63,506 nucleotides of DNA from an uncultured Megamonas sp. (GTDB lineage: Bacteria > Bacillota_C > Negativicutes > Selenomonadales > Selenomonadaceae), in assembly GCA_900556715.1 (NCBI GenBank), contig USPM01000003.1, positions 1 through 63,506 of the forward strand, given 5' to 3'. Positions 1 to 63,506 of this stretch are shown here, one piece after another. The translations under genes and the position numbers were made by a program. The notes beneath the pieces were generated by a model. That model was given only the letters and a program-made list of their open reading frames with translations, was not told where the DNA came from and did no database searches. The first letter of the stretch is position 1. Every line of letters starts with the position of its first letter.

Positions 1-470
1 CAGCAGCAGCTTCTTCTTGGGATAGCATGCACAATACTGGTACACAAGTTTTAGATAGTGCCACTATTGTAAAACTCACAAGAACACTTGCTATTATTCC
101 TATCACATTAATCTTAGGTTTTTATCAGGCCAAAAAAGCCTCTGGTCAAAATAAAGCTAGTGTAAAATCTGCTTTTCCAATGTTTATTTTATATTTTATT
201 ATTGCCTCTATCATTACAACTATCTTAAACTATTTTATGGATGTAAATATTTTTTCTGCTGAATTATCTTCGGCTATTTTAACGTTTTTTGCTTTAATGA
301 AATTCTGTAGTAAATACTTTATCATCATGGCCATGGGAGCTATTGGTCTACACACTGATATCATCGATTTAATAAAAAATGGTGGTCGTCCTATAATCAT
401 GGGTTTTTGCTGTTGGGTAGCTATTGCCTGCGTAAGTTTATTTGTTCAACACCTTTTAGGTTTATGGTAA
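1..470 (+). CDS. YeiH-family putative sulfate exporter, C-terminal part (5' truncated by window)
   Basis: The reading frame is open to the left edge (first full codon at base 3), so this is the C-terminal end of a longer membrane protein. The visible part holds the segment ATIVKLTRTLAIIPITLILG followed by three to four hydrophobic spans and ends shortly after a final transmembrane helix. This matches the C-terminus of the YeiH/UPF0324 (Cons_hypoth698) family, inner-membrane proteins annotated as putative sulfate exporters. The family function is poorly established, so the substrate is not assigned. A Met at base 27 is internal and should not be taken as the start. A hairpin terminator follows 28 bases after the stop. 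Confidence 0.75.
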   Translation, partial: AAASSWDSMHNTGTQVLDSATIVKLTRTLAIIPITLILGFYQAKKASGQNKASVKSAFPMFILYFIIASIITTILNYFMDVNIFSAELSSAILTFFALMKFCSKYFIIMAMGAIGLHTDIIDLIKNGGRPIIMGFCCWVAIACVSLFVQHLLGLW

Positions 471-497
471 TAAATACAAATAATTTCTAAATTTTAG

Positions 498-537
498 AAG
501 CTAGAATATAATTTTTTATATATTCTAGCTTTTTTAT
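498..537 (+). terminator. Rho-independent terminator after the YeiH-type gene
   Basis: The stem AAGCTAGAATATA (498-510) pairs perfectly with 519-531 across a short T-rich loop and is followed by a T-tract. It separates the exporter from hcp. Confidence 0.85.
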
Positions 538-554
538 TTTTAATTTATAAATTT

Positions 555-570
555 TGTTGTTTTTACAACA
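555..570 (+). promoter_or_regulatory. CRP/FNR-type dyad upstream of hcp
   Basis: TGTTGTTTTTACAACA is a perfect TGTTG-N6-CAACA dyad with the spacing of CRP/FNR-family operators. A TATAAT box lies at 592-597, so the dyad centre (562.5) is 29.5 bp upstream of the -10, near -41.5 from the expected start. The same element precedes the flavodoxin gene (2940-2955) and the hemerythrin gene (23211-23226). HcpR is the likely type of regulator; that is inference. Confidence 0.8.
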
Positions 571-642
571 TACTTTTAAATTAAGCCTAATTATAATAAA
601 TATATCAATTAAATTACAAATAAAATTATTGGAGAGATAATT

Positions 643-2277
643 ATGGAAAATAAAATGTTTTGCTTTCAATGTCAAGAAACTGCACAATGCAAAGGTTGTA
701 CACGTGTAGGTGTTTGCGGAAAATCTGCCACTACTGCTACACTTCAAGATTTATTGATTTATGCAACTAAAGGTCTTTGCGAAATCACTACTAAACTTCG
801 TCAAGAAAAACAAACTATCAGTCGTAAATTAAATCAATTCATTTGTGAAAGTTTATTTATCACTATCACTAATGCCAATTTTGATGATGATATTATCAAA
901 AGACGCATCACAGAGACTTTAACTTATAAACAAGAACTACTTGCAAAATTACAAAATAAAGATAATTTATCCCCTGTAGCTCTTTGGACTACTAATGATG
1001 AAAATTCCTACCTAGAAAAAGGTGCTACTATCGGTGTATTATCTACTGAAAATGAAGATATTCGCAGTCTTCGTGAATTAATCACTTATGGTTTAAAAGG
1101 TATGGCAGCATACAATAAACATGCCAATGCCCTCGGTAAATACAACGATGAAATTGACGCATTTTTGCAAGCTACTTTAGCTAAAACAGTTGATGATAAT
1201 TTATCCGGAGAAGAATTGACATCTCTTGCTTTAGAAACTGGTGCTTTTGGTGTAAAAGTCATGGCACTTTTAGATGAAGCAAATACTTCTCGCTATGGTA
1301 ATCCAGAAATCACATCTGTAGATATCGGTGTTCGCAATAATCCAGCAATCTTGATTTCTGGTCATGATTTACGCGATTTAGAAATGCTTCTTGAACAAAC
1401 TCAAGGAACTGGTGTTGATGTATATACACATAGCGAAATGCTTCCTGCACATTACTATCCATTCTTTAAAAAATATAAAAACTTCGCAGGTAACTATGGT
1501 AATGCTTGGTGGAAACAAAAAGAAGAATTTTTATCCTTCAACGGCCCAATCTTATTGACTACTAACTGCCTCGTACCACCAAAAGCTGAATATAAAGATA
1601 GAATTTATACTACAGGTGTTGTTGGCTTTGCAGGCTGTAAACATATCCCTGGAGAAATCGGCGAAACTAAAGATTTCTCTGCTATTATTGAACATGCCAA
1701 AAAATGCCCACCACCAACACAGATTGAAACTGGTTCTATCGTAGGTGGTTTTGCCCATAATCAAGTTTTAGCACTTGCTGACAAAGTAGTTGAAGCTGTA
1801 AAATCTGGTGCTATCAAAAAATTTGTAGTTATGGCTGGCTGTGATGGTCGTCAATTAGCTAGAAATTATTATACTGACTTTGCTAAAGCACTCCCTCAAG
1901 ATACAGTTATTTTAACTGCTGGCTGTGCAAAATATAAATACAATAAATTAAATCTAGGCGATATCGGTGGTATTCCTCGCGTTTTAGATGCTGGTCAATG
2001 TAATGACAGCTATTCACTCGCTTTGATTGCCTTAAAACTTAAAGAAGTATTTGGCTTAGATGATATCAATGAATTACCAATCGCTTATAATATCGCATGG
2101 TATGAACAAAAAGCTGTTATCGTTCTTTTAGCACTTCTTTATCTTGGTGTAAAAAATATAAAACTTGGTCCTACACTTCCAGCTTTCTTATCTCCAAATG
2201 TAGCTAAAGTGCTTGTAGACAACTTCGGTATATCCGGCATTAACAGCGTAGAAGAAGATATTAAATCTCTTATCTAA
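643..2277 (+). CDS. hcp: Hydroxylamine reductase / hybrid-cluster protein
   Basis: Cytoplasmic Fe-S protein of the Hcp family, which reduces hydroxylamine in vitro and acts as an NO reductase in nitrosative-stress defence. The N-terminal cysteines C7, C10, C19 and C25 give the C-x2-C-x8-C-x5-C pattern of class I, clostridial-type Hcp. Hybrid-cluster ligand motifs are visible in order: [41 protein letters not shown] and a C-terminal WYEQKA. The length of 544 residues is normal. The start ATG follows GGAGAG with suitable spacing. No hcr reductase gene is adjacent; instead a flavodoxin gene converges on it and carries the same upstream dyad. Control by a CRP/FNR-type regulator is inferred. Confidence 0.97.
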
Positions 2278-2292
2278 AACTTAAAACACAAC

Positions 2293-2324
2293 AAAAAAGA
2301 CGGTATAAAAACCGTCTTTTTTAT
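2293..2324. terminator. Bidirectional terminator between hcp and flavodoxin
   Basis: AAAAAAGACGGT pairs with ACCGTCTTTTTT around a short A-rich loop. A- and T-runs on both flanks let it serve both convergent genes. Confidence 0.9.
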
Positions 2325-2334
2325 TTTCTTTATT

Positions 2335-2880
2335 TTATTTTTTCATATTTAAATATTTTTCTCTCAATGATATTTTACGTTTCATCGCTTCAACGAAAGC
2401 TCTTGCTCGTGAAAAATCCTCTTCATTAGGATGCATAGACGCTTTTTGCCAACGTTCAAGATTACGAGGTGTTGCTGCATGAGGATCATTTTTATCAGCA
2501 TTTTTGCGTCTTTCAAGCATTACTGGGTTTATTTTTCCTTGGCTAGCGAAAGTTCCTAATATTTTGCAATTGTCCCCTAAATAACTAGCAGCTCTAGCAA
2601 AAGCAGTTATTGAATGTTCACTATTTAATTCCGCACCTTGAGTTTGAAATAATATCACTGTCTTATTATTCAATTTAGCTAATAACTCTTGAACCTTTTT
2701 ATCTGGTTCACCGCGAGTGAGCCAATATCCTACAGCTATATTATCATAATCTGCTAAATTAAAATTATCTTTCACTGCATAAATATCAGCTTCACCCTCA
2801 TTAAATCCATTATAAATAGCCTCTGCTATTTGTTTTGTATTTCCAGTTACACTAGAATAAACTATCAACCATTTTTTCAT
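2335..2880 (-). CDS. Flavodoxin family protein (BilS-like)
   Basis: Small FMN-binding electron carrier. The N-terminus WLIVYSSVTGNTKQIAEAIY is a flavodoxin phosphate-binding loop (SSVTGNT, residues about 9-15). The pattern GYWLTRGEPDKK and the C-terminal block TPRNLERWQKASMHPNEEDF resemble the one-domain flavodoxins recently linked to bilirubin reduction (BilS). I recall that similarity only from memory and see no BilR partner here. It converges on hcp, and its promoter region carries the same CRP/FNR-type dyad. It may therefore deliver electrons during nitrosative stress, possibly to Hcp, which has no hcr neighbour. Redox partner unproven. Confidence 0.85.
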   Translation of the reverse strand: MKKWLIVYSSVTGNTKQIAEAIYNGFNEGEADIYAVKDNFNLADYDNIAVGYWLTRGEPDKKVQELLAKLNNKTVILFQTQGAELNSEHSITAFARAASYLGDNCKILGTFASQGKINPVMLERRKNADKNDPHAATPRNLERWQKASMHPNEEDFSRARAFVEAMKRKISLREKYLNMKK

Positions 2881-2939
2881 TGTACATACTCCAATCTTAT
2901 TGAATTATATAATATTATAATAAAAAAATTTATAAATTC

Positions 2940-2955
2940 AGTTGTTTTTACAACT
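2940..2955 (-). promoter_or_regulatory. CRP/FNR-type dyad upstream of the flavodoxin gene
   Basis: AGTTGTTTTTACAACT shares the GTTG-N6-CAAC core with the hcp site. On the minus strand a TATAAT lies at 2919-2914, 28.5 bp from the dyad centre. That is nearly the same geometry as at hcp and hemerythrin. Confidence 0.75.
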
Positions 2956-2960
2956 AAATA

Positions 2961-2991
2961 AAAAAGGATTAACCTTAAAGGCTAATCCTTC
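2961..2991 (-). terminator. Terminator of the hypothetical gene 3017-3523
   Basis: On the minus strand AAGGATTAGCC pairs with GGTTAATCCTT (one G-U pair) and a U-run follows. It lies just next to the flavodoxin operator. Confidence 0.8.
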
Positions 2992-3016
2992 TATTGATAT
3001 AATTCCACTATTAATA

Positions 3017-3523
3017 TTAAAATTCAATCTGTAATTTAAATTCAGTTTCTTGATTTTCTTCTTTTGCCCAAGTATTTAACATATTAATCATTGCAATAAA
3101 AGATGATGCAGAAATATCTTCAATGATATTTTGATTTTCTTTAGAACGTCCGCCCACATATTCAAGAGTAATACTACTGGATAATCTTTCATCTGCATCT
3201 TTAAATAAAGTATTAATTACACTATTTAATGTAGCTTCATTAATTACTTCATAATCACTCAAATCATTATTACAAAAAATAGTAGTTAAATTGAAAAATC
3301 CTTTTTCTCTATCGCTAATAGGTATTGCAAAATATCTATTTTCATACTTTTTATTATAAGGCACATCATAACTATGTTCATAATCCCTTACTTCATATTT
3401 ACCTACTAAATAAGCAGTAGGCTTACTTTGCTCGTCTTTCACAACTTTTACCAATTCTTTAAAAGCTACTCTAAAAGTATTTTCTTTAAACCCTTGCTTG
3501 TTAATATAAAGATAAACTTTCAT
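3017..3523 (-). CDS. Hypothetical protein, 168 aa
   Basis: Not recognised. The protein has no signal peptide or obvious membrane segment and looks like a soluble alpha/beta cytoplasmic protein. It begins MKVYLYINKQGF, contains a charged, Tyr-rich middle part (VRDYEHSYDVPYNKKYENRY) and ends in a short beta-like tail. The start ATG is preceded by AAGAGG at a somewhat long distance of about 11 bases. It is a single-gene unit with its own terminator, flanked by the flavodoxin gene downstream and the end of the GPH symporter gene upstream, so the context gives no firm functional clue. Base composition is like its neighbours. Confidence 0.6.
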   Translation of the reverse strand: MKVYLYINKQGFKENTFRVAFKELVKVVKDEQSKPTAYLVGKYEVRDYEHSYDVPYNKKYENRYFAIPISDREKGFFNLTTIFCNNDLSDYEVINEATLNSVINTLFKDADERLSSSITLEYVGGRSKENQNIIEDISASSFIAMINMLNTWAKEENQETEFKLQIEF

Positions 3524-3644
3524 CTAGTGCCATGCCTCTTTTCTCTTCAAATTTCTATTAATAATAATACCATTATATTTATAAAACGTCTATTTAAATG
3601 AAAATTCAATAAAATTTTAATTTTTAATAATTATATTTAAACAT

Positions 3645-3684
3645 AAAAAAAAGGATATTCTTTAAAAAGAATATCCTTTTTATA
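3645..3684 (-). terminator. Terminator of GPH symporter copy 1
   Basis: AAAAGGATATTC (3649-3660) pairs perfectly with GAATATCCTTTT (3669-3680). The T-tract lies on the minus-strand side. Confidence 0.88.
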
Positions 3685-3697
3685 ACTTTCATATCAA

Positions 3698-5110
3698 TTA
3701 TTTATTATCTTTACCCCAAGTACGTTCAAGTTCTCTAACAATTTCAGCATGTTTTTCTTCTGTTAATTTAACTTTAGCTTTGTAAATGAATGTTGCAATG
3801 ATGAGTAAGATAAATGGAATTGCAAACATGATAATTTGGAAGTTAAGTAAATTATCAGGAGTTATGCTTTCTGCTGTAACTTTATTACCAGACATACCAA
3901 CCCAAACAGCTGTGAAACCTACGATAGCAGATGTGATAGCACCGCCTAATTTATCAATTAAAGGACGTACACAAAGTACGAGTGCTTCATCACGATGACC
4001 AAGTTTTAACTGACCATATTCAACAGTATCTGTAATTGTCATTAATACAACAAGGAAGATAAGTGGCTGTGGTAAAGCAAATAAACCAGCACCAAGTAAT
4101 GTTAAATATACATTTTGACCAGCGAAATAGTAAATTACAACAGCAATCAACATGATTGCGATAGAGTAGAAGAATAATTTACGTCTACTGAATTTTTTAG
4201 TTAAGGATGGGAATAAAGCAACTGCCATTAAACCAATGATAACGTTGATTACACCTAAGAAGGAGAACTGAGAAGAATCACCTAATACATAGATGAAGTA
4301 ATAAAGGTTGAAGTTATTGATAAGGTTCTGACCTAAACCAAAGATAAGATATGCAAATGCAATCCATAAGAGCTGGTCATTTTTCATTAATACGGAGAAA
4401 ACCTGACCAAAAGATGTATCAGTTTTATTTTCACGAAGAGCGGAAGCATGTTCTTTTGTACCAATACCGAGGATAATTGCACCAGCAGTTGCGATTAAAC
4501 CACCGATTGCAGCAAATGCAAACCAACCTGTAGCATCACCTGCACCACCGTTACTGTTTTTAGAAAAAGCTAAAACAATTGGAATAACGATGATAGTTAC
4601 AAGCTGACCACCAAATACAGAACCGATACGAGCATAAGTAGCTGTGATTTCACGTTCACGAGAATCGAAAGAAAGTGCTGGTATCATAGACCAAATAGCA
4701 ACGTCTTTAGCTGAATAGAAAATATCCATGATTATATATAAGATAGCAAAAACAACTAAGTACATTATAGGACTTGTTTCAGCTAAACCACCAATATCAG
4801 TGAATAAGATAGCTAATGTAACTGCGGCAATAACTGCACCAGAAAGAACCCATGGTTTAAATTTGCCCCATCTTGTTTTTGTTTTATCGATAGTGTTACC
4901 GATGAATGGGTCAATGAAAAGTTCTGCGACACGAATAACAAGAATAACTGTTGTTACAAGACCGATCATATATTCATTGTAACTTGTGTCATCTGTGTTA
5001 AATAAGTTACTTGTTACGAAAATCATAAAATAAGTACCAATCATTGCATAGAAGAAGTCATGCCCAAAGGTACCACACGCATATGCTACACGTGATAAAA
5101 ATTTTGACAT
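3698..5110 (-). CDS. GPH-family (MFS) sugar:cation symporter, copy 1
   Basis: Twelve-span inner-membrane transporter of the glycoside-pentoside-hexuronide:cation symporter family (MFS_2; MelB/LacS/GusB group). These use Na+ or H+ to import glycosides or sugar acids. Family signs are the amphipathic start FLSRVAYACGTFGHDFFYA, DPFIGNTIDKTKTRWGKFKPW after TM2, and the late block TDTVEYGQLKLGHRDEALV. An upstream ATG at 5125 overlaps the GGGAGG ribosome site, so the ATG at 5110 (SKFLSRV...) is chosen, giving 470 residues. It follows the cytidylate-kinase-like gene by 50 bases, probably as one transcript. A close paralogue lies at 6343-7764. Substrate unknown. Confidence 0.9.
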   Translation of the reverse strand: MSKFLSRVAYACGTFGHDFFYAMIGTYFMIFVTSNLFNTDDTSYNEYMIGLVTTVILVIRVAELFIDPFIGNTIDKTKTRWGKFKPWVLSGAVIAAVTLAILFTDIGGLAETSPIMYLVVFAILYIIMDIFYSAKDVAIWSMIPALSFDSREREITATYARIGSVFGGQLVTIIVIPIVLAFSKNSNGGAGDATGWFAFAAIGGLIATAGAIILGIGTKEHASALRENKTDTSFGQVFSVLMKNDQLLWIAFAYLIFGLGQNLINNFNLYYFIYVLGDSSQFSFLGVINVIIGLMAVALFPSLTKKFSRRKLFFYSIAIMLIAVVIYYFAGQNVYLTLLGAGLFALPQPLIFLVVLMTITDTVEYGQLKLGHRDEALVLCVRPLIDKLGGAITSAIVGFTAVWVGMSGNKVTAESITPDNLLNFQIIMFAIPFILLIIATFIYKAKVKLTEEKHAEIVRELERTWGKDNK

Positions 5111-5160
5111 ATAAATGCCTCCCATTATGTTATTAAATTTTTAATGATTACATTAAATAA

Positions 5161-5760
5161 TTATCTAACTGTATTTATATATTCAATGATAGCATCTGCT
5201 ATTTTATCCAAAGATCCACTGCTAGTATTTACTACTAAATCATAATTTACTGGATTTCCCCATTTTTTACCAGTATAGTAGTTATAATATCTAGCTCTCT
5301 TATCATCTTCTTGATTTAATTCTTTTAATGTTTTACCATCATAAACATCTTTACCTCTTTGTGCTCTATATTCATCATTAGCACAAACAAAGATAGAAAA
5401 ATGATTTGGTACATCTTCAAGAACATAATCAGCAGAACGACCTAAAATAACACAAGGGCCATCTTCAGCAAGTTTTCTAATTACGCCAGCTTCTGCAATA
5501 AACATACCACGACTGGATTCACCTGCATGATTACCAAAAGAATGGAATGGTACATAAGTAAGTGTCATTGGTTGAACAGTATTTTCTAATTCTTTCAAAT
5601 CTTCTTCACTTAAATCATCAATGCCAAGTTTTGCAGCTGCAAGATGGATAATCTGTTTATCGTATAATTTGACATTCAATTTTTTAGCTAAAATTGTTGC
5701 TAATTCACGACCACCACAGCCATACTGACGACTTATTGTAATTACTGTATTTGAGTTCAT
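5161..5760 (-). CDS. Cytidylate kinase-like family protein, copy 1
   Basis: Protein of the cytidylate_kin2 family (PF13189), 199 residues. The N-terminus VITISRQYGCGGRELATILA is the family's modified P-loop (GCGGREL), which lacks the usual GKS/T. ILGRSADYVL and a mid-protein RGKDVYDG...ARYYNYYTGKKWG lid-like segment follow. CMP-kinase activity is not proven for this family, and a nucleotide-binding regulatory or sugar-kinase role is possible. It is the first gene of a two-gene unit with a GPH symporter. The same pair recurs at 6343-8476. The start follows GAGAGGG by seven bases. A perfect cre-type sequence lies 120 bases upstream. Confidence 0.85.
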   Translation of the reverse strand: MNSNTVITISRQYGCGGRELATILAKKLNVKLYDKQIIHLAAAKLGIDDLSEEDLKELENTVQPMTLTYVPFHSFGNHAGESSRGMFIAEAGVIRKLAEDGPCVILGRSADYVLEDVPNHFSIFVCANDEYRAQRGKDVYDGKTLKELNQEDDKRARYYNYYTGKKWGNPVNYDLVVNTSSGSLDKIADAIIEYINTVR

Positions 5761-5879
5761 ATTCGATCCCTCTCTTTAAATATTAAATATAATTAAATAA
5801 GAAAATGCTCAACTTATCAAATATATAATAATAAATAAAAGTATATGATTTTTTTGAAAATTCCTATCAAACTTACAGT

Positions 5880-5895
5880 TTGAAAACGTTTACAA
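5880..5895 (-). promoter_or_regulatory. cre-like / LacI-family operator, module copy 1
   Basis: TTGAAAACGTTTACAA matches the CcpA cre consensus WTGNAANCGNWWNCAW at every fixed position. It lies upstream of a promoter-like block shared with copy 2. It could bind CcpA or a dedicated LacI-family regulator; neither gene is in the window. Confidence 0.7.
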
Positions 5896-6282
5896 TAAAT
5901 AATTTTCGAAATGTACATTTCTAATAAAAGCTTTGTTATTATTATATTTTATATCGTTACCGATAGCAATGTTTAATGTTGCTAAAAATTGTACATATGT
6001 TGTATATTATATTAATATACCTATATAAAATAAAGTTATAACAAGTTACATTTATCAAATAAAATACCATAATAAAAGAATTTACTAATCATATCACATG
6101 CAATAAAATCATTTTTTGTTGCCAATTATATATAAATTTTTTATCACTTTAAAGAAAAAATTAAAATCCATTTATATTTTTAATATAAAATTATATGTAT
6201 CTAATAACAAAAATAATAATTTAAATTTAAAACATAATTATATTAGAAGGAAATCTATCAAAATATAATCAAAAATTAAAAT

Positions 6283-6318
6283 AAAAAAGGACATTCTCTA
6301 GAGAATGCCCTTTTTTTA
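6283..6318 (-). terminator. Terminator of GPH symporter copy 2
   Basis: AAAAAGG..ATTCTC pairs with GAGAAT.CCTTTTT around a two-base loop (one G-U pair on the minus strand), with a terminal U-run. Confidence 0.88.
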
Positions 6319-6342
6319 GTACTAATTTATAAAGATATGAAA

Positions 6343-7764
6343 TTATTTATCTTTACCCCAAGTACGTTCAAGTTCTTTAACGATTTCAGCATGTTTTTCT
6401 TCAGTAAGAGTAACTTTTGTTTTGTAAAGTAATGTTGCGATGAGAATGAATACGATTGGCACAGCAAACATGATTAATTCGAACATCATTTTATTGCTAT
6501 CAGTAATACTATCAGCTGTAGCTTTACCAGACATACCAACCCAAACAGCTGTGAAACCAACGATAGCACTTGTTACAGCACCGGATAATTTGTTAACTAA
6601 TGGTCTGATAGAAAGGATAAGGGATTCATCACGGTGACCAATTTTTAACTGACCATATTCAACAGTATCTGTGATTGTCATTAATACTACTAAGAATACA
6701 AGTGGCTGTGGTAAGTTGAATAAACCAGCTGCGATTAATACTAATACAGAATTTGTACCAGCGAAAGCATAGATGATCAATGCAATGATCATGATTACGA
6801 TAGAATAGAAGAATAAGTTTCTTCTTTTGAATTTAGTTGTTAATACAGGGAATAAAGCAACTGCTAATAAACCAATGATAACGTTGATAATACCTAAGAA
6901 GGATAAATAAGTGGAATCACCTAAAATGTAAGCGAAATAGTACATCTGGAAAGAGTTTACTAAGTCCTGACCGAAGCAGAAGATAAGGAATGTAATAGCG
7001 ATCCACATTAACTGGTCATTTTTACCTAAGATAGAGAATACTTCTTTGAAAGATGTTTCTTTTTTATTTTGACGAAGAGCGGAAGCTTGTTCTTTTGTAC
7101 CAAGACCAAGGATAACAGCACCTAATAAGGATACACCGCCACCGATTAAAGCGAAAGCTAACCAACCATTAGCATCACCAACACCACCGTTAGCATCTTT
7201 GGAGAAGAATAATACGATAGGAATAACCATTACTGTTACGAGTTGAGCACCAAATACGGAACCAATACGAGCAAATGTTGCTGTAATTTCACGTTCTTTA
7301 GAGTCGAAGGACATTGCTGGAACCATAGACCAAATAGCAACGTCTTTTGCTGAATAGAAGATATCCATTACTAAGTATAAAATAGCAAAGATAATTAAGT
7401 AGAGTAATGGATTAGATGTTGTTAAACCACCTAAGTCAGTGAACAAAATTGCTAAGCTTAAAGCTGCTACGAAACCACCAACGATAACCCATGGTTTAAA
7501 TCTACCCCATCTAGTGTTTGTTTTATCGATAGTGTTACCAATGAATGGGTCAATGAAAAGTTCTGCTACACGAATTACAAGGATTACTGTCATGATGATA
7601 CCGATCATGTATTCATTATGACTTTGATCTTCTGTGTTGAAAAGATTACTTGTGATGAACATGATAAAGTATGTGCTAACCATCATATAGAAGATATCAT
7701 GTCCGAAAGTACCGCAAGCATATGATATGCGTTGCATAAGTTTATTACCATTATTACCTGACAT
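6343..7764 (-). CDS. GPH-family (MFS) sugar:cation symporter, copy 2
   Basis: Close paralogue of the protein at 3698-5110, 473 residues. It has the same twelve-span plan, the same DPFIGNTIDKTNTRWGRFKPW loop and the same late TDTVEYGQLKIGHRDESLI block. Differences are spread along the whole length, so the duplication is not very recent. The N-terminus MSGNNGNKLMQRISYACG differs most. The start ATG has AGGAGG eight bases upstream. It is the second gene of a unit with the cytidylate-kinase-like gene at 7874-8476 (109-base gap). Inner membrane; substrate not predictable from sequence alone. Confidence 0.9.
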   Translation of the reverse strand: MSGNNGNKLMQRISYACGTFGHDIFYMMVSTYFIMFITSNLFNTEDQSHNEYMIGIIMTVILVIRVAELFIDPFIGNTIDKTNTRWGRFKPWVIVGGFVAALSLAILFTDLGGLTTSNPLLYLIIFAILYLVMDIFYSAKDVAIWSMVPAMSFDSKEREITATFARIGSVFGAQLVTVMVIPIVLFFSKDANGGVGDANGWLAFALIGGGVSLLGAVILGLGTKEQASALRQNKKETSFKEVFSILGKNDQLMWIAITFLIFCFGQDLVNSFQMYYFAYILGDSTYLSFLGIINVIIGLLAVALFPVLTTKFKRRNLFFYSIVIMIIALIIYAFAGTNSVLVLIAAGLFNLPQPLVFLVVLMTITDTVEYGQLKIGHRDESLILSIRPLVNKLSGAVTSAIVGFTAVWVGMSGKATADSITDSNKMMFELIMFAVPIVFILIATLLYKTKVTLTEEKHAEIVKELERTWGKDK

Positions 7765-7873
7765 TTATAAGTCCTCCTAAATAAAATTATAAATATTTAA
7801 TAAAAAAATTATTAACAAAACTTATGTAGATAACAGCATCTATGCTGTTACCCTTCTATATTCTTTAGTTCTT

Positions 7874-8476
7874 TTATTCTTGAACTTTATTAATATATTC
7901 AATGATAGCATCTGCTATTTTGTCTAAAGATGCATTGCTAGTATTTACAATTAAATCATAGTTAGAAGCTTCGCCCCATTTTTTACCTGTGTAATAATTG
8001 TAGTATCTAGCTCTTTTTTCATTTTCTTCGTTTAATTCTTTTAAAGTTTTACCTTCGTAAACTTCTTTACCTCTTTTTTCTCTATATTCATCGTCTGCAC
8101 AAACGAAAATGGAGAAATGATTTGGTAAATCTTCTAATACATAATCTGCACAACGACCTAAGATAACACAAGGGCCATCATCAGCAAGTTTTCTAACAAC
8201 ACTAGCTTCAGATAAGAACATACCTCTGCTAGATTCACCCATACGAGTACCAAAAGAATGGAATGGCATAAAAGTTAAAGTCATTGGATGAACAGTATTT
8301 TCTAATTCTAATAAATCCTGTTCAGATAAATCATTAATACCTAATTTAGCTGCTGCTATATGAACAATTTGTCTGTCATATAATTTTACATTTAACTTTT
8401 TAGCTAAAATTTCAGCTAATTCACGACCACCACAGCCATATTGTCTACTTACTGTGATTACTGTGTTTTCTTTCAT
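7874..8476 (-). CDS. Cytidylate kinase-like family protein, copy 2
   Basis: Paralogue of the protein at 5161-5760 with the same GCGGREL P-loop variant, the MTLTFMPFHSFG segment, ILGRCADYVL and the ARYYNYYTGKKWG block. A GTG at 8485 lies inside the ribosome site AGGTG, so the ATG at 8476 (KENTVITVSRQ) is the start, giving 200 residues. It leads the second kinase-like/symporter unit. The upstream region carries a near-cre site and a promoter block alike to copy 1, showing that the duplication included regulatory DNA. Exact biochemical role unknown. Confidence 0.85.
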   Translation of the reverse strand: MKENTVITVSRQYGCGGRELAEILAKKLNVKLYDRQIVHIAAAKLGINDLSEQDLLELENTVHPMTLTFMPFHSFGTRMGESSRGMFLSEASVVRKLADDGPCVILGRCADYVLEDLPNHFSIFVCADDEYREKRGKEVYEGKTLKELNEENEKRARYYNYYTGKKWGEASNYDLIVNTSNASLDKIADAIIEYINKVQE

Positions 8477-8630
8477 TAAAATCACCTACTCATTTATTTT
8501 ATTATCAGCATGGAACCGATAACAATTTAAGATTTAATTAAACTATCATATCATTATTTATATTTATAAATGCAATATTATATCAATAAATAAAACCATA
8601 TGATTTTTTAGAAAATTCAATTTCATATAA

Positions 8631-8646
8631 ATGAAAACGTTTACAC
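8631..8646 (-). promoter_or_regulatory. cre-like operator, module copy 2 (proximal)
   Basis: ATGAAAACGTTTACAC fits the cre consensus except for the last base. It lies at the same place relative to the shared promoter block as the site of copy 1. Confidence 0.65.
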
Positions 8647-8845
8647 ATATGACAAAAATTATAGTTTTAAATTACTATATATCTTTTTAAAATTATAATA
8701 ATTTAAAATTTATCAATAATACTATTATTTTTCGCCGATTTAAGTCTATTATATCGTTTCAATCAATCAAAATTAAAATACAATTTCCTTAAAAATCTTC
8801 TTATGTAATAACTTAAGTAATGAAAATCTACAACATAAGTGCAAA

Positions 8846-8861
8846 AAACAAACGTTTACAT
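8846..8861 (-). promoter_or_regulatory. cre-like half site, module copy 2 (distal)
   Basis: The right half CAAACGTTTACAT is intact and the left TG is missing. It lies about 215 bases upstream of the proximal site, a distance that would allow looping. Weak on its own. Confidence 0.4.
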
Positions 8862-8961
8862 CATCAAATTTACAATTTTCTTATGCTTTAATTATACTCA
8901 CCTACCTATATAAAGTCAATATACAATTTTCAAAAAATTATATATAAAATTAAAATTAATT

Positions 8962-9007
8962 GCAAAAAAGATGGCTCCAGCAATTTTACTAGAGCCATCT
9001 TTTTTAT
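8962..9007 (-). terminator. Terminator of the ABC transporter operon
   Basis: AAAAAAGATGGCTC (8964-8977) pairs perfectly with GAGCCATCTTTTTT (8992-9005). The stop codon region of the permease gene lies within its right arm. Confidence 0.88.
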
Positions 9008-9750
9008 ATTTTTTTCTGCCATTTGCAAAAATGATTTTCTGCTAAATCTAAAATACCAAATAAACACAAACCGATCAAACTTAAAACAATAATACCTGCA
9101 TACATATCTAAATAATTTACACGAAGCCATGCATCCATGATAAAATAACCCATGCCATATTTTGTACCAAATGTTTCAGTAAAAAACAATACTGATATAG
9201 CTGTTCCCATTGCTACACGTAAAGCTGTAATGAAATTTGGCAATACAGCTGGCCATAATATATTTAAAAAGATCTGTTTAAAAGATGCACCTAAACTATA
9301 TAAAGGAAAAAACATTTCTTTTGGTATAGTTTTTATACTATCGCGAATAGCAACTAGCACTTGAAAAATCACAATTAAAAATATCATTATGATTTTGGGT
9401 AATTCTCCAATGCCTGCTAAAAGCATTAAAATAGGTAATAATGCAATCTTAGGAATAGGATATGTTAAATAAACAATCGGTGCTAAAATTTTATCGCATT
9501 TTTGATAATATCCCATCATCACTGCTATCGGAATACCGATTATCACCGCTAAAAATACACCTGCTACAATTCTCCAAATACTATATATAGCATGAATAGC
9601 TATGGTCTGTGTAAAAATATTAATCAATCTTTCCATAACTAAAACAGGAGATGGTATAATCGGTAGATGTACCATTATAGATATTACATACCACAAAATC
9701 AATAAAAATACTATTGCAGGTAGATAAAAATGCCATGATCTATCTTTCAT
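9004..9750 (-). CDS. ABC transporter permease (SsuC/TauC-type)
   Basis: Inner-membrane permease of the BPD_transp_1 family, 248 residues with about six spans. The cytoplasmic coupling (EAA-like) loop is visible as SLGASFKQIFLNILWPAVLPNFITALRVA split over residues about 155-180. This subfamily serves importers for sulfonates, taurine, nitrate or pyrimidine precursors. The gene overlaps the end of the ATPase gene by 11 bases and is the last of a three-gene operon (binding protein, ATPase, permease). Substrate not assigned. Confidence 0.88.
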   Translation of the reverse strand: MKDRSWHFYLPAIVFLLILWYVISIMVHLPIIPSPVLVMERLINIFTQTIAIHAIYSIWRIVAGVFLAVIIGIPIAVMMGYYQKCDKILAPIVYLTYPIPKIALLPILMLLAGIGELPKIIMIFLIVIFQVLVAIRDSIKTIPKEMFFPLYSLGASFKQIFLNILWPAVLPNFITALRVAMGTAISVLFFTETFGTKYGMGYFIMDAWLRVNYLDMYAGIIVLSLIGLCLFGILDLAENHFCKWQKKI

Positions 9751-10480
9751 TCTTCTTACCTGCTTTCTTTAAATAATCCCTTATTTCTTTGCTTAATGAG
9801 TAAAATATCTCTTTATCTCGGAAATTTTTATCACCAAATAAAGGATTATCAATTATTTTATAGATAGTGCCTGGATTGGTAGTCATGACTATTATTTTTT
9901 GTCCTAAATAAAGTGCTTCTTCTACATAATGCGTAACTAATATAGTAGAAACTTTCTGCCTCTGCCATAAATCAATGAATACATCTTGCATCTCTTCTCT
10001 TGTAATAGCATCTAAAGCAGAAAAAGGTTCATCCATTAATAACAAATCAGCCTTCAATGCAAATGCTCTAGCTAAACTAACACGTTGTTGTTGTCCACCA
10101 CTTAAGTTATTAGGATAACGATTTAATAAATTACTTAATCCTAAATTATCTACTAAATTTTGAGGTAAACCTTGTTTAGCTTCTTTTTTTATTTTTAAAC
10201 CTAATAAAATATTTTCTTTTACAGTAAGCCATGGCAATAATCCATAGTTTTGAGGAATAAAACCTATAGTTTGCTTTTTAGGTGAAGGCTTTTCACCATT
10301 TATCTGTACTAAACCCTGATAATTTTTATTTAATCCCGCTAAAATATTTAATAAAGTGGATTTACCGCAACCTGAAGGGCCAATCACTGCACAAGTTATT
10401 CCTGTTGGCAGATTTAAATTAATATCTTCTAATATATTTGTATCATCATATCTTACATAAAGTCTATCTACGGTAATCAT
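9740..10480 (-). CDS. ABC transporter ATP-binding protein (SsuB/TauB-type)
   Basis: Cytoplasmic ATPase of the importer, 246 residues. It has Walker A GPSGCGKSTLL (about residues 34-44), Q-loop IPQNYGLLPWLT, signature LSGGQQQRVSLARA, Walker B LLLMDEPFSALD and switch histidine LVTHYVEEA. All nucleotide-binding motifs are intact. The start ATG overlaps the stop of the binding-protein gene (ATGA), indicating translational coupling. Confidence 0.93.
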   Translation of the reverse strand: MITVDRLYVRYDDTNILEDINLNLPTGITCAVIGPSGCGKSTLLNILAGLNKNYQGLVQINGEKPSPKKQTIGFIPQNYGLLPWLTVKENILLGLKIKKEAKQGLPQNLVDNLGLSNLLNRYPNNLSGGQQQRVSLARAFALKADLLLMDEPFSALDAITREEMQDVFIDLWQRQKVSTILVTHYVEEALYLGQKIIVMTTNPGTIYKIIDNPLFGDKNFRDKEIFYSLSKEIRDYLKKAGKKNER

Positions 10481-11430
10481 TTTGTTAAAATATCACTTAC
10501 TATATCTTCATAATTATATTTTTCAGTTACTAATTCTTTTTTATTAAGCCAATTTATAGATTTATCCCAATCAGATTTTTCTGGCAATGCAGCTTTCATG
10601 TATTTAGGCATAACCATAGCATCTTTTGTAGCTGGTGGTAATCCTGCTGTTTCAATAACTAAATCCATATATTCTTCTTGCGGTGTAGAATTCAAATAGT
10701 CAACCGCTTTGTCATAAGCTCTATACATAGCTTTTATAGCTTCTTTTTTATTTTCTACGCTATCATTTGTAAATACCATTACACCTGGATTTATTTTCAT
10801 AGCTTCAGAAGAATTTACTAAATGACTGCCATTTTTTACAGCGATACTGCCCATAGGTTCAGGAAGAACTGCACCATCTAATTTACCATTTTGCAACATT
10901 TCTAGTCTTGTAGGAATCTGTGGTATTACTGTTTTATTAATATCTGCTTCTGTCATATTATTTTGAGCAAGCATTTCATCTAATACAAATTCAATAATAG
11001 TATTTTTAGAAACAGATATATTCTGTCCTTTCATTTCTGCTAAAGATTTAGCAGTATTACCAGTACCTGCAATCAAACAATAATTTCCATTAGTAGAAGA
11101 AGTTATTTTTACATCAAAGCCCCCAGCTTTAGCAAATCCAGCTGCTAACATATCAGATACGCCACCATCTAAATTGCCACTTTGAAGGGCACTATCTCTA
11201 TCCATCGCACTTTTAAAATATTGCAATTCTACATTTACACCTTCATCTTTAAAATAGCCTTTTTCTTGGGCTATGATAAAAGGTATAGAATCAATATCTG
11301 GCATTAATCCAATTTTTAAAGTTTCTTCTGTTGAATTATTATCTGTTGCTACATTTTCATCTGTAGTTGATCCACAAGCTGTACATAGCATAGATAAAAT
11401 ACACATCGCTAATATTAGTAATTTTTTCAA
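10477..11430 (-). CDS. ABC transporter substrate-binding lipoprotein (NMT1/SsuA-like)
   Basis: Extracytoplasmic binding protein, 317 residues from the preferred start. An ATG at 11448 lies upstream of the AAGGGA ribosome site; the TTG at 11430 is spaced nine bases from it and yields a normal lipoprotein leader, KKLLILAMCILSMLCTACGS, with Cys as the likely lipidated residue (an unusual Cys at -3). The mature part begins LKIGLMPDIDSIPFIIAQEKGYF, typical of the NMT1/SsuA/ThiY fold. Candidate ligands are sulfonates, nitrate-like anions or thiamine-pyrimidine precursors; I cannot choose. First gene of the operon with ATPase and permease. Confidence 0.87.
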   Translation of the reverse strand: MKKLLILAMCILSMLCTACGSTTDENVATDNNSTEETLKIGLMPDIDSIPFIIAQEKGYFKDEGVNVELQYFKSAMDRDSALQSGNLDGGVSDMLAAGFAKAGGFDVKITSSTNGNYCLIAGTGNTAKSLAEMKGQNISVSKNTIIEFVLDEMLAQNNMTEADINKTVIPQIPTRLEMLQNGKLDGAVLPEPMGSIAVKNGSHLVNSSEAMKINPGVMVFTNDSVENKKEAIKAMYRAYDKAVDYLNSTPQEEYMDLVIETAGLPPATKDAMVMPKYMKAALPEKSDWDKSINWLNKKELVTEKYNYEDIVSDILTK

Positions 11431-11525
11431 ATCACTCAATCCCTTCATATATAATATAGTTAAAATATGATTAACTATTTAATTAATCCTTTTATATCAT
11501 ATCAAAAAAAACTTAATTTATGCAA

Positions 11526-11562
11526 TAAAAAACTGACGCTAATAAATAGCGTCAGTTTTATT
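11526..11562 (-). terminator. Terminator of nifJ
   Basis: AAAACTGACGCT pairs with AGCGTCAGTTTT around a seven-base loop. A- and T-runs on both sides make it possibly bidirectional. Confidence 0.9.
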
Positions 11563-11578
11563 TCATCAGCACGAAAAA

Positions 11579-14500
11579 TTATTTACCTGCTAATTTTTTA
11601 TATCCTTCAAGACGTTCTTTTGCATCTCTTTCTGTTTTTGCAAATAATTCATCTGCAATTTCAGGGAATGCACGTTTTAAGGATGTATAACGAACTTCAC
11701 CTTGAATGAATTCTTGGAAGTTTCCTGTTGGTTCTTTAGAGTCTAAGCTGAATGGATTTTTATCTGTGCCACGTAATTCAGGATTATAACGATAAGTAGC
11801 CCAGTAACCAGCTTCAACAGCACGTTTAGTTTCGTTCTGGCTCTTGCCCATACCTGCACGTAAACCATGATTGATACATGGAGCATATGCAATGATAAGA
11901 GATGGTCCTTTATAAGCTTCTGCTTCAGCAATAGCTTTTAAAGTCTGATTTTTATCATAACCCATAGCGATCTGAGCTACATATACATAACCATAGCTCA
12001 TTGCCATCATGCCGATATCTTTTTTCTTAGTGCGTTTACCAGATGCAGCGAACTGAGCGATAGCAGCAGCTGGAGTAGCTTTAGAGGACTGTCCACCAGT
12101 ATTTGAGTAAACTTCTGTATCGAGAATTAATACGTTAACATCTTCACCAGAAGCAAGTACATGGTCAAGACCGCCATAACCGATATCATAGCCCCAACCG
12201 TCACCACCGATGATCCATTGAGAACGTTTTACAAAGAAGTCTTTTTTATCGTAAATTTCATTTAAGAGTGCATTATCGCCTTTTTCAGCTTCAAGAAGTT
12301 CAGTCATTTTTTCTGCACGTTCACGGCTACCTTCACCTTCGTTGATGTTAGCTTGCCAATCTGTAAATGCAGCTTTAAGTTCATCACTGCCAAGACCTTC
12401 TTCTAAAGCCTGAGTGATTTTAGAAGATAATGCTTCACGAACAGCTTTTGTTCCAAGGAACATACCTAAACCATATTCTGCATTGTCTTCAAATAAGGAG
12501 TTAGCCCAAGCAGGACCTTGACCTTTATGATTTTTAGTGTATGGCATAGATGGTGCAGAACCGCCCCAAATAGAAGAACAGCCTGTAGCATTAGCTACCA
12601 TCATGCGATCACCAAAGAGCTGAGTAATGAGTTTTACATATGGAGTTTCACCACAACCAGCACAAGCACCAGAGAATTCTAAGAGTGGTTGTTCGAACTG
12701 ACTACCTTTGAGAGTAGTTTTCTTCATAGGGTTTTTCTTAGGTGCAACTTTTGTAGCATCAACAGCATAATCAAATTCAGCTTGTTTTTCAATTTGTGTT
12801 GCAATAGGTTTCATAGTGAGAGCAGAACCTTTTGGAGCTGGGCAAATATCAGCACAGTTACCGCAACCTGCACAATCTTTTGCAGAAATAGTGATTGCAA
12901 AATTCAAACCTTTAGCACCAAGAGCTGGTTTAGATTTCATTGTTGCTGGAGCATTAGCTACTTCTTCATCTGTCATAAGCACTGGACGAATTGCAGCGTG
13001 TGGACATACGAAGGAGCACTGGTTACATTGAATACATTTGTCGATATCCCATTCTGGAACATTGATAGCGATACCACGTTTTTCATAAGCAGCAGTACCT
13101 ACTGGGAATGTACCATCTTCAATACCTTTGAAAGCACTTACAGGAAGTTTATCGCCTTCTTGACGGTTCATTGGATTTTGAATGTTTTTAATGAAATCAG
13201 GGATATTTGCATCTGTATCATCAGCATCTTTAGCATCTTTCCAAGAAGCTGGAACTTCTACTTTGTGAAGAGCTTCAATACCTTTATCGATAGCACCATT
13301 ATTCATATCAACGATATGTTGACCTTTTTTACCATAAGAAGTAACAACAGCATCTTTAAGATATTTAACAGCTTCATCAATAGGAATGATATTTGCAAGT
13401 TTAAAGAATGCAGACTGCATAACCATGTTAAAGCGACCGCCAAGACCAAGTTCTTGAGCAATTTTAACAGCGTTTACAGTATAGAAGTTAATATTATTTT
13501 CTGCAATATAACGTTTCATATATGCAGGAAGTTTTTCTGTTAATTCTTCATCAGTCCAAAGTGTATTTAATAAGAATGTACCATTTGGTTTTAAACCAGC
13601 AAGTAAATCATATTTATCTACATAAGACTGTTGAGAACAAGAAATGAAGTTTGCTTTATTGATGAGGTATGGAGACATAATTGGTTTTTTACCAAAACGC
13701 AAGTGAGACATTGTTACCCCACCAGATTTTTTGGAATCATATGCAAAATATGCCTGTGCATACATATCTGTTTTATCACCGATGATTTTAACAGCACTTT
13801 TATTTGCACCTACAGTACCATCAGAACCGAGGCCCCAGAATTTGCAAGCTGTTGTTCCTTCTGGAGTAAGGTCGATATCTTCATGATATTCAGGTAAAGA
13901 AGTGAAAGAAACATCATCTTTGATACCGATAGTAAATCCATTTTTAGGAGCATCTTTTTTGAGTTCATCATAAACTGCAAAGATTTGATCTGGAGTAACG
14001 TCTTTACCACCAAGACCATAACGACCACCAACAATTGTTGGACGTAAATCGCTATTATAAAGAGCAGACTGAATTTCAAGATATAAAGGTTCACCGATAG
14101 AACCAGCTTCTTTTGTACGGTCCATAACAGCAATTTTCTTAACAGTTTTTGGAAGTGCATTCAAGAAATGTTTTACGGAGAATGGTCTGTAAAGGTGAAT
14201 GGATACTACACCTACTTTTTCTCCTTTAGCATTTAAATAGTCAACAACTTCCATAGCTGTATCACATAAAGAGCCCATAGCAATAATTACACGATCAGCA
14301 TTTGGGTCACCATAATAGTTGAATAATTGATAATTACGGCCTGTTAATTTGTTGATTTCAGCCATAGCATCTTCAACCATTTGAGGAACAGCTTCATAGT
14401 AAGGATTTGCAGATTCTTGACCTTGGAAATAAATATCAGGGTTTTGGCTAGTACCACGAATTACTGGATGATCTGGATTTAATGCATTATGACGGAATTT

Positions 14501-15103
14501 ATTTACAGCTTCCCAATCAAGCATTTTGCCTAAATCTTCATAATCTAAAACTTCAATTTTTTGGATTTCATGAGAAGTTCTGAAACCATCAAAGAAGTTT
14601 ACAAATGGTACACGGCTTTTAATAGCTACAAGATGAGCTACAGCACTTAAGTCCATAACTTCTTGAACACTAGCTTCTGCAAGCATAGCACAACCAGTTT
14701 GACGAACTGCCATAACATCACGTTGATCACCAAAAATATTAAGAGAAGATGTTGCAAGAGCACGAGCACTTACATGGAATACACCTGGGAGCAATTCACC
14801 AGCAATCTTATACATATTAGGGATCATTAATAAAAGACCCTGAGAAGCAGTATAAGTAGTAGTTAATGCACCAGCCTGTAAGGAACCATGTACTGTACCA
14901 GCAGCACCTGCTTCAGATTGCATTTCTACAACACGTACTTTTTGGCCAAAAAGGTTTTTCTTGCCTTTTGCTGCCATTTCATCTACAGCTTCTGCCATTG
15001 GAGATGATGGGGTAATTGGGTAAATAGCTGCTACATCTGTAAATGCATATGATATATATGCTGCAGCAGTATTACCATCCATAGTTTTCATATGTTTGCT
15101 CAT
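11579..15103 (-). CDS. nifJ: Pyruvate:ferredoxin (flavodoxin) oxidoreductase
   Basis: Oxidises pyruvate with CoA to acetyl-CoA, CO2 and reduced ferredoxin; central to anaerobic metabolism. It is the single-chain form of about 1170 residues. Visible domains are the N-terminal pyruvate-binding domain (YPITPSSPMAE), the EKR region, two 4Fe-4S motifs near residues 688-700 (CIQCNQCSFVCP) and 740-752 (CAGCGNCADICP), the cysteine-rich CAGCGETPYVK near residue 808, and the TPP-binding GDGWGYDIGYGGLDH near residue 964. The start is uncertain. An ATG at 15151 lacks a ribosome site. The ATG at 15103 (MSKHMKTMDGNTAAAY) fits family N-termini, though its AGGGAG is about 13 bases away. Confidence 0.97.
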   Translation of the reverse strand: MSKHMKTMDGNTAAAYISYAFTDVAAIYPITPSSPMAEAVDEMAAKGKKNLFGQKVRVVEMQSEAGAAGTVHGSLQAGALTTTYTASQGLLLMIPNMYKIAGELLPGVFHVSARALATSSLNIFGDQRDVMAVRQTGCAMLAEASVQEVMDLSAVAHLVAIKSRVPFVNFFDGFRTSHEIQKIEVLDYEDLGKMLDWEAVNKFRHNALNPDHPVIRGTSQNPDIYFQGQESANPYYEAVPQMVEDAMAEINKLTGRNYQLFNYYGDPNADRVIIAMGSLCDTAMEVVDYLNAKGEKVGVVSIHLYRPFSVKHFLNALPKTVKKIAVMDRTKEAGSIGEPLYLEIQSALYNSDLRPTIVGGRYGLGGKDVTPDQIFAVYDELKKDAPKNGFTIGIKDDVSFTSLPEYHEDIDLTPEGTTACKFWGLGSDGTVGANKSAVKIIGDKTDMYAQAYFAYDSKKSGGVTMSHLRFGKKPIMSPYLINKANFISCSQQSYVDKYDLLAGLKPNGTFLLNTLWTDEELTEKLPAYMKRYIAENNINFYTVNAVKIAQELGLGGRFNMVMQSAFFKLANIIPIDEAVKYLKDAVVTSYGKKGQHIVDMNNGAIDKGIEALHKVEVPASWKDAKDADDTDANIPDFIKNIQNPMNRQEGDKLPVSAFKGIEDGTFPVGTAAYEKRGIAINVPEWDIDKCIQCNQCSFVCPHAAIRPVLMTDEEVANAPATMKSKPALGAKGLNFAITISAKDCAGCGNCADICPAPKGSALTMKPIATQIEKQAEFDYAVDATKVAPKKNPMKKTTLKGSQFEQPLLEFSGACAGCGETPYVKLITQLFGDRMMVANATGCSSIWGGSAPSMPYTKNHKGQGPAWANSLFEDNAEYGLGMFLGTKAVREALSSKITQALEEGLGSDELKAAFTDWQANINEGEGSRERAEKMTELLEAEKGDNALLNEIYDKKDFFVKRSQWIIGGDGWGYDIGYGGLDHVLASGEDVNVLILDTEVYSNTGGQSSKATPAAAIAQFAASGKRTKKKDIGMMAMSYGYVYVAQIAMGYDKNQTLKAIAEAEAYKGPSLIIAYAPCINHGLRAGMGKSQNETKRAVEAGYWATYRYNPELRGTDKNPFSLDSKEPTGNFQEFIQGEVRYTSLKRAFPEIADELFAKTERDAKERLEGYKKLAGK

Positions 15104-15264
15104 ATTTTCAAATAAGCTCCCTTCTATATATATATACCCTTTTATAGGCATTTTAAACTATAACACACATTTATGATACAACTTTTTATAATATTTTTCA
15201 ACTATGAATATACCTTTTATATCTATAAATTATCATTAGTAATTATATATCTATATCAATAATT

Positions 15265-16254
15265 TTAAATACTATTATTATCTATTAGTTTTAATTCTTC
15301 TGCTGAAAAATCTGTATTATCCATTGCTTTTAAATTCATTAAAATCTGTTCAGGTTTTGATGCACCTATCAAAACGCTTGTAACTATGTTATCTTTTAAA
15401 ATCCAAGCCAATGCCATCTGTGCTAAACTTTGACCACGCTGTTTTGCTATTTCATTTAAATTTGCAATCTGTGTTAATTTTTTTTCTGTCAAAATTTCAG
15501 CTTTCAAAAATCTTCCATCAGTTTTTATGCGACTATCTTCAGGAATACCTTTCAAATATCTATCTGTCAATAGTCCTTGTGCTAATGGGCTAAAAGCTAT
15601 AATACCTTTATTTAATTTATATGCCATTTCTTTTAAACCATTATTTTCAATAGTCCTATCAAAAATAGAATAACGATTTTGATTGATGATAAATGGACAA
15701 TGCATTTGAGTTAAAATCTCACTAGCTTTTGCTAAAGTTTCACCATCATAATTTGATAAACCTACATATAAAGCTTTCCCACTTTGTACTATTTGATTTA
15801 ATGCTCCCATAGTTTCTTCAAGTGGAGTGTTTTTATCCATGCGATGATGATAAAAAATATCTACATACTCAATACCCATGCGTTTCAAACTTTGATCTAA
15901 ACTAGCAATTAAATATTTTCTACTGCCCCAGTTGCCATAAGGGCCTTCCCACATATCATAGCCAGCCTTCGTACTGATCAATAATTCATCACGATATTTT
16001 TTCAAATCTTGTTTTAAAATTCTACCAAAATTTATTTCTGCACTACCATAAGGAGGGCCATAATTATTTGCCAAATCAAAATGAGTTATGCCATTATCAA
16101 AAGCAGTGAAACAAAGTTTTTGCATGGTTTTGAAATCATTGTTATCACCAAAATTATGCCAAAGTCCCAAAGACACTCTTGGCAATTTCAAACCGCTTTT
16201 ACCACATCTAGCATATTCTAACTTATTATATCTGTCTTTATCTGCTATATACAT
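15265..16254 (-). CDS. Aldo/keto reductase (YghZ-like)
   Basis: NAD(P)H-dependent carbonyl reductase of the AKR superfamily, 329 residues. The catalytic tetrad is visible as Asp and Tyr in FDLANNYGPPYGSAE, Lys in LLISTKAGYDMW and His in DIFYHHRMDKNTPLEE. The sequence is closest to the YghZ / L-glyceraldehyde-3-phosphate reductase group. The ATG at 16254 follows AAGGGG by eight bases; an upstream ATG at 16302 lies within the promoter. It is divergent from a MerR-type regulator gene, and its promoter has the 19-bp spacer typical of MerR activation, so aldehyde- or electrophile-induced expression is inferred. Confidence 0.92.
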   Translation of the reverse strand: MYIADKDRYNKLEYARCGKSGLKLPRVSLGLWHNFGDNNDFKTMQKLCFTAFDNGITHFDLANNYGPPYGSAEINFGRILKQDLKKYRDELLISTKAGYDMWEGPYGNWGSRKYLIASLDQSLKRMGIEYVDIFYHHRMDKNTPLEETMGALNQIVQSGKALYVGLSNYDGETLAKASEILTQMHCPFIINQNRYSIFDRTIENNGLKEMAYKLNKGIIAFSPLAQGLLTDRYLKGIPEDSRIKTDGRFLKAEILTEKKLTQIANLNEIAKQRGQSLAQMALAWILKDNIVTSVLIGASKPEQILMNLKAMDNTDFSAEELKLIDNNSI

Positions 16255-16300
16255 AAAAAACGCCCCTTTACTTTTAGTTAATATCTTTCTTATAATTATC

Positions 16301-16331
16301 ATAATACTAATTCAAGTACGCTTTAAGTCAA
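16301..16331 (-). promoter_or_regulatory. MerR-type promoter/operator of the aldo/keto reductase gene
   Basis: On the minus strand, -35 TTGACT (16331-16326) and -10 TATTAT (16306-16301) are separated by exactly 19 bp. An imperfect dyad (CTTAAAG..CTTGAAT) sits in the spacer. MerR-family activators work on such over-long spacers, and the divergent merR-like gene starts 29 bases away. Confidence 0.8.
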
Positions 16332-16359
16332 GATACTACTATACTAAAGGGGCTTTACT

Positions 16360-16779
16360 ATGGATAAACAATATTCAATTCGTGAAGTGTCAGCTAAATT
16401 CAATCTGCCAGCTTCTACACTTCGCTATTATGAAGAAGTTGGCATTTTAACTGATATTCCTCGCAATTCATCAGGCAAACGCATATATTTAGAAAAACAT
16501 ATCAATCGTTTAAAAACTATTTGTTGTTTTAAAAACACTGGCATGAGCATCTCTCAATTGCAAGAATTTTTTCAATATGAACAGCACGAACCGTCACACA
16601 TTGATGATATTTTAAAATTATTAACTAACCAAAAAAATCATATTCTAGAACAATTAGCCAAAATGCAACATGATTATACACATATTCAAAGAAAATTAGC
16701 TTATTATCAAGCTATGAAAACAGCTGTGGATAATCATACTGCATTACCTAATTGGCAAGATTATAAATGTGATAATTGA
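16360..16779 (+). CDS. MerR family transcriptional regulator
   Basis: DNA-binding regulator of 139 residues. The N-terminal winged helix-turn-helix is clear: YSIREVSAKFNLPASTLRYY at residues 4-23, then EEVGILTDIPRNSSGKRIY. A C-terminal coiled-coil dimerisation helix follows (about residues 75-125), with no cysteine-based metal loop. The subfamily with short effector domains senses aldehydes and electrophiles (AdhR/NmlR-like). The start ATG follows AAAGGGG. It is divergent from the aldo/keto reductase gene, its likely target. Confidence 0.92.
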   Translation: MDKQYSIREVSAKFNLPASTLRYYEEVGILTDIPRNSSGKRIYLEKHINRLKTICCFKNTGMSISQLQEFFQYEQHEPSHIDDILKLLTNQKNHILEQLAKMQHDYTHIQRKLAYYQAMKTAVDNHTALPNWQDYKCDN

Positions 16780-16782
16780 AAT

Positions 16783-16836
16783 ATAAGCTATAATAATTTA
16801 ATTAGAAATTTTTCCTTAAATTATTATAGCTTTTTT
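16783..16836. terminator. Bidirectional terminator between merR and yhcC-like genes
   Basis: A 17-bp perfect stem (AAGCTATAATAATTTAA at 16785-16801 with 16816-16832) is followed by T-runs on both strands. Confidence 0.9.
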
Positions 16837-16838
16837 AT

Positions 16839-17792
16839 TTATTTTTTAACTAAAAATTTTTGTACAGCACTGCCATTTAAATAATTACATAAACGACCTT
16901 GATAAAGATTTTTTTCTTCCATTTCTTTTACAATTTCATCGCGAATTTTCCACCAACCTGTCTGCCAATTACTAAATAAAGTATTTTCAGCTGGTGCTCT
17001 ACCAATTAATCGCTGTAAAACAATATTTGGAGATAAATGTTCTAAGAAATCAATTACTCTTTGTTTATAATGCTCACAAGAAATAATTTCAAATTCTTTA
17101 TTTTCATATTGTTGAGCCATTTTTGTATTTTTTACGATATAAAGTGCATGTAATTTCACCTGGTCAACGCCGAGTGCAGAAATCACTCTAGCAGTTTCAA
17201 TCATATCTTTATCATCATCCCATGGTAAATCTAAAATTACATGAGTACAACACAATAAACCATAACGCTTTATACGTAATACTGCATCAATATATTCCGC
17301 CAAACCATGACCACGATTTATTTTTTCTAAAGTCTTATAATTTATCGTTTGTAAACCTAATTCTACGCAAATATCAATATTTTTTTCTTTGGCAATTCTA
17401 GCTAAAATTTCTAGATAAACATCATTTATACAGTCTGGTCTTGTCGCTATATAAATAGCCACTATATCATCACTAGCACATGCTTCTAATACATATTTTT
17501 CTAATTGCTCTGGTGGCATATACGTATTACTGAAATTTTGAAAATACGGTATGAATTTTTTCGCCTTATATTTAGGCACTATATGAGCCTTATTCATGCG
17601 AATTTGTTCTGTTACGGATAATTCTGGTGGCAAATTTTCATAACCTGCACCGATACTACCACAAAAAGTACAACCGAATTTTCCACATGAACCATCACGA
17701 TTAGGACAAGTGAGAGGTAATCCTATAGGTAATTTATAAACTTTCTCACCATAACGCTGTTTTAAATAATCGGAAAAGGCATAATATATCAT
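16839..17792 (-). CDS. TIGR01212-family radical SAM protein (YhcC-like)
   Basis: Cytoplasmic 4Fe-4S radical SAM enzyme of unknown reaction, 317 residues. The cluster-binding cysteines lie in CPNRDGSCGKFGCTFCGSIG (residues about 29-48). Family marks include YFQNFSNTYMP, VELGLQTIN and GRAPAENTLFSNWQTGWW near the C-terminus. It is the second gene of a pair with another radical SAM gene: the upstream stop and this start share one base (TAATG), with AGGAG placed correctly. The joint function of the pair is not known. Confidence 0.9.
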   Translation of the reverse strand: MIYYAFSDYLKQRYGEKVYKLPIGLPLTCPNRDGSCGKFGCTFCGSIGAGYENLPPELSVTEQIRMNKAHIVPKYKAKKFIPYFQNFSNTYMPPEQLEKYVLEACASDDIVAIYIATRPDCINDVYLEILARIAKEKNIDICVELGLQTINYKTLEKINRGHGLAEYIDAVLRIKRYGLLCCTHVILDLPWDDDKDMIETARVISALGVDQVKLHALYIVKNTKMAQQYENKEFEIISCEHYKQRVIDFLEHLSPNIVLQRLIGRAPAENTLFSNWQTGWWKIRDEIVKEMEEKNLYQGRLCNYLNGSAVQKFLVKK

Positions 17793-19537
17793 TATAAATT
17801 TATATCTCCTTGTTTTATTTCTTGATAAAATACTTCATCATCTTCATAAGCAAAAATCATAGCATTTTCTTTTGCTTTTATTTGACATGATTTTGCTTCA
17901 TTCATATCATAGGCAAAAACTTCTATCGAAAATTTCTTTTTCAAATCACGCCATGATTTAAATTGATAATTATTAATATAAGCTAGTGCTTTTTCACTCA
18001 TATAAAAATCATCTGTTACTTTTTTATCTACTTCTTTCCATGGCAACATATCTATTTTTATCTTACCTTTATCTGTCAATAAAGCATCAAATTTCAATAC
18101 ATTATAAATATATTCTTTATCTTTTATCTTAGAATTTTGCTCAATAAAATCATATAAAAATACGTATAAATTCTTAGGAGCATGTGGTGCTAAATGCAAT
18201 TTTTTAGCTTGCCAATATTGAGCAAAGTCAGCAAAAAATGTGTAGGCATCTTGATTATATTGTTTAATTAAATTAATAATCGTATATTTAAAACGGCCAG
18301 CATTATAATATAATTCCAATACATCTACAAAAATCTGTAATTTTCGCATAGTGGCATAATCCATATATTTATTGCTGATTACTTGATATGGTGCTTGTGG
18401 CATATATACGTAATCATGCTCTTGTATCAAATCATTCATTGCGGCACCTTTTAATAATTTCAAAAAGCCCACTTGAAGCATATCAGCTTGCAATAAATAC
18501 ACATCATTAAAAGATTTTGCAAAAGAAGTAATATCTTCATAAGGAAGACCAATAATTAAATCCACATGCAGATGAATATTTCCATAAGCCATGATAGATT
18601 TTATATTATTTGTCATTTCTTCCCATGGATTTGCCCTACTTATCTGACCTAGAGTTTTTAAGTTCGTAGATTGAATACCTATTTCAAATTGTACTCTTCC
18701 CTTTGGCATTTTCTTAAGTACAGCCTTAATTTCATCATCAATATGATGAGCCACTATTTCAAAGTGGAAATTAGTTCTGCAATCTTGTTTAGCAATAAAT
18801 TCCAAAATCGGTAAATAATGCTTTTTATCTGCATTAAAAGTTCTATCTACAAATTTTACCTGACGAACATTATGTTTGATAAAATAACTTAGTTCAGCAA
18901 AAACTTTATCTAAAGAGCGATATCTTACGCCTTTAGTCGCACAAGATAAGCAATATTTACAAGAATAAGGACAACCTCTTGAACTTTCATAATAAATTAT
19001 CTTATCTTTTAAATTTTCGATATCGTCATCATCATAAGGGAAAATTATTTCATCTAAATCACTTACAGTAACTGCAATATTTTCATCAATAGTATCATCA
19101 TTATTTCTCTTTGCTATGCCAGCAATTTTAATTTCTTCATTATTTTTTTTATCTAATAAAGCTTGCAATAAATCATGAAAAGCTTTTTCACCTTCGCCAC
19201 GCACTACAAAATCCACCATAGGAAAATCTTGCATGAATTCTTTTGTAGCATATGAAACTTCTGGCCCGCCACAGATAATCTTACAATTTGGCAATAATCT
19301 ATGCACAAGTGGCAATAATTGTTTCACTAATTCAATATTCCAAATATAACAAGAAATTCCTAATATATCTGGTCTAGCATCAAATATCTGATTTGCAATA
19401 TCAATCAAATGATTATTAATAGATACTTCTAGCATCTCTATGTCACAAGATAAATCTTGGCAATTTTTGTATATATAACGAATTGCCAATGATGAATGTA
19501 TATATTTTGCATTTATCGCGGTCAATAAAACTTTCAT
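17792..19537 (-). CDS. B12-binding-domain radical SAM protein (DUF4080)
   Basis: 581 residues. The N-terminal cobalamin-binding-like domain shows DILGISCYIWN and KIICGGPEVS (residues about 55-100). The radical SAM domain has RGCPYSCKYCLSC near residue 190 (C-x3-C-x2-C) and EIGIQSTN, followed by a C-terminal DUF4080 region. It is probably a cobalamin-dependent radical SAM methylase-like enzyme acting in the cytoplasm; the substrate is unknown. It is translationally coupled to the TIGR01212-type gene downstream. Confidence 0.9.
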   Translation of the reverse strand: MKVLLTAINAKYIHSSLAIRYIYKNCQDLSCDIEMLEVSINNHLIDIANQIFDARPDILGISCYIWNIELVKQLLPLVHRLLPNCKIICGGPEVSYATKEFMQDFPMVDFVVRGEGEKAFHDLLQALLDKKNNEEIKIAGIAKRNNDDTIDENIAVTVSDLDEIIFPYDDDDIENLKDKIIYYESSRGCPYSCKYCLSCATKGVRYRSLDKVFAELSYFIKHNVRQVKFVDRTFNADKKHYLPILEFIAKQDCRTNFHFEIVAHHIDDEIKAVLKKMPKGRVQFEIGIQSTNLKTLGQISRANPWEEMTNNIKSIMAYGNIHLHVDLIIGLPYEDITSFAKSFNDVYLLQADMLQVGFLKLLKGAAMNDLIQEHDYVYMPQAPYQVISNKYMDYATMRKLQIFVDVLELYYNAGRFKYTIINLIKQYNQDAYTFFADFAQYWQAKKLHLAPHAPKNLYVFLYDFIEQNSKIKDKEYIYNVLKFDALLTDKGKIKIDMLPWKEVDKKVTDDFYMSEKALAYINNYQFKSWRDLKKKFSIEVFAYDMNEAKSCQIKAKENAMIFAYEDDEVFYQEIKQGDINL

Positions 19538-19733
19538 AAAAACTCCTCTTAACTTAATCTCTTATTTTTATCATCTTATTATTAAAATCTCATATCATAA
19601 AATAATACCTATATTATTATATATGTACAATGTATTTTTAGCAAAAACTAATGCAAGCCACTATTATTAATGATATAATAGCACTGTTACAATAAATTTA
19701 GTAACTCTATAAAATTAATAAGGGGAAGTATAA

Positions 19734-20006
19734 ATGAAACTCGTTATAACTGTTATCGGAAAAGACCGTGTAGGTATTATCGCTACTGTAAGTAATGTTC
19801 TTGCTGAAAATAAAGTAAATATTATCAGCATCAATCAAAATATTATGAATGGCTTTTTCAACATGGTTTTAATTGCTGAAATGACTGACAAAAACATTAA
19901 ATTACAGGATTTACAAAAACTCCTCAAAGAAAAAGGTGCTCAGCTCAACGTAGATATCAAAGCTCAACACGAAGATATCTTCAATGCTATGCATACAATC
20001 GGCTAA
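19734..20006 (+). CDS. ACT domain-containing protein (UPF0237)
   Basis: Stand-alone ACT domain of 90 residues: KLVITVIGKDRVGIIATVSN followed by VNIISINQNIMNGFFNMVL. ACT domains bind amino acids or similar small ligands. This protein type is almost always encoded directly before a DUF711/PFL-like protein, as here (48-base gap). It probably regulates that partner or senses its ligand; the ligand is not known. The ribosome site is AGGGGAAG. Confidence 0.93.
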   Translation: MKLVITVIGKDRVGIIATVSNVLAENKVNIISINQNIMNGFFNMVLIAEMTDKNIKLQDLQKLLKEKGAQLNVDIKAQHEDIFNAMHTIG

Positions 20007-20054
20007 TTTTAGGTATTCTTTATTAATTAACTAAAGAATTTAGGAGGAACTTTT

Positions 20055-21416
20055 GTGATTACTATTAATGATATTTTAGAAACTAATCGTATGATTACAG
20101 AAAATAAATTAGATGTTCGTACGATTACATTAGGACTTAGTCTTCGTGATTGTGCTCACCCTAATTTAAAACAATTTTGTGATAATGTTTATGATAAAAT
20201 CACAAAATCTGGTGAATTTCTAGTAAAAACCGGTGAAGATATTTCCAGTGAGTATGGTATTCCCATTATTAATAAACGTGTTTCTGTAACTCCTATTGCT
20301 ATTGCTGCTGAAGCCTGCAAAACAGATACTTATGTTCCTGTTGCTGAAGCTATGGATAGAGCTGCTAAAGAAATTGGCATTGATTTCATCGGTGGTTTTT
20401 CTGCTCTTGTTGAAAAAGGTTATACAAATGGTGATAGAATTCTCATCAATTCCATTCCACAAGCTTTAGCTACTACAGACTTAGTTTGCTCTTCTGTAAA
20501 TCTAGGTTCTACAAAAGCAGGTATCAATATGGACTGCGTTCGCGAAATGGGTGAAGTAGTAAAACGCACTGCTGAACTTACTCGCGACCGTGAAGCTATT
20601 GGTTGTGCTAAACTCGTTATCTTTGCTAATGCTCCTGGAGACAATCCATTCATGGCTGGTGCTTTCCATGGTGTCAGTGAAGCTGAAAAAGTAGTAAGCG
20701 TCGGTGTAAGTGGCCCAGGTGTTGTAAAACATGCCCTTGAAGATTTAAAAGGTGCAGATTTTACTCAAGTTGCTGAAACAATTAAAAAGACTGCATTCAA
20801 AATCACTCGTGTTGGTCAGTTAGTAGCTAAAGAAGCGTCTCGTCGTCTTGGCGTGCAATTCGGTATTATCGATTTATCCTTAGCACCAACTCCTGCTGTC
20901 GGTGATAGTGTTGCTCATATCTTAGAAGAAATGGGTCTTGAATCTTGTGGTGCTCCAGGTACAACAGCAGCTCTTGCTTTATTAAATGATGCTGTTAAAA
21001 AAGGTGGCTTAATGGCTTCTTCTCATGTTGGTGGTTTAAGCGGTGCTTTCATTCCTGTAAGTGAAGACGCTGGTATGATCGATGCTGTAAGCTGTGGAAG
21101 TCTTTCCATTGAAAAATTAGAAGCTATGACTTGTGTTTGCTCCGTAGGTCTTGATATGATCGCTATTGCCGGAGATACTCCAGCTTCTACAATCTCTGGT
21201 ATTATCGCAGATGAGGCTGCTATCGGTATGATCAATAATAAAACTACTGCTGTTCGTGTTATTCCTGTTCCTGGCAAAAAAGTCGGTGAAACTGTTAACT
21301 TCGGCGGTTTACTTGGTCATTGTCCAATTATTAAAGTTCGCAGTGATTACAGTTCTGAAGCATTTATCGCTCGCGGTGGCCGTATTCCTGCACCTATTCG
21401 CAGCTTAACAAATTAA
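20055..21416 (+). CDS. PFL family protein (UPF0210/DUF711)
   Basis: Cytoplasmic protein of 453 residues from the DUF711 family, structurally related to pyruvate formate-lyase but without a proven reaction. Typical segments are [16 protein letters not shown] near the start, [25 protein letters not shown] and the Gly-rich end [12 protein letters not shown]. The start codon is GTG with AGGAGG seven bases upstream. It is co-transcribed with the ACT-domain gene. Function remains undetermined; a role in amino-acid or one-carbon metabolism is only a guess. Confidence 0.93.
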
Positions 21417-21440
21417 TTTTAAAAAAAATAAAAAAAGTTG

Positions 21441-21469
21441 TTGACAAACGTTTAATATATAGATATAAT
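21441..21469 (+). promoter_or_regulatory. Promoter of tRNA-Arg
   Basis: -35 TTGACA (21441-21446) and -10 TATAAT (21464-21469) have a 17-bp spacer. This is a perfect consensus, as expected for a stable RNA gene. Confidence 0.9.
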
Positions 21470-21489
21470 ATTAACTGTTCTTAAGGAAC

Positions 21490-21566
21490 GCGCCCATAGC
21501 TCAGCTGGATAGAGCACACGCCTTCTAAGCGTGCGGTCGCAGGTTCGAATCCTGCTGGACGCACCA
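21490..21566 (+). tRNA. tRNA-Arg(TCT), CCA encoded
   Basis: A full cloverleaf can be folded with anticodon loop CTTCTAA (anticodon TCT, reading AGA), D-arm GCTC...GAGC, T-arm GCAGG-TTCGAAT-CCTGC and encoded CCA. The acceptor stem has one C-A mismatch at position 4-69; the other pairs are regular. 77 nt long. Confidence 0.95.
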
Positions 21567-21575
21567 TTTTGAAAT

Positions 21576-21607
21576 TAAAGCCTTAGCTATTTGCTAAGGC
21601 TTTTTTG
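21576..21607 (+). terminator. Terminator of tRNA-Arg
   Basis: AAAGCCTTAGC pairs with GCTAAGGCTTT around four bases, followed by a T-run. Confidence 0.9.
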
Positions 21608-21639
21608 TTATCTAATTATAAAAATTTTAATTCATAAAT

Positions 21640-21686
21640 AAAAAGAGACTCTATAAATTTTTTATCATTTATAAAGTCTCTTATTT
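21640..21686 (-). terminator. Terminator of larC-like gene
   Basis: AAGAGACT.TATAAAT pairs with ATTTATA.AGTCTCTT, with one internal mismatch. It starts directly after the stop codon, so no second LarC reading frame fits in between. Confidence 0.85.
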
Positions 21687-21687
21687 T

Positions 21688-22497
21688 TTATTTAACTTCA
21701 ATCATCATAGCACGAACTACATTTGGTATATCATATTTTCTTTTACCTGCACCTATACCAATTTTCTTTATGATAAATTCTTCTGGCAATCTCTCTTCTG
21801 TTTGTATACCCGCAATGATAGCAGCCCCTGTTGGTGTAATTAATTCCCCTTTTGTCTGTGTATAATGCAATCTTAAACCATGTTCTATAGCAATATTCAC
21901 TACAGCTGGTACAGGAATAGGAATTTGCCCATGTTGACAACGCACAAAGCCTTGACCTTCATATATCTTTGGACAGACAACTCTATCTATATTTAATTTA
22001 TCTATACATACAGCAGCAGCTACTATATCCACTATTGAATCCACTGCTCCTATTTCATGAAAATGAACTTCATCAATATCTACACCATGAGCCTTTGCTT
22101 CTGCATTAGCGATAATATTAAAAATTCTTATTGCTATTTCTTTTGCTCTATCCGTTATTTGAGAATTATTAATTATTTCTACGATTTCTTTTAAGCCACG
22201 ATGTTCATGGTGATGATGATGTTCATGACTATGATTATGGTGATGAGCTTCATGATGTTCACTATGTAAATAATCCATATCATGGTCATAATTATCTATA
22301 TCTAAAATTACATTAAAATCACAAGCATCAAGTGCCATTTTTTTCACACGGCTAATTTCTATTTTATATCCATCTAGTGGTAAAGTCTGTAAATTTTCCA
22401 TTAAATAATCTTTATCTACGCCTAAATCTAATAACGAAGCTACAAACATATCTCCACTAATCCCAGCATAACATTCCAAATATAATATATTATTCAT
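21688..22497 (-). CDS. larC: LarC-like nickel-pincer cofactor protein, N-terminal (LarC1) part only
   Basis: LarC inserts nickel into the pyridinium-dithiocarboxylate cofactor of lactate racemase. This 269-residue protein matches the N-terminal half: LYLECYAGISGDMFVASLLDLG, the His-rich linker near residues 77-105 (HHNHSHEHHHHHEHRG), EVHFHEIGAVDSIVDIV, and a GIGAGKRKYDIPNVVRAM end. Complete LarC has about 400 residues; in some species two frames are joined by ribosomal frameshifting. Here a terminator follows at once and no C-terminal part is present. larA, larB and larE are not nearby. It may act on another nickel enzyme or with a distant LarC2. The start follows AAGGAG. Confidence 0.85.
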   Translation of the reverse strand: MNNILYLECYAGISGDMFVASLLDLGVDKDYLMENLQTLPLDGYKIEISRVKKMALDACDFNVILDIDNYDHDMDYLHSEHHEAHHHNHSHEHHHHHEHRGLKEIVEIINNSQITDRAKEIAIRIFNIIANAEAKAHGVDIDEVHFHEIGAVDSIVDIVAAAVCIDKLNIDRVVCPKIYEGQGFVRCQHGQIPIPVPAVVNIAIEHGLRLHYTQTKGELITPTGAAIIAGIQTEERLPEEFIIKKIGIGAGKRKYDIPNVVRAMMIEVK

Positions 22498-22571
22498 AAT
22501 CTAACTCCTTTATAGTTCATCTATATTATATATTAACTGTTAAACTTAACTTCATGTCAATAAAAAAAATG

Positions 22572-22627
22572 AAAAAACCTACTATAATAATTTAAATAAA
22601 TTTTAAATCATCATAATAGGCTTTTTT
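22572..22627 (-). terminator. Terminator of hemerythrin gene
   Basis: A long hairpin of about 21 bp with several G-U pairs on the minus strand, with outer arms AGCCTA and TAGGTT and a terminal U-run. Confidence 0.75.
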
Positions 22628-22628
22628 A

Positions 22629-23117
22629 TTATTTCATGTAATTTTGTGCTTGTTCATTTAATTTTTCGATTACTTCTTTAGATAATAAACGTTCACCATA
22701 AGGATAAGCCACTTTATTTTCTTTATCTATATGTCTACGAAGTAAATAAACATAAGACATTGTATTTGTAACTATCGCTAATTTTAATTTTACTGTAGGC
22801 TCTTTTTGATATGCTTTTAAAGCATTTTCTAATTCCCAGACATATAATCTAGCTAAATTATGTTCTACAATCATACCATGATTTACTAAATTATTTGCCA
22901 TCTCATCTTTTGTTTCAAGCATAGCTTTGAATAAAAGTTCTTCTTCTTTTTGATGATGAGTTTTATCTGCATAAACGCGAATAAATTCTATAGCCTTTGT
23001 ATATTCTTCAATAGATATTTCATTTTTTTCCATCAAATCTATTGCCATACCTTCAAATTTATCTACAAATTTACTGATATTATCATGTTCTTCTCTTAAA
23101 ATTTCAAATATATTCAT
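22629..23117 (-). CDS. Hemerythrin HHE-domain protein
   Basis: Four-helix di-iron protein of 162 residues. Metal-ligand motifs occur in order: REEHDNISKF near residue 10, KTHHQKEEELLF near 60, NHGMIVEHNLARL near 82 and RRHIDKENKVAYP near 130. The YtfE/ScdA N-terminal DUF542 domain is missing. Such proteins bind O2 or NO or take part in Fe-S repair. The ATG at 23117 follows AGGAGAGG; an upstream ATG at 23156 is before the ribosome site. The CRP/FNR-type dyad shared with hcp lies 94 bases upstream, which points to a nitrosative-stress role. Confidence 0.92.
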   Translation of the reverse strand: MNIFEILREEHDNISKFVDKFEGMAIDLMEKNEISIEEYTKAIEFIRVYADKTHHQKEEELLFKAMLETKDEMANNLVNHGMIVEHNLARLYVWELENALKAYQKEPTVKLKLAIVTNTMSYVYLLRRHIDKENKVAYPYGERLLSKEVIEKLNEQAQNYMK

Positions 23118-23210
23118 CAAATAGCCTCTCCTAAATAACAAAAAATTTATACTCAATTAATAATCATCTAAATTTCATATATCATTATATAATAAATCAT
23201 ATTAAGCATA

Positions 23211-23226
23211 TGTTGTTTTTCCAACA
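23211..23226 (-). promoter_or_regulatory. CRP/FNR-type dyad upstream of the hemerythrin gene
   Basis: TGTTGTTTTTCCAACA has the same TGTTG-N6-CAACA pattern as at hcp. A minus-strand TATAAT at 23189-23184 is 29.5 bp from the dyad centre, identical to the hcp promoter. Confidence 0.8.
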
Positions 23227-23255
23227 TATTTTTAAAAACTTATAAAAAATTTCCA

Positions 23256-23280
23256 TAGTATATACTAATAGTATATACTA
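23256..23280. repeat. Tandem palindromes TAGTATATACTA
   Basis: Two perfect copies of the 12-bp palindrome TAGTATATACTA (23256-23267 and 23269-23280) repeat with a period of 13 bp. They lie between the divergent hemerythrin and HAD genes, 37 bases before the HAD start. They look like a double operator or an overlapped promoter for the HAD gene; no regulator is identified. Confidence 0.6.
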
Positions 23281-23316
23281 AATGATTATAATAAAATAAA
23301 GATTAGAGGTGATTTC

Positions 23317-24192
23317 ATGTACAAACGTAAATATAAAGAAAAATTTCCTGTTATTGCCATTTGTTATGATTTTGATAAGACTTTATCACCTAAAGATATG
23401 CAAGCTCAAGGCTTTATTCAAGATGTAGGCTATGATGTAAATAATTTTTGGCAAGAATCAAATGCTTTGGCAAAAGCCAACGATATGGATACAAATTTAG
23501 CTTATATGTATAAAATGGTAGAAAAATCTCAAGGAAATTTTCGTTTAGATAAACAAATACTTGCTGATTATGGGGCTAAAGTAGAACTTTTCCCTGGTGT
23601 AAAAACATGGTTCAGACGCATTCGCGATTATGGTCAAAAACATAATATCATCATTGAGCATTATATTATCTCAAGTGGTTTAAAAGAGATGATTGAAGGT
23701 ACTGTCATGGCTCAAGCTGGCGAATTTGAAAAAATCTATGCAAGCTCATTTTATTTTGATGATAATGGCATAGCCAAATGGCCTGCTCAAGCTGTCAATT
23801 ATACAAATAAAACTCAATTTCTCTTTCGCATTGAAAAAGGTTTTCTAGATATTAATGATCCCGCGGTAAATGATTCTATACCTGAGGAAAAAATTCGCGT
23901 GCCTTTTAGAAATATAGTCTACATTGGCGATAGTGAAACAGATATACCTTGTATGAAACTAGTAAATAGCTATGGTGGTCATTCTATCTGTGTATATAAT
24001 CCTCAATTATCCAATATGGATAAAGTCATTAAACTATTTACTGAAAATCGCATCAAATATTTTGCTCCTGCCGATTATAATGAAAATAGTAAACTCGATT
24101 TACTAATGAAAAATATTATTAATAAAACCTCAGCTTTTGAAAAATTAAACCAATGTTATCTCAATGATAAAAAATTATTAACTAAAAAATAA
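23317..24192 (+). CDS. HAD-superfamily phosphatase
   Basis: Cytoplasmic hydrolase of the haloacid dehalogenase superfamily, 291 residues. Motif I is CYDFDKTLSPKDM (nucleophile Asp in DFDKT, residues about 19-23), the motif II Ser lies in YIISSG, and motif III/IV is GDSETDIPCMKLV near residue 207. It is likely a phosphomonoesterase; the substrate is unknown. The start follows AGAGGTG. The upstream region carries tandem palindromes. Confidence 0.9.
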   Translation: MYKRKYKEKFPVIAICYDFDKTLSPKDMQAQGFIQDVGYDVNNFWQESNALAKANDMDTNLAYMYKMVEKSQGNFRLDKQILADYGAKVELFPGVKTWFRRIRDYGQKHNIIIEHYIISSGLKEMIEGTVMAQAGEFEKIYASSFYFDDNGIAKWPAQAVNYTNKTQFLFRIEKGFLDINDPAVNDSIPEEKIRVPFRNIVYIGDSETDIPCMKLVNSYGGHSICVYNPQLSNMDKVIKLFTENRIKYFAPADYNENSKLDLLMKNIINKTSAFEKLNQCYLNDKKLLTKK

Positions 24193-24218
24193 AAGAGGCA
24201 TATCGCCTCTTTTTTTAT
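24186..24218. terminator. Bidirectional terminator between HAD and MFS genes
   Basis: AAAAGAGGC pairs with GCCTCTTTT around a five-base loop, with T-runs on both strands. Confidence 0.9.
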
Positions 24219-25399
24219 ATTGCTACATCTACTTTATTTACTCTTTTCGCTTTTATTATCATTCCTATATAAAATAAAAATGCAAATAATGCCGCCACTG
24301 CTGAACACATATAAACCGCTCTAAAACCATATACTGGAACCACCATACCTAAGATATATGGCCCAATGCCATTTCCTAAGTCTAAGGCTATATATAATGT
24401 TGAGGTCGCTAAACTAAATTTATTTAATTTAACTTTTTGCACTGCAATAGTCTGCCCTGCTGATGGGATAGAGCCATATCCTATTCCTACTAAAACAGCT
24501 CCTAATAACAACATCAAATTAGATTGTGCCACCGCTATAGCAATAAATCCTAAAATCATAGTAAATAAAATCGGTACCATCACTACATGATTACCATATC
24601 TATCAATCATCACACCAGAAATAGGTCTAAAGATTAAACAAGCTATAGAATATGCTACATAAAATAAACTACCACCCAATAATAAGCCAACAGCCTCACT
24701 ATAAGTACCAATATAACTCATTACTGCAGAATAACCAATCGCTCCTAATAATGCTACAACAGAAATCGGAATAGCTGTAGGTTCAAAGAAAGTTCGCAAA
24801 CGGAAAGATTTAACTTCTACACGTTGACGGAAACCTACTTTTATCTCTGTTATATTCAAAATAAAAGCCAATACAATTATACTAATAGATAAAATATCAC
24901 AAAGAGCAAGTGCATATAATGGATTTATTTGAGGTAAAGTAATTCCTAAAAAAGGGCCAATGGCAGATCCTAAAGTAATACTCAAAGTGAAATAACCAAT
25001 CCCCTCACCACGTCTACTTTCTGGAACAATAGATGCTACTGTAGTAGCAATAACTGTGGATGCCATACCATATGTAATACCTTGTACAAAACGCAATGTA
25101 CATAAAAATAACATACCATCAATAAAATGATATCCAAATGTGCAAATAGCATGTATTATAGATGCTATTATCAACATTCTTTTTCTGCCAATAAAATCCA
25201 TATATCGACTAATAAATAAACGTGCTACTAATGCACCTACAATATAAATACCAGAAGCTAATCCCGCTTCACTAACTGAAACGCTGAATTCCATAATAGC
25301 CAACTTGGTAGTATAAACCATTAACAAATAAAAAACTACAAATAATAATAAACTATCCAAAATATTTAATACATAATCCTTCGTCCAAAGTTTCTCCAT
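24215..25399 (-). CDS. MFS transporter
   Basis: Twelve-span major facilitator, 394 residues. The family loop between TM2 and TM3 is visible as SRYMDFIGRKRML, with its counterpart in the second half VMIDRYGNHVVM, and motif C-like GIGYFTLSITLGSAIGPFLG in TM5 suggests an efflux-type antiporter. The ATG at 25399 (MEKLWTKDYV) has AGGAAG upstream; a preceding TTG codon is not needed. It stands alone between two terminators. Substrate unknown. Confidence 0.88.
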   Translation of the reverse strand: MEKLWTKDYVLNILDSLLLFVVFYLLMVYTTKLAIMEFSVSVSEAGLASGIYIVGALVARLFISRYMDFIGRKRMLIIASIIHAICTFGYHFIDGMLFLCTLRFVQGITYGMASTVIATTVASIVPESRRGEGIGYFTLSITLGSAIGPFLGITLPQINPLYALALCDILSISIIVLAFILNITEIKVGFRQRVEVKSFRLRTFFEPTAIPISVVALLGAIGYSAVMSYIGTYSEAVGLLLGGSLFYVAYSIACLIFRPISGVMIDRYGNHVVMVPILFTMILGFIAIAVAQSNLMLLLGAVLVGIGYGSIPSAGQTIAVQKVKLNKFSLATSTLYIALDLGNGIGPYILGMVVPVYGFRAVYMCSAVAALFAFLFYIGMIIKAKRVNKVDVAI

Positions 25400-25497
25400 C
25401 AAAAACTTCCTTTCATTCTTATTTTAATTTATTTTTACATGAATACTAAGCTTATCATCTTTTATATCCATTTACAATAGTTTAACTAATATATAAA

Positions 25498-25546
25498 AAA
25501 AAAGAATAGATATTTATATATCCATATAAAATATCTATTCTTTATA
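25498..25546 (-). terminator. Terminator of the small secreted protein gene
   Basis: A 15-bp perfect stem (AAAGAATAGATATTT at 25501-25515 with 25529-25543) serves the minus-strand gene. Confidence 0.8.
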
Positions 25547-25566
25547 TATTTTTGTGTTAAAACATC

Positions 25567-26007
25567 TTATTGCTGTGTTGCTTCTTCATTTGTTGTTGTC
25601 TGATTTTCTTGCATTGGAAGCAAAGCAAATTCAACCACTTTATTATTTTTATCAAAGATAAATACCATAGCAACCATTTTTTCATTACTAAAAGAAGCAA
25701 TATATGTTACTTTATCTTGATTATCATAGCGTTCAAAAGAATAAAATTTTGTTTCTTTTAAATCACCAAATTTAGTTTTTATGCCATTTTTCAATGCTTC
25801 ATATGCTTTATTATTTAATTTAGCTTTTAAACCTTCATCAAAATTTGCTACAAATTTATCATAAGTTACATTATTTGTAGTAACTCCACTAATAAGTGTT
25901 TCAGCAACCTTCTGATCTTTATTTAAATCTCCACCATCAGCTGCCATACACACACTAGAAAATGCCATCATCATTACAGCTGCAAAAATTAATACTACTT
26001 TTTTTAT
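25567..26007 (-). CDS. Secreted DUF3887-like protein, apparent ATA start
   Basis: Small exported protein of about 146 residues. The mature part (ADGGDLNKDQKVAETLISG...) ends in FALLPMQENQ plus a Thr/Gln tail and resembles DUF3887 proteins. The first ATG is at 25974, but a strong AGGAGG lies upstream and the frame stays open to it. From the ATA at 26007, seven bases from AGGAGG, it reads KKVVLIFAAVMMMAFSSVCMA, a textbook signal peptide with its Lys pair. No ATG, GTG or TTG exists between, so an AUA (or other rare) initiation codon, or a recent start-codon mutation, is inferred. Single gene with its own terminator. Confidence 0.7.
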   Translation of the reverse strand: MKKVVLIFAAVMMMAFSSVCMAADGGDLNKDQKVAETLISGVTTNNVTYDKFVANFDEGLKAKLNNKAYEALKNGIKTKFGDLKETKFYSFERYDNQDKVTYIASFSNEKMVAMVFIFDKNNKVVEFALLPMQENQTTTNEEATQQ

Positions 26008-26084
26008 TATAAAACCTCCTAAAGTTTTATTTATTTCTCACTAGTATAGCATTTAGATAATACTATTACAATATAATAATTAGC

Positions 26085-26128
26085 AAAAATACCTATTAAT
26101 AATATTTATTATTAATAGGTATTTTATA
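26085..26128 (-). terminator. Terminator of the SHMT-like gene
   Basis: AAAATACCTATTAATAA and its perfect complement flank a four-base loop and are followed by a T-run; symmetric. Confidence 0.88.
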
Positions 26129-26140
26129 AACTTACCAATA

Positions 26141-27481
26141 TTATTTTTTCATGAAACTAAATAATTTTTTCATTACAGCCATTTTTCTTTCAGCTGCTAT
26201 TTCATGCGATATATTTATATCCTTAGCACTATAAAGTGGATTTAATACATCTTTGAATGCTAACCATTCATCAGAAAATAGTGGGTATTCCATGGCAATA
26301 TCCACAGCTTGTTGTCTTATATCTTCAATTACTGCCATATCATCTATATTTTTTAATACTTTTGCCATCATTTTGCCAATATTTTCCATTTGTGCTTCTT
26401 TAAGTCCTCTAGTTGTTAAAATCAAACTAGATAATCTCAAGATTTCAAAATTAAGATTTTCATCACAAGTAGATAATACTGTCGGTTTTACAATCAGACC
26501 TGCACTTTTTAATGCTTTATAAGCATTTTCACAACTAACACCTAATTTTGTAAGATTTACCAATACTAAATTAGTATCCGTTCCCTTACATAATATTTCT
26601 ACTCCTTCTTCTTGTAATCCCTTTTGAAGAGCTTTAGCATTCAATACTACTTGTTTTGTATATTCTTTAAATTTTTCTGTAGTAGCTTCTTTAAATATAA
26701 CAGCTAAACTTGCTAAAATATTTTTTTTCAAAGAAAAATGACCTGTAGTAATAACTGTTTTATCAATGATATCTGCTAATTCTTTTTTACATAAAATAAC
26801 AGAACTTTGCGGTCCCCTCAAAGAATCATGTGTTGAAAAAGTTACTACATCTGCATAAGGTACAGGTGAAGGTATTTGTCCTGTAGCTACAAGGCCTACA
26901 TTTTGACAAATATCAAACCACATATAAGCACCTATATCATGTGCAATTTTAGCCAATCTTTCATAATCTATAACTCTTGGATAATTAACAGGAGAAAAAA
27001 TTATCACTTTAGGTTTATTTTCTTTGGCTATTTGTTCAACTCTATCCAAATTTAAAATTTGAGTTTTAGGGTCAATACTAAATCTCACAAAATTGAATTC
27101 TAAATTTTTACTATTACAGTGATCACTTTTTCTATTATCTAAAGATAATATCGTATCGCCTTTTTTAGCTAAACTATAAAAAACAACGCGAGAAGCAGCT
27201 GCTATACTTTCTAAACGAATAACTGCATGTTCACTACCAAATAATTCGTTAATACGATTAATAGTGATTTTTTCTAAACCCGTTGGTTTAGCTTCGTCAT
27301 GATGAGTTGTCAATGTATTTGATAAAATACTTCCTTCAAGATATGTGCTTAAAGGTGACGAATAATTTTCCTCTGGCATAAAAGATAAGGTATATTTTTG
27401 TCTTTGTAATTCTTCTTGAAAGAATGTATATAATTCTGTGTCAAATGAAGCAATCGTACTAAGAGCATTTTCTCTATCCAT
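26141..27481 (-). CDS. Serine hydroxymethyltransferase-like protein without the PLP lysine
   Basis: 446 residues that align along their length with GlyA: EENYSSPLSTYLEGSILSN, RINELFGSEHAVIRL, KPKVIIFSPVNYPRVIDYER, YADVVTFSTHDSLRGP, GTDTNLVLVNL, LILTTRG, DDMAVIEDIRQQAVDIAMEYP. However, the catalytic PLP Lys of the THKTLRGPR motif is Asp here (D219). The DMAH histidine is Gln (DICQ, Q193), the SGSQ phosphate loop is replaced by SIAAAS, and the GGPLMH segment is changed. The PLP-ring Asp (D190) remains. The frame is intact with a good length, so this is a maintained pseudoenzyme or a new activity rather than debris. It follows an SLC13 permease gene by 63 bases and may be co-transcribed with it. 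Confidence 0.82.
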   Translation of the reverse strand: MDRENALSTIASFDTELYTFFQEELQRQKYTLSFMPEENYSSPLSTYLEGSILSNTLTTHHDEAKPTGLEKITINRINELFGSEHAVIRLESIAAASRVVFYSLAKKGDTILSLDNRKSDHCNSKNLEFNFVRFSIDPKTQILNLDRVEQIAKENKPKVIIFSPVNYPRVIDYERLAKIAHDIGAYMWFDICQNVGLVATGQIPSPVPYADVVTFSTHDSLRGPQSSVILCKKELADIIDKTVITTGHFSLKKNILASLAVIFKEATTEKFKEYTKQVVLNAKALQKGLQEEGVEILCKGTDTNLVLVNLTKLGVSCENAYKALKSAGLIVKPTVLSTCDENLNFEILRLSSLILTTRGLKEAQMENIGKMMAKVLKNIDDMAVIEDIRQQAVDIAMEYPLFSDEWLAFKDVLNPLYSAKDINISHEIAAERKMAVMKKLFSFMKK

Positions 27482-27544
27482 AAAATCATTCCTTTCTATA
27501 TTTATTTAAAAAACTAAAATTCACCTATAATATTATAATGTTTA

Positions 27545-28810
27545 TCATGGGAAAAATGGCCAAAAGAAAGGAATAACAATCATACAAACAACTAAGGAAA
27601 CAACAACAAGAGGCATGCCGACTTTTACATAATCCATAAATTTAAAATGACCTGGTATCAATACTAAAGTATTTGGTGGAGTTGCAACTGGTGTTGTAAA
27701 TGCACAAGAAGCAGCAATACCAATAGCCATGAGTACAGGATAAGGAGAAGCTCCTATAGATTGTGCTATAGATATTCCAATTGGTGCTAATAAAGCAGCG
27801 GCAGCCGTATTTGACATAAATTGTGTAAGACCACAAGATAAAATAAACATTGCTACAACTATAATCATTGGAGATGGATTATCTCCAATAATTCCTACTA
27901 CACCATCTGCTATCATTTTACCTGCACCGCTTTTATCCATAGCAGAAGCAAGTGGTAACATACCCGCAAATAAGAAAATAGTTACCCAGTCAATACCTAA
28001 ATAAGCTTGTTTTTCAGATAAACAACCTGTCAATACACAAGCTAATGCACCCATTATAGCAGTAGTTTGCATTGGTATGCCAATATTTTTTTCAAAAGCC
28101 ATACCTAATACTACTAAGATTAAAATAATTGTACAGATTATCATCTTCTTTGGATCTTTTACTTCTTCGGAAGCTTCATCATTTTCTACTGTTTCTACAT
28201 AATGTCTAGGACAAAATTTTCTACCTATACTCAGCATATAAACCATACCTGCTATAGATAATGGTATCCCAATATATGCAAATTCAAAAAATCCAAATGG
28301 TTCTAATCCTGTTGCTTGAAGTGTTGCACTCATTAAAATATTCGGCGGTGTACCAACCATAGTAATTGTTCCGCCAACATTTGCAGCTATTGCCAATGCC
28401 ATCAATTGTGGAGATACTGGTATCTTAGCTACTGCACAGATTTGAATTACCACTGGCATCAAACAAGCTACTGTTGCCGTATTTGATGATACAGCTGATA
28501 GCAAAATAGTTATACACATTAAAGCTGCCATTAATCTATTTTCACTGGAACCAGCACTTTTTACTACTTTTATACCAATTTTTTGTGCAAGTCCAGTCTG
28601 AAACATCGCCGCTCCAATAACAAACATACCAGCAAATAAAACTACTGTGGAATCAGAAAGACCAGAAAATACTTGTTGAGGAGTAAGCACTCCCAAAAGA
28701 CCTAATGCAATAGATGCACCTATAGCCGTAACCGCCAATGGAATAAGTTCTGTTACAAAGAAAAATGCTGCTACAGCTAAAACGCATAAAGTTATCACTG
28801 CAGGACTCAT
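27545..28810 (-). CDS. SLC13/DASS-family permease
   Basis: Inner-membrane anion transporter of 421 residues with about eleven spans. Family marks are repeated Ser-Asn-Thr motifs: AVSSNTATVACLMPVV in the first half and FMSNTAAAALLAPIG in the second, plus TPPNILMSA and ATPPNTLVLIPG. Members carry dicarboxylates, citrate, sulfate or phosphate with Na+. The start ATG has AGGAGGG upstream. The SHMT-like pseudoenzyme gene follows on the same strand without a visible terminator in between, so the two may share a transcript. Confidence 0.9.
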   Translation of the reverse strand: MSPAVITLCVLAVAAFFFVTELIPLAVTAIGASIALGLLGVLTPQQVFSGLSDSTVVLFAGMFVIGAAMFQTGLAQKIGIKVVKSAGSSENRLMAALMCITILLSAVSSNTATVACLMPVVIQICAVAKIPVSPQLMALAIAANVGGTITMVGTPPNILMSATLQATGLEPFGFFEFAYIGIPLSIAGMVYMLSIGRKFCPRHYVETVENDEASEEVKDPKKMIICTIILILVVLGMAFEKNIGIPMQTTAIMGALACVLTGCLSEKQAYLGIDWVTIFLFAGMLPLASAMDKSGAGKMIADGVVGIIGDNPSPMIIVVAMFILSCGLTQFMSNTAAAALLAPIGISIAQSIGASPYPVLMAIGIAASCAFTTPVATPPNTLVLIPGHFKFMDYVKVGMPLVVVSLVVCMIVIPFFWPFFP

Positions 28811-28994
28811 AAAATCCCTCCTATCAAATATTTTTTTAATTTATGCAACAACAATGTTTATTATATCATAAATACTCATAAATTCTAATATATTACGAAA
28901 AAAGATTACAAATTTTTAAAAATTCATAATAAAAATTATTTTTATCGAATTTATTGTCATTATCTTTAATAATAAAAAAATTATAAAAAAACTA

Positions 28995-29023
28995 TTGCAA
29001 AATATATGAATGAGCAGTATAAT
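28995..29023 (+). promoter_or_regulatory. Promoter of tRNA-Lys
   Basis: -35 TTGCAA (28995-29000), 17-bp spacer, -10 TATAAT (29018-29023), 16 bases before the tRNA. Confidence 0.85.
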
Positions 29024-29039
29024 AAATTTTGTTATTAAT

Positions 29040-29115
29040 GACTCACTAGCTCAATTGGTAGAGCATCTGACTCTTAATCAGCAGGTTCCGGGTTCGAGTC
29101 CCGGGTGGGTCACCA
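29040..29115 (+). tRNA. tRNA-Lys(CTT), CCA encoded
   Basis: The acceptor GACTCAC pairs with GTGGGTC (one G-T). The anticodon loop is CTCTTAA (anticodon CTT, reading AAG), the T-arm CCGGG-TTCGAGT-CCCGG, and CCA is encoded. 76 nt. Confidence 0.95.
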
Positions 29116-29137
29116 TTAACAATAATTAATTATGTAA

Positions 29138-29171
29138 TCAAAGCAACTATCAATGATAGTTGCTTTTTTAT
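29138..29171 (+). terminator. Terminator of tRNA-Lys
   Basis: AAAGCAACTATC pairs with GATAGTTGCTTT around three bases, with a T-run. It separates the tRNA from the CRISPR leader. Confidence 0.9.
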
Positions 29172-29375
29172 TTTATTAAAAACTCTATAAAAAATTCTTA
29201 TTCATCATTAAATTTTACCAACTAAAATTATGAAAAAAACCTCTAAAGCTTGAAAACCAAGTATTTTTACAAAATCTATCAAAATAATATTATAGCTGGT
29301 AAAAAACAACTAAAATCCTTGTATATCAATACTCTTACTAGTATAATAAAAATCATAAAGATTGATTTTTCTAGC
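29172..29375 (+). promoter_or_regulatory. CRISPR leader with promoter
   Basis: 204 bases of AT-rich non-coding DNA before the first repeat. A promoter TTGTAT (29319-29324) - 17 bp - TATAAT (29342-29347) points into the array and would start transcription about 22 bases before repeat 1. The degenerate repeats are at the opposite end, which agrees with this being the leader side. Confidence 0.7.
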
Positions 29376-30981
29376 ATTTAACTTTAACAAGTGTTGTATT
29401 TGAATTTCTTTTTGTTCTACATCAACATTAACAAGGTCTTATTTAACTTTAACAAGTGTTGTATTTGAATATCTCTAATTGCCTAACTAAAGTATTCATT
29501 TTATCAATTTAACTTTAACAAGTGTTGTATTTGAATTTTAATTAAGATAACTTAAACGCTACATAAAGGAAAATTTAACTTTAACAAGTGTTGTATTTGA
29601 ATTTGTTAAAATACTCCTTTCTCTTTTATTTGTTTTGATTTAACTTTAACAAGTGTTGTATTTGAATTGGTGATGGTCGGACATTTTTTTGATAATGCTA
29701 TTATTTAACTTTAACAAGTGTTGTATTTGAATTTTATCTATAAATTTTTGCATGACTGCGTCCACTGTATTTAACTTTAACAAGTGTTGTATTTGAATCC
29801 AGAAGATAATATTGAAAGTATTTATAAAACACAAATTTAACTTTAACAAGTGTTGTATTTGAATTTAGCTGCAAATACAAAAAAATCATCAACGCTTGTA
29901 TTTAACTTTAACAAGTGTTGTATTTGAATATAAAACTATGGTAGCAGAACAATATAGACAAACATATTTAACTTTAACAAGTGTTGTATTTGAATTAAAA
30001 AAAGGGGGATTAAAAAATGTTGTATGAGTAATTTAACTTTAACAAGTGTTGTATTTGAATTAGTTTAATTATTACGCCTTCAATATCTGCATTTTTATTT
30101 AACTTTAACAAGTGTTGTATTTGAATGATGCAGTTCCTGGAAAAGCACTACAAATTAGGTGCATTTAACTTTAACAAGTGTTGTATTTGAATCCTGGTTG
30201 AAGTTCCATTATCATGCCAGATTTTATATTTAACTTTAACAAGTGTTGTATTTGAATCGCTGACCCAAAAAAATTGCAATGGTTCGGAGCTGGATTTAAC
30301 TTTAACAAGTGTTGTATTTGAATAGATATTACAGCACAGGACGCTCTGGAGCTTGGGCAATTTAACTTTAACAAGTGTTGTATTTGAATTCAATCGAAGC
30401 TAATCTTTCTTCTAGGCTTCTCAATAATTTAACTTTAACAAGTGTTGTATTTGAATCCTTCTTGCAAAAGAAAAAGACAGCCTAATTTGACATTTAACTT
30501 TAACAAGTGTTGTATTTGAATTCTAATATAACATTAGCTTTTTCTATAAAACCCATATTTAACTTTAACAAGTGTTGTATTTGAATAATTGTAAAGAATG
30601 GCACCTTATAACACATCGAAATAATTTAACTTTAACAAGTGTTGTATTTGAATTAGTCATCTGTTTTATTGGTAGGTATATCATTTTATTTAACTTTAAC
30701 AAGTGTTGTATTTGAATTCTGTTATAGGTTCGGCAGTTGATGATGAACTTTCATTTAACTTTAACAAGTGTTGTATTTGAATTGCCAAAAGTCCTCTAGT
30801 TTGGCGAATTTATAAATAAATTTAACTTTAACAAGTGTTGTATTTGAATTAAACAACGCCTGCTACACTTTCTACCATTGTCATAATTTAACTTTAACAA
30901 ATGTTGTATTTGAATTGATGAGCAACAATAAGATTAAACATTTGGCTATTAATTTAACTTTAACACGTGTTGTATCTAAAT
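29376..30981 (+). CRISPR. CRISPR array, 25 repeats of 30 bp, 24 spacers of 34-37 bp
   Basis: The repeat starts ATTTAACTTTAACAAG and ends TGTTGTATTTGAAT; 23 copies are identical. Repeat 24 (30886-30915) has one change (AAGTG to AATG context). Repeat 25 (30952-30981) has three (ACACGTG, ATCTAAAT), marking the distal end. Spacers are 34-37 bp, mostly 35 or 36, and all different by eye. The repeat end ATTTGAAT and the 30-bp length resemble type I-B arrays of clostridia and fusobacteria, where the last eight bases form the crRNA 5' tag; subtype is inference. No cas gene lies within the window: the flanks are tRNA-Lys and trmD. Short frames inside the array are artefacts. Confidence 0.98.
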
Positions 30982-30998
30982 CTTATCATTAAAAAATT

Positions 30999-31046
30999 AT
31001 AAAAGGCTTTTAATAGATTTTATCTTCTATTAAAAGCCTTTTTCTA
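30999..31046. terminator. Terminator between CRISPR array and trmD
   Basis: A 17-bp perfect stem (31001-31017 with 31026-31042, AAAAGGCTTTTAATAGA) with T-runs on both sides ends the trmD operon and possibly the array transcript. Confidence 0.88.
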
Positions 31047-31784
31047 TTTAGAATTATTTTTCAATTCCTCTAAAAATTTCTTATCATCTTTGCTTAATTC
31101 TACTTTTTCCAATAAATCAGGTCTATTTATATACGTAGTTCGCAAAGATTCTTGTCGACGCCATTTTGCTATTTTAGCATGATCTCCTGAAAGTAATACA
31201 TCAGGTACGCTAAGACCTCTATACTCACGCGGTTTTGTATATTGTGGATATTCTAAAAGCCCATTATAAAAAGAATCTGTTGGAGCAGACTCTCCAGAGC
31301 CTAATACGCCTGGAAGCATTCTTGATACAGCATCAATTACCACCATAGCAGGAAGTTCTCCACCTGTTAGTACATAATCGCCAATAGAAATTACTTCATC
31401 AGCTAAATTTTGTACCACACGATTATCAAAACCTTCATAATGACCACAAATAAATATCAATTGATCAAAATTAGCAAGTTCTTTCGCTTTTTCTTGAGTG
31501 AATACTTTTCCAGTAGGGCACATCAATATAACCTTACTATTTTCAATTTGCGTTTTAGCTTTAACGTCTTCTACAGCTCTAAATAATGGCTCTGGTTTCA
31601 TCACCATGCCAGCACCACCACCATAAGCTGTATCATCAACTTGATTATGCTTATTAAAAGCAAAATCACGAGGATTTGTTATTTGTATATCTAAAATATT
31701 TTTTTCAATCGCTCTTTTAGTAATACTACAACCAAAAACTCCGCCAAACATCTCAGGAAATAAGGATAATATATCTATTCTCAT
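31044..31784 (-). CDS. trmD: tRNA (guanine37-N1)-methyltransferase
   Basis: SPOUT-class enzyme that methylates G37 of tRNAs with SAM and protects against frameshifting. 246 residues, normal length. Family motifs are MRIDILSLFPEMF, ITNPRDFAFNKHNQVDDTAYGGGAG split near residues 36-60, GHYEGFDNRV, and the knot region SIGDYVLTGGELPAM. It is last in the ylqD-rimM-trmD unit, starting two bases after the rimM stop. Confidence 0.97.
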   Translation of the reverse strand: MRIDILSLFPEMFGGVFGCSITKRAIEKNILDIQITNPRDFAFNKHNQVDDTAYGGGAGMVMKPEPLFRAVEDVKAKTQIENSKVILMCPTGKVFTQEKAKELANFDQLIFICGHYEGFDNRVVQNLADEVISIGDYVLTGGELPAMVVIDAVSRMLPGVLGSGESAPTDSFYNGLLEYPQYTKPREYRGLSVPDVLLSGDHAKIAKWRRQESLRTTYINRPDLLEKVELSKDDKKFLEELKNNSK

Positions 31785-31786
31785 AA

Positions 31787-32308
31787 TTACACTTCCTGAT
31801 TTTCATCCCAAATTACTTTCATAAATCCATCATCAATATTTATTTCAGTAACTACTTTCTTTAACGCTGGAATTAAAATTTGTCTGCCATCTTTTGCTTT
31901 TGTAATATATACATCATTGCTACCAGTTTTCAAAATTTCTGTTATTTCACCTAAAACAACATCATCTTGATTGATTACTTGAAGTCCGATTATATCAAAA
32001 GCATAATATTCTCCATCTTCAAGCGGTGGTACATCACTGCGATTTATTTTCAATAATTTATTCGTAAAACGTGCTACTTCTTCACGAGAATTAACACCTT
32101 CTACTTTCATAACTACAAAATTTCCTTGATAGCGAGTAGAAATAATATTTATTTCTTTATCGTCTACATATGCTTTTTTTATAGTATTAAATCTATCAGG
32201 AAAATCTGTTAAAGGATATACTTTCATATCTCCTCTAACACCATGAGCTGCACCGATTTTACCAATAATAATCTTTTTATTAGTTGCGGATTTCAATGAT
32301 TTTTTCAT
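31787..32308 (-). CDS. rimM: 16S rRNA processing protein RimM
   Basis: Assembly factor for the 30S head that binds ribosomal protein S19; 173 residues. The N-terminal barrel shows IIIGKIGAAHGVRGDMKVYPLTD split near residues 13-35, and the PRC-barrel half has YYAFDIIGLQV and LIPALKKVV. The start is uncertain. The ATG at 32308 overlaps AGAGG and the end of ylqD by 29 bases; a TTG four codons later is an alternative. Confidence 0.95.
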   Translation of the reverse strand: MKKSLKSATNKKIIIGKIGAAHGVRGDMKVYPLTDFPDRFNTIKKAYVDDKEINIISTRYQGNFVVMKVEGVNSREEVARFTNKLLKINRSDVPPLEDGEYYAFDIIGLQVINQDDVVLGEITEILKTGSNDVYITKAKDGRQILIPALKKVVTEINIDDGFMKVIWDENQEV

Positions 32309-32687
32309 CCTCTACGATAATTTCAGTATTCATAACAGCTGGCATCTTATCGCCAACTTTTACATTAAATACATGCTGCATAGTGCCTTGAATAATTTCA
32401 GCACCTAAACCTAGATGTTTCATGTCTGCAATATCTTGTTCAATTTTAGCTTTTAATTTTAAACCTTTAGCTTTATCTATTTCCATTTTTTGAACAACTG
32501 CACCAACTTGTTGAATATTATCTTCAGCATGTTCTTCTAAAAATTTTTTCTTTTGAATGTCGATTTTAGATAATTTTAAATCTACTTCAGCTAATTGTTT
32601 TTGCATTTTGTCTAACATTTTAGCTCTAAATTTTTCAGTAACTTTTACTTTAATTGTTACTGGACATTGTAAAGAAATGCTTTCCAT
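32280..32687 (-). CDS. YlqD family protein
   Basis: 135 residues. The N-terminal strand is VTIKVKVTEKFRAKM. A long coiled-coil central region follows (about 20-90, rich in Lys, Gln and Asp), then a small C-terminal beta part (VKVGDKMPAVMNTEIIVED). It matches the conserved YlqD protein encoded between khpA and rimM in Bacilli and clostridia; function unknown. It precedes and overlaps rimM. The ribosome site is TGAGGT. Confidence 0.85.
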   Translation of the reverse strand: MESISLQCPVTIKVKVTEKFRAKMLDKMQKQLAEVDLKLSKIDIQKKKFLEEHAEDNIQQVGAVVQKMEIDKAKGLKLKAKIEQDIADMKHLGLGAEIIQGTMQHVFNVKVGDKMPAVMNTEIIVEDEKIIEIRN

Positions 32688-32775
32688 AATTATAACCTCA
32701 CTTTAATTGTTTCATTAATCTCATGATATATACTATCATATATATATTATAATGAAAAGATTTTAGATAAAGAGA

Positions 32776-32806
32776 AAGCCGAAAGTCGTAATCGACCTCC
32801 GGCTAT
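32776..32806 (-). terminator. Hairpin between khpA and ylqD
   Basis: AGCCG..GTCG pairs with CGAC..CGGCT (12 bp with G-U pairs) around four bases. The U-run is interrupted, so it may attenuate rather than fully stop transcription between the two halves of the cluster. Confidence 0.65.
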
Positions 32807-32817
32807 TTTTATTGCAA

Positions 32818-33048
32818 TTATTCGATGATATCAACTGTAACTTTTTTATTTTCACAGGAAGCTGCAGCTTTCACTACAGTTCTCATTGCTTTGGCTATAC
32901 GGCCTTGTTTGCCAATGACTTTTCCCATGTCAGCTGAAGCTACACGCAATTTTAGCAAAACATGATTACCATCAACGATTTCATCAACAGTAACCTGTTC
33001 TGGATAATCAACGAGTGATTTTGCTATTACTTCAACAAGTTCCTTCAT
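32818..33048 (-). CDS. khpA: KH-domain RNA-binding protein KhpA
   Basis: 76-residue single KH domain; the GxxG loop is GKQG in VIGKQGRIAKAMRTVV (residues about 43-50). KhpA works with KhpB/Jag in RNA binding and cell-elongation control in Gram-positive bacteria. It lies 15 bases after rpsP on the same transcript, its usual place. Confidence 0.95.
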   Translation of the reverse strand: MKELVEVIAKSLVDYPEQVTVDEIVDGNHVLLKLRVASADMGKVIGKQGRIAKAMRTVVKAAASCENKKVTVDIIE

Positions 33049-33063
33049 CTATTTGCCTCTTTC

Positions 33064-33339
33064 TTATTTCTTAGCATGTTTAGCTGCATCAAATTTAGTC
33101 ATGATACCTTTTTTGCTAAGTAAAGATTTAACTGTATCTGTAGGCTGAGCACCTTTGAGCATCCAGTCTAAAGTTTTTTCTTCATCAATGTTGATAATAG
33201 CAGGTTCTTTTGTGGAATCATAGTTACCTAAGATTTCGATGAAACGACCATCACGTGGAGCACGAGAATCTGCTACAACGATACGATAGAATGGACGTTT
33301 TTTAGCACCCATACGATTTAAACGAATTTTAACTGCCAA
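33064..33339 (-). CDS. rpsP: 30S ribosomal protein S16
   Basis: 91 residues from the TTG at 33339: [19 protein letters not shown]. The upstream GTG at 33348 lies inside the AAGGAGGTG ribosome site, and S16 proteins normally begin MAVKIRL, so TTG is the start. Normal length. It stands between ffh and khpA. Confidence 0.97.
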
Positions 33340-33383
33340 TGTTTTCACCTCCTTAAAGTGATTAAGTTATATTATAGAAGGTT

Positions 33384-34751
33384 TTATCTAAAGAAAGGAA
33401 GTTTGAAACCGCCTTTTCCTTTTTTACCTTTCTTATTTAACTGTTTCATATTAGACATTTTCTTCATCATTTTTTTCATTTCATCAAATTGCTTTAAGAG
33501 CTTATTGACTTCCTGAACTTTTGTTCCACTACCCATAGCGATACGCTTACGGCGAGAACCATTGATGATTTTTGTATTTCTTTTTTCTTCTGGTGTCATG
33601 GCTCTAATGATAGCTTCGATATGTTTGATTTCTTTACCATTCATATCGATATCCACATCACCAAGTTTTTTCTTAAGTCCACCCATGCCAGGTATCATAC
33701 CTAAGATATTTTCAAAAGAGCCAAGCTTTCTCACTTGATTTAATTGAGATAAGAAATCATCTAAAGTGAATTCATTTTTGCGGAAAGCTTTTTCCATTTT
33801 TTTTGCTTCTTCTGCATCAAAAGCAGTCTGTGCTTTTTCAATTAAAGTAAGCACATCACCCATACCTAAGATACGAGAAGCCATTCTATCTGGATAAAAT
33901 GGTTCTAAGGCTTCCAATTTTTCACCAGCACCCACAAATTTAATAGGGCAACCTGTAACAGCCTTAACGGAAAGTGCCGCACCACCGCGAGCATCCCCGT
34001 CCATTTTAGTTAAGATAACACCATCTAAACCTAAATCATTATTGAAGCTTTCTGCTACATTAACTGCATCTTGACCAGTCATAGCATCAACTACCAATAG
34101 GATTTCATGAGGTTTTACATCTTCTTTTATAGATTTCAACTCTTGCATGAGGTTTTCATCTATATGAAGTCGTCCTGCTGTATCGATGATTACAATATCA
34201 TTAGCATGAGATTTTGCATAATCTATTGCTTCATTGGCGATACGCACAGCATCTTTACAATCTTCTTTAGCAAATACTGGAATATCAATTTGATTACCGA
34301 GTACTTGTAACTGTTTGATAGCTGCTGGACGATAGATATCTGCTGCAACCATCAATGGGTGTTTGCCTTGCTTTTTAAACATCAAACCAAGTTTACCAGC
34401 AGATGTTGTTTTACCTGCCCCTTGAAGACCTACCATCATGATGATTGTAGGAGCTTTTGGTGAAATGTTTATATGACTTTGAGTCTGTCCCATCAATGCT
34501 GTTAACTCTTCGTTAACAATTTTAATAACAGCTTGTGCAGGTGTCAAGGACTCTAAAACTTCTTGTCCTACTGCACGTTCTTTTATTTTTTTAATAAAAT
34601 CTTTAACTACTTTAAAGTTTACATCGGCTTCTAATAAAGCTATGCGAATTTCTCGCATGGTAGCATTAACATCATCAGCTGTTAATTTACCATGACCACG
34701 CAATTTTTTAAAAGTCTCTTGCAAACGATCAGCTAAATTTTCAAAAATCAA
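33384..34751 (-). CDS. ffh: Signal recognition particle protein Ffh
   Basis: SRP GTPase that targets nascent membrane proteins to FtsY and SecYEG. 455 residues: N-domain to about 90, G1 GLQGAGKTTS near 107, G3 DTAGRLH near 188, G4 TKMDGDARGG near 247, and a Met-rich M-domain from about 320 ending MKKMMKKMSNMKQLNKKGKK. The start is TTG with AGGAGG seven bases upstream. It follows ylxM by two bases. Confidence 0.98.
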   Translation of the reverse strand: MIFENLADRLQETFKKLRGHGKLTADDVNATMREIRIALLEADVNFKVVKDFIKKIKERAVGQEVLESLTPAQAVIKIVNEELTALMGQTQSHINISPKAPTIIMMVGLQGAGKTTSAGKLGLMFKKQGKHPLMVAADIYRPAAIKQLQVLGNQIDIPVFAKEDCKDAVRIANEAIDYAKSHANDIVIIDTAGRLHIDENLMQELKSIKEDVKPHEILLVVDAMTGQDAVNVAESFNNDLGLDGVILTKMDGDARGGAALSVKAVTGCPIKFVGAGEKLEALEPFYPDRMASRILGMGDVLTLIEKAQTAFDAEEAKKMEKAFRKNEFTLDDFLSQLNQVRKLGSFENILGMIPGMGGLKKKLGDVDIDMNGKEIKHIEAIIRAMTPEEKRNTKIINGSRRKRIAMGSGTKVQEVNKLLKQFDEMKKMMKKMSNMKQLNKKGKKGKGGFKLPFFR

Positions 34752-34753
34752 AT

Positions 34754-35110
34754 TTATGCCTCCTTGCTATCATTTGTTAACACAGAAATACGTCTTATTA
34801 TATTATTAAGCCTGTTATCTTCTGATTCCTGCTTTAATGCTAATAAATCAGATAAAATTGACAAAAGCTCTGTTTTTTCTTTTGTCGAACGGGCTGCCAA
34901 ACCTAATTTATCTTCATATTGCTGCATGATTTGCTCACTGCGACGCAACATGTCATAAACAGCTTGACGTGAAATTCCTAACTCTGTACTTATCTCTGAT
35001 AATGAAAAATCTTCAAATAAGTGCATTTGTAGACAACGTTTCTGTTTGTCAGTTAGCAAAGCCCCATAAATATCAAATAAAGCGCTCATGTGCAAAAACT
35101 TTTCTAACAT
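34754..35110 (-). CDS. ylxM: YlxM-family DNA-binding protein (UPF0122)
   Basis: 118-residue sigma70 region 4-like helix-turn-helix protein: LTDKQKRCLQMHLFEDFSLS then EISTELGISRQAVYDMLRRS near residues 38-58. It is usually encoded before ffh, as here, and in streptococci it modulates SRP activity. The start ATG has AGGTGG upstream. Confidence 0.93.
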   Translation of the reverse strand: MLEKFLHMSALFDIYGALLTDKQKRCLQMHLFEDFSLSEISTELGISRQAVYDMLRRSEQIMQQYEDKLGLAARSTKEKTELLSILSDLLALKQESEDNRLNNIIRRISVLTNDSKEA

Positions 35111-35183
35111 TTAAACCACCTGAGCTTTCATTATTCATCAAATTTAATTATGTCCTACGACTTTGACTATTATATATGACAAA

Positions 35184-35221
35184 AAATAACCTGTCAAGTA
35201 TTTTTACTTGTCAGGTTATAA
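35184..35221 (-). terminator. Terminator of the Na+/solute symporter gene
   Basis: A 15-bp perfect stem (ATAACCTGTCAAGTA, 35186-35200, with 35205-35219) with U-run on the minus strand. Confidence 0.85.
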
Positions 35222-35237
35222 ATTTTATTATTTATTT

Positions 35238-36686
35238 TTATCTGCTCAAAACTTCTTGATTTACCATGACTTTTGCTGATGTAGTTTCTTTCTCAACTAT
35301 TTTAATTGGCTGTTTATCCACAACACTGATAATCAAAAAGCTGATTATACAAATAATCCATTCAAAATAAATTACATGTGGCAATACATGTATCTGAGGT
35401 ACAAATTGCCATAAAACCAATCCTATCAAACCTACAACAGTAGTGTAAAATGCTGAATTTTTACGACAAAGACTAGGCGCAAACACAGTAAATAAAAATA
35501 CTACAGTAAATGCAGTAGTCAAACTTAAACCAATCATCATCGTTTTTAAAATTCCCACTGCATTAAATGCTAACCATAAAGTAGCAAGACCTACTAATAA
35601 TATAACTAAACGATTTACTTGCAAAAATTTTGCAGTTGTTACTTGTGGATTGATAAAACGTTTATAAATATCTTGAGAAATAAGTGTACCTGCACCTAAT
35701 AATATTGTACAAGCAGTGGAAACATCTGCTGCCCATAATGCTGCAAGTGTTATCCCTGAAACTACAGGATCTAAACTCATGATAATCTGAGGAAGTGCCA
35801 TAGTTGGATTGATATCAGGAAATTGAACTTTAGCTGCTAAACCTAAAATAGCTGATAAAAAACCAATTGGGAAAATCAATGCTCCACCTAAGATAAATCC
35901 TTTCTTTGCTGTTTTAGCATCTTTTGCACCGCAGGCAATCTGTACAGTTCCCTGCAAAGTGAGTGCTTGAGATATCATTATCAAAATCCAGCCCAATACT
36001 ACAGCTAATCCTAAGCCACCAATAGGACTAAACCATGAAAAATCAACTACAGGTAAATTATTATTAATATTTACAAGACCACCATTATTATCTACGACAG
36101 AAATAGTTGAATATAAAATTCCTAAATAAATTAAACTAACGCTTATCATATTAGACATACCAGAAGACCACAATCCGCCTACAACAGTAATACCAATAAA
36201 AACTATAGCACTCATTATCATACCTGTTTTCATAGAAAATATATCTGGCATAAGTGTAGATAAAATTGCACCACCTGCTACATATTGAAGTGAAGTAATA
36301 CAAATAAGAATAATAGCTAAACCAATTGCACTTATAAGACGACCTTTTTTATCATAATAACGTTCAAATAATTCTGGTATTGTAGAACAACCCATTTGTC
36401 TATATTTTCCTGCTGCTAAAACTCCCATGACTACAGCACCAATAGCCCATGCTCCATTGTACCAACCAGCTGCAATGCCCACCTGCGTTGCATTTTCTGC
36501 TACACCAACAGTAGAAGCCGCACCTACAGCAAGACCTGTTACATTGAAAGCAATCAGTGATGTAGATAATTTTCTTCCCGCAAATAAATATTCCATTGGA
36601 TTTTTATTGGCACGTCGTTTTACATAAAAAGATATTGCAAATAATAATACTACATATAAACAAACTATTATTAATTGAATAGACAT
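35238..36686 (-). CDS. Sodium:solute symporter (SSS family), predicted tyrosine transporter
   Basis: Inner-membrane symporter of 482 residues with about 13 spans. Family marks are EYLFAGRKLSTSLIAFNVTG, GAASTVGVAENATQVGIAAG and WAADVSTACTILLGAGTLIS. The ATG at 36686 is preferred because the ATG nine bases upstream touches the AAAGG ribosome site. Expression is controlled by a T-box leader whose specifier reads UAC and whose antiterminator bulge (UGGU) fits an A discriminator, so uptake of tyrosine (or a precursor) when charged tRNA-Tyr is low is inferred. SSS sequence alone would not give the substrate. Confidence 0.88.
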   Translation of the reverse strand: MSIQLIIVCLYVVLLFAISFYVKRRANKNPMEYLFAGRKLSTSLIAFNVTGLAVGAASTVGVAENATQVGIAAGWYNGAWAIGAVVMGVLAAGKYRQMGCSTIPELFERYYDKKGRLISAIGLAIILICITSLQYVAGGAILSTLMPDIFSMKTGMIMSAIVFIGITVVGGLWSSGMSNMISVSLIYLGILYSTISVVDNNGGLVNINNNLPVVDFSWFSPIGGLGLAVVLGWILIMISQALTLQGTVQIACGAKDAKTAKKGFILGGALIFPIGFLSAILGLAAKVQFPDINPTMALPQIIMSLDPVVSGITLAALWAADVSTACTILLGAGTLISQDIYKRFINPQVTTAKFLQVNRLVILLVGLATLWLAFNAVGILKTMMIGLSLTTAFTVVFLFTVFAPSLCRKNSAFYTTVVGLIGLVLWQFVPQIHVLPHVIYFEWIICIISFLIISVVDKQPIKIVEKETTSAKVMVNQEVLSR

Positions 36687-36837
36687 AGTTTTCATCCTTT
36701 CCCATGCTGTTACAAATTAAAAATATATAATTTGCCCACAGTCTAAAAAATTAAGATCACATTTTTCATTAAAATTTAAGTATTATTATCAGCTGATATA
36801 AATTAAACATAATTTTTATAGCTAAAAAAGCATACAA

Positions 36838-37107
36838 AAAAGCTCGCCCCTATATAGGGACGAGCTGTTATAACCCGTGGTACCACCCAATTTGCTTTTT
36901 TAGCCACTCTTTCGGATACTAACATATCCTAGCCCATGATAACGGAGGCATTCCGACAAAACTTACTTAATTTAAGCCCAATTATCATAATTGTTCAGCT
37001 TTGCAACTCTAAGGTGTATTTCAATTTAATTCACTACTATGTCCCACCAAACCATAGCTCTCTGCAAGCTTCATAAATCTACTTTTCCTCTTCACTGTTT
37101 TTATCTG
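36838..37107 (-). promoter_or_regulatory. T-box leader, tyrosine (UAC) specifier
   Basis: The minus strand shows the T-box GGGTGGTACCACGG, Stem I with the AGAGAG bulge, and a specifier loop with AGUA on the 5' side and GAAA-UAC-A on the 3' side, the same frame as in the well-studied glyQS leader (GAAA-GGC-A). The terminator is AGCTCGTCCC/GGGGCGAGCT plus six U (36841-36866). It is preceded by its own promoter and followed by the symporter gene. Confidence 0.93.
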
Positions 37108-37113
37108 TCTATT

Positions 37114-37142
37114 ACTATAACAATAAAATTCATATTTGTCAA
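37114..37142 (-). promoter_or_regulatory. Promoter of the T-box/symporter unit
   Basis: Minus-strand TTGACA (37142-37137), 17-bp spacer, TATAGT (37119-37114). Confidence 0.85.
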
Positions 37143-37187
37143 TGATTATTTATTGTAAACTTGTAAATAAAATGTATAGTTGTAAAT

Positions 37188-39011
37188 TTATTTTAATTTA
37201 CTACTCACTAATTCATGTGTGCGGAAAAAATTATATATCGATTTTGCTATCTGCTCACTAATCCCTGGTACAGCCATCAATTCATCAACTGAAGCATTTT
37301 TTATATTTTGTATCGTTTCAAAGTGGTCAAATAAACTTTTTCTTCGCTTTGCACCAATTCCAGAAATATTATCTAGTATAGATATCTTATTGCGTTTTGT
37401 TCTAAGTTTACGATGATAAGTAATAGCAAAGCGATGTGCCTCATCTCTTATACTTTGCACCAGATATAAAGCATCTGATTGCCGTGGCAAAATAACAGGC
37501 TCTGATGATTGTTCTGTAAAAATATATTCAAATTGCTTAGCAAGCCCCACTACAGGGACGCTATAATGACCTGCTCCACGAATGATTTCCAAAGCTGAAC
37601 TCAATTGACCTTTACCACCATCGATGATTATCAAATCTGGTAAATCATTTTTATCAATGCCTACATATCTGCGAGTAGTCACTTCCCTCATCGACATAAA
37701 ATCATCTGGTTTTCCTTCCGTAGAATTTATCTTAAATCTGCGATAAGAGTTTTTATCTGGCTTGCCATCTTGAAATACCACCATAGAAGCTACTGTTTCT
37801 GAGCCTTGAATATGTGATATATCAAAACATTCCATACGCATCGGTGGATTAGGTAAATTTAAATATTTTTGTAAATCATAGACAGCACCTAAACTACGAG
37901 CCTTTATATCTTTTAATTTTTGCTCTTGCTCTAATAAATATTTTTCTGCATTTTCTCTTGCCATCGTCAAAATATCTTTTTTCACACCACGTTTAGGCAA
38001 TAAAATTTTTGTCTTTTTCTTCTTTTCTGCCCAAAGCCATTCTTGCAATAATTCTATTTCTGCTATCTCTTCTGGTATTAATATTTCCTTAGGAATATCC
38101 ACCGCGTCATTATAATATTGTTTCAAAAAAGCTGTTATCAGATTTTTTTCATCATCATCTTCATCATTTAATAAAAATTGATTGCGACCTAACATTTTAC
38201 CATTGCGAATAAAAAATATCTCTATACAAATTCCATAATTAGCTCTAGCGATACCGATAGCATCTATATCGTCTTCATCTAATAATATCTTTTGTTTTTC
38301 CATGATCTTACGCACAGCTAATAGTTGGTCTCTCAATCTAGCAGCCTTTTCAAAATCTAAATTCTGTGCTGCTATCTGCATTTTTTTTGCCAAATCCTGC
38401 TCTACGACTTCACTTTTCCCCTCCAAAAATAAACATACACCATCTACCATATCTTTATAACTATCTTCATCAATATAATTAGCACAAGGAGCTAAACATC
38501 TTTTTATATGGTATTCTAAACAAGGTCTATCTGCTAAATGTTTACAAGTTCGCAAAGGGAATAATTTACGCAATAAATTTAAAGTCTCCTTCATTGCCGT
38601 AGAACTTGTATATGGGCCAAAATATCTTGAGCCATCTTTGATAAGACGACGAGTAGTTACTATTCTTGGATATTTTTCATTCAATGTGATTTTTAAATAA
38701 GGATAAGTCTTATCATCACGAAGCATAATATTATATTTAGGATGATGTTTTTTTATCAAATTACATTCTAAAATCAATGCTTCTAATTCATTATCTGTAA
38801 CTATCGTCTCAAAATCTTCTATATGCGACACCATCGCAATTGTTTTTGCTGAATGATTTCTACTCGATTGAAAATATTGTCGCACACGATTTTTTAAATT
38901 AATCGCTTTACCTACGTAGATAATCTGTTTTTGCTTATTTTTCATCAAATAAACACCTGATTTTGTAGGCAATAATTTTAATTTTTCTTGTAATATTTCC
39001 TTAATCATCAT
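37188..39011 (-). CDS. uvrC: Excinuclease ABC subunit C
   Basis: Nucleotide-excision repair nuclease making the 3' and 5' incisions. 607 residues: N-terminal GIY-YIG domain (GVYLMKNKQKQIIYVGKAINL, split at residues 19-39), UVR motif near 215 (AAQNLDFEKAARLRDQL), the RNase H-like domain with MECFDISHIQG and LIIIDGGKGQL, and C-terminal helix-hairpin-helix ISGIGAKRRKSLF / VPGISEQIAKSIY. Normal length and all domains present. ydcF lies 39 bases upstream on the same strand. Confidence 0.98.
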   Translation of the reverse strand: MMIKEILQEKLKLLPTKSGVYLMKNKQKQIIYVGKAINLKNRVRQYFQSSRNHSAKTIAMVSHIEDFETIVTDNELEALILECNLIKKHHPKYNIMLRDDKTYPYLKITLNEKYPRIVTTRRLIKDGSRYFGPYTSSTAMKETLNLLRKLFPLRTCKHLADRPCLEYHIKRCLAPCANYIDEDSYKDMVDGVCLFLEGKSEVVEQDLAKKMQIAAQNLDFEKAARLRDQLLAVRKIMEKQKILLDEDDIDAIGIARANYGICIEIFFIRNGKMLGRNQFLLNDEDDDEKNLITAFLKQYYNDAVDIPKEILIPEEIAEIELLQEWLWAEKKKKTKILLPKRGVKKDILTMARENAEKYLLEQEQKLKDIKARSLGAVYDLQKYLNLPNPPMRMECFDISHIQGSETVASMVVFQDGKPDKNSYRRFKINSTEGKPDDFMSMREVTTRRYVGIDKNDLPDLIIIDGGKGQLSSALEIIRGAGHYSVPVVGLAKQFEYIFTEQSSEPVILPRQSDALYLVQSIRDEAHRFAITYHRKLRTKRNKISILDNISGIGAKRRKSLFDHFETIQNIKNASVDELMAVPGISEQIAKSIYNFFRTHELVSSKLK

Positions 39012-39050
39012 TTCATATTCTCTTTAATCTAATTATATTTATATTAAAAC

Positions 39051-39818
39051 TCATTGCATTTTTAATTTTAAAGCCAAAATACCCAAATATTCACGAATAG
39101 CCATACAAGATGTATTTAAACTACCATTATTAGGTAAGAAATTAAAAATACTAAAGACTAACTCATCACTCATTTGATAATCTGCTACATATGGTGTAGC
39201 TTCAATTCCTTCGCGGGCAAATATTTCCATTGCTCTTGGCAAATGAAAGCCTGATGTAATAACCAATGGTCTACTAAAATTATAGTCTTCCATTATAACT
39301 TTACTATTTTGCACATTTTCCACTGTATTTCTGCTCTGATTTTCCAATATTAAATATTTACTATCCACTCCCATACCTTCAAATATACGCTTTTCAATAT
39401 CAGCTTCTCTTCCAGTATCTTCAAACACTTTTCCGCCAGATAAAATAATAGGAATATTCAATTCTTTTTGCAATCTCATAACTGTAATCATGCGATTAGC
39501 TACATATCCTGAAACTTGCCCTTCGCCATCAATATCTACTACATTTATTGCACCGCCACCTAGCATAATTATCACATCATTTTTATCTTGCTTTAACTGT
39601 TCAATACTTTTATTTTGATAAAAATTCTCCAATGGCTTAACTAAATGATAAGCTATAAAATTTGTAGATAATAAATAAAACAATAAAGTAATCACCGTTA
39701 AAATATATTTACCTTTTATTTTCTTCCAATATAAGTAAATATTAAACATAATTAATAATGATATAATACCACCCGGTGGAATTATAAAAGCATAAAAAAT
39801 CTTGACTAAATAAAGCAT
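39051..39818 (-). CDS. YdcF family protein (DUF218)
   Basis: 255 residues. Two N-terminal membrane spans (residues about 5-25 and 35-55) are followed by the DUF218 domain: VIIMLGGGAINVVD, IPIILSGGK, ENQSRNTVENV and PLVITSGFHLPRAMEIF. Related proteins (SanA/ElyC) affect envelope integrity and vancomycin tolerance; molecular function unknown. The start has AGGAGG. It is divergent from the MarR-type gene. Confidence 0.9.
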   Translation of the reverse strand: MLYLVKIFYAFIIPPGGIISLLIMFNIYLYWKKIKGKYILTVITLLFYLLSTNFIAYHLVKPLENFYQNKSIEQLKQDKNDVIIMLGGGAINVVDIDGEGQVSGYVANRMITVMRLQKELNIPIILSGGKVFEDTGREADIEKRIFEGMGVDSKYLILENQSRNTVENVQNSKVIMEDYNFSRPLVITSGFHLPRAMEIFAREGIEATPYVADYQMSDELVFSIFNFLPNNGSLNTSCMAIREYLGILALKLKMQ

Positions 39819-39900
39819 AAATATACCTCCTATAACGTACTTTTTCCCCTAAAAATTATAAATATAACAAAATCATCGTTAATTTCTTCATTAATTTTCA

Positions 39901-39929
39901 TTGTAAAAATATCTATTATTTGTTATAAC
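39901..39929 (+). promoter_or_regulatory. Promoter of the MarR-type gene
   Basis: TTGTAA (39901-39906), 17-bp spacer, TATAAC (39924-39929). Transcription would start just before the ribosome site at 39938-39945, giving a very short leader. Confidence 0.6.
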
Positions 39930-39951
39930 AGTATATAAGGAGGGGATTACT

Positions 39952-40398
39952 ATCGAAATTTCTCTAGAAACAATTCAACAGACAGACGAATTAGTTCATC
40001 AACTATATCAAACAACACGTGCTATGTCAAAAAGTGTAAACCGTGCATTATACAGTACAAATATCTATGGTTCTGAATGGACTATTTTAAAAACAATTCA
40101 TGACCAAGGTACTATGACTCAAACAGCTTTAGCTAATTATTTAAATATAGAACCAGCTGCGATTTCTAAAACAATTCGCCAACTTATGAAAAAAAATCTC
40201 ATCATACGCCAAAGCGGTGATGATAAACGAGAAAAATACATCTATCTCTCACCATTAGCTATTGAACAATATAATGAATGGTTTGATGTTATAGCTCAAA
40301 ATTGTCGACATGTTTTAGAAGCCGTTAATGAAGATGAACAAAAAATCTTAATGGATTTATTGATAAAAATAAAAAATAAAGTCAGTGATGATATTTAA
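39952..40398 (+). CDS. MarR family regulator, apparent ATC/ATT start
   Basis: Winged helix DNA-binding regulator. From the first ATG (40024) only 124 residues result, and the N-terminal dimerisation helix (DELVHQLYQTTRAMSKSVNR) would be cut. The frame is open upstream to AAGGAGGGG at 39938-39945, but there is no ATG, GTG or TTG in it. An ATC at 39952 is seven bases from AGGAGG, giving 148 residues, the family's normal size. The wing and recognition helix are visible: MTQTALANYLNIEPAAISKT and RQSGDDKREKYIYLS. It is probably expressed from a rare initiation codon or impaired by a start mutation. Targets unknown; divergent from ydcF. Confidence 0.78.
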   Translation: MEISLETIQQTDELVHQLYQTTRAMSKSVNRALYSTNIYGSEWTILKTIHDQGTMTQTALANYLNIEPAAISKTIRQLMKKNLIIRQSGDDKREKYIYLSPLAIEQYNEWFDVIAQNCRHVLEAVNEDEQKILMDLLIKIKNKVSDDI

Positions 40399-40422
40399 TT
40401 TTTATTTATAAATTTAGAATAA

Positions 40423-40460
40423 ATAAGGGCATTATCTTATAAAAGTTAATGCCCTTTTTA
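40423..40460. terminator. Bidirectional terminator between marR and ANTAR regulator
   Basis: AAGGGCATTA (40425-40434) pairs with TAATGCCCTT (40448-40457), with a T-run. Confidence 0.85.
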
Positions 40461-40464
40461 TTTA

Positions 40465-41040
40465 CTATTTTGTAGCTGCACGAATAATTGATTGAGCCAC
40501 TTCTTTTATTGTCTTTCGTTTTGCCATACTATATTTTTGTATTCGACGATATGCTTCATTTTCAGATAAATTATATGCATCCATTAAAATGCCCTTTGCT
40601 CTATCTAATAACTTTCTCATTTCCAATGAATTTTTAATATCATCTAATTCACTTTCTAACTGTTTAATCTCATTAAATCTAGACATTGCAATTTCAATTG
40701 CTGGGAACAAATTACTAGGTTTTATAGGCTTTACTAAATAAGCTAAAACACCAGAATTCTTGGCTTTCTCTACAATATCATGTTGACTAAATGCTGTAAT
40801 CAAAATAACTGGTGCTAATTTTTGATCAGTAATTTTCTTTGCTGCTGTTATGCCATCCATTTCAGGCATTTTTATATCCATAATTACTAAATCTGGTTTT
40901 AATCGCTGTGTTAATTCTATCGCTTTCAATCCATTAAAACATTCTCCAACGACTTCATGCCCAGCTTCTTCTAACATTTCTTTTAAATCCATACGAATAA
41001 TCGATTCATTATCGGCAATTACAATTTTTAACTTAGACAT
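40465..41040 (-). CDS. ANTAR-domain response regulator (PdtaR/EutV type)
   Basis: 191 residues. Receiver domain: acidic pocket near IADNES, phospho-acceptor Asp in LVIMDIKMPEMDG (residue about 54), Lys in YLVKPIKPSN. C-terminal ANTAR RNA-binding domain from about 130: LLDRAKGILMDAYNLSENEA and YRRIQKYSMAKRKTIKEVA. Such regulators prevent transcription termination by binding paired hexaloop hairpins in nascent RNA. The ATG at 41040 overlaps the kinase gene end and sits after GGAGAG; an in-frame GTG at 41049 is less likely. Partner of the kinase at 41033-42460. Confidence 0.94.
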   Translation of the reverse strand: MSKLKIVIADNESIIRMDLKEMLEEAGHEVVGECFNGLKAIELTQRLKPDLVIMDIKMPEMDGITAAKKITDQKLAPVILITAFSQHDIVEKAKNSGVLAYLVKPIKPSNLFPAIEIAMSRFNEIKQLESELDDIKNSLEMRKLLDRAKGILMDAYNLSENEAYRRIQKYSMAKRKTIKEVAQSIIRAATK

Positions 41041-42460
41041 CAACTTCACTCTCCATTAAAAATTTATAGGGAATAGCTATCTTGGCATGAACCCCATTAT
41101 CATTATATAAGTCAAAAGAGCCATTCATATCTCCTTCTACCAATGTTCTTACTATTTGTAAACCCAATGATTTTGTAGGTAAATCAGAGAAATCATCTGG
41201 CAATCCTTTACCATTATCATATAATTCAATTATATAGGCTTCATCATTTTGACTTATTTTAAGACCAATTTTACCATAATTTCTATCCGAAAATCCATGT
41301 TCAATTGAATTTAATATCAATTCATTTATAATCAAAGCTAAATTACTAGCTTGTTTTGATGGCAAAATTATAGTTTCTCCAATAAATTCTGTATCCAATT
41401 TAAAGTGACTATCTAACATATTTTGTTGAATTAAATTTAAAATATTTTTTGTAACTTCCATTACATCAATATTTTCATCACCTTGTTGGGACAAAAATTC
41501 ATGAACTACAGATATACTCAAAATACGATTTACACTTTCTTTTAGAGCTTCTTTTACTTCCAAAGAATTTGACCTTCTAGCTTGTAATCTAAGTAAACTA
41601 GCAATAGTTTGCAAATTATTTTTTACACGATGATGGATTTCTTGTATTACAGCAGATTTAATCATCAATTCTTTATCTTTTTTCCTAATCTCTGTAACAT
41701 CAGATAAAATGACAATTCTTGTCAATAAATTACCTGCTTCTATTATGGGAATATCTCTTCTAATAAGGACTAAATTACCTACTTCTATTTCTTTTTCATA
41801 AGGACATTTAGGCAAAATAGTTTCTTTCGTAATATGCAAAGTCAATTGTCTGTCAAACAGATGACATCCTAATAAATTGCTGACACCCAAAACGTGATAA
41901 ATTCTCGAAGCTACCATATTCGCAAAAATAATTCTTTCATGCTTATCTGTAATAATAATACCATCACGAGAAGAAATAGCTCTATACATCTTATTATCCA
42001 CTTGTTTAGGAGCGTTTTGCAATATAGTAAATGCTGTTTTTAATAGACGAGTAAATCCTCTTGTTTGTGTATCTTCATAATTTATTTCAAAACAAATTAC
42101 TGCAATTACCTCATAGTCATCAATAATTGGAACTGTATACATCTGATAAAATTTACCAAAATCTAATTCTCTTTGTCCTTCATATTTAGTTTTTAGTCTA
42201 ATCGTCCTATCGATCAATGGTTCTTGTACCTTAGGTATATCTTTTCCTACCAAAGATTGTTTTATAGGATTATATGTTGTATGTGGTTCATATTCAGAAA
42301 TAACTGTGAAACAATTTTTCTTTTTAGAAAATGTATACATAGCTACATGTGCATGTACCAAGTCAGCAACTAAAGGCAGTACTGTATCAATTCTCTGCAA
42401 AAAATTAGCTTTCATGGCTGATAAATTACTATATGCTCTACAATCATTTAAAAAAGACAT
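41033..42460 (-). CDS. Sensor histidine kinase (PdtaS/EutW type)
   Basis: 475 residues, no membrane span, so a soluble sensor. An N-terminal GAF-like H_kinase_N domain (to about 150) is followed by a PAS domain (about 165-265, GIIITDKHERIIFANMVASR), the HisKA_2 phospho-acceptor block EIHHRVKNNLQTIASLLRLQ (His near 281) and an ATPase domain with LILNSIEHGF and DNGKGLP...LGLQIV. It pairs with the overlapping ANTAR regulator gene, forming a phosphorelay that acts on RNA termination rather than promoters. Signal unknown. The ribosome site is weak. Confidence 0.92.
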   Translation of the reverse strand: MSFLNDCRAYSNLSAMKANFLQRIDTVLPLVADLVHAHVAMYTFSKKKNCFTVISEYEPHTTYNPIKQSLVGKDIPKVQEPLIDRTIRLKTKYEGQRELDFGKFYQMYTVPIIDDYEVIAVICFEINYEDTQTRGFTRLLKTAFTILQNAPKQVDNKMYRAISSRDGIIITDKHERIIFANMVASRIYHVLGVSNLLGCHLFDRQLTLHITKETILPKCPYEKEIEVGNLVLIRRDIPIIEAGNLLTRIVILSDVTEIRKKDKELMIKSAVIQEIHHRVKNNLQTIASLLRLQARRSNSLEVKEALKESVNRILSISVVHEFLSQQGDENIDVMEVTKNILNLIQQNMLDSHFKLDTEFIGETIILPSKQASNLALIINELILNSIEHGFSDRNYGKIGLKISQNDEAYIIELYDNGKGLPDDFSDLPTKSLGLQIVRTLVEGDMNGSFDLYNDNGVHAKIAIPYKFLMESEVDV

Positions 42461-42505
42461 ACTCGGTCACTTCTTTCTTACTAAATTATTTAATTCAAAT
42501 AAAGA

Positions 42506-42532
42506 AAAAAGGAGACAAAATGTCTCCTTTAA
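42506..42532 (-). terminator. Terminator of the NlpC/P60 gene
   Basis: AAAGGAGACA pairs with TGTCTCCTTT around a short loop, with the U-run on the minus strand. Confidence 0.85.
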
Positions 42533-42562
42533 ATTAAATTGTTTTTAATTTAATTTATGTAA

Positions 42563-43225
42563 TTATAAAACTCTACGTGCTCCAATGTAGCAAGATGCCC
42601 AATAAGAACTACTTAAAGAGTCAACAACTACTCCACGGCTAGATGAAGCATTGATAAAATTACCATCACCCATATAGATACCCACATGAGATGCTCCATA
42701 AGTATAAGTAGAGAAAAATACTAAATCACCAGGCATAAGATTATCATAAGATACTGGTGTGCCCATTTCAAATTGTACATCTGCTGTACGTGGAAGAGAA
42801 ATACCTGCTGTAGCAAATACATAACGTGTAAAACCAGAACAATCAAAACCGCTTGGTGTTGTACCGCCAAATACATATGGCACACCGATATAATTCAAAG
42901 ATGAATTAATAATACGTTTTGCAATGTAATTAGAACTACGGCTTACTACAGGCATATTGCGTCCCATCAATGCTTGATATGTCATAGCACCAACTAGACC
43001 ATCATTATCCAAACCATTAGCTGATTGGAAAGCTGCTACAGCTGCTTGTGTAGCTGGACCAAAGTCACCATCTGCTGTTACATCATAACCTTGGCTTGCC
43101 AAAGCTGCTTGAATTTCAGCAATTTCATCACCCTGGTCGCCTAAACGGAAAGAAGATGCACTAGCAATAGCACTCATACAAATTAAACACAATGATAAGA
43201 CTAAAACACGGACAACTTTACTCAA
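42563..43225 (-). CDS. NlpC/P60 peptidoglycan endopeptidase with PG-binding domain
   Basis: Secreted cell-wall hydrolase, 220 residues. Signal peptide KVVRVLVLSLCLICMSAIASA, then a peptidoglycan-binding domain (RLGDQGDEIAEIQAALASQG, about 28-85), then NlpC/P60 with catalytic Cys in SGFDCSGF, His in GASHVGIYMG and the third polar residue in FINASS. Such enzymes cut the gamma-D-Glu-diamino-acid bond. The TTG at 43225 is eight bases after AGGAG; the TTG at 43243 would include the ribosome site. A c-di-AMP riboswitch lies directly upstream. Confidence 0.93.
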   Translation of the reverse strand: MSKVVRVLVLSLCLICMSAIASASSFRLGDQGDEIAEIQAALASQGYDVTADGDFGPATQAAVAAFQSANGLDNDGLVGAMTYQALMGRNMPVVSRSSNYIAKRIINSSLNYIGVPYVFGGTTPSGFDCSGFTRYVFATAGISLPRTADVQFEMGTPVSYDNLMPGDLVFFSTYTYGASHVGIYMGDGNFINASSSRGVVVDSLSSSYWASCYIGARRVL

Positions 43226-43245
43226 AAAAAAGACTCCTCTCAAAA

Positions 43246-43385
43246 TCGCCTACGAGGTTAGCTGACGGGTTAGGACAGAGAAGGAAAGACTATCCATCTA
43301 AAATTTCAGTAAATTCTACCAAAACAAATTAGATTCACCCCAAAAAATTGGTTCTCCCGCTCCTGAGCTGGATTCGGCTTTCTAT
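43246..43385 (-). promoter_or_regulatory. ydaO/yuaA-type c-di-AMP riboswitch
   Basis: The minus strand shows the conserved blocks in order: GCCGAATCC, GGAGCGGGAGAACC, TTGGGGTGAATC, TCCTAACCCGTCAGC, TAACCTCGTAGGC. These define the c-di-AMP-binding leader that commonly controls cell-wall hydrolase genes. It ends at the ribosome site of the NlpC/P60 gene. A U8 tract lies between that site and the TTG start, so termination may occur right there. Confidence 0.95.
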
Positions 43386-43555
43386 TTTTATTTTTTTATT
43401 ACGCTCATAATTTATATTTTACACTATTTTATTAAAAACCTCAACCTATAATCAATAATTTTTATCATTTAGTTTAGTTCCTATATAATAACTAAACTAA
43501 TTTCAACTGTTTTCATTATACTTAAGAAATTTTTTATTTAATTAAACAAAAGACA

Positions 43556-43584
43556 TTGACATTTTGTCTAAATAGTGATACATT
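43556..43584 (+). promoter_or_regulatory. Promoter of the hrcA operon
   Basis: TTGACA (43556-43561), 17-bp spacer, TACATT (43579-43584), just upstream of the CIRCE element. Confidence 0.8.
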
Positions 43585-43596
43585 CTTAATTAGAAG

Positions 43597-43623
43597 TTAG
43601 CACTCACTATTATAGAGTGCTAA
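43597..43623 (+). promoter_or_regulatory. CIRCE operator (HrcA binding site)
   Basis: A perfect TTAGCACTC - 9 bp - GAGTGCTAA inverted repeat, 17 bases before the hrcA start. It shows autoregulation of hrcA-grpE-dnaK-dnaJ by HrcA. Confidence 0.97.
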
Positions 43624-43640
43624 CAACAGGGGTGAAAGAA

Positions 43641-44666
43641 ATGCTAGATGAAAGAAAACAAAGCATTCTCCGAGCCATTGTAGATGACTATATATCTACT
43701 GCAGAGCCAATAGGCTCCCGAACAATTGCTAAGAAATATAGTTTGGGAATTAGCCCTGCGACAATTCGTAATGAAATGGCAGATTTAGAGACACTTGGTT
43801 ATATCAAGCATCTCCATACCTCATCTGGGCGCATCCCTTCATCAAAAGGTTATCGTTTTTATGTCGATGACCTATTAACGTTGGAACAAATGTCGGAGAA
43901 TGAAATATCTCTTATCAATAATTGGTATGCTACTAAGGTACAATCTGTAGAAGGAATTTTTCGTGAGACTTCACGTATTATTTCTCAATTGACAAAAAAT
44001 GTATCTTTAGTTTTAGCTCCACAATTAACACAAACAGCTTTTCAATATTTGAGATTTTTACCACTTAATGACCATCAAGTCATTGCTGTTATTATGACAG
44101 ATGCTGGTTTTATTGATAATAAAATAATCAATATTCCAAGTGGTATTTCCTTTAAAGATTTCGATAATATCGCTAGTATCTTTAATCATTATCTCAAAGG
44201 CAAACGTCTATCAGATATTAGCATGGCATCAATCCGCAAATTCCGTGGTGAAACTGTAAATTCTACAGTTTTTAATGCCATTATTAATATTATAGATGAA
44301 GCTTTGGCTAAGGATAAGCAAGAGCGTCTTTATCTAGGCGGTGCTAGAGAACTTATGGAACAGCCTGAATTTCATAATATAGATAAAGTAAAAAAACTTT
44401 TATCTATGCTTGAAGAAAAACAACTTTTATATGATATTTTGCATGCACAAAAAGATAAAGGTTTGGCTGTCACTATTGGTCAAGAAAATAAATATAATGA
44501 TATTAAAGATTGCAGTATTATCAGTGCCACATATCATTTAGATGGTAAACCTATCGCAACATTAGCTGTTTTAGGTCCAACACGTATGGATTATGGTAAA
44601 ATAATTTCTTTATTAAAATTTATGAATGCTAATCTTGCTGATATTTTTCATAGATTTCATTTGTAA
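43641..44666 (+). CDS. hrcA: Heat-inducible transcription repressor HrcA
   Basis: Repressor of class I heat-shock genes; binds CIRCE and is kept active by GroEL. 341 residues: N-terminal winged helix (LDERKQSILRAIVDDYISTA, GISPATIRNEMADLE), then a GAF-like C-domain ending SLLKFMNANLADIFHRF. The ATG at 43641 follows AGGGGTG; an in-frame GTG at 43617 lies in the CIRCE element and is not the start. First gene of the operon. Confidence 0.98.
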   Translation: MLDERKQSILRAIVDDYISTAEPIGSRTIAKKYSLGISPATIRNEMADLETLGYIKHLHTSSGRIPSSKGYRFYVDDLLTLEQMSENEISLINNWYATKVQSVEGIFRETSRIISQLTKNVSLVLAPQLTQTAFQYLRFLPLNDHQVIAVIMTDAGFIDNKIINIPSGISFKDFDNIASIFNHYLKGKRLSDISMASIRKFRGETVNSTVFNAIINIIDEALAKDKQERLYLGGARELMEQPEFHNIDKVKKLLSMLEEKQLLYDILHAQKDKGLAVTIGQENKYNDIKDCSIISATYHLDGKPIATLAVLGPTRMDYGKIISLLKFMNANLADIFHRFHL

Positions 44667-44705
44667 TGTATAAGCATTAAACTATTTTAAGAAGGTGGTT
44701 GATTC

Positions 44706-45284
44706 ATGGCTACTCCAGAAGAAACTAAAGAAACTACACAGACTGAAACAACTTCTAACGATGAAGTAAAAGAAACAGTAGAAGAAACTACTGAAGAGGC
44801 TGCTGTAGAAAATGATGAAACAACTTTTGATACAATAAAAAAAGAATTAGAAGCTCAAAAAGAGTTGTTACAACAAAGCGAAGACCATTACAAGAGATTG
44901 CAAGCTGATTTTGCAAACTTCCGTCGTCGCAATGAAAAAGAACGCGAAGAATTATCCGGTGTAATCCTTCAAGGATTAATTAAAGATTTATTACCTATCA
45001 TCGATAATTTTGAACGAGCTTTAGCTGTTGAAGGAGCTGCTGGTACTCCTCTTCATGATGGAATTTCCATGGTTTACAACCAATTGATGGAATCTTTAAA
45101 GAAAAATGGACTTGAAACAATAAAAGCTACTGGTGAAAAATTTGATCCTAATTTCCATCAAGCTGTAATGCGTGTTCAAGACCCTGAAAAAGAAGATGAT
45201 ACCATTGAAGAAGAACTTCAAAAAGGCTATATGGTACAAGGTCGAGTAATTCGTCCAAGTATGGTAAAAGTTGTAGCTAATTAG
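44706..45284 (+). CDS. grpE: Nucleotide exchange factor GrpE
   Basis: Co-chaperone that releases ADP from DnaK. 192 residues: acidic, Thr/Glu-rich disordered N-terminus (to about 50), a long coiled coil containing HYKRLQADFANFRRRNEKER, and a C-terminal beta domain with FDPNFHQAVMRV and VIRPSMVKV. The start follows AAGGTGG. Second in the operon, 39 bases after hrcA. Confidence 0.98.
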   Translation: MATPEETKETTQTETTSNDEVKETVEETTEEAAVENDETTFDTIKKELEAQKELLQQSEDHYKRLQADFANFRRRNEKEREELSGVILQGLIKDLLPIIDNFERALAVEGAAGTPLHDGISMVYNQLMESLKKNGLETIKATGEKFDPNFHQAVMRVQDPEKEDDTIEEELQKGYMVQGRVIRPSMVKVVAN

Positions 45285-45379
45285 TTAACGCTAATTTAAC
45301 TATAATTAATATAAAATAAAAATATTCAATTTGACTAACACTTATATTTATATATAGATGTTTTTAGGAGGAATTTATA

Positions 45380-47233
45380 ATGTCCAAAGTAATTGGTATT
45401 GACTTAGGTACTACTAACTCTGTAGTCGCTGTTATGGAAGGTGGCGAACCTACAGTTATTACAAATCCAGAAGGTAGCAGACTTACTCCTTCAGTTGTAG
45501 GTTTTACAAAAGATGGTGAACGTCTTGTAGGTCAACTTGCAAAACGTCAAGCCGTATCTAACCCAGATAGAACAATCGCTTCAATCAAACGTCATATGGG
45601 CGAAGTTAATTATAAAGTAAATGTAGATGGAAAATCTTATACTCCACCAGAAATTTCTGCTATGATTCTTCAGAAATTAAAAGCTGATGCAGAAAAATAT
45701 CTTGGTGAAAAAGTAACTCAGGCTGTTATCACTGTTCCTGCTTACTTCAATGATAGTCAGCGTCAAGCTACTAAAGATGCTGGTAAAATCGCAGGTCTTG
45801 ATGTTCTTCGTATTGTAAACGAACCAACAGCTGCTGCTCTTGCTTATGGTCTTGATAAAGGTGAAGATGGTACAATCTTAGTATTCGACTTAGGTGGCGG
45901 TACATTCGATGTATCTATTCTTGAACTTGGCGATGGTGTATTCGAAGTAAAATCCACTAATGGTAATACTCATTTAGGTGGCGATGACTTTGACCACGCA
46001 GTAATGAATTGGATGGTAGAAGAATTCAAAAAATCCAATGGCATTGACTTATCTCAAGATAAAATGAGTGCTCAACGTCTTATCGAAGCTGCTGAAAAAG
46101 CAAAAATCGAACTTTCCAGCATGACTTCTACAAATATCAACTTACCATTCATCACTGCTGATGCAACAGGTCCAAAACACTTAGATTTAACTCTTACTCG
46201 TGCAAAATTTGATGAATTAACAGCCGATCTTGTTGAAGCTACAATCGAACCAACTCGTAAAGCTATGGCTGATGCTGGCTTATCCGTTTCTGAAATCGAT
46301 AAAATCATCTTAGTTGGTGGTTCTAGCCGTATCCCTGCTGTTCAAGAAGCTATCAGAAAATATCTTGGTAAAGAACCAAATCATGGTGTAAACCCTGATG
46401 AATGCGTTGCAGTAGGTGCAGCTATTCAAGCTGGTATCTTAGCTGGTGAAGTTAAAGACGTATTACTTCTTGATGTAACTCCACTTTCCTTAGGTATTGA
46501 AACATTAGGTGGTATTTGCACAAAAATCATCGAAAGAAATACTACTATTCCTACTTCTAAGAGCCAAGTATTCTCTACAGCTGCTGACAATCAGCCTGCA
46601 GTTAGCATTCATGTTCTTCAAGGTGAACGTGAAATGGCAGCAGATAACAAAACTCTCGGTCGTTTCGATTTAACAGATATTCCACCAGCTCCAAGAGGAG
46701 TTCCTCAGATCGAAGTTAAATTCGATATTGATGCTAACGGTATCGTTCATGTATCTGCAAAAGACCTCGGTACTGGTAAAGAACAAAATATCACTATTCA
46801 ATCTGATAGCGGTATGAGCAAAGAAGATATCGACCGTATGGTTAAAGAAGCTCAAGCTCATGAAGCTGAAGATAAAAAACGTAAAGAAGAAGTAGAAACT
46901 AGAAATAATGCTGATTCTTTAGTATTCCAAGCTGAAAAAGTAATCAAAGATTTAGGCGATAAAGCTGATGCTAACACTGTATCTAAAGTAAAAGATGGTA
47001 TTGAAGGCGTTAAAAATGCTCTCAAAGGTACAGATATCGAAGCAATCAAAAAAGCTATGGAAGAATTACAAAAACCTCTTTATGAATTAAGTGCAGCTGC
47101 TTACCAACAAGCTCAGCAGGCTCAGCAACAAGCTGGCGGTGCTAATGCAGGTGCTGGTGCTCAACAGCAAACTCAGACAAAAGATGACGACAATGTTGTT
47201 GATGCTGATTTCAAAGATGTAACTGATAAATAA
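45380..47233 (+). CDS. dnaK: Chaperone DnaK (Hsp70)
   Basis: ATP-dependent chaperone, 617 residues. Nucleotide-binding domain begins [20 protein letters not shown], with [14 protein letters not shown] and [11 protein letters not shown]. The substrate domain starts near 380 ([18 protein letters not shown]), and a helical lid ends in a Gln/Ala-rich tail and [13 protein letters not shown]. It lacks the loop insertion found in proteobacterial DnaK, as usual in Gram-positives. The ribosome site is AGGAGG. Confidence 0.99.
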
Positions 47234-47265
47234 TTCAAGTCATTAATAATAAGAAATTTGATGCA

Positions 47266-47298
47266 CATAACTCCAGTTAATCCTTAGCTGGAGTTATG
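47266..47298 (+). other. Intergenic hairpin between dnaK and dnaJ
   Basis: CATAACTCCAG (47266-47276) pairs perfectly with CTGGAGTTATG (47288-47298) around 11 bases, without a T-run. It is probably an RNA processing or stability element lowering dnaJ relative to dnaK, not a terminator. Confidence 0.6.
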
Positions 47299-47341
47299 TC
47301 AATTAAGCATAAAATCTTTATTCAGGTTTAGGTGGTGCAAA

Positions 47342-48496
47342 GTGAGTACAAAACGCGATTATTATGAAGTCTTAGGCGTTGACAAAAATGCTACAGAAGC
47401 AGAAATAAAAAAAGCCTATAAAAAAATGGCTCGAAAATATCACCCTGACCTCAATCGTGATAATCCTAAAGAAGCCGAAGAAAAATTCAAAGAAGTAAAT
47501 GAAGCTTATGAAGTTTTATCCAATCCACAGAAAAAAGCTCAATATGACCAATTTGGCCATGCAGCATTTGATGGTACTGGTGGAGCTGGCGGTGGCTTTG
47601 GCGGTTTCGGCGGTTTTGGTCAAGGTGGCTTTGGTGGAGAAGGTTTCGGCGATATCTTTGACATGTTCTTTGGCAATGGTGGTGGCGGCTCTGCTCGTCG
47701 TCGTGGCCCTGAACGTGGCTCTGATTTACGCTACAACTTATCCTTATCATTTGAAGAAGCCGCATTTGGAAAAACTGTAGAACTCAATATTCCTCGTACA
47801 GAAAAATGTTCTACATGTAATGGAACAGGTGCAGCTGCTGGTACCCATCCAGAAACTTGCCCAGATTGTCACGGTTCAGGTCAAGTACAATTCACTCAAA
47901 ATACACCATTTGGTCGTATGGTAAATCAACGTACTTGCTCTCGTTGCGGTGGTACTGGTCAAATTATCAAAACACCTTGTAAAGATTGTAATGGTAAAGG
48001 TGTTAAATCTGTTCGCTCTAAAGTTGAAGTTAAAATTCCTGCTGGCGTAGATACAGGAAATCGTATCCGTGTAGCTGGTGAAGGTGAAGCAGGTGTTCGT
48101 GGTGGTTCTACAGGTGATTTATATGTATATATCACAGTAAAGGATCATAAATTCTTTAAACGTGAAGGTACTGAAATTATCTGCGAAGTACCTATCACTT
48201 TCGTACAAGCATCCTTAGGCGACACAATTGAAGTACCAACACTTGATGGTAAAGTAGAAATGAAGATACCTGCTGGTATTCAATCTGGTACAATAATGCG
48301 TTTAAAAGGAAAGGGTATTCCATTCCTTCGTGGTTCTGGTCGAGGAGATCAACATGTTCGCATTAAAGTTTTAACTCCACAAAAACTCACAGATAAACAA
48401 AAAGAACTCCTTCGTGAATTTGCTGGTATCAAAAACGACAAAGCAAATCCAGAACAAGAAAGTTTCTTTAAAACTTTAAAAAATCTCTTTAAATAA
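47342..48496 (+). CDS. dnaJ: Chaperone DnaJ (Hsp40)
   Basis: Co-chaperone activating DnaK ATPase, 384 residues. J-domain residues 5-70 with the HPD motif ([12 protein letters not shown]), a Gly/Phe-rich region (about 78-120), four zinc-finger CxxCxGxG repeats ([32 protein letters not shown]) and C-terminal substrate domains. The start is GTG after AGGTGGTG. Last gene of the heat-shock operon; groESL is elsewhere. Confidence 0.98.
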
Positions 48497-48538
48497 AAAA
48501 ATGACTCCTAGTTATAATTACTAGGAGTCATTTTTTAT
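48493..48538. terminator. Bidirectional terminator between dnaJ and csaB
   Basis: AAAAAATGACTCCTAG pairs with CTAGGAGTCATTTTTT; strong for both directions. Confidence 0.92.
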
Positions 48539-49635
48539 TATTTATTTTTATCTATAAATTCTAAAGCCATTTCCGCATTTGACCTTGCTAAACTACGCAA
48601 TTTAGCCATTCGTTTCAAATTCTGATTGCGATATATTTCTTTATTATTCCATCTAGTATTAATTTCTTGCATCAAAGCTTCCACTGTTACATTCTCTAAA
48701 TCGCCTACAACATCTTCATCAATGGATTTTAAAAATCTATCAATTTTAGGATCATATGATATACCTATCATTGGCGTGCCCATCACACCTGCGAAAATCA
48801 ATGCATGAAGGCGAATGCCAATCATTAAATCCATGTTTCCTACTAATGACATTAATTCCCTTGTTGTAAAATCTTCTTTCAAGATACATGCCGGCTGTTT
48901 CATTTTAGCTACAATTTTTTTAGCAGCCTTTACATCTTCTGGATATTGCATTGGCATAAAAACAATCTGAGCATTTAATTTCGTTACTGCTTCATCAGCC
49001 ACTTCTGCTAAGACGTCTTTATAATGTTGCCATTCACGCCATTCACGCACAGATATACCAATTATCGGCTTAGTTACAGACACATGAGCCTTTTTAAAAA
49101 TCTCTCGACCAGATTTTTTATCTACTGCATTTATCGCTAATACTGGATCTGCTGTAGCTTTTATCGGTGGCTTCACAATTTTAAGCATATCCAACTCTTT
49201 TAATGAGTCTTTATCTCGAACTGTAATCAAAGCACTGTGATTGCCAAACCATCTCATCAATCGCCTAGCGAATTTACCATAAATAGGACCAATGCCTTGA
49301 GCATATAACATTATCGGTGTATGAACTAATTTAGCTAAAAATAATACACCCATATAATAATATAAGCTTCGACCGCTAGTTACATTTTGTAATAAGCTAC
49401 CGCCACCACTTATAAGTAAATCCGCCTTTTTCAACACTTTCAAAATATCTACTACATTTAACCAATTAACTGCATCAACACTATGGCGTTTTCTTGTATA
49501 TTCTGGGTCTGATGAAATAACTGTAATATGAAGTTTTGGATTAAGCTCTGAGAATACTTCTAACATTGCAGATAGCATAGCTTCATCGCCTGCATTTTTA
49601 GAACCATAATACCCAGAAATTACAATATTATTCAT
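48538..49635 (-). CDS. csaB: Polysaccharide pyruvyl transferase CsaB
   Basis: Transfers pyruvate from PEP to cell-wall polysaccharide, creating the anchor for SLH-domain surface proteins. 365 residues: NNIVISGYYGSKNAGDEAML at the start, DLLISGGGSLLQNVTSGRS near 77, and IGIRLHALIFAGVMGTPMIG near 280. In Negativicutes the outer membrane is tethered by SLH proteins, so this fits envelope attachment. It overlaps DUF5693 by eight bases. Confidence 0.95.
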   Translation of the reverse strand: MNNIVISGYYGSKNAGDEAMLSAMLEVFSELNPKLHITVISSDPEYTRKRHSVDAVNWLNVVDILKVLKKADLLISGGGSLLQNVTSGRSLYYYMGVLFLAKLVHTPIMLYAQGIGPIYGKFARRLMRWFGNHSALITVRDKDSLKELDMLKIVKPPIKATADPVLAINAVDKKSGREIFKKAHVSVTKPIIGISVREWREWQHYKDVLAEVADEAVTKLNAQIVFMPMQYPEDVKAAKKIVAKMKQPACILKEDFTTRELMSLVGNMDLMIGIRLHALIFAGVMGTPMIGISYDPKIDRFLKSIDEDVVGDLENVTVEALMQEINTRWNNKEIYRNQNLKRMAKLRSLARSNAEMALEFIDKNK

Positions 49636-51682
49636 TCAAAGACTTACTCCTATCTGTTGAAGATGCAATATATTGCCATAAATACAATGCACCCATGACA
49701 ACACAGCCTATGACAGCACCCCATAAAGCACCATCAAAACCTCTCATTAATGACATAAATACCGGCGTACGCATATGTGCAAAAGTTTCTACCATAGAAC
49801 CTTGTCCAATAGTCGCTACTATAGATAAAATAAAGAAGATAGCTGCTGGCCACTTACGATACCATGCCATGATCATTATTATAAACGCTGGATGACCAAT
49901 AAAAATTTCTTTTGAACGAGGTCTTGCATAAAACGCTTGTTCTAAGAAAGCTCTTATTTTCAATTCTATGCCAGGAACAGGAACGCCAGCTGTATGACCA
50001 GAACGACCGATAAAGATAACAGCTACAATCATAGCTATCAAAAATCCTACTAAAGCTTTTACAGATACAGTCATATTCAATATACGCTTAGCCTGTTCTT
50101 TAAATGCCGGTGGAGTCAACAAATGATCACCAAATATATCAAAACGTTGCATAAATGCTATCGCTACTAAGATTATTGGCAATACAAATGTCAATTTTAT
50201 TCCACGGAAAATGCTCATTTCTAAGAAAAATTCTACATCTGATAAAATGCCCGACAAGAACATTGCCCCCATCATGGAAACAATACTTGCACAAATAATA
50301 GCTTTCACTGCTTTTAATAATAATGGCCCAAATTTTAATTTGCCAATTAAACGATTTTTGCGAATCACATCTAATTGACTTATCATACCAATAGCAGGGA
50401 AAATATTTGCTGCAGCTAAAGCAGCCATCAAACGAACTGTAGAACCTTTTCCTAATAAAATAGGAACGGCAGTTACTACAAAACAAACAGCTAATAAAAT
50501 ATATTGTTTTTTATCAGATAACTTAGGATATACTAAAGAAATATATAATACGCCTGCACTACAAATACCTAAAAGCATTATCGCTTGTAATATTCTGTTG
50601 CCAAAAAATGGTTCAAAATGACTAGCTGGTCCAATTGTAAAACCTTTAGATTCAAGTTTTGCCTTTGTATCTGAAATATACTTCATATTCGTAGCTAATA
50701 AGGACATATCACCTTCAGGTTTTTCATAAATACGCATTAAATCTATACGAATATTGCGTTCTTCATCAGTATTTGCCCAACGTTCCACAGCTACATCCAT
50801 TTTTAATTTTGGCTGTTCATCTTTTGGTATAGTATATAATCTAGCAACTTTATAATCTAATCCTCTAGCAATATCATATAATCCATCTTGAGGATAAAAT
50901 TGCAATTGCGTAACATGTTCAATCATACCAAGAGTGATATCTCTTTCTTTCATCAACTCAATAGTACGTGCAGTATGATGTAATCCACCTAAGGTTTCAG
51001 AACCAGAAAATACTATTTCTGATATATTAAAATCTTTTAAACGATCAAAAACAGCATTGATATCATCATCCGTTACATTTTTGTAATTACTAGGTCTAGC
51101 CAACACATAAAAACCTGCATCATTAACAGCTTTCATCTCATCAGTTGGCATTCCTAAATTCATCTTTAATAAATCACTATAATTAGCTTTTACAGCCAAT
51201 ATTTCTTGATTGCCTAAATCTAGAACATTTACTCTCTCTTTGCCTAAACGTCTAAATAAATCTTCTTTTACTTCTTCATATGTTTGCTTATCATGCCCTA
51301 CGACATATACTTCATCAGCTTTTATAATACCTTGCTGAACTAAAGTACGCCATGCTGGATCACTTAAAGTTCCTCCATGATAATTTTCCAATACAGAACT
51401 ACCTGCAATAGCCATAGCCTTGCCATTTTTATTCAACTTTTCAAAAGTAGTTTCATACACAGCTAATGAAGAAATACCTGCTTGTTTTGCTTGGGATAAT
51501 ACTTCTTCTACAGGCACTCCTTCTAATTGAGCCAACTTAATCATATCTTCATAATCAATGGCTAAATCCACTGTCATATTAGCTTTTTCCACGCTATTGC
51601 GTTGAATATTTACAACAATAGCAGCTATTAGGCCAATTATTATACAAACAATTAACAAACGATTATATTTAAACTTTGCCAA
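49628..51682 (-). CDS. DUF5693 family membrane protein
   Basis: 684 residues. One N-terminal span (LLIVCIIIGLIAAIVV) is followed by a large extracytoplasmic domain (about 30-360), then a block of about eight membrane spans (370-675). DUF5693 proteins are typically encoded next to csaB and are thought to serve polysaccharide or envelope assembly; the exact role is unknown. The start is TTG after AGGTGG. Co-transcribed with csaB. Confidence 0.9.
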   Translation of the reverse strand: MAKFKYNRLLIVCIIIGLIAAIVVNIQRNSVEKANMTVDLAIDYEDMIKLAQLEGVPVEEVLSQAKQAGISSLAVYETTFEKLNKNGKAMAIAGSSVLENYHGGTLSDPAWRTLVQQGIIKADEVYVVGHDKQTYEEVKEDLFRRLGKERVNVLDLGNQEILAVKANYSDLLKMNLGMPTDEMKAVNDAGFYVLARPSNYKNVTDDDINAVFDRLKDFNISEIVFSGSETLGGLHHTARTIELMKERDITLGMIEHVTQLQFYPQDGLYDIARGLDYKVARLYTIPKDEQPKLKMDVAVERWANTDEERNIRIDLMRIYEKPEGDMSLLATNMKYISDTKAKLESKGFTIGPASHFEPFFGNRILQAIMLLGICSAGVLYISLVYPKLSDKKQYILLAVCFVVTAVPILLGKGSTVRLMAALAAANIFPAIGMISQLDVIRKNRLIGKLKFGPLLLKAVKAIICASIVSMMGAMFLSGILSDVEFFLEMSIFRGIKLTFVLPIILVAIAFMQRFDIFGDHLLTPPAFKEQAKRILNMTVSVKALVGFLIAMIVAVIFIGRSGHTAGVPVPGIELKIRAFLEQAFYARPRSKEIFIGHPAFIIMIMAWYRKWPAAIFFILSIVATIGQGSMVETFAHMRTPVFMSLMRGFDGALWGAVIGCVVMGALYLWQYIASSTDRSKSLNE

Positions 51683-51702
51683 TCTCTATTCCACCTTACT
51701 TA

Positions 51703-52392
51703 TTACTTATTGACACCTGCTTCAATAAGTATTTGACCATTTTGCTGTTCTACTCTAGTAAATTTTGCACCCTCTAATGGCAATTTATCTGCAGAAACTA
51801 AGAAAACATCTTTGGTAAGACTTATGCCAATTTTACCAAACAATCTATTTTCTGTATTAGCATCTGTAATGCGGAAAAGTAAATTTTTACCCTCTACAAC
51901 AACAATGCCTTTTACATTAATAGTCGCTTCTTGTCCTAAAAAAGAAACTTTACCTGTAGCTTCAACATTATCTGGTGTAATCTTTACCGTTATATCAGAA
52001 ATTTTATCTACTTCTTTTGCCAATAGTTGGGCTAAGTTATTTTCATCAATCAAGCCTGTTATCGTTAAATTATCAGCTGAATTTATTACTAATCTACGAG
52101 CTAATAATAAATCTTGCACGCTAATTTCTATGTTTTCGCCCTTTAAAGATAACTCATTTAAATTTACTTTATCTAATTTTATATTTGTGGCCTCAATATC
52201 TATTTTATCTACTTGACCAAATAACAACATAAAACTAGGTGATGTATCTATATCAGCACGAACAGTATCAGTTTGTAAACTTCTTTCTATTCGTCCAGAT
52301 ATTTGATTACTTATATATGTTGGTAATATATAAGTTGCACCTGCCAATGCTATTACTACTACAAGGATTAAACCCATTAATAATTTTCGCAA
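51703..52392 (-). CDS. DUF2993 (LmeA-like) protein
   Basis: 229 residues. N-terminal signal or anchor RKLLMGLILVVVIALAGATY, then a beta-rich DUF2993 domain (RADIDTSPSFMLLFGQVDKI and repeated DLLLARRLV / VEATGKV strands). Family members bind phospholipids at the membrane surface. The start is TTG with GAGGT upstream. It lies between prfB and DUF5693 on the same strand. Confidence 0.87.
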   Translation of the reverse strand: MRKLLMGLILVVVIALAGATYILPTYISNQISGRIERSLQTDTVRADIDTSPSFMLLFGQVDKIDIEATNIKLDKVNLNELSLKGENIEISVQDLLLARRLVINSADNLTITGLIDENNLAQLLAKEVDKISDITVKITPDNVEATGKVSFLGQEATINVKGIVVVEGKNLLFRITDANTENRLFGKIGISLTKDVFLVSADKLPLEGAKFTRVEQQNGQILIEAGVNK

Positions 52393-52412
52393 ATTAAAAA
52401 TACCTCGTATTA

Positions 52413-53520
52413 TTAAATTATATGATTAGCCTTTGCATGCAAATAAGATTCAATAAACTTATTGATATCCCCATCCATTACGCCTTGCGTATCACTTGTT
52501 TCAGTATTTGTTCTATGGTCTTTTACCAAATTGTATGGATGGAATACATAGGAACGAATCTGGCTTCCCCATTCAATTTTTTGCTGATCGCCTTCAAGTG
52601 CTGCAAGTTCTTTTTCTTTCTTTTCCATTTCAAGTTCAAAAAGTCTAGCACGAAGTAAACGCAAACATTGTTCACGGTTTTGTAACTGTGAACGTTCACT
52701 TTGACATTGTGCTACAACACCTGTTGGGATATGTGTCATACGTACAGCAGAATCTGTTTTATTGATATGCTGACCACCTGCACCACTCGCACGATAAGTA
52801 TCTACACGTACATCAGCCATATTGATATCCACTTCTACATCATCATCAATTTCCGGCATAACATCACAAGCAGAAAAAGAAGTATGTCTGCGGGAGTTAG
52901 CATCAAATGGAGAAATTCTAACTAAACGATGAACACCTTTTTCAGATTTCAAATAACCATAAGCATTATGACCTTTAATCATCAAAGTAACAGATTTTAC
53001 CCCAGCTTCATCACCTGGCAATAAATCTACTGTTTCCACGCTAAAGCCATTGCGTTCTGCCCAACGACCATACATACGGAGTAACATCTGTGTCCAATCT
53101 TGTGCTTCTGTACCGCCAGCACCTGCATGAAGTGTTAAAATCGCATTATTAGCATCATATTTACCAGATAATAATAATTCTAATTCCAACTGTTCCATGG
53201 CTTCATTGATTTCTTTTATCTCTGCTTCTACATCATCGCAAACAGTTTCATCTTTATCTTCCATGCCCATTTCCCATAAAATTTGCATTTCTTCAAATTT
53301 ATGGAGAATGTTTTTGTATTTGTCTACACCTGCTTTGACACCGTTTAATTCTTGAGTGATCTTTTGGGCTTGATCAGGATCATCCCAAAAAGTAGGTTCA
53401 CCCATTTTATATTCTAGCTCAGCAATTTTTTCTTCTTTGCGAGCGATGTCAAAGTGAATCCCCCATTTCAGTGAGCTTTTTTTCTATCGCTACAATTGTA
53501 GTGTGTAAATCTTCTAGCAT
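52413..53520 (-). CDS. prfB: Peptide chain release factor 2, programmed +1 frameshift
   Basis: Terminates translation at UGA and UAA. The gene is split: the first frame runs from ATG 53520 for 23 codons to CTT TGA C (stop at 53451-53449), and skipping T53451 continues as DIARKEEKIAELEYKMGEP to the end. The joined product has 368 residues. The SPF anticodon-like motif (RISPFDANSRR) and GGQ (SGAGGQHINKTDSAV) are intact. A GGGGG run precedes the shift site, but with about five bases to CTT rather than three. The in-frame UGA is the usual autoregulatory site, not a mutation. Confidence 0.97.
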
Positions 53521-53628
53521 CATTTCACTTCCTTTTTTATCTTTTATTTCATTATAGAATAAATAAATTTAGGGAAAAGCCCTATTATTAAAAATAGAAC
53601 TTTTCCTCATCTTATCATTATATATTAA

Positions 53629-56139
53629 TTATTTATTTTTTCCACAACAGTTTTTATATTTTTTACCGCTACCACAAGGACAAGGATCATTTCTACCTAC
53701 ATTTGTACTTTTCGCCTGTGGAGATTTAGAAACACTTTCTCCATGATTTACAGTTGCATTTTTTAAGCGGTCTTCTGGTTGAGGTTGTTCGCGAACAACG
53801 TTTACACGATACATTAATTTAGCAATATCTTCTTGAATTTCATCGATCATTGCCTGGAACATATCATGACCTTCAATTTTATATTCAACTAATGGATTTC
53901 TTTGACCATATGCACGCAAGCTAATACCTTCACGAAGCATATCCATATGATCTAGATGTTCCATCCATTTGTTATCTACAACTTTGAGCATGATGATGCG
54001 TTCCAAATCACGCATTACTTCACTGCCAAATAATTTTTCACGATTATCGTAATTATCTTTAGCTATTTTATATAAAGTTTCTTTTAATTCATCACGGCTC
54101 ATAGCTTCTAATTGTTCTTTAACCAAAGTTCCTTTTGGTGCATAAATATCTTCTGCTTCTTTGATTAAACCATCTAAAGTCCATTCTTCTGGATAAAGTT
54201 TTTCATTAGCATATTTATCCATTTGAGTATCAATTATGCGTTTAACCATTTCCATGATATTTTCATAAAGATTTTCACCAAGTAAAATCTTACGACGTTG
54301 ATCATAAATAACTTCACGCTGTTGATTCATAACATCATCATATTCAATGACATGTTTACGAATATCAAAGTTACGTGCTTCAACTTTTTTCTGTGCCTGT
54401 TCAATAGAACGAGTAACTAATTTATGTTCAATTGGATCATCTTCACCCATACCAAGTTTTTCCATGATATTAGCGATATTATCAGAACCAAATAGACGCA
54501 TTAAATCATCTTCTAAAGATAAGAAGAAGCGAGAAGCCCCTGGATCACCTTGACGACCAGAACGACCGCGTAACTGATTATCAATGCGACGTGATTCATG
54601 ACGTTCTGTACCAATTACATAAAGACCGCCAACTTCTGCTACGCCTTCACCTAAGCTGATATCTGTACCACGACCAGCCATATTAGTAGCAATAGTTACA
54701 GCACCTTTTTGACCTGCATCTTTAATGATTTCAGCTTCCATTTCATGATATTTAGCATTCAATACTTTATGGTCTATACCTTGACGTTTTAACATAGCAC
54801 TTATTTCTTCTGATTGTACTATGGATGTTGTACCTACTAATACTGGCTGTCCTTTAGCATGACATTCTTTTATAGTATTAATTACCGCTTTCATTTTCGC
54901 CTTTTTAGTTTTATAAATAACATCAGGATAATCAATACGTTGAATAGGTTTATTTGTAGGCACTACAATTACAGGTAATTTATAAATCTTCAAGAATTCA
55001 TTTTCCTCTGTTTTAGCTGTACCAGTCATACCTGCTAATTTTTCATACATACGGAAATAATTCTGGAAAGTAATTGTCGCTAAAGTTTGAGACTCACGCT
55101 GAATTTTTACACCTTCTTTAGCTTCAATAGCTTGGTGTAAACCTTCAGAATAACGTCTACCAAACATCAAACGACCTGTAAATTCATCGACAATGACGAT
55201 TTCACCATCACGAACAACATAATCGCGATCGCGTTTCATCATTGCTTTTGCACGAAGAGCTTGCGTAAAGCAGTGAGACATTTCAATATTTGCACTATCG
55301 TATAAGTTTTTAATATTTAACGCTTTTTCTACTTTCGCTACAGCTGATTCGTTAGGAGAAACTGTTTTTTCTTTTTCATTTAAAACATAGTCTTCTCCTT
55401 CTTTTAAATTTGCTACAGCTTTTGCCATGATAGCATACATATCAGTGGATTTTGCACCAGGACCAGAAATAATAAGTGGTGTTCTAGCTTCATCGATTAA
55501 AATACTATCTACTTCATCGATGATAGCATAATTTAATTCACGTTGTACCATCTGCTCTTTAGATACAACCATATTATCTCTTAAATAGTCAAAACCAAAT
55601 TCATTATTTGTACCGAAAGTAATATCACAATTATAAGCAAATTTACGTGAAGGAAAATCCATATCATGAGTGATTAAACCAACTGTCAATCCTAAAGAAC
55701 GATATAATCTACCCATCCATTCACTATCACGTTTTGCCAAATAATCATTAACTGTAATCATATGCACGCCTTTACCAGTTAAAGCATTTAAATATACAGC
55801 TAATGTTGCTACTAATGTTTTACCTTCACCTGTACGCATTTCAGCGATTTTACCTTCATGTAGGCAAATACCACCGATCATCTGTACATCAAAATGACGC
55901 ATACCAAGTACACGTCTAGAAGCTTCACGAACAGTTGCAAAAGCTTCTGGTAAAATACTATCTAAAGATTCACCATTTGCTATACGGTCTTTAAAATCAC
56001 TTGTTTTTCCATATAATGAGCCATCGCTCAGCTGTTTCATTTGTGGTTCTAAGGCATTTATTTTTTCCACAATACCACGCATACGGCGAATTTCACTTTC
56101 ATTATTATCGCCTAAAAATCTTTTAATAAAGCCGAACAA
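53629..56139 (-). CDS. secA: Preprotein translocase ATPase SecA
   Basis: Motor ATPase of the Sec pathway, 836 residues. Walker [14 protein letters not shown] near 105, DEAD-like [15 protein letters not shown] near 207, [15 protein letters not shown] near 173, [15 protein letters not shown] near 490, and a C-terminal zinc tail [18 protein letters not shown]. The TTG at 56139 ([15 protein letters not shown]) is nine bases after AGGGG and matches family N-termini; the TTG at 56148 touches the ribosome site. It lies upstream of prfB on the same strand. Confidence 0.98.
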
Positions 56140-56368
56140 AAATCTCAACCCCTAACAAAAATCATAATTTGATGTAGTATAACTAAAACATCTAAAACTA
56201 ATTTTATTGTAAAAATTTCAGCTAATTTATTATCTATAAATTAAATATTATAGATGTAAAAATTATATACAAATAAAACTACATCAAATTTTATCAAACA
56301 ATGCTTAATAAGTCAAAGATAGTCATTATTTTATTTAATTTATCTGTTTATTTTATACAAAGTTATAC
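56140..56368. other. AT-rich intergenic region before secA
   Basis: About 230 bases between secA and the hpf terminator. Only AT-rich promoter-like sequence is seen; no RNA gene or coding frame recognised. Confidence 0.6.
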
Positions 56369-56406
56369 AAAAAAATCGAGCTAATTATTTTAGCCCGATT
56401 TTTTTA
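56369..56406 (-). terminator. Terminator of hpf
   Basis: On the minus strand AAAAATCGGGCTAA pairs with TTAGCTCGATTTTT (one G-U), with a U-run. Confidence 0.88.
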
Positions 56407-56431
56407 GTTTTCAATATTCACTTAAAACTTA

Positions 56432-56965
56432 TTATACACCAGATTCAATCAAACCATATTTACCATCTTTACGTTTGTAAACAACATTAACCTCTTCAGT
56501 TTTATCATCACGATATACGAAGAAATCATGATTTAACAAATTCATCTGCATGATAGCTTCTTGAACATCCATAGGTTTTACTACAAAACGTTTTGTTTTA
56601 ATAACAACAGCATCTTCTTCTTCAGCAGGTTTTGCAGGTGGAGTCATCATTTCTGTTCTAATACTACCTTCACGGAAACGTTTTTCTAATTTTGTTTTAT
56701 ATTTACGAATTTGACGTTCAATTTTTTCGATAACTAAATCAATAGATGTATACATATCCATTGTTGCTTCCTGTCCACGTAATAAAATTCCTTGAACAGG
56801 TACAGTAACTTCTACAATATGACGATCTTTTGATACTGTAAGAAGGACGGTAATTTCTCCAACATTATCGAAGTATTTTGTTACTTTTCCTACTTTCTTT
56901 TCTACATAATCGCGAAGTGCTGGAGTGACTTCAATGTTTTTGCCTCTAATAGTGAATGTTGCCAT
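56432..56965 (-). CDS. hpf: Ribosome hibernation promoting factor, long form
   Basis: Binds 30S and dimerises idle 70S ribosomes into 100S particles. 177 residues: N-terminal S30AE domain (TFTIRGKNIEVTPALRDYVE), a linker with the PAKPAEEEDAVV stretch near 112-125, and the C-terminal dimerisation domain (RFVVKPMDVQEAIMQMNLLN, HDFFVYRDDKTEEVNVVYKR). The ATG at 56965 is spaced about ten bases from AAGGGG; an ATG two codons earlier is closer than normal. Confidence 0.97.
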   Translation of the reverse strand: MATFTIRGKNIEVTPALRDYVEKKVGKVTKYFDNVGEITVLLTVSKDRHIVEVTVPVQGILLRGQEATMDMYTSIDLVIEKIERQIRKYKTKLEKRFREGSIRTEMMTPPAKPAEEEDAVVIKTKRFVVKPMDVQEAIMQMNLLNHDFFVYRDDKTEEVNVVYKRKDGKYGLIESGV

Positions 56966-57179
56966 ATGCATTCATCCCCTTTTCTGTATCTTTGATTATA
57001 TATATTCTACAACTAGTATTTTTATTCCTTCTATTTTTTATAAAAATTTTAAAAAAATTTTACAAATAATAAATTTCACTATTTATTTTACTTTTATCCG
57101 AAAATAAACACTATAAATTATTATTTTCAAATCATCAAAAAAGCTTTATAATATCGTATAGAATAGGAGAGATAAAAAT

Positions 57180-58052
57180 ATGTTAGATACTGATTTATGT
57201 TGGTGTGGCAGTAATAAAGCTTATAAAGATTGCCATAAACAATTTGATGAACATTTAAATTCTATTAAACTAAAAGCTTTTAGAGGACAAAAAAGACCTC
57301 CTCGCAGTGTTATAAAAAATGAAAAAGATATTGAAGGTATTCGCAAAAGCGGCGTCATAAATAATGGTGCTCTTGATTTAATAGCTTCCCAAATTTGTGC
57401 TGGTATGGATACAGAAACTATTAATTTATTAGCACATAATTATATCGTTGAACATGGCGGTATACCTGCATGTCTAAATTATGAAGGTTATCCAAAAAGT
57501 ATTTGTGTATCTATTAATGATGTCGTTTGTCATGGTATTCCTAGTCGTGACACAGTTTTAAAAGACGGTGATATCGTTAACGTAGATGTAACTACTATTC
57601 TCGATGGATATTATGCTGATGCTTCTCGTATGTTTATGATTGGCAATGTTTCTAACGAAGCCAAGAAATTAGTTGAAGTTACTAAAGAATGTATGGAAAT
57701 AGGTATCAATGCCATTAAACCATGGGGATTTGTTGGTGATATTGGAGCTGTCATCGAACATTATGCACATAAACATGGCTATTCTGTTGTTGAAGATTTA
57801 GGCGGTCATGGTGTTGGGAAAAAATTCCATGAAGAACCATTCGTAGCTCATTTCGGCAAAAAAAATACAGGTATGCTTCTCGTCCCTGGCATGGTTTTAA
57901 CTGTTGAGCCAATGATTAATATGGGTGCTCGCCACGTTGTTTTAGACCCTGTTGATGAATGGACTATTTATACAAAAGATGGTTCCTTATCTGCTCAATG
58001 GGAAAAAACTGTATTAATCACTGAAACTGGTACAGAAATTCTCGCTTATTAA
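57180..58052 (+). CDS. map: Methionine aminopeptidase type I with SEC-C zinc motif
   Basis: Removes N-terminal Met from new proteins. 290 residues. The N-terminal extension LCWCGSNKAYKDCHKQ (residues about 6-21) is a SEC-C-like zinc motif, seen in a subset of Firmicute enzymes and likely used for ribosome contact. Metal ligands of the catalytic part are visible in VNVDVTTILDGYYADASRMF, GGHGVGKKFHEEP, TVEPMI and WEKTVLITE. The start ATG has AGGAGAG upstream. Confidence 0.97.
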   Translation: MLDTDLCWCGSNKAYKDCHKQFDEHLNSIKLKAFRGQKRPPRSVIKNEKDIEGIRKSGVINNGALDLIASQICAGMDTETINLLAHNYIVEHGGIPACLNYEGYPKSICVSINDVVCHGIPSRDTVLKDGDIVNVDVTTILDGYYADASRMFMIGNVSNEAKKLVEVTKECMEIGINAIKPWGFVGDIGAVIEHYAHKHGYSVVEDLGGHGVGKKFHEEPFVAHFGKKNTGMLLVPGMVLTVEPMINMGARHVVLDPVDEWTIYTKDGSLSAQWEKTVLITETGTEILAY

Positions 58053-58070
58053 TATTTAAATCATTAAATT

Positions 58071-58106
58071 AAAAATGCTTCCTGCCAAAATACAGGAAGC
58101 ATTTTG
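58071..58106 (+). terminator. Terminator after map
   Basis: AAAATGCTTCCTG pairs with CAGGAAGCATTTT around eight bases; the T-run is short. Confidence 0.8.
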
Positions 58107-58158
58107 TAATATTACCTTGTCTTTAATTATTTTTATAAAAATATAAAGGGGTTTTGCA

Positions 58159-58860
58159 ATGGCCAATAAACCAATTATTAGCATGAAAAAAGTATTTAAG
58201 AAATACGAAAATAATGCTCTAGCTTTAAACAATATAAATGTAAATATTCACAAAGGCGAATTTGTTTTCATCGTTGGGCCAAGTGGTGCGGGAAAGTCCA
58301 CATTTATGCGAATGCTTCTCCATGAAACACTTCCCACTTCTGGCACAGTTATCATCAACGGGTATAATATCACTAAGATGAAACGACAAGATATTCCATA
58401 TTTACGTCGTAGCCTGGGTATCGTTTTCCAAGACTATCGTCTCTTACCGGATAAAACAGTATATGAAAATATCGCATTTGCCATGAGAGTTATTGAAGCT
58501 CCACGTCGTTTAATTCAACATAGTGTAAATAGCGTTTTAAACGTAGTGGGATTGAGTGATAAATATAATTGTTTTCCACATCAATTATCAGGTGGAGAAC
58601 AACAACGTGTAGCCATCGCTCGTGCAATCGTCAATCGACCAGCTATCGTTATTGCCGATGAACCTACAGGAAACTTAGATCCTGAAACCACCTGGGGTAT
58701 CATGGAAATATTTTATCGCATCAACAAAGCTGGTACTACAATCGTCATGGCCACTCATAATAAAGAAATTGTAGATACTATGCAACGCCGTGTATTGACT
58801 ATTGAAAACGGCCAAATCATCCGAGATGTCGCTCAAGGAGGATACAGTGATGAAAATTAG
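58159..58860 (+). CDS. ftsE: Cell division ATP-binding protein FtsE
   Basis: Cytoplasmic ATPase of the FtsEX complex, which activates peptidoglycan hydrolases at the septum or side wall. 233 residues: Walker [14 protein letters not shown] near 40, [20 protein letters not shown] near 140, Walker [16 protein letters not shown] near 160. The start follows AAAGGGG. It overlaps ftsX by 11 bases and is followed by an M23 peptidase gene, a likely effector. Confidence 0.98.
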
Positions 58861-59737
58861 TACTAGTGAATATTTTATCAAAGAAGTATATACCTCTTTA
58901 AAACGCAATCACTGGATGACTTTAGCTTCTATCTTTACAGTTGTATTATCTTTATTTATCTTAGGCTTTTTCTCTATTGTCATTTTAAATTTAAACAAAA
59001 TGGCAGATACGCTCGAATCTCAAGTACAAATAAGCGTTTATCTAAAAGATGATTTATCCCAAGATGAGATTGATGACACAAAAAATAAATTAAACAGCAT
59101 TGAAGGTATTCAAAATATAAAATTTATCACTAGAGATGAAGCTATGAAAAATTTCAAAGAACGTTTAGGAGATCAAAAATTTTTACTAGACGCTCTAGAT
59201 GATACAAATCCTCTACCAAATTCATTTTCGATAACTGTCACTTCACCAGAGCAAGTAAAAACCATAGCGGATACAGCTTCTGCTCTTGACAGTGTAGAGT
59301 CTGCTTCTTATAGTCAAGATATCATCAACCATCTATTTAATTTAACGCATCTGATCCGTTTAATCGGTGTAGCTTTAATAATTTTATTAACAGGTGCCGC
59401 TATTTTTATCATCTCAAATACAATACGCCTCACTGTATTTGCCCGCAGAAAAGAAATTGCTATTATGAAATACGTTGGTGCTACTGATTGGTTTATTCGT
59501 TGGCCATTTCTTTTGGAAGGTATTTTTCTAGGTTTTATAGGAGGCAGTCTAGCTACCATCTTTTTATATATCATTTATGAGCAGATAACACAGGAAATCT
59601 ATGACGCCATGGCGTTTTTCCCATTGATTCCTCAACACCCTTTCATTGATTACATTGGTCTTGCTGTTTTAATTGCTGGCATTATCATTGGTGCTTTAGG
59701 TAGTACTATTTCACTTAAGAAATTTCTAAAAGTCTAA
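58850..59737 (+). CDS. ftsX: Cell division permease FtsX
   Basis: Four-span inner-membrane partner of FtsE, 295 residues. TM1 lies at about 25-47, an extracytoplasmic domain of about 120 residues follows, then three C-terminal spans with FARRKEIAIMKYVGATDWFI near 200. The ATG at 58850 is eight bases after GGAGG; an in-frame ATG at 58802 lies inside ftsE without a ribosome site. Confidence 0.97.
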   Translation: MKISTSEYFIKEVYTSLKRNHWMTLASIFTVVLSLFILGFFSIVILNLNKMADTLESQVQISVYLKDDLSQDEIDDTKNKLNSIEGIQNIKFITRDEAMKNFKERLGDQKFLLDALDDTNPLPNSFSITVTSPEQVKTIADTASALDSVESASYSQDIINHLFNLTHLIRLIGVALIILLTGAAIFIISNTIRLTVFARRKEIAIMKYVGATDWFIRWPFLLEGIFLGFIGGSLATIFLYIIYEQITQEIYDAMAFFPLIPQHPFIDYIGLAVLIAGIIIGALGSTISLKKFLKV

Positions 59738-59750
59738 GGAGCATATCTTA

Positions 59751-60854
59751 ATGAAAAATTTTCTTATTTTATCTTTATTATTATGCTTTTTTATCACTAA
59801 CACACCGATTGCACTTGCTGAAAGTCTTTCGGAAAAGCAAGAACGCATTGAACAACAAGCAGAAAATGAAAAAAATAAAATTCAAGAAGCTAATGACAAA
59901 TTAAATGAAGTTTCTGAGAAAATGCGTACATTGCAAACGGAATTAGATGAAGCCAATACTGCTTATAATGAAATAAAAACCAAATTAGATACCGCCAATG
60001 AACAGATTGCTCAAAAAGAACAACAATTAAGTGATACAGAACAATCATTAAAGAAAAACCAACAATATCTACAAAAACGCGTTCGTGATATTTATATTCA
60101 CGGACAAATTTCCTATTTAGATATTTTATTTGGTGCAAAAGACTTTTCAGATTTTCTAACTAGAATGGATATAATCAAACGCATCTTGCGTTATGACTAC
60201 GATTTAATCACTCAAATCCATCAAGAACGCGATACTATCATCAAAACAAAAGCCGAATTAGAAAAAGAAAAATCTGCTACAGAAAAATTATATTATGAAG
60301 CAAAAACCAAAAAATATGCTCTGGACAATAAAAAATCTGCTTTAAATAGAATGATGGATAGAATTAAATACGATAAAGAAACATCAGAAAAAGCTTATCA
60401 AGAATTAGTCAATGCCTCTAAACAAATCTCTATGATGATTCAAAACCGCGGAGCATCTGCCTATGTAGGCACAGGGCAAATGATCTGGCCATTAAATGGG
60501 CCAGTCACTTCTGAATTTGGCTGGCGAACTCATCCAATTTATGGTAATGCTCGCTATCACAGCGGTATTGATATTGGTGGAGACTATGGCATGAATATCT
60601 ACGCTGCTGACTCTGGCACTGTAACATATTCTGGTTGGATAAGTGGTTATGGTAATACGATTATCATTGATCATGGAAATGGTATTTCTACTCTTTATGG
60701 ACACAATCAATCTCTTGTTGCTAGCGTTGGACAAAATATTTCCCAAGGTGATATCATAGCTCATTGTGGTTCTACAGGGAACTCCACAGGGCCTCATTGT
60801 CATTTTGAAGTTCGTATCAATGGTGAGCCAACTAGTCCATATAATTATTTATAA
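59751..60854 (+). CDS. EnvC-like M23 murein hydrolase with coiled coil
   Basis: Secreted or membrane-attached cell-wall hydrolase, 367 residues. Signal peptide KNFLILSLLLCFFITNTPIA, long coiled coil (about 25-225), then a LytM/M23 domain from about 245. Zinc ligands are present: H and D in RYHSGIDIGGDYG and HxH in GPHCHFEV, so the domain looks catalytically competent, unlike the degenerate EnvC of E. coli. It lies 13 bases after ftsX, fitting an FtsEX-controlled peptidoglycan hydrolase. Confidence 0.95.
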   Translation: MKNFLILSLLLCFFITNTPIALAESLSEKQERIEQQAENEKNKIQEANDKLNEVSEKMRTLQTELDEANTAYNEIKTKLDTANEQIAQKEQQLSDTEQSLKKNQQYLQKRVRDIYIHGQISYLDILFGAKDFSDFLTRMDIIKRILRYDYDLITQIHQERDTIIKTKAELEKEKSATEKLYYEAKTKKYALDNKKSALNRMMDRIKYDKETSEKAYQELVNASKQISMMIQNRGASAYVGTGQMIWPLNGPVTSEFGWRTHPIYGNARYHSGIDIGGDYGMNIYAADSGTVTYSGWISGYGNTIIIDHGNGISTLYGHNQSLVASVGQNISQGDIIAHCGSTGNSTGPHCHFEVRINGEPTSPYNYL

Positions 60855-60872
60855 TATAAGTGGTGATATTTT

Positions 60873-62027
60873 ATGAACAAAATTTTAAAAACTATAATTG
60901 CCGTATTACTCATAGCAATTATCTCTTCACTTTCTACTCTAGGGCTCATTTACTATGCCCTCGGTTTTAATGAAAAAGGATTTACTAATTTAATGCGTTT
61001 CATTACAGCTTATCGCTTTATCGAAACAAAATATGTCAATGACACTGATGATGTCAATCTTATTGATGGAGCAATTGATGGTATGGTAAAATCATTGAAC
61101 GATCCTCATTCTAATTATCTATCACCTAAAATGTATAAAACCTTAATGGAACAAACAGAAGGTTCTTTCGCTGGCATCGGTGTTGTCATGGGTATGGATA
61201 ATGAACAAAAAATTCATATAGTAGGTATTATGGAAGATTCTCCTGGACAAAAAGCAGGGCTTCAAGAAGGTGACGAAATCTTGGCTGTTGATGGTGTATC
61301 TGTAAAAGAAATGGCCTTTGATGAAGTCGCAGCTCATGTTCGTGGCGAAGTTGGTACAAATGTAGTCTTAACCATTATGCGAAATAATACTAATCAAGAT
61401 GTCACAATAACTCGTGATAATATAAAATTAAAAACCGTCGGGCATAAAATGCTAGATAACAATATTGGCTATATTCAAATAGTATCTTTTTCTGAAGATA
61501 CAGCCAATGAATTTAATGATGCTTATAATGATTTAAAAAATCAAGGTATGAAAGCACTTGTATTAGATTTACGCAATAATCCAGGTGGACTTTTGACAAC
61601 TTGTGTTGAAATTGCTCAAAAACTCGTACCTAAAGGAGAAATCGTTTCTATTGTCGATAAACAAGGAAATAAAGAAACATATACTTCATCTTTAGAAGCT
61701 CCTGAATATCCTCTTGTTGTATTGATCAATAAAAACAGTGCTAGTGCTTCTGAAATTTTATCTGGTGCTATTCAAGATACAAAAGCAGGTACAATAATCG
61801 GCAATACCTCTTATGGCAAAGGCTCTGTCCAAACAATATTGCCAATGTTTGAAGATGATGCTGTAAAATTAACTATTGCTAAGTACTATACACCAAGTGG
61901 ACGTTCTATTGATGGTATAGGTATTACACCTGATATTGAAATAAATTTAGATGAAAATGCTACTACAGATACTCAATTAAATAAAGCTATCGAAATTTTA
62001 TCCTCACAATTAAATGATGCTCAATAA
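60873..62027 (+). CDS. S41 family C-terminal processing peptidase
   Basis: Exported serine protease, 384 residues. Signal anchor KTIIAVLLIAIISSLSTLGL, PDZ domain (about 95-170, GIGVVMGMDNEQKIHIVGIM), then a tail-specific protease core with VLDLRNNPGGLLTT, catalytic Ser in NKNSASASEILSGAI and Lys in TSYGKGSVQT. It is the last gene of the ftsEX-M23 unit, 18 bases downstream, and may process envelope proteins. Confidence 0.96.
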   Translation: MNKILKTIIAVLLIAIISSLSTLGLIYYALGFNEKGFTNLMRFITAYRFIETKYVNDTDDVNLIDGAIDGMVKSLNDPHSNYLSPKMYKTLMEQTEGSFAGIGVVMGMDNEQKIHIVGIMEDSPGQKAGLQEGDEILAVDGVSVKEMAFDEVAAHVRGEVGTNVVLTIMRNNTNQDVTITRDNIKLKTVGHKMLDNNIGYIQIVSFSEDTANEFNDAYNDLKNQGMKALVLDLRNNPGGLLTTCVEIAQKLVPKGEIVSIVDKQGNKETYTSSLEAPEYPLVVLINKNSASASEILSGAIQDTKAGTIIGNTSYGKGSVQTILPMFEDDAVKLTIAKYYTPSGRSIDGIGITPDIEINLDENATTDTQLNKAIEILSSQLNDAQ

Positions 62028-62040
62028 TAATTAATAAATT

Positions 62041-62080
62041 TAGACTATCACTAAAAAATATTATTAGTGATAGTCTTTTA
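62041..62080 (+). terminator. Terminator of the ftsEX-ctp unit
   Basis: AGACTATCACTAA pairs with TTAGTGATAGTCT, then a T-run. Confidence 0.88.
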
Positions 62081-62173
62081 TTTTTTCTAAATTTATAAAA
62101 GGATTTTAAAAATTTTCAGAGAATATATTAAATATAGATTTTTTTAGATTTTACACCCAGGAGGGATTTTAAT

Positions 62174-63506
62174 ATGACAGAATTTAATAGTACACAATTA
62201 AGAAATTTAGCATTAGTAGGACATGGAAAATCTGGTAAAACATCAATAGCCGAAAACTGCCTTTTCAAATGTGGTGCTACTAATCGCGTAGGCAAAACAG
62301 ATGACGGCACTTCGATACTTGATTATGAACCAGAAGAAGTAAAACGCAAAATGACTATTGATTCTAGTCTAGCTTCTTGTGAATGGCAAGGTTATAAAAT
62401 TAATTTTATAGATACTCCAGGGTATCCTGATTTTACAGGAGAAGTAAAATCTGCACTTACTGCTTGTGAATCAGCAATCGTTGTAGTTTCTGCTACATCT
62501 GGTATCGAAGTTGAAACAGATAGAGCATGGAAATATGCTGAAGAATTATCTTTACCACGTGCAATTTTCATCAATAAAATGGACCGTGAACATGCTGATT
62601 TTTATAAAGTAGTTGAAGAATTACGTGCTCATTTTGGCAAAGGCGTCGTTCCTATTCAAATTCCTATTGGTAGCGAAGCAAGCTTCCAAGGTGTAGCTGA
62701 CCTTATAACTATGAACACAAAAGTCTTAATCAAAAATAAAGATTTAATCTATGAAATTCCTGAATATATGAAAGATGAAGTAGATAATGCTCGTCATATG
62801 CTCATGGAAACTTGTGCTGAATTCAATGACGAATTATTAGAAAAATATCTCGAAGGTGAAGAAATTACTGAAACAGAAGTAGCTGCTGCTCTCATTGAAG
62901 GTATCGTAAATGCTAGAATTTTCCCTGTACTTTGCGGTAGTGCTACTAAAGGTATCGGTTTTAGACAATTAATGAATAGTATCATTGAATATATGCCAAC
63001 TCCTTATTTCCGTGCTTCCATGGGTATCAATCCCAAAAATAACGAACTCATCGAACGCCGTACTGAAGATGGTTTCTCTGGATATGTATTTAAAACAGTT
63101 GTTGACCAATTCATCGGCAGAGTTAGTTACTTAAAGATTTTATCCGGTACATTAACTGAAAATAGTTCTGTATACAACAGTGTCAGTGAAAAAACAGAAC
63201 GTATTAGTACTTTATATAGTGCATGCGGTAAAAATCAACACGCTCAAAAAATCGCTCATGCTGGCGATATCGTAATCATCACTAAACTTCAATCAACCAA
63301 AACAGGTGATACTTTATGTAATGAAGAAGAACCTATCAAATATGAACCTGTCACTCACCCAGATTCTATGTTCACAATGGCAATCAAAGCAGATAAAAAA
63401 GCCGATGAAGATAAAATAGGCAATGCTTTAACACGTCTAGTCGATGAAGATCCTACTTTAACAATCTATAAAAATACAGAAACTGGCGATTTAACTATCA
63501 GTGGTG
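62174..63506 (+). CDS. Elongation factor G-like GTPase (FusA2 type), 3' truncated by window
   Basis: The N-terminal 444 codons are present and the frame is open at the window edge. G1 is GHGKSGKTSIAE (residues about 16-27), G3 DTPGYPDF near 80, G4 NKMD near 135, with domain II following (GFSGYVFKTVVDQFIGRVSY). The usual switch I sequence RGITI is replaced by KRKMTIDSS, and the G1 loop differs from canonical EF-G, so this is the divergent EF-G2-like paralogue rather than the main translocase. The start ATG follows AGGAGGG. Cellular role of this paralogue is not settled. Confidence 0.9.
   Translation, partial: MTEFNSTQLRNLALVGHGKSGKTSIAENCLFKCGATNRVGKTDDGTSILDYEPEEVKRKMTIDSSLASCEWQGYKINFIDTPGYPDFTGEVKSALTACESAIVVVSATSGIEVETDRAWKYAEELSLPRAIFINKMDREHADFYKVVEELRAHFGKGVVPIQIPIGSEASFQGVADLITMNTKVLIKNKDLIYEIPEYMKDEVDNARHMLMETCAEFNDELLEKYLEGEEITETEVAAALIEGIVNARIFPVLCGSATKGIGFRQLMNSIIEYMPTPYFRASMGINPKNNELIERRTEDGFSGYVFKTVVDQFIGRVSYLKILSGTLTENSSVYNSVSEKTERISTLYSACGKNQHAQKIAHAGDIVIITKLQSTKTGDTLCNEEEPIKYEPVTHPDSMFTMAIKADKKADEDKIGNALTRLVDEDPTLTIYKNTETGDLTISG

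Follow-up and report, generated by a model that had tools for sequence, protein, structure and literature searches.

Three genes in the window (the whole stretch of DNA analysed, 63,506 bases), encoding hybrid cluster protein (hcp), a flavodoxin and a hemerythrin-domain protein, each have an inverted repeat in their promoters. These three dyads are very probably the sites of a single CRP/FNR activator of the HcpR2 branch, with Ser181 and Ala185, that acts from the class II position and turns the genes on upon nitric oxide (NO). The case is built on features read from DNA and protein sequences: the sites and their spacing, their conservation, their co-occurrence with the regulator, and the co-variation of its recognition helix with the half-site.

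Promoters and genes in the window

The hcp promoter carries an HcpR-type dyad, TGTTGTTTTTACAACA, at 555..570 of the forward strand (centre 562.5, about -41.5), with its -10 element TATAAT at 592..597. On the reverse strand, the flavodoxin gene is preceded by AGTTGTTTTTACAACT at 2940..2955 (read toward the gene, AGTTGTAAAAACAACT; core GTTG-N6-CAAC) and TATAAT at 2914..2919, and the hemerythrin gene by TGTTGTTTTTCCAACA at 23211..23226 (read toward the gene, TGTTGGAAAAACAACA) and TATAAT at 23184..23189. All three dyads reported by the earlier note are thus present, as is the TATAAT that it placed 28.5–29.5 bp from each centre: a perfect hexamer lies on the gene side at 29.5 bp (hcp), 28.5 bp (flavodoxin) and 29.5 bp (hemerythrin). 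The flavodoxin promoter also has a second TATAAT at 38.5 bp from the dyad centre.

The exact core GTTG-N6-CAAC occurs in the whole window only at these three dyads, which is by itself only mildly unusual because 6 of 300 dinucleotide shuffles reach three (mean 0.56). Nor was the full motif enriched in the window when two mismatches were allowed (49 matches where 38.4 were expected, a count as high being reached in 9 of 100 shuffles). What is unusual in the window is the combination of dyad and TATAAT at a set spacing: the composite matched once in the forward direction (shuffle mean 0.007, with 2 of 300 reaching one) and twice in reverse, where none of 300 shuffles had any. A search of the window for weaker class II sites, with two mismatches in all, gave two extra matches, both within open reading frames (ORFs), and these were rejected.

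The gene calls of the earlier note were correct. The hcp gene (643..2277, forward strand, 544 aa) matches PF03063 with E 1.3e-176 and exceeds the cut-offs of NF003658 and TIGR01703, its NCBIfam assignment being hydroxylamine reductase. The flavodoxin gene (2335..2880, reverse strand, 181 aa) belongs to Flavodoxin_3 and is BilS-like, though its 112.9 bits fall short of the BilS cut-off of 155. The hemerythrin-domain protein (22629..23117, reverse strand; PF01814, E 6.3e-12) has 162 aa when read from the ATG at 23117, as against 175 aa from the TTG at 23156 that the ORF list takes as its start. Among ORFs of at least 60 aa in the window, the regulator profile found no match at E≤1, and tblastn of the regulator described below against the window gave chance matches only, in agreement with the earlier view that the regulator gene lies elsewhere.

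Conservation and class II spacing in other genomes

Our comparison within the nearest genus covered two genomes, G001 and G002. Both keep the dyad of each of the three genes, its centre 28.5–29.5 bp from a TATAAT, so the expectation that the dyads would be conserved in relatives was borne out. The pattern GTTGKWWWWMCAAC occurs four times in G001 and three times in G002, and all seven places are at these three genes or, once, at the regulator gene, a distribution that also bears out their specificity; the reversed pattern, counted irrespective of place, gave three and two matches. With no mismatch, dyad-N22-TATAAT is found in G002 only at the three genes. Its G001 matches are at hcp, at hemerythrin and at a third place resembling coding sequence, the G001 flavodoxin promoter having dyad-N21-TATAAT. 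When up to two mismatches were allowed, the composite counts (25/26 against 19/22 for the reversed control in G001; 22/21 against 11/12 in G002) exceeded those of the control only modestly, and we therefore claim no further regulon members.

The class II position near -41.5 that the earlier note proposed holds far beyond the window. In 24 chosen target promoters the -10 element lies at 29.5 bp in 22 and at 28.5 bp in two. We then took a broader hcp set, the best 80 loci of 593 relatives found, of which one had no usable hcp start, 29 had no dyad and 50 had one. Among these 50 dyad-bearing promoters, 39 have a -10 element (at least five of six bases) exactly 29.5 bp from the dyad centre toward hcp and at most four have one at any other distance, whereas the opposite direction gave one of 50 at 29.5 bp and at most six at any distance. 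In the same best 80 of 593 loci, 50 of 79 hcp genes have a dyad upstream, as against one of 79 windows of equal size placed within hcp.

Of the 26 family genomes that encode a close regulator homologue (E<1e-30), 15 contain TGTTGKWWWWMCAACA, as against 3 of 125 others (Fisher p 2.8e-11); when only intergenic places are counted, the figures are 11 of 26 and 0 of 125 (p 4.8e-10). This strict motif is missing in 11 of the 26 close-regulator genomes and lies only within genes in four more, some of those without an intergenic copy having variant dyads, and 13 of its 33 matches in the family are within genes. The variant TGTTGT...ATAACA was not specific: nine genomes held 15 forward matches (control 3) and 7 reverse ones (control 6), of which five genomes of one genus accounted for 14 (control 2) and 6 (control 3). 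Because TGTGGT-N4-ACCACA, of which 15 of 151 family genomes contain a single copy, gave 14 matches in its reversed control, its genome-wide counts show nothing, and only its places at regulator genes were used.

The candidate regulator and its proposed DNA code

In G001, a CRP/FNR gene has a fourth dyad directly ahead of its start codon, between TATAAT and the start, with pairing at only four of six half-site bases; the box of the G002 regulator matches at best 9 of 12 consensus bases. A protein 99% identical to the G001 regulator (P0001) has a cNMP-binding-like sensor domain (PF00027) and a Crp-type helix-turn-helix (PF13545), and the AlphaFold2 model of the regulator (pLDDT 88.5, pTM 0.71) has the CRP/FNR fold, matching chains of GlxR, NtcA, CRP, FNR and HcpR (9DAY). 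The G001 regulator groups with the GTAAC-type, hcp-associated HcpR2 regulators, 16 other CRP/FNR proteins splitting off with SH-aLRT 96, in one quick tree of 144 rows that excluded the recognition helix, had long outgroup branches and was made without experimentally studied HcpR. The window shares with the HcpR2 branch a box upstream of hcp; its regulator type, with Ser181, Ala185 (CRP numbering) and TGTTGT, departs from the Pro181 and GTAACnnnnGTTAC of the canonical GTAAC subtype. Relatives of the G001 regulator are often divergent from frdX or hcp, and hcp or frdX is found in 13 of 28 and 20 of 31 stretches around non-Pro181 regulators, such a neighbourhood being frequent in the HcpR2 branch without strictly defining it; neither gene was found within 1.5 kb of the regulator in G001 or G002, and neither was recognisable within 5 kb. 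The window's own genome probably carries the regulator as well.

Of 128 regulators, 80 are encoded by genes with a palindromic box close to the gene start, and the recognition helix co-varies with the half-site of this box in both the first and a fresh regulator set: Asn185 goes with TGTTGT, Arg185 with TGTTGC, Lys or His185 mostly with TGTGGT, and the Pro181 type of HcpR2 mostly with GTAAC or GTAGC, residues 183 and 185 tracking the box in addition to 181. That Lys or His185 always gives TGTGGT would be too strong, as base 4 is G in one or both halves for 14 of 16 and in neither half for the other two. Ala185, the residue of the G001 regulator, is mixed (10 half-sites, ending in TGT in five, TGG in three and TAT in two), and Val185 follows no single rule (eight half-sites: three TGT, four TTG, one TGC). 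Few independent changes lie behind the co-variation, with one to four tree contrasts on supported branches, none significant alone, and too few contrasts for significance in sister-pair tests. Applied to hcp promoters with a linked regulator (35 loci, 11 without a dyad), the code fits 21 of 24, the misfits being L066, L075 and L076, although the rule was framed after the own-promoter dyads had been seen and, in 12 of the 24, one and the same dyad serves both the regulator and hcp.

Cys28, Cys119, Cys123 and His126 occur together in 97 of the 128 regulators. The G001 regulator and P0001 have a single Cys (Cys28) before residue 80, followed by CX3CX2H at 119–126, and thus do not show the three N-terminal Cys of FNR. 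Nor do they suggest a heme-type HcpR: the column of the P. gingivalis heme ligand Met68 holds Lys64 here, and Lys, Gln, Arg or Ser in 105 of the 128. The four residues most likely form an iron-sulfur or other metal sensing site.

Discussion

In the mechanism that we favour, a dimer of the HcpR2-branch regulator would bind TGTTGT-N4-ACAACA and close variants centred at -41.5 and would contact RNA polymerase from this class II position. An encounter with NO would then turn on hcp, for NO reduction, together with the flavodoxin, a probable electron carrier, and the hemerythrin-domain protein, which may contribute di-iron NO or O2 chemistry; the dyad between TATAAT and start codon in G001 would be placed for self-repression. 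The HcpR-like activator with a TGTTG half-site that the earlier note predicted is supported by the CRP/FNR gene of G001, whose start codon follows a dyad, and by the helix-to-box co-variation in the family.

An origin of the dyads as AT-rich inverted repeats that arose by chance, or as RNA hairpins, in either case without a regulator, would agree with the shuffles, in which the relaxed motif was about as common as in the window and three exact cores appeared 6 times in 300. Such an origin is nevertheless extremely unlikely given the fixed 29.5 bp in 39 of 50 dyad-bearing promoters (best 80 of 593 loci) and the conservation in both genus-mates; the dyads, moreover, lie upstream of the -10 and therefore outside the transcript from that promoter. 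It is also very unlikely that the dyads are bound by the other CRP/FNR protein of the genus instead of the HcpR-like one. Such a second protein is present in G002 (L022), but its helix AREVVTR (Arg180, Glu181, Arg185) follows the CRP pattern, which is expected to bind TGTGA, and its only counterpart found in G001 was a 103-aa ORF.

Somewhat less easily set aside, though still improbable, is a signal other than NO, such that the same regulator binds but responds to oxygen, redox state or general iron-sulfur damage, and the genes form a general redox-stress set. Hemerythrin and flavodoxin have redox and O2 roles too, and damage to a Cys3His site could come from O2 just as from NO. The studied HcpR relatives, however, answer to NO: a C. 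difficile hcpR mutant is reported as sensitive to NO, nitrite and peroxynitrite but not to reactive oxygen species (PMC12915319), and P. gingivalis HcpR is reported to bind NO at heme (PMC12750200). We thus retain NO as the probable signal.

These results connect a probable NO defence in Selenomonas-type anaerobes with a type of regulator, a DNA box and an arrangement of the promoter, the class II geometry being common to hcp promoters of many other anaerobes. The helix-to-box co-variation would let HcpR regulons of unstudied anaerobes be predicted, and the all-or-none Cys/His set is a concrete candidate for the NO-sensing site. Sensing in this family is so far only partly understood, with heme in P. 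gingivalis and iron-sulfur reported for D. desulfuricans HcpR2. A broader proposal, whose chances we judge evenly balanced, is that most Bacillota HcpR sense NO via a hitherto unrecognised iron-sulfur or metal site made up of three Cys plus a His, in contrast to the P. gingivalis heme and the four-Cys cluster in FNR, that one branch lost the whole site and shifted its DNA code toward TGTGGT, and that the code of residues 181, 183 and 185 is readable; in that case the protein by itself would suffice to predict an HcpR regulon. Neither the TGTTGT box nor the Cys/His set was found in the literature among the matches listed.

FNR has three Cys near its N-terminus and a fourth further on, and its site is TTGAT-N4-ATCAA. 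Our regulator matches the fold of holo-FNR (PDB 5E44) and possibly has an iron-sulfur sensor in common with it, but differs in its one N-terminal Cys, its CX3CX2H and its TGTTGT box. P. gingivalis HcpR (PDB 9DAY, the second-best PDB sequence match to the regulator profile as well as a fold match) has in common the CRP/FNR fold and, as described in PMC12750200, NO defence through hcp; it differs in having the heme ligand Met68 where Lys64 stands here and in lacking CX3CX2H from the aligned stretch, with a Cys one column from Cys28. For D. desulfuricans, HcpR2 is described as regulating hcp upon NO, with iron-sulfur clusters that NO damages, and hcpR1 belongs to a gene group induced by NO in which a flavodoxin is also present (PMC5701242); hcp control is modelled there as repression relieved by NO, whereas the -41.5 position here predicts activation. 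Closest is the HcpR2 regulon of Rodionov et al. 2005 (PMC1274295), described as a CRP/FNR regulator, often adjoining hcp, with a palindromic box, hcp and frdX as targets and hemerythrin-like genes among its members. Its consensus is GTAACnnnnGTTAC with Pro181, as against TGTTGT-N4-ACAACA with Ser181 and Ala185 here, and different motifs with Ser181 (C. thermocellum, C. difficile) and Gln181 (P. gingivalis) were already noted there; the gene set here adds a flavodoxin, a word absent from the main text of that paper.

Results

The three dyads that an earlier note had placed before hcp (555-570), a flavodoxin gene (2940-2955) and a hemerythrin gene (23211-23226) lie at those positions, with no other exact GTTG-N6-CAAC in the window, and the gene identities were confirmed (hcp, a Flavodoxin_3 protein and a hemerythrin-domain protein). 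The bare core is by itself mildly unusual (mean of 0.56 in dinucleotide shuffles of the window, with three or more in 6 of 300), and at two mismatches the dyad motif is not enriched in the window (49 observed, 38.4 expected). The composite of dyad and TATAAT was matched in 0 of 300 shuffles for the reverse strand, where the window has two, and in 2 of 300 for the forward strand, where it has one; jointly, the dyad and a perfect TATAAT at 28.5 or 29.5 bp from its centre are far beyond chance. As also noted earlier, the regulator gene is absent from the window, a profile of the regulator matching none of its ORFs of at least 60 aa. Between the hemerythrin dyad and a divergent HAD-family gene (23317, plus strand), two copies of the palindrome AGTATATACT stand 13 bp apart at 23257-23279, and the pair looks like a candidate operator of another regulator.

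The dyad is kept at all three target genes in both compared genomes of the nearest genus, G001 (the nearest of the genomes compared, with 22% of sampled 31-mers common with the window) and G002. GTTGKWWWWMCAAC occurs at four places in G001, the three targets and the regulator gene (3 for the same pattern reversed), and at three in G002, the three targets (reversed, 2); by these strict boxes, the recognisable regulon in the genus comprises three genes, plus the regulator gene in G001. A perfect TATAAT lies 28.5 or 29.5 bp from the dyad centre in 9/9 promoters of the window, G001 and G002. At no mismatches, the three matches to dyad-N22-TATAAT in G002 were the three targets, and those in G001 were hcp, hemerythrin and one place apparently coding by its reading, the G001 flavodoxin promoter having a spacer of N21.

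G001 carries a CRP/FNR gene, as the reading from the window had called for, of 219 codons and with a fourth dyad before its ATG. This dyad, GTTGTTTTTCCAAC, begins 9 bases past a TATAAT and ends 14 bases short of the ATG, and a second TATAAT lies 10 bp further upstream; if the nearer TATAAT is the -10, the dyad would be positioned for self-repression. By alignment to CRP, the recognition helix SVERSAMSAEL presents Arg180, Ser181, Met183 and Ala185. The G002 orthologue (71% identical; helix SVDRSAMSAEL) has only a degenerate box (9/12) in its own promoter. G041 belongs to the family of G001, and 97% of its regulator aligns at 100% identity with P0121, a protein that NCBI assigns to a Selenomonas ruminantium assembly; the window thus most likely has its place in the Selenomonas family, with a likeness to Megamonas. 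The other CRP/FNR protein of the genus has a CRP-type helix, AREVVTR. The gene of this second protein forms a 223-codon ORF in G002 (L022) and, judging from the 103-codon ORF that was all we found in G001 (L024), is shortened or broken there. Some relatives, among them G043 (L199) and G062 (L200), have two or three HcpR-like homologues with differing helices and boxes. In one relative genus (L132 and L141 of G007; L143, L144) the regulator gene is divergent from flavodoxin, or from frdX then flavodoxin, a link between this flavodoxin and HcpR that does not rest on the window.

TGTTGKWWWWMCAACA has 33 places in the family (reversed, 5), spread over 18 of 151 genomes, and 26 of the genomes have a close regulator homologue (E<1e-30). 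The motif was present in 15 of the 26 genomes with the regulator versus 3 of the 125 without it (Fisher p 2.8e-11). All 33 places were inspected, and 20 are intergenic, every one in a regulator-bearing genome (11/26 genomes with the regulator versus 0/125 without; p 4.8e-10): seven before frdX (three of which also serve a divergent regulator gene), seven before hcp, two before hemerythrin, three before a small CGGC-motif protein and one upstream of a gene without evident link. The remaining 13 fall within genes, and in at least two cases (L180, L196) the motif there spells Walker A codons. Of this intragenic kind is every place in the three genomes lacking the regulator (four in all), and likewise every place in four regulator-bearing genomes (G033, G056, G075, G123). 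The CGGC-motif gene (129 aa; L187 1543-1929, minus strand; also L189 and L192; three genomes, all from a single relative genus) has TGTTGTAAATACAACA upstream with a near-consensus -10 (5/6) at 29.5 bp, and is likely an added regulon member in that genus.

Of 24 target promoters chosen from the window, G001, G002 and relatives, several of one genus and hence not independent, 22 have the -10 at 29.5 bp and the other two have it at 28.5. A broader test on genome_contigs took the best 80 hcp loci of 593 relatives, one of which was without a usable hcp start or upstream DNA, and accepted -10 hexamers matching at 5/6 or better. Within these best 80, 50 had a GT...AC palindrome within 250 bp and 29 had none; inside hcp, one of 79 control windows had such a palindrome. 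The -10 lay exactly 29.5 bp from the centre on the hcp side in 39 of these 50 dyad-bearing promoters and no other single distance on that side was shared by more than 4. Facing away from hcp, 1 of the 50 had it at 29.5, and no distance had more than 6. By this spacing, the hcp box of many Clostridia and some Negativicutes is centred at -41.5, the position of class II activators that had earlier been read from the window.

To relate helix to half-site, 28 family regulators, 35 near hcp in named genomes and 65 fresh ones gathered by searching across the phylum were assembled. For each, the best palindrome close to the start codon, required only to have GT...AC and 5/6 paired half-site bases, was taken as the own-promoter dyad. 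Such a dyad was found in 80 of the 128 (43/65 fresh, 23/35 near-hcp, 14/28 family), and in 3/65 control windows inside the fresh genes; the G001 regulator, whose own dyad pairs at 4/6 only, was left out of the 80. The following counts call for caution, as related proteins agree in both helix residue and box. Base 4 was A in 49/50 half-sites under Pro181 and, under Ser181, T in 71/86 and G in 15/86. Among Pro181 proteins, base 5 was G with Met183 (14/14) and A with Leu183 (29/36). In the non-Pro181 proteins, base 6 was C with Arg185 (33/34) and T with Asn185 (24/24); Lys or His185 went with T at base 6 (29/32) and G at base 4 (23/32). Half-sites were mixed under Val185 (TGT 3, TTG 4, TGC 1; n=8), and under Ala185, which the Megamonas-like regulator has, the last three bases were TGT 5, TGG 3 and TAT 2 (n=10); TGTTGT and TGTTGG, as also seen with Ala185, are the half-sites at hcp and hemerythrin in the window. 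On the tree, the supported branches gave each rule 1 to 4 contrasts, on average none against it, and no rule was significant alone. Where a regulator is linked to an hcp promoter, the dyad there agrees with the rule in 21/24 cases, half of these being the regulator's own dyad.

The columns of Cys28, Cys119, Cys123 and His126 (regulator numbering) behave as a set: all four residues are present in 97 of the 128 regulators, none or one in 26, and two or three in 5. Two database searches, one with a query bearing the set and one with a query lacking it, were each read to the best 120 homologues. Of these 240, the full set occurs in 118, at most one of its residues in 119, two or three in 0, and 3 were gapped, the motif-less being nearly all of one Lys185 clade and hence not independent. 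CX3CX2H was found in 0/16 other CRP/FNR proteins of the set. The tree requires 7 changes for Cys28 and 8 for the CX3CX2H residues; in three supported contrasts Cys28 and these residues go together 2.7 times on average, not significant alone. A structure model places Cys119 and Cys123 ahead of a long helix (124-151) and Cys28 at the close of a helix near the N terminus. Among non-Pro181 regulators with Lys or His185, 12 or 13 of 20 are without the set (L159, L160, L162 and relatives), often with TGTGGT boxes; the putative sensor set and the predicted DNA code are altered in overlapping branches.

Discussion

The observation of the earlier note was right, and its interpretation, an HcpR-like activator, is supported by conservation, by co-occurrence of box and regulator and by the -41.5 spacing. 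We regard the three genes as very probably a new small HcpR regulon of known kind, with a variant box and predicted binding and NO response; our confidence is slightly lowered because Ala185 turned out less strict and because 4 of the 15 genomes having both motif and regulator have the motif inside genes only. Beyond the earlier note, the analysis adds a widely kept -41.5 geometry, a three-residue code and a candidate Cys3His sensor site.

The correlation at 180 and 181 was described by Rodionov et al. 2005, where 185 is cited as a CRP DNA-contacting position (PMC1274295); added here is that 183 and 185 track the predicted box within HcpR2. The all-or-none pattern of three cysteines and one histidine suggests Cys28/Cys119/Cys123/His126 as a candidate Fe-S or metal site. 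HcpR2 of D. desulfuricans is described as having Fe-S clusters that NO damages (PMC5701242), and P. gingivalis HcpR uses heme, with Met68 (PMC12750200). The Cys/His set seen here is distinct, and the residue of the present regulator that aligns with Met68 is Lys64.
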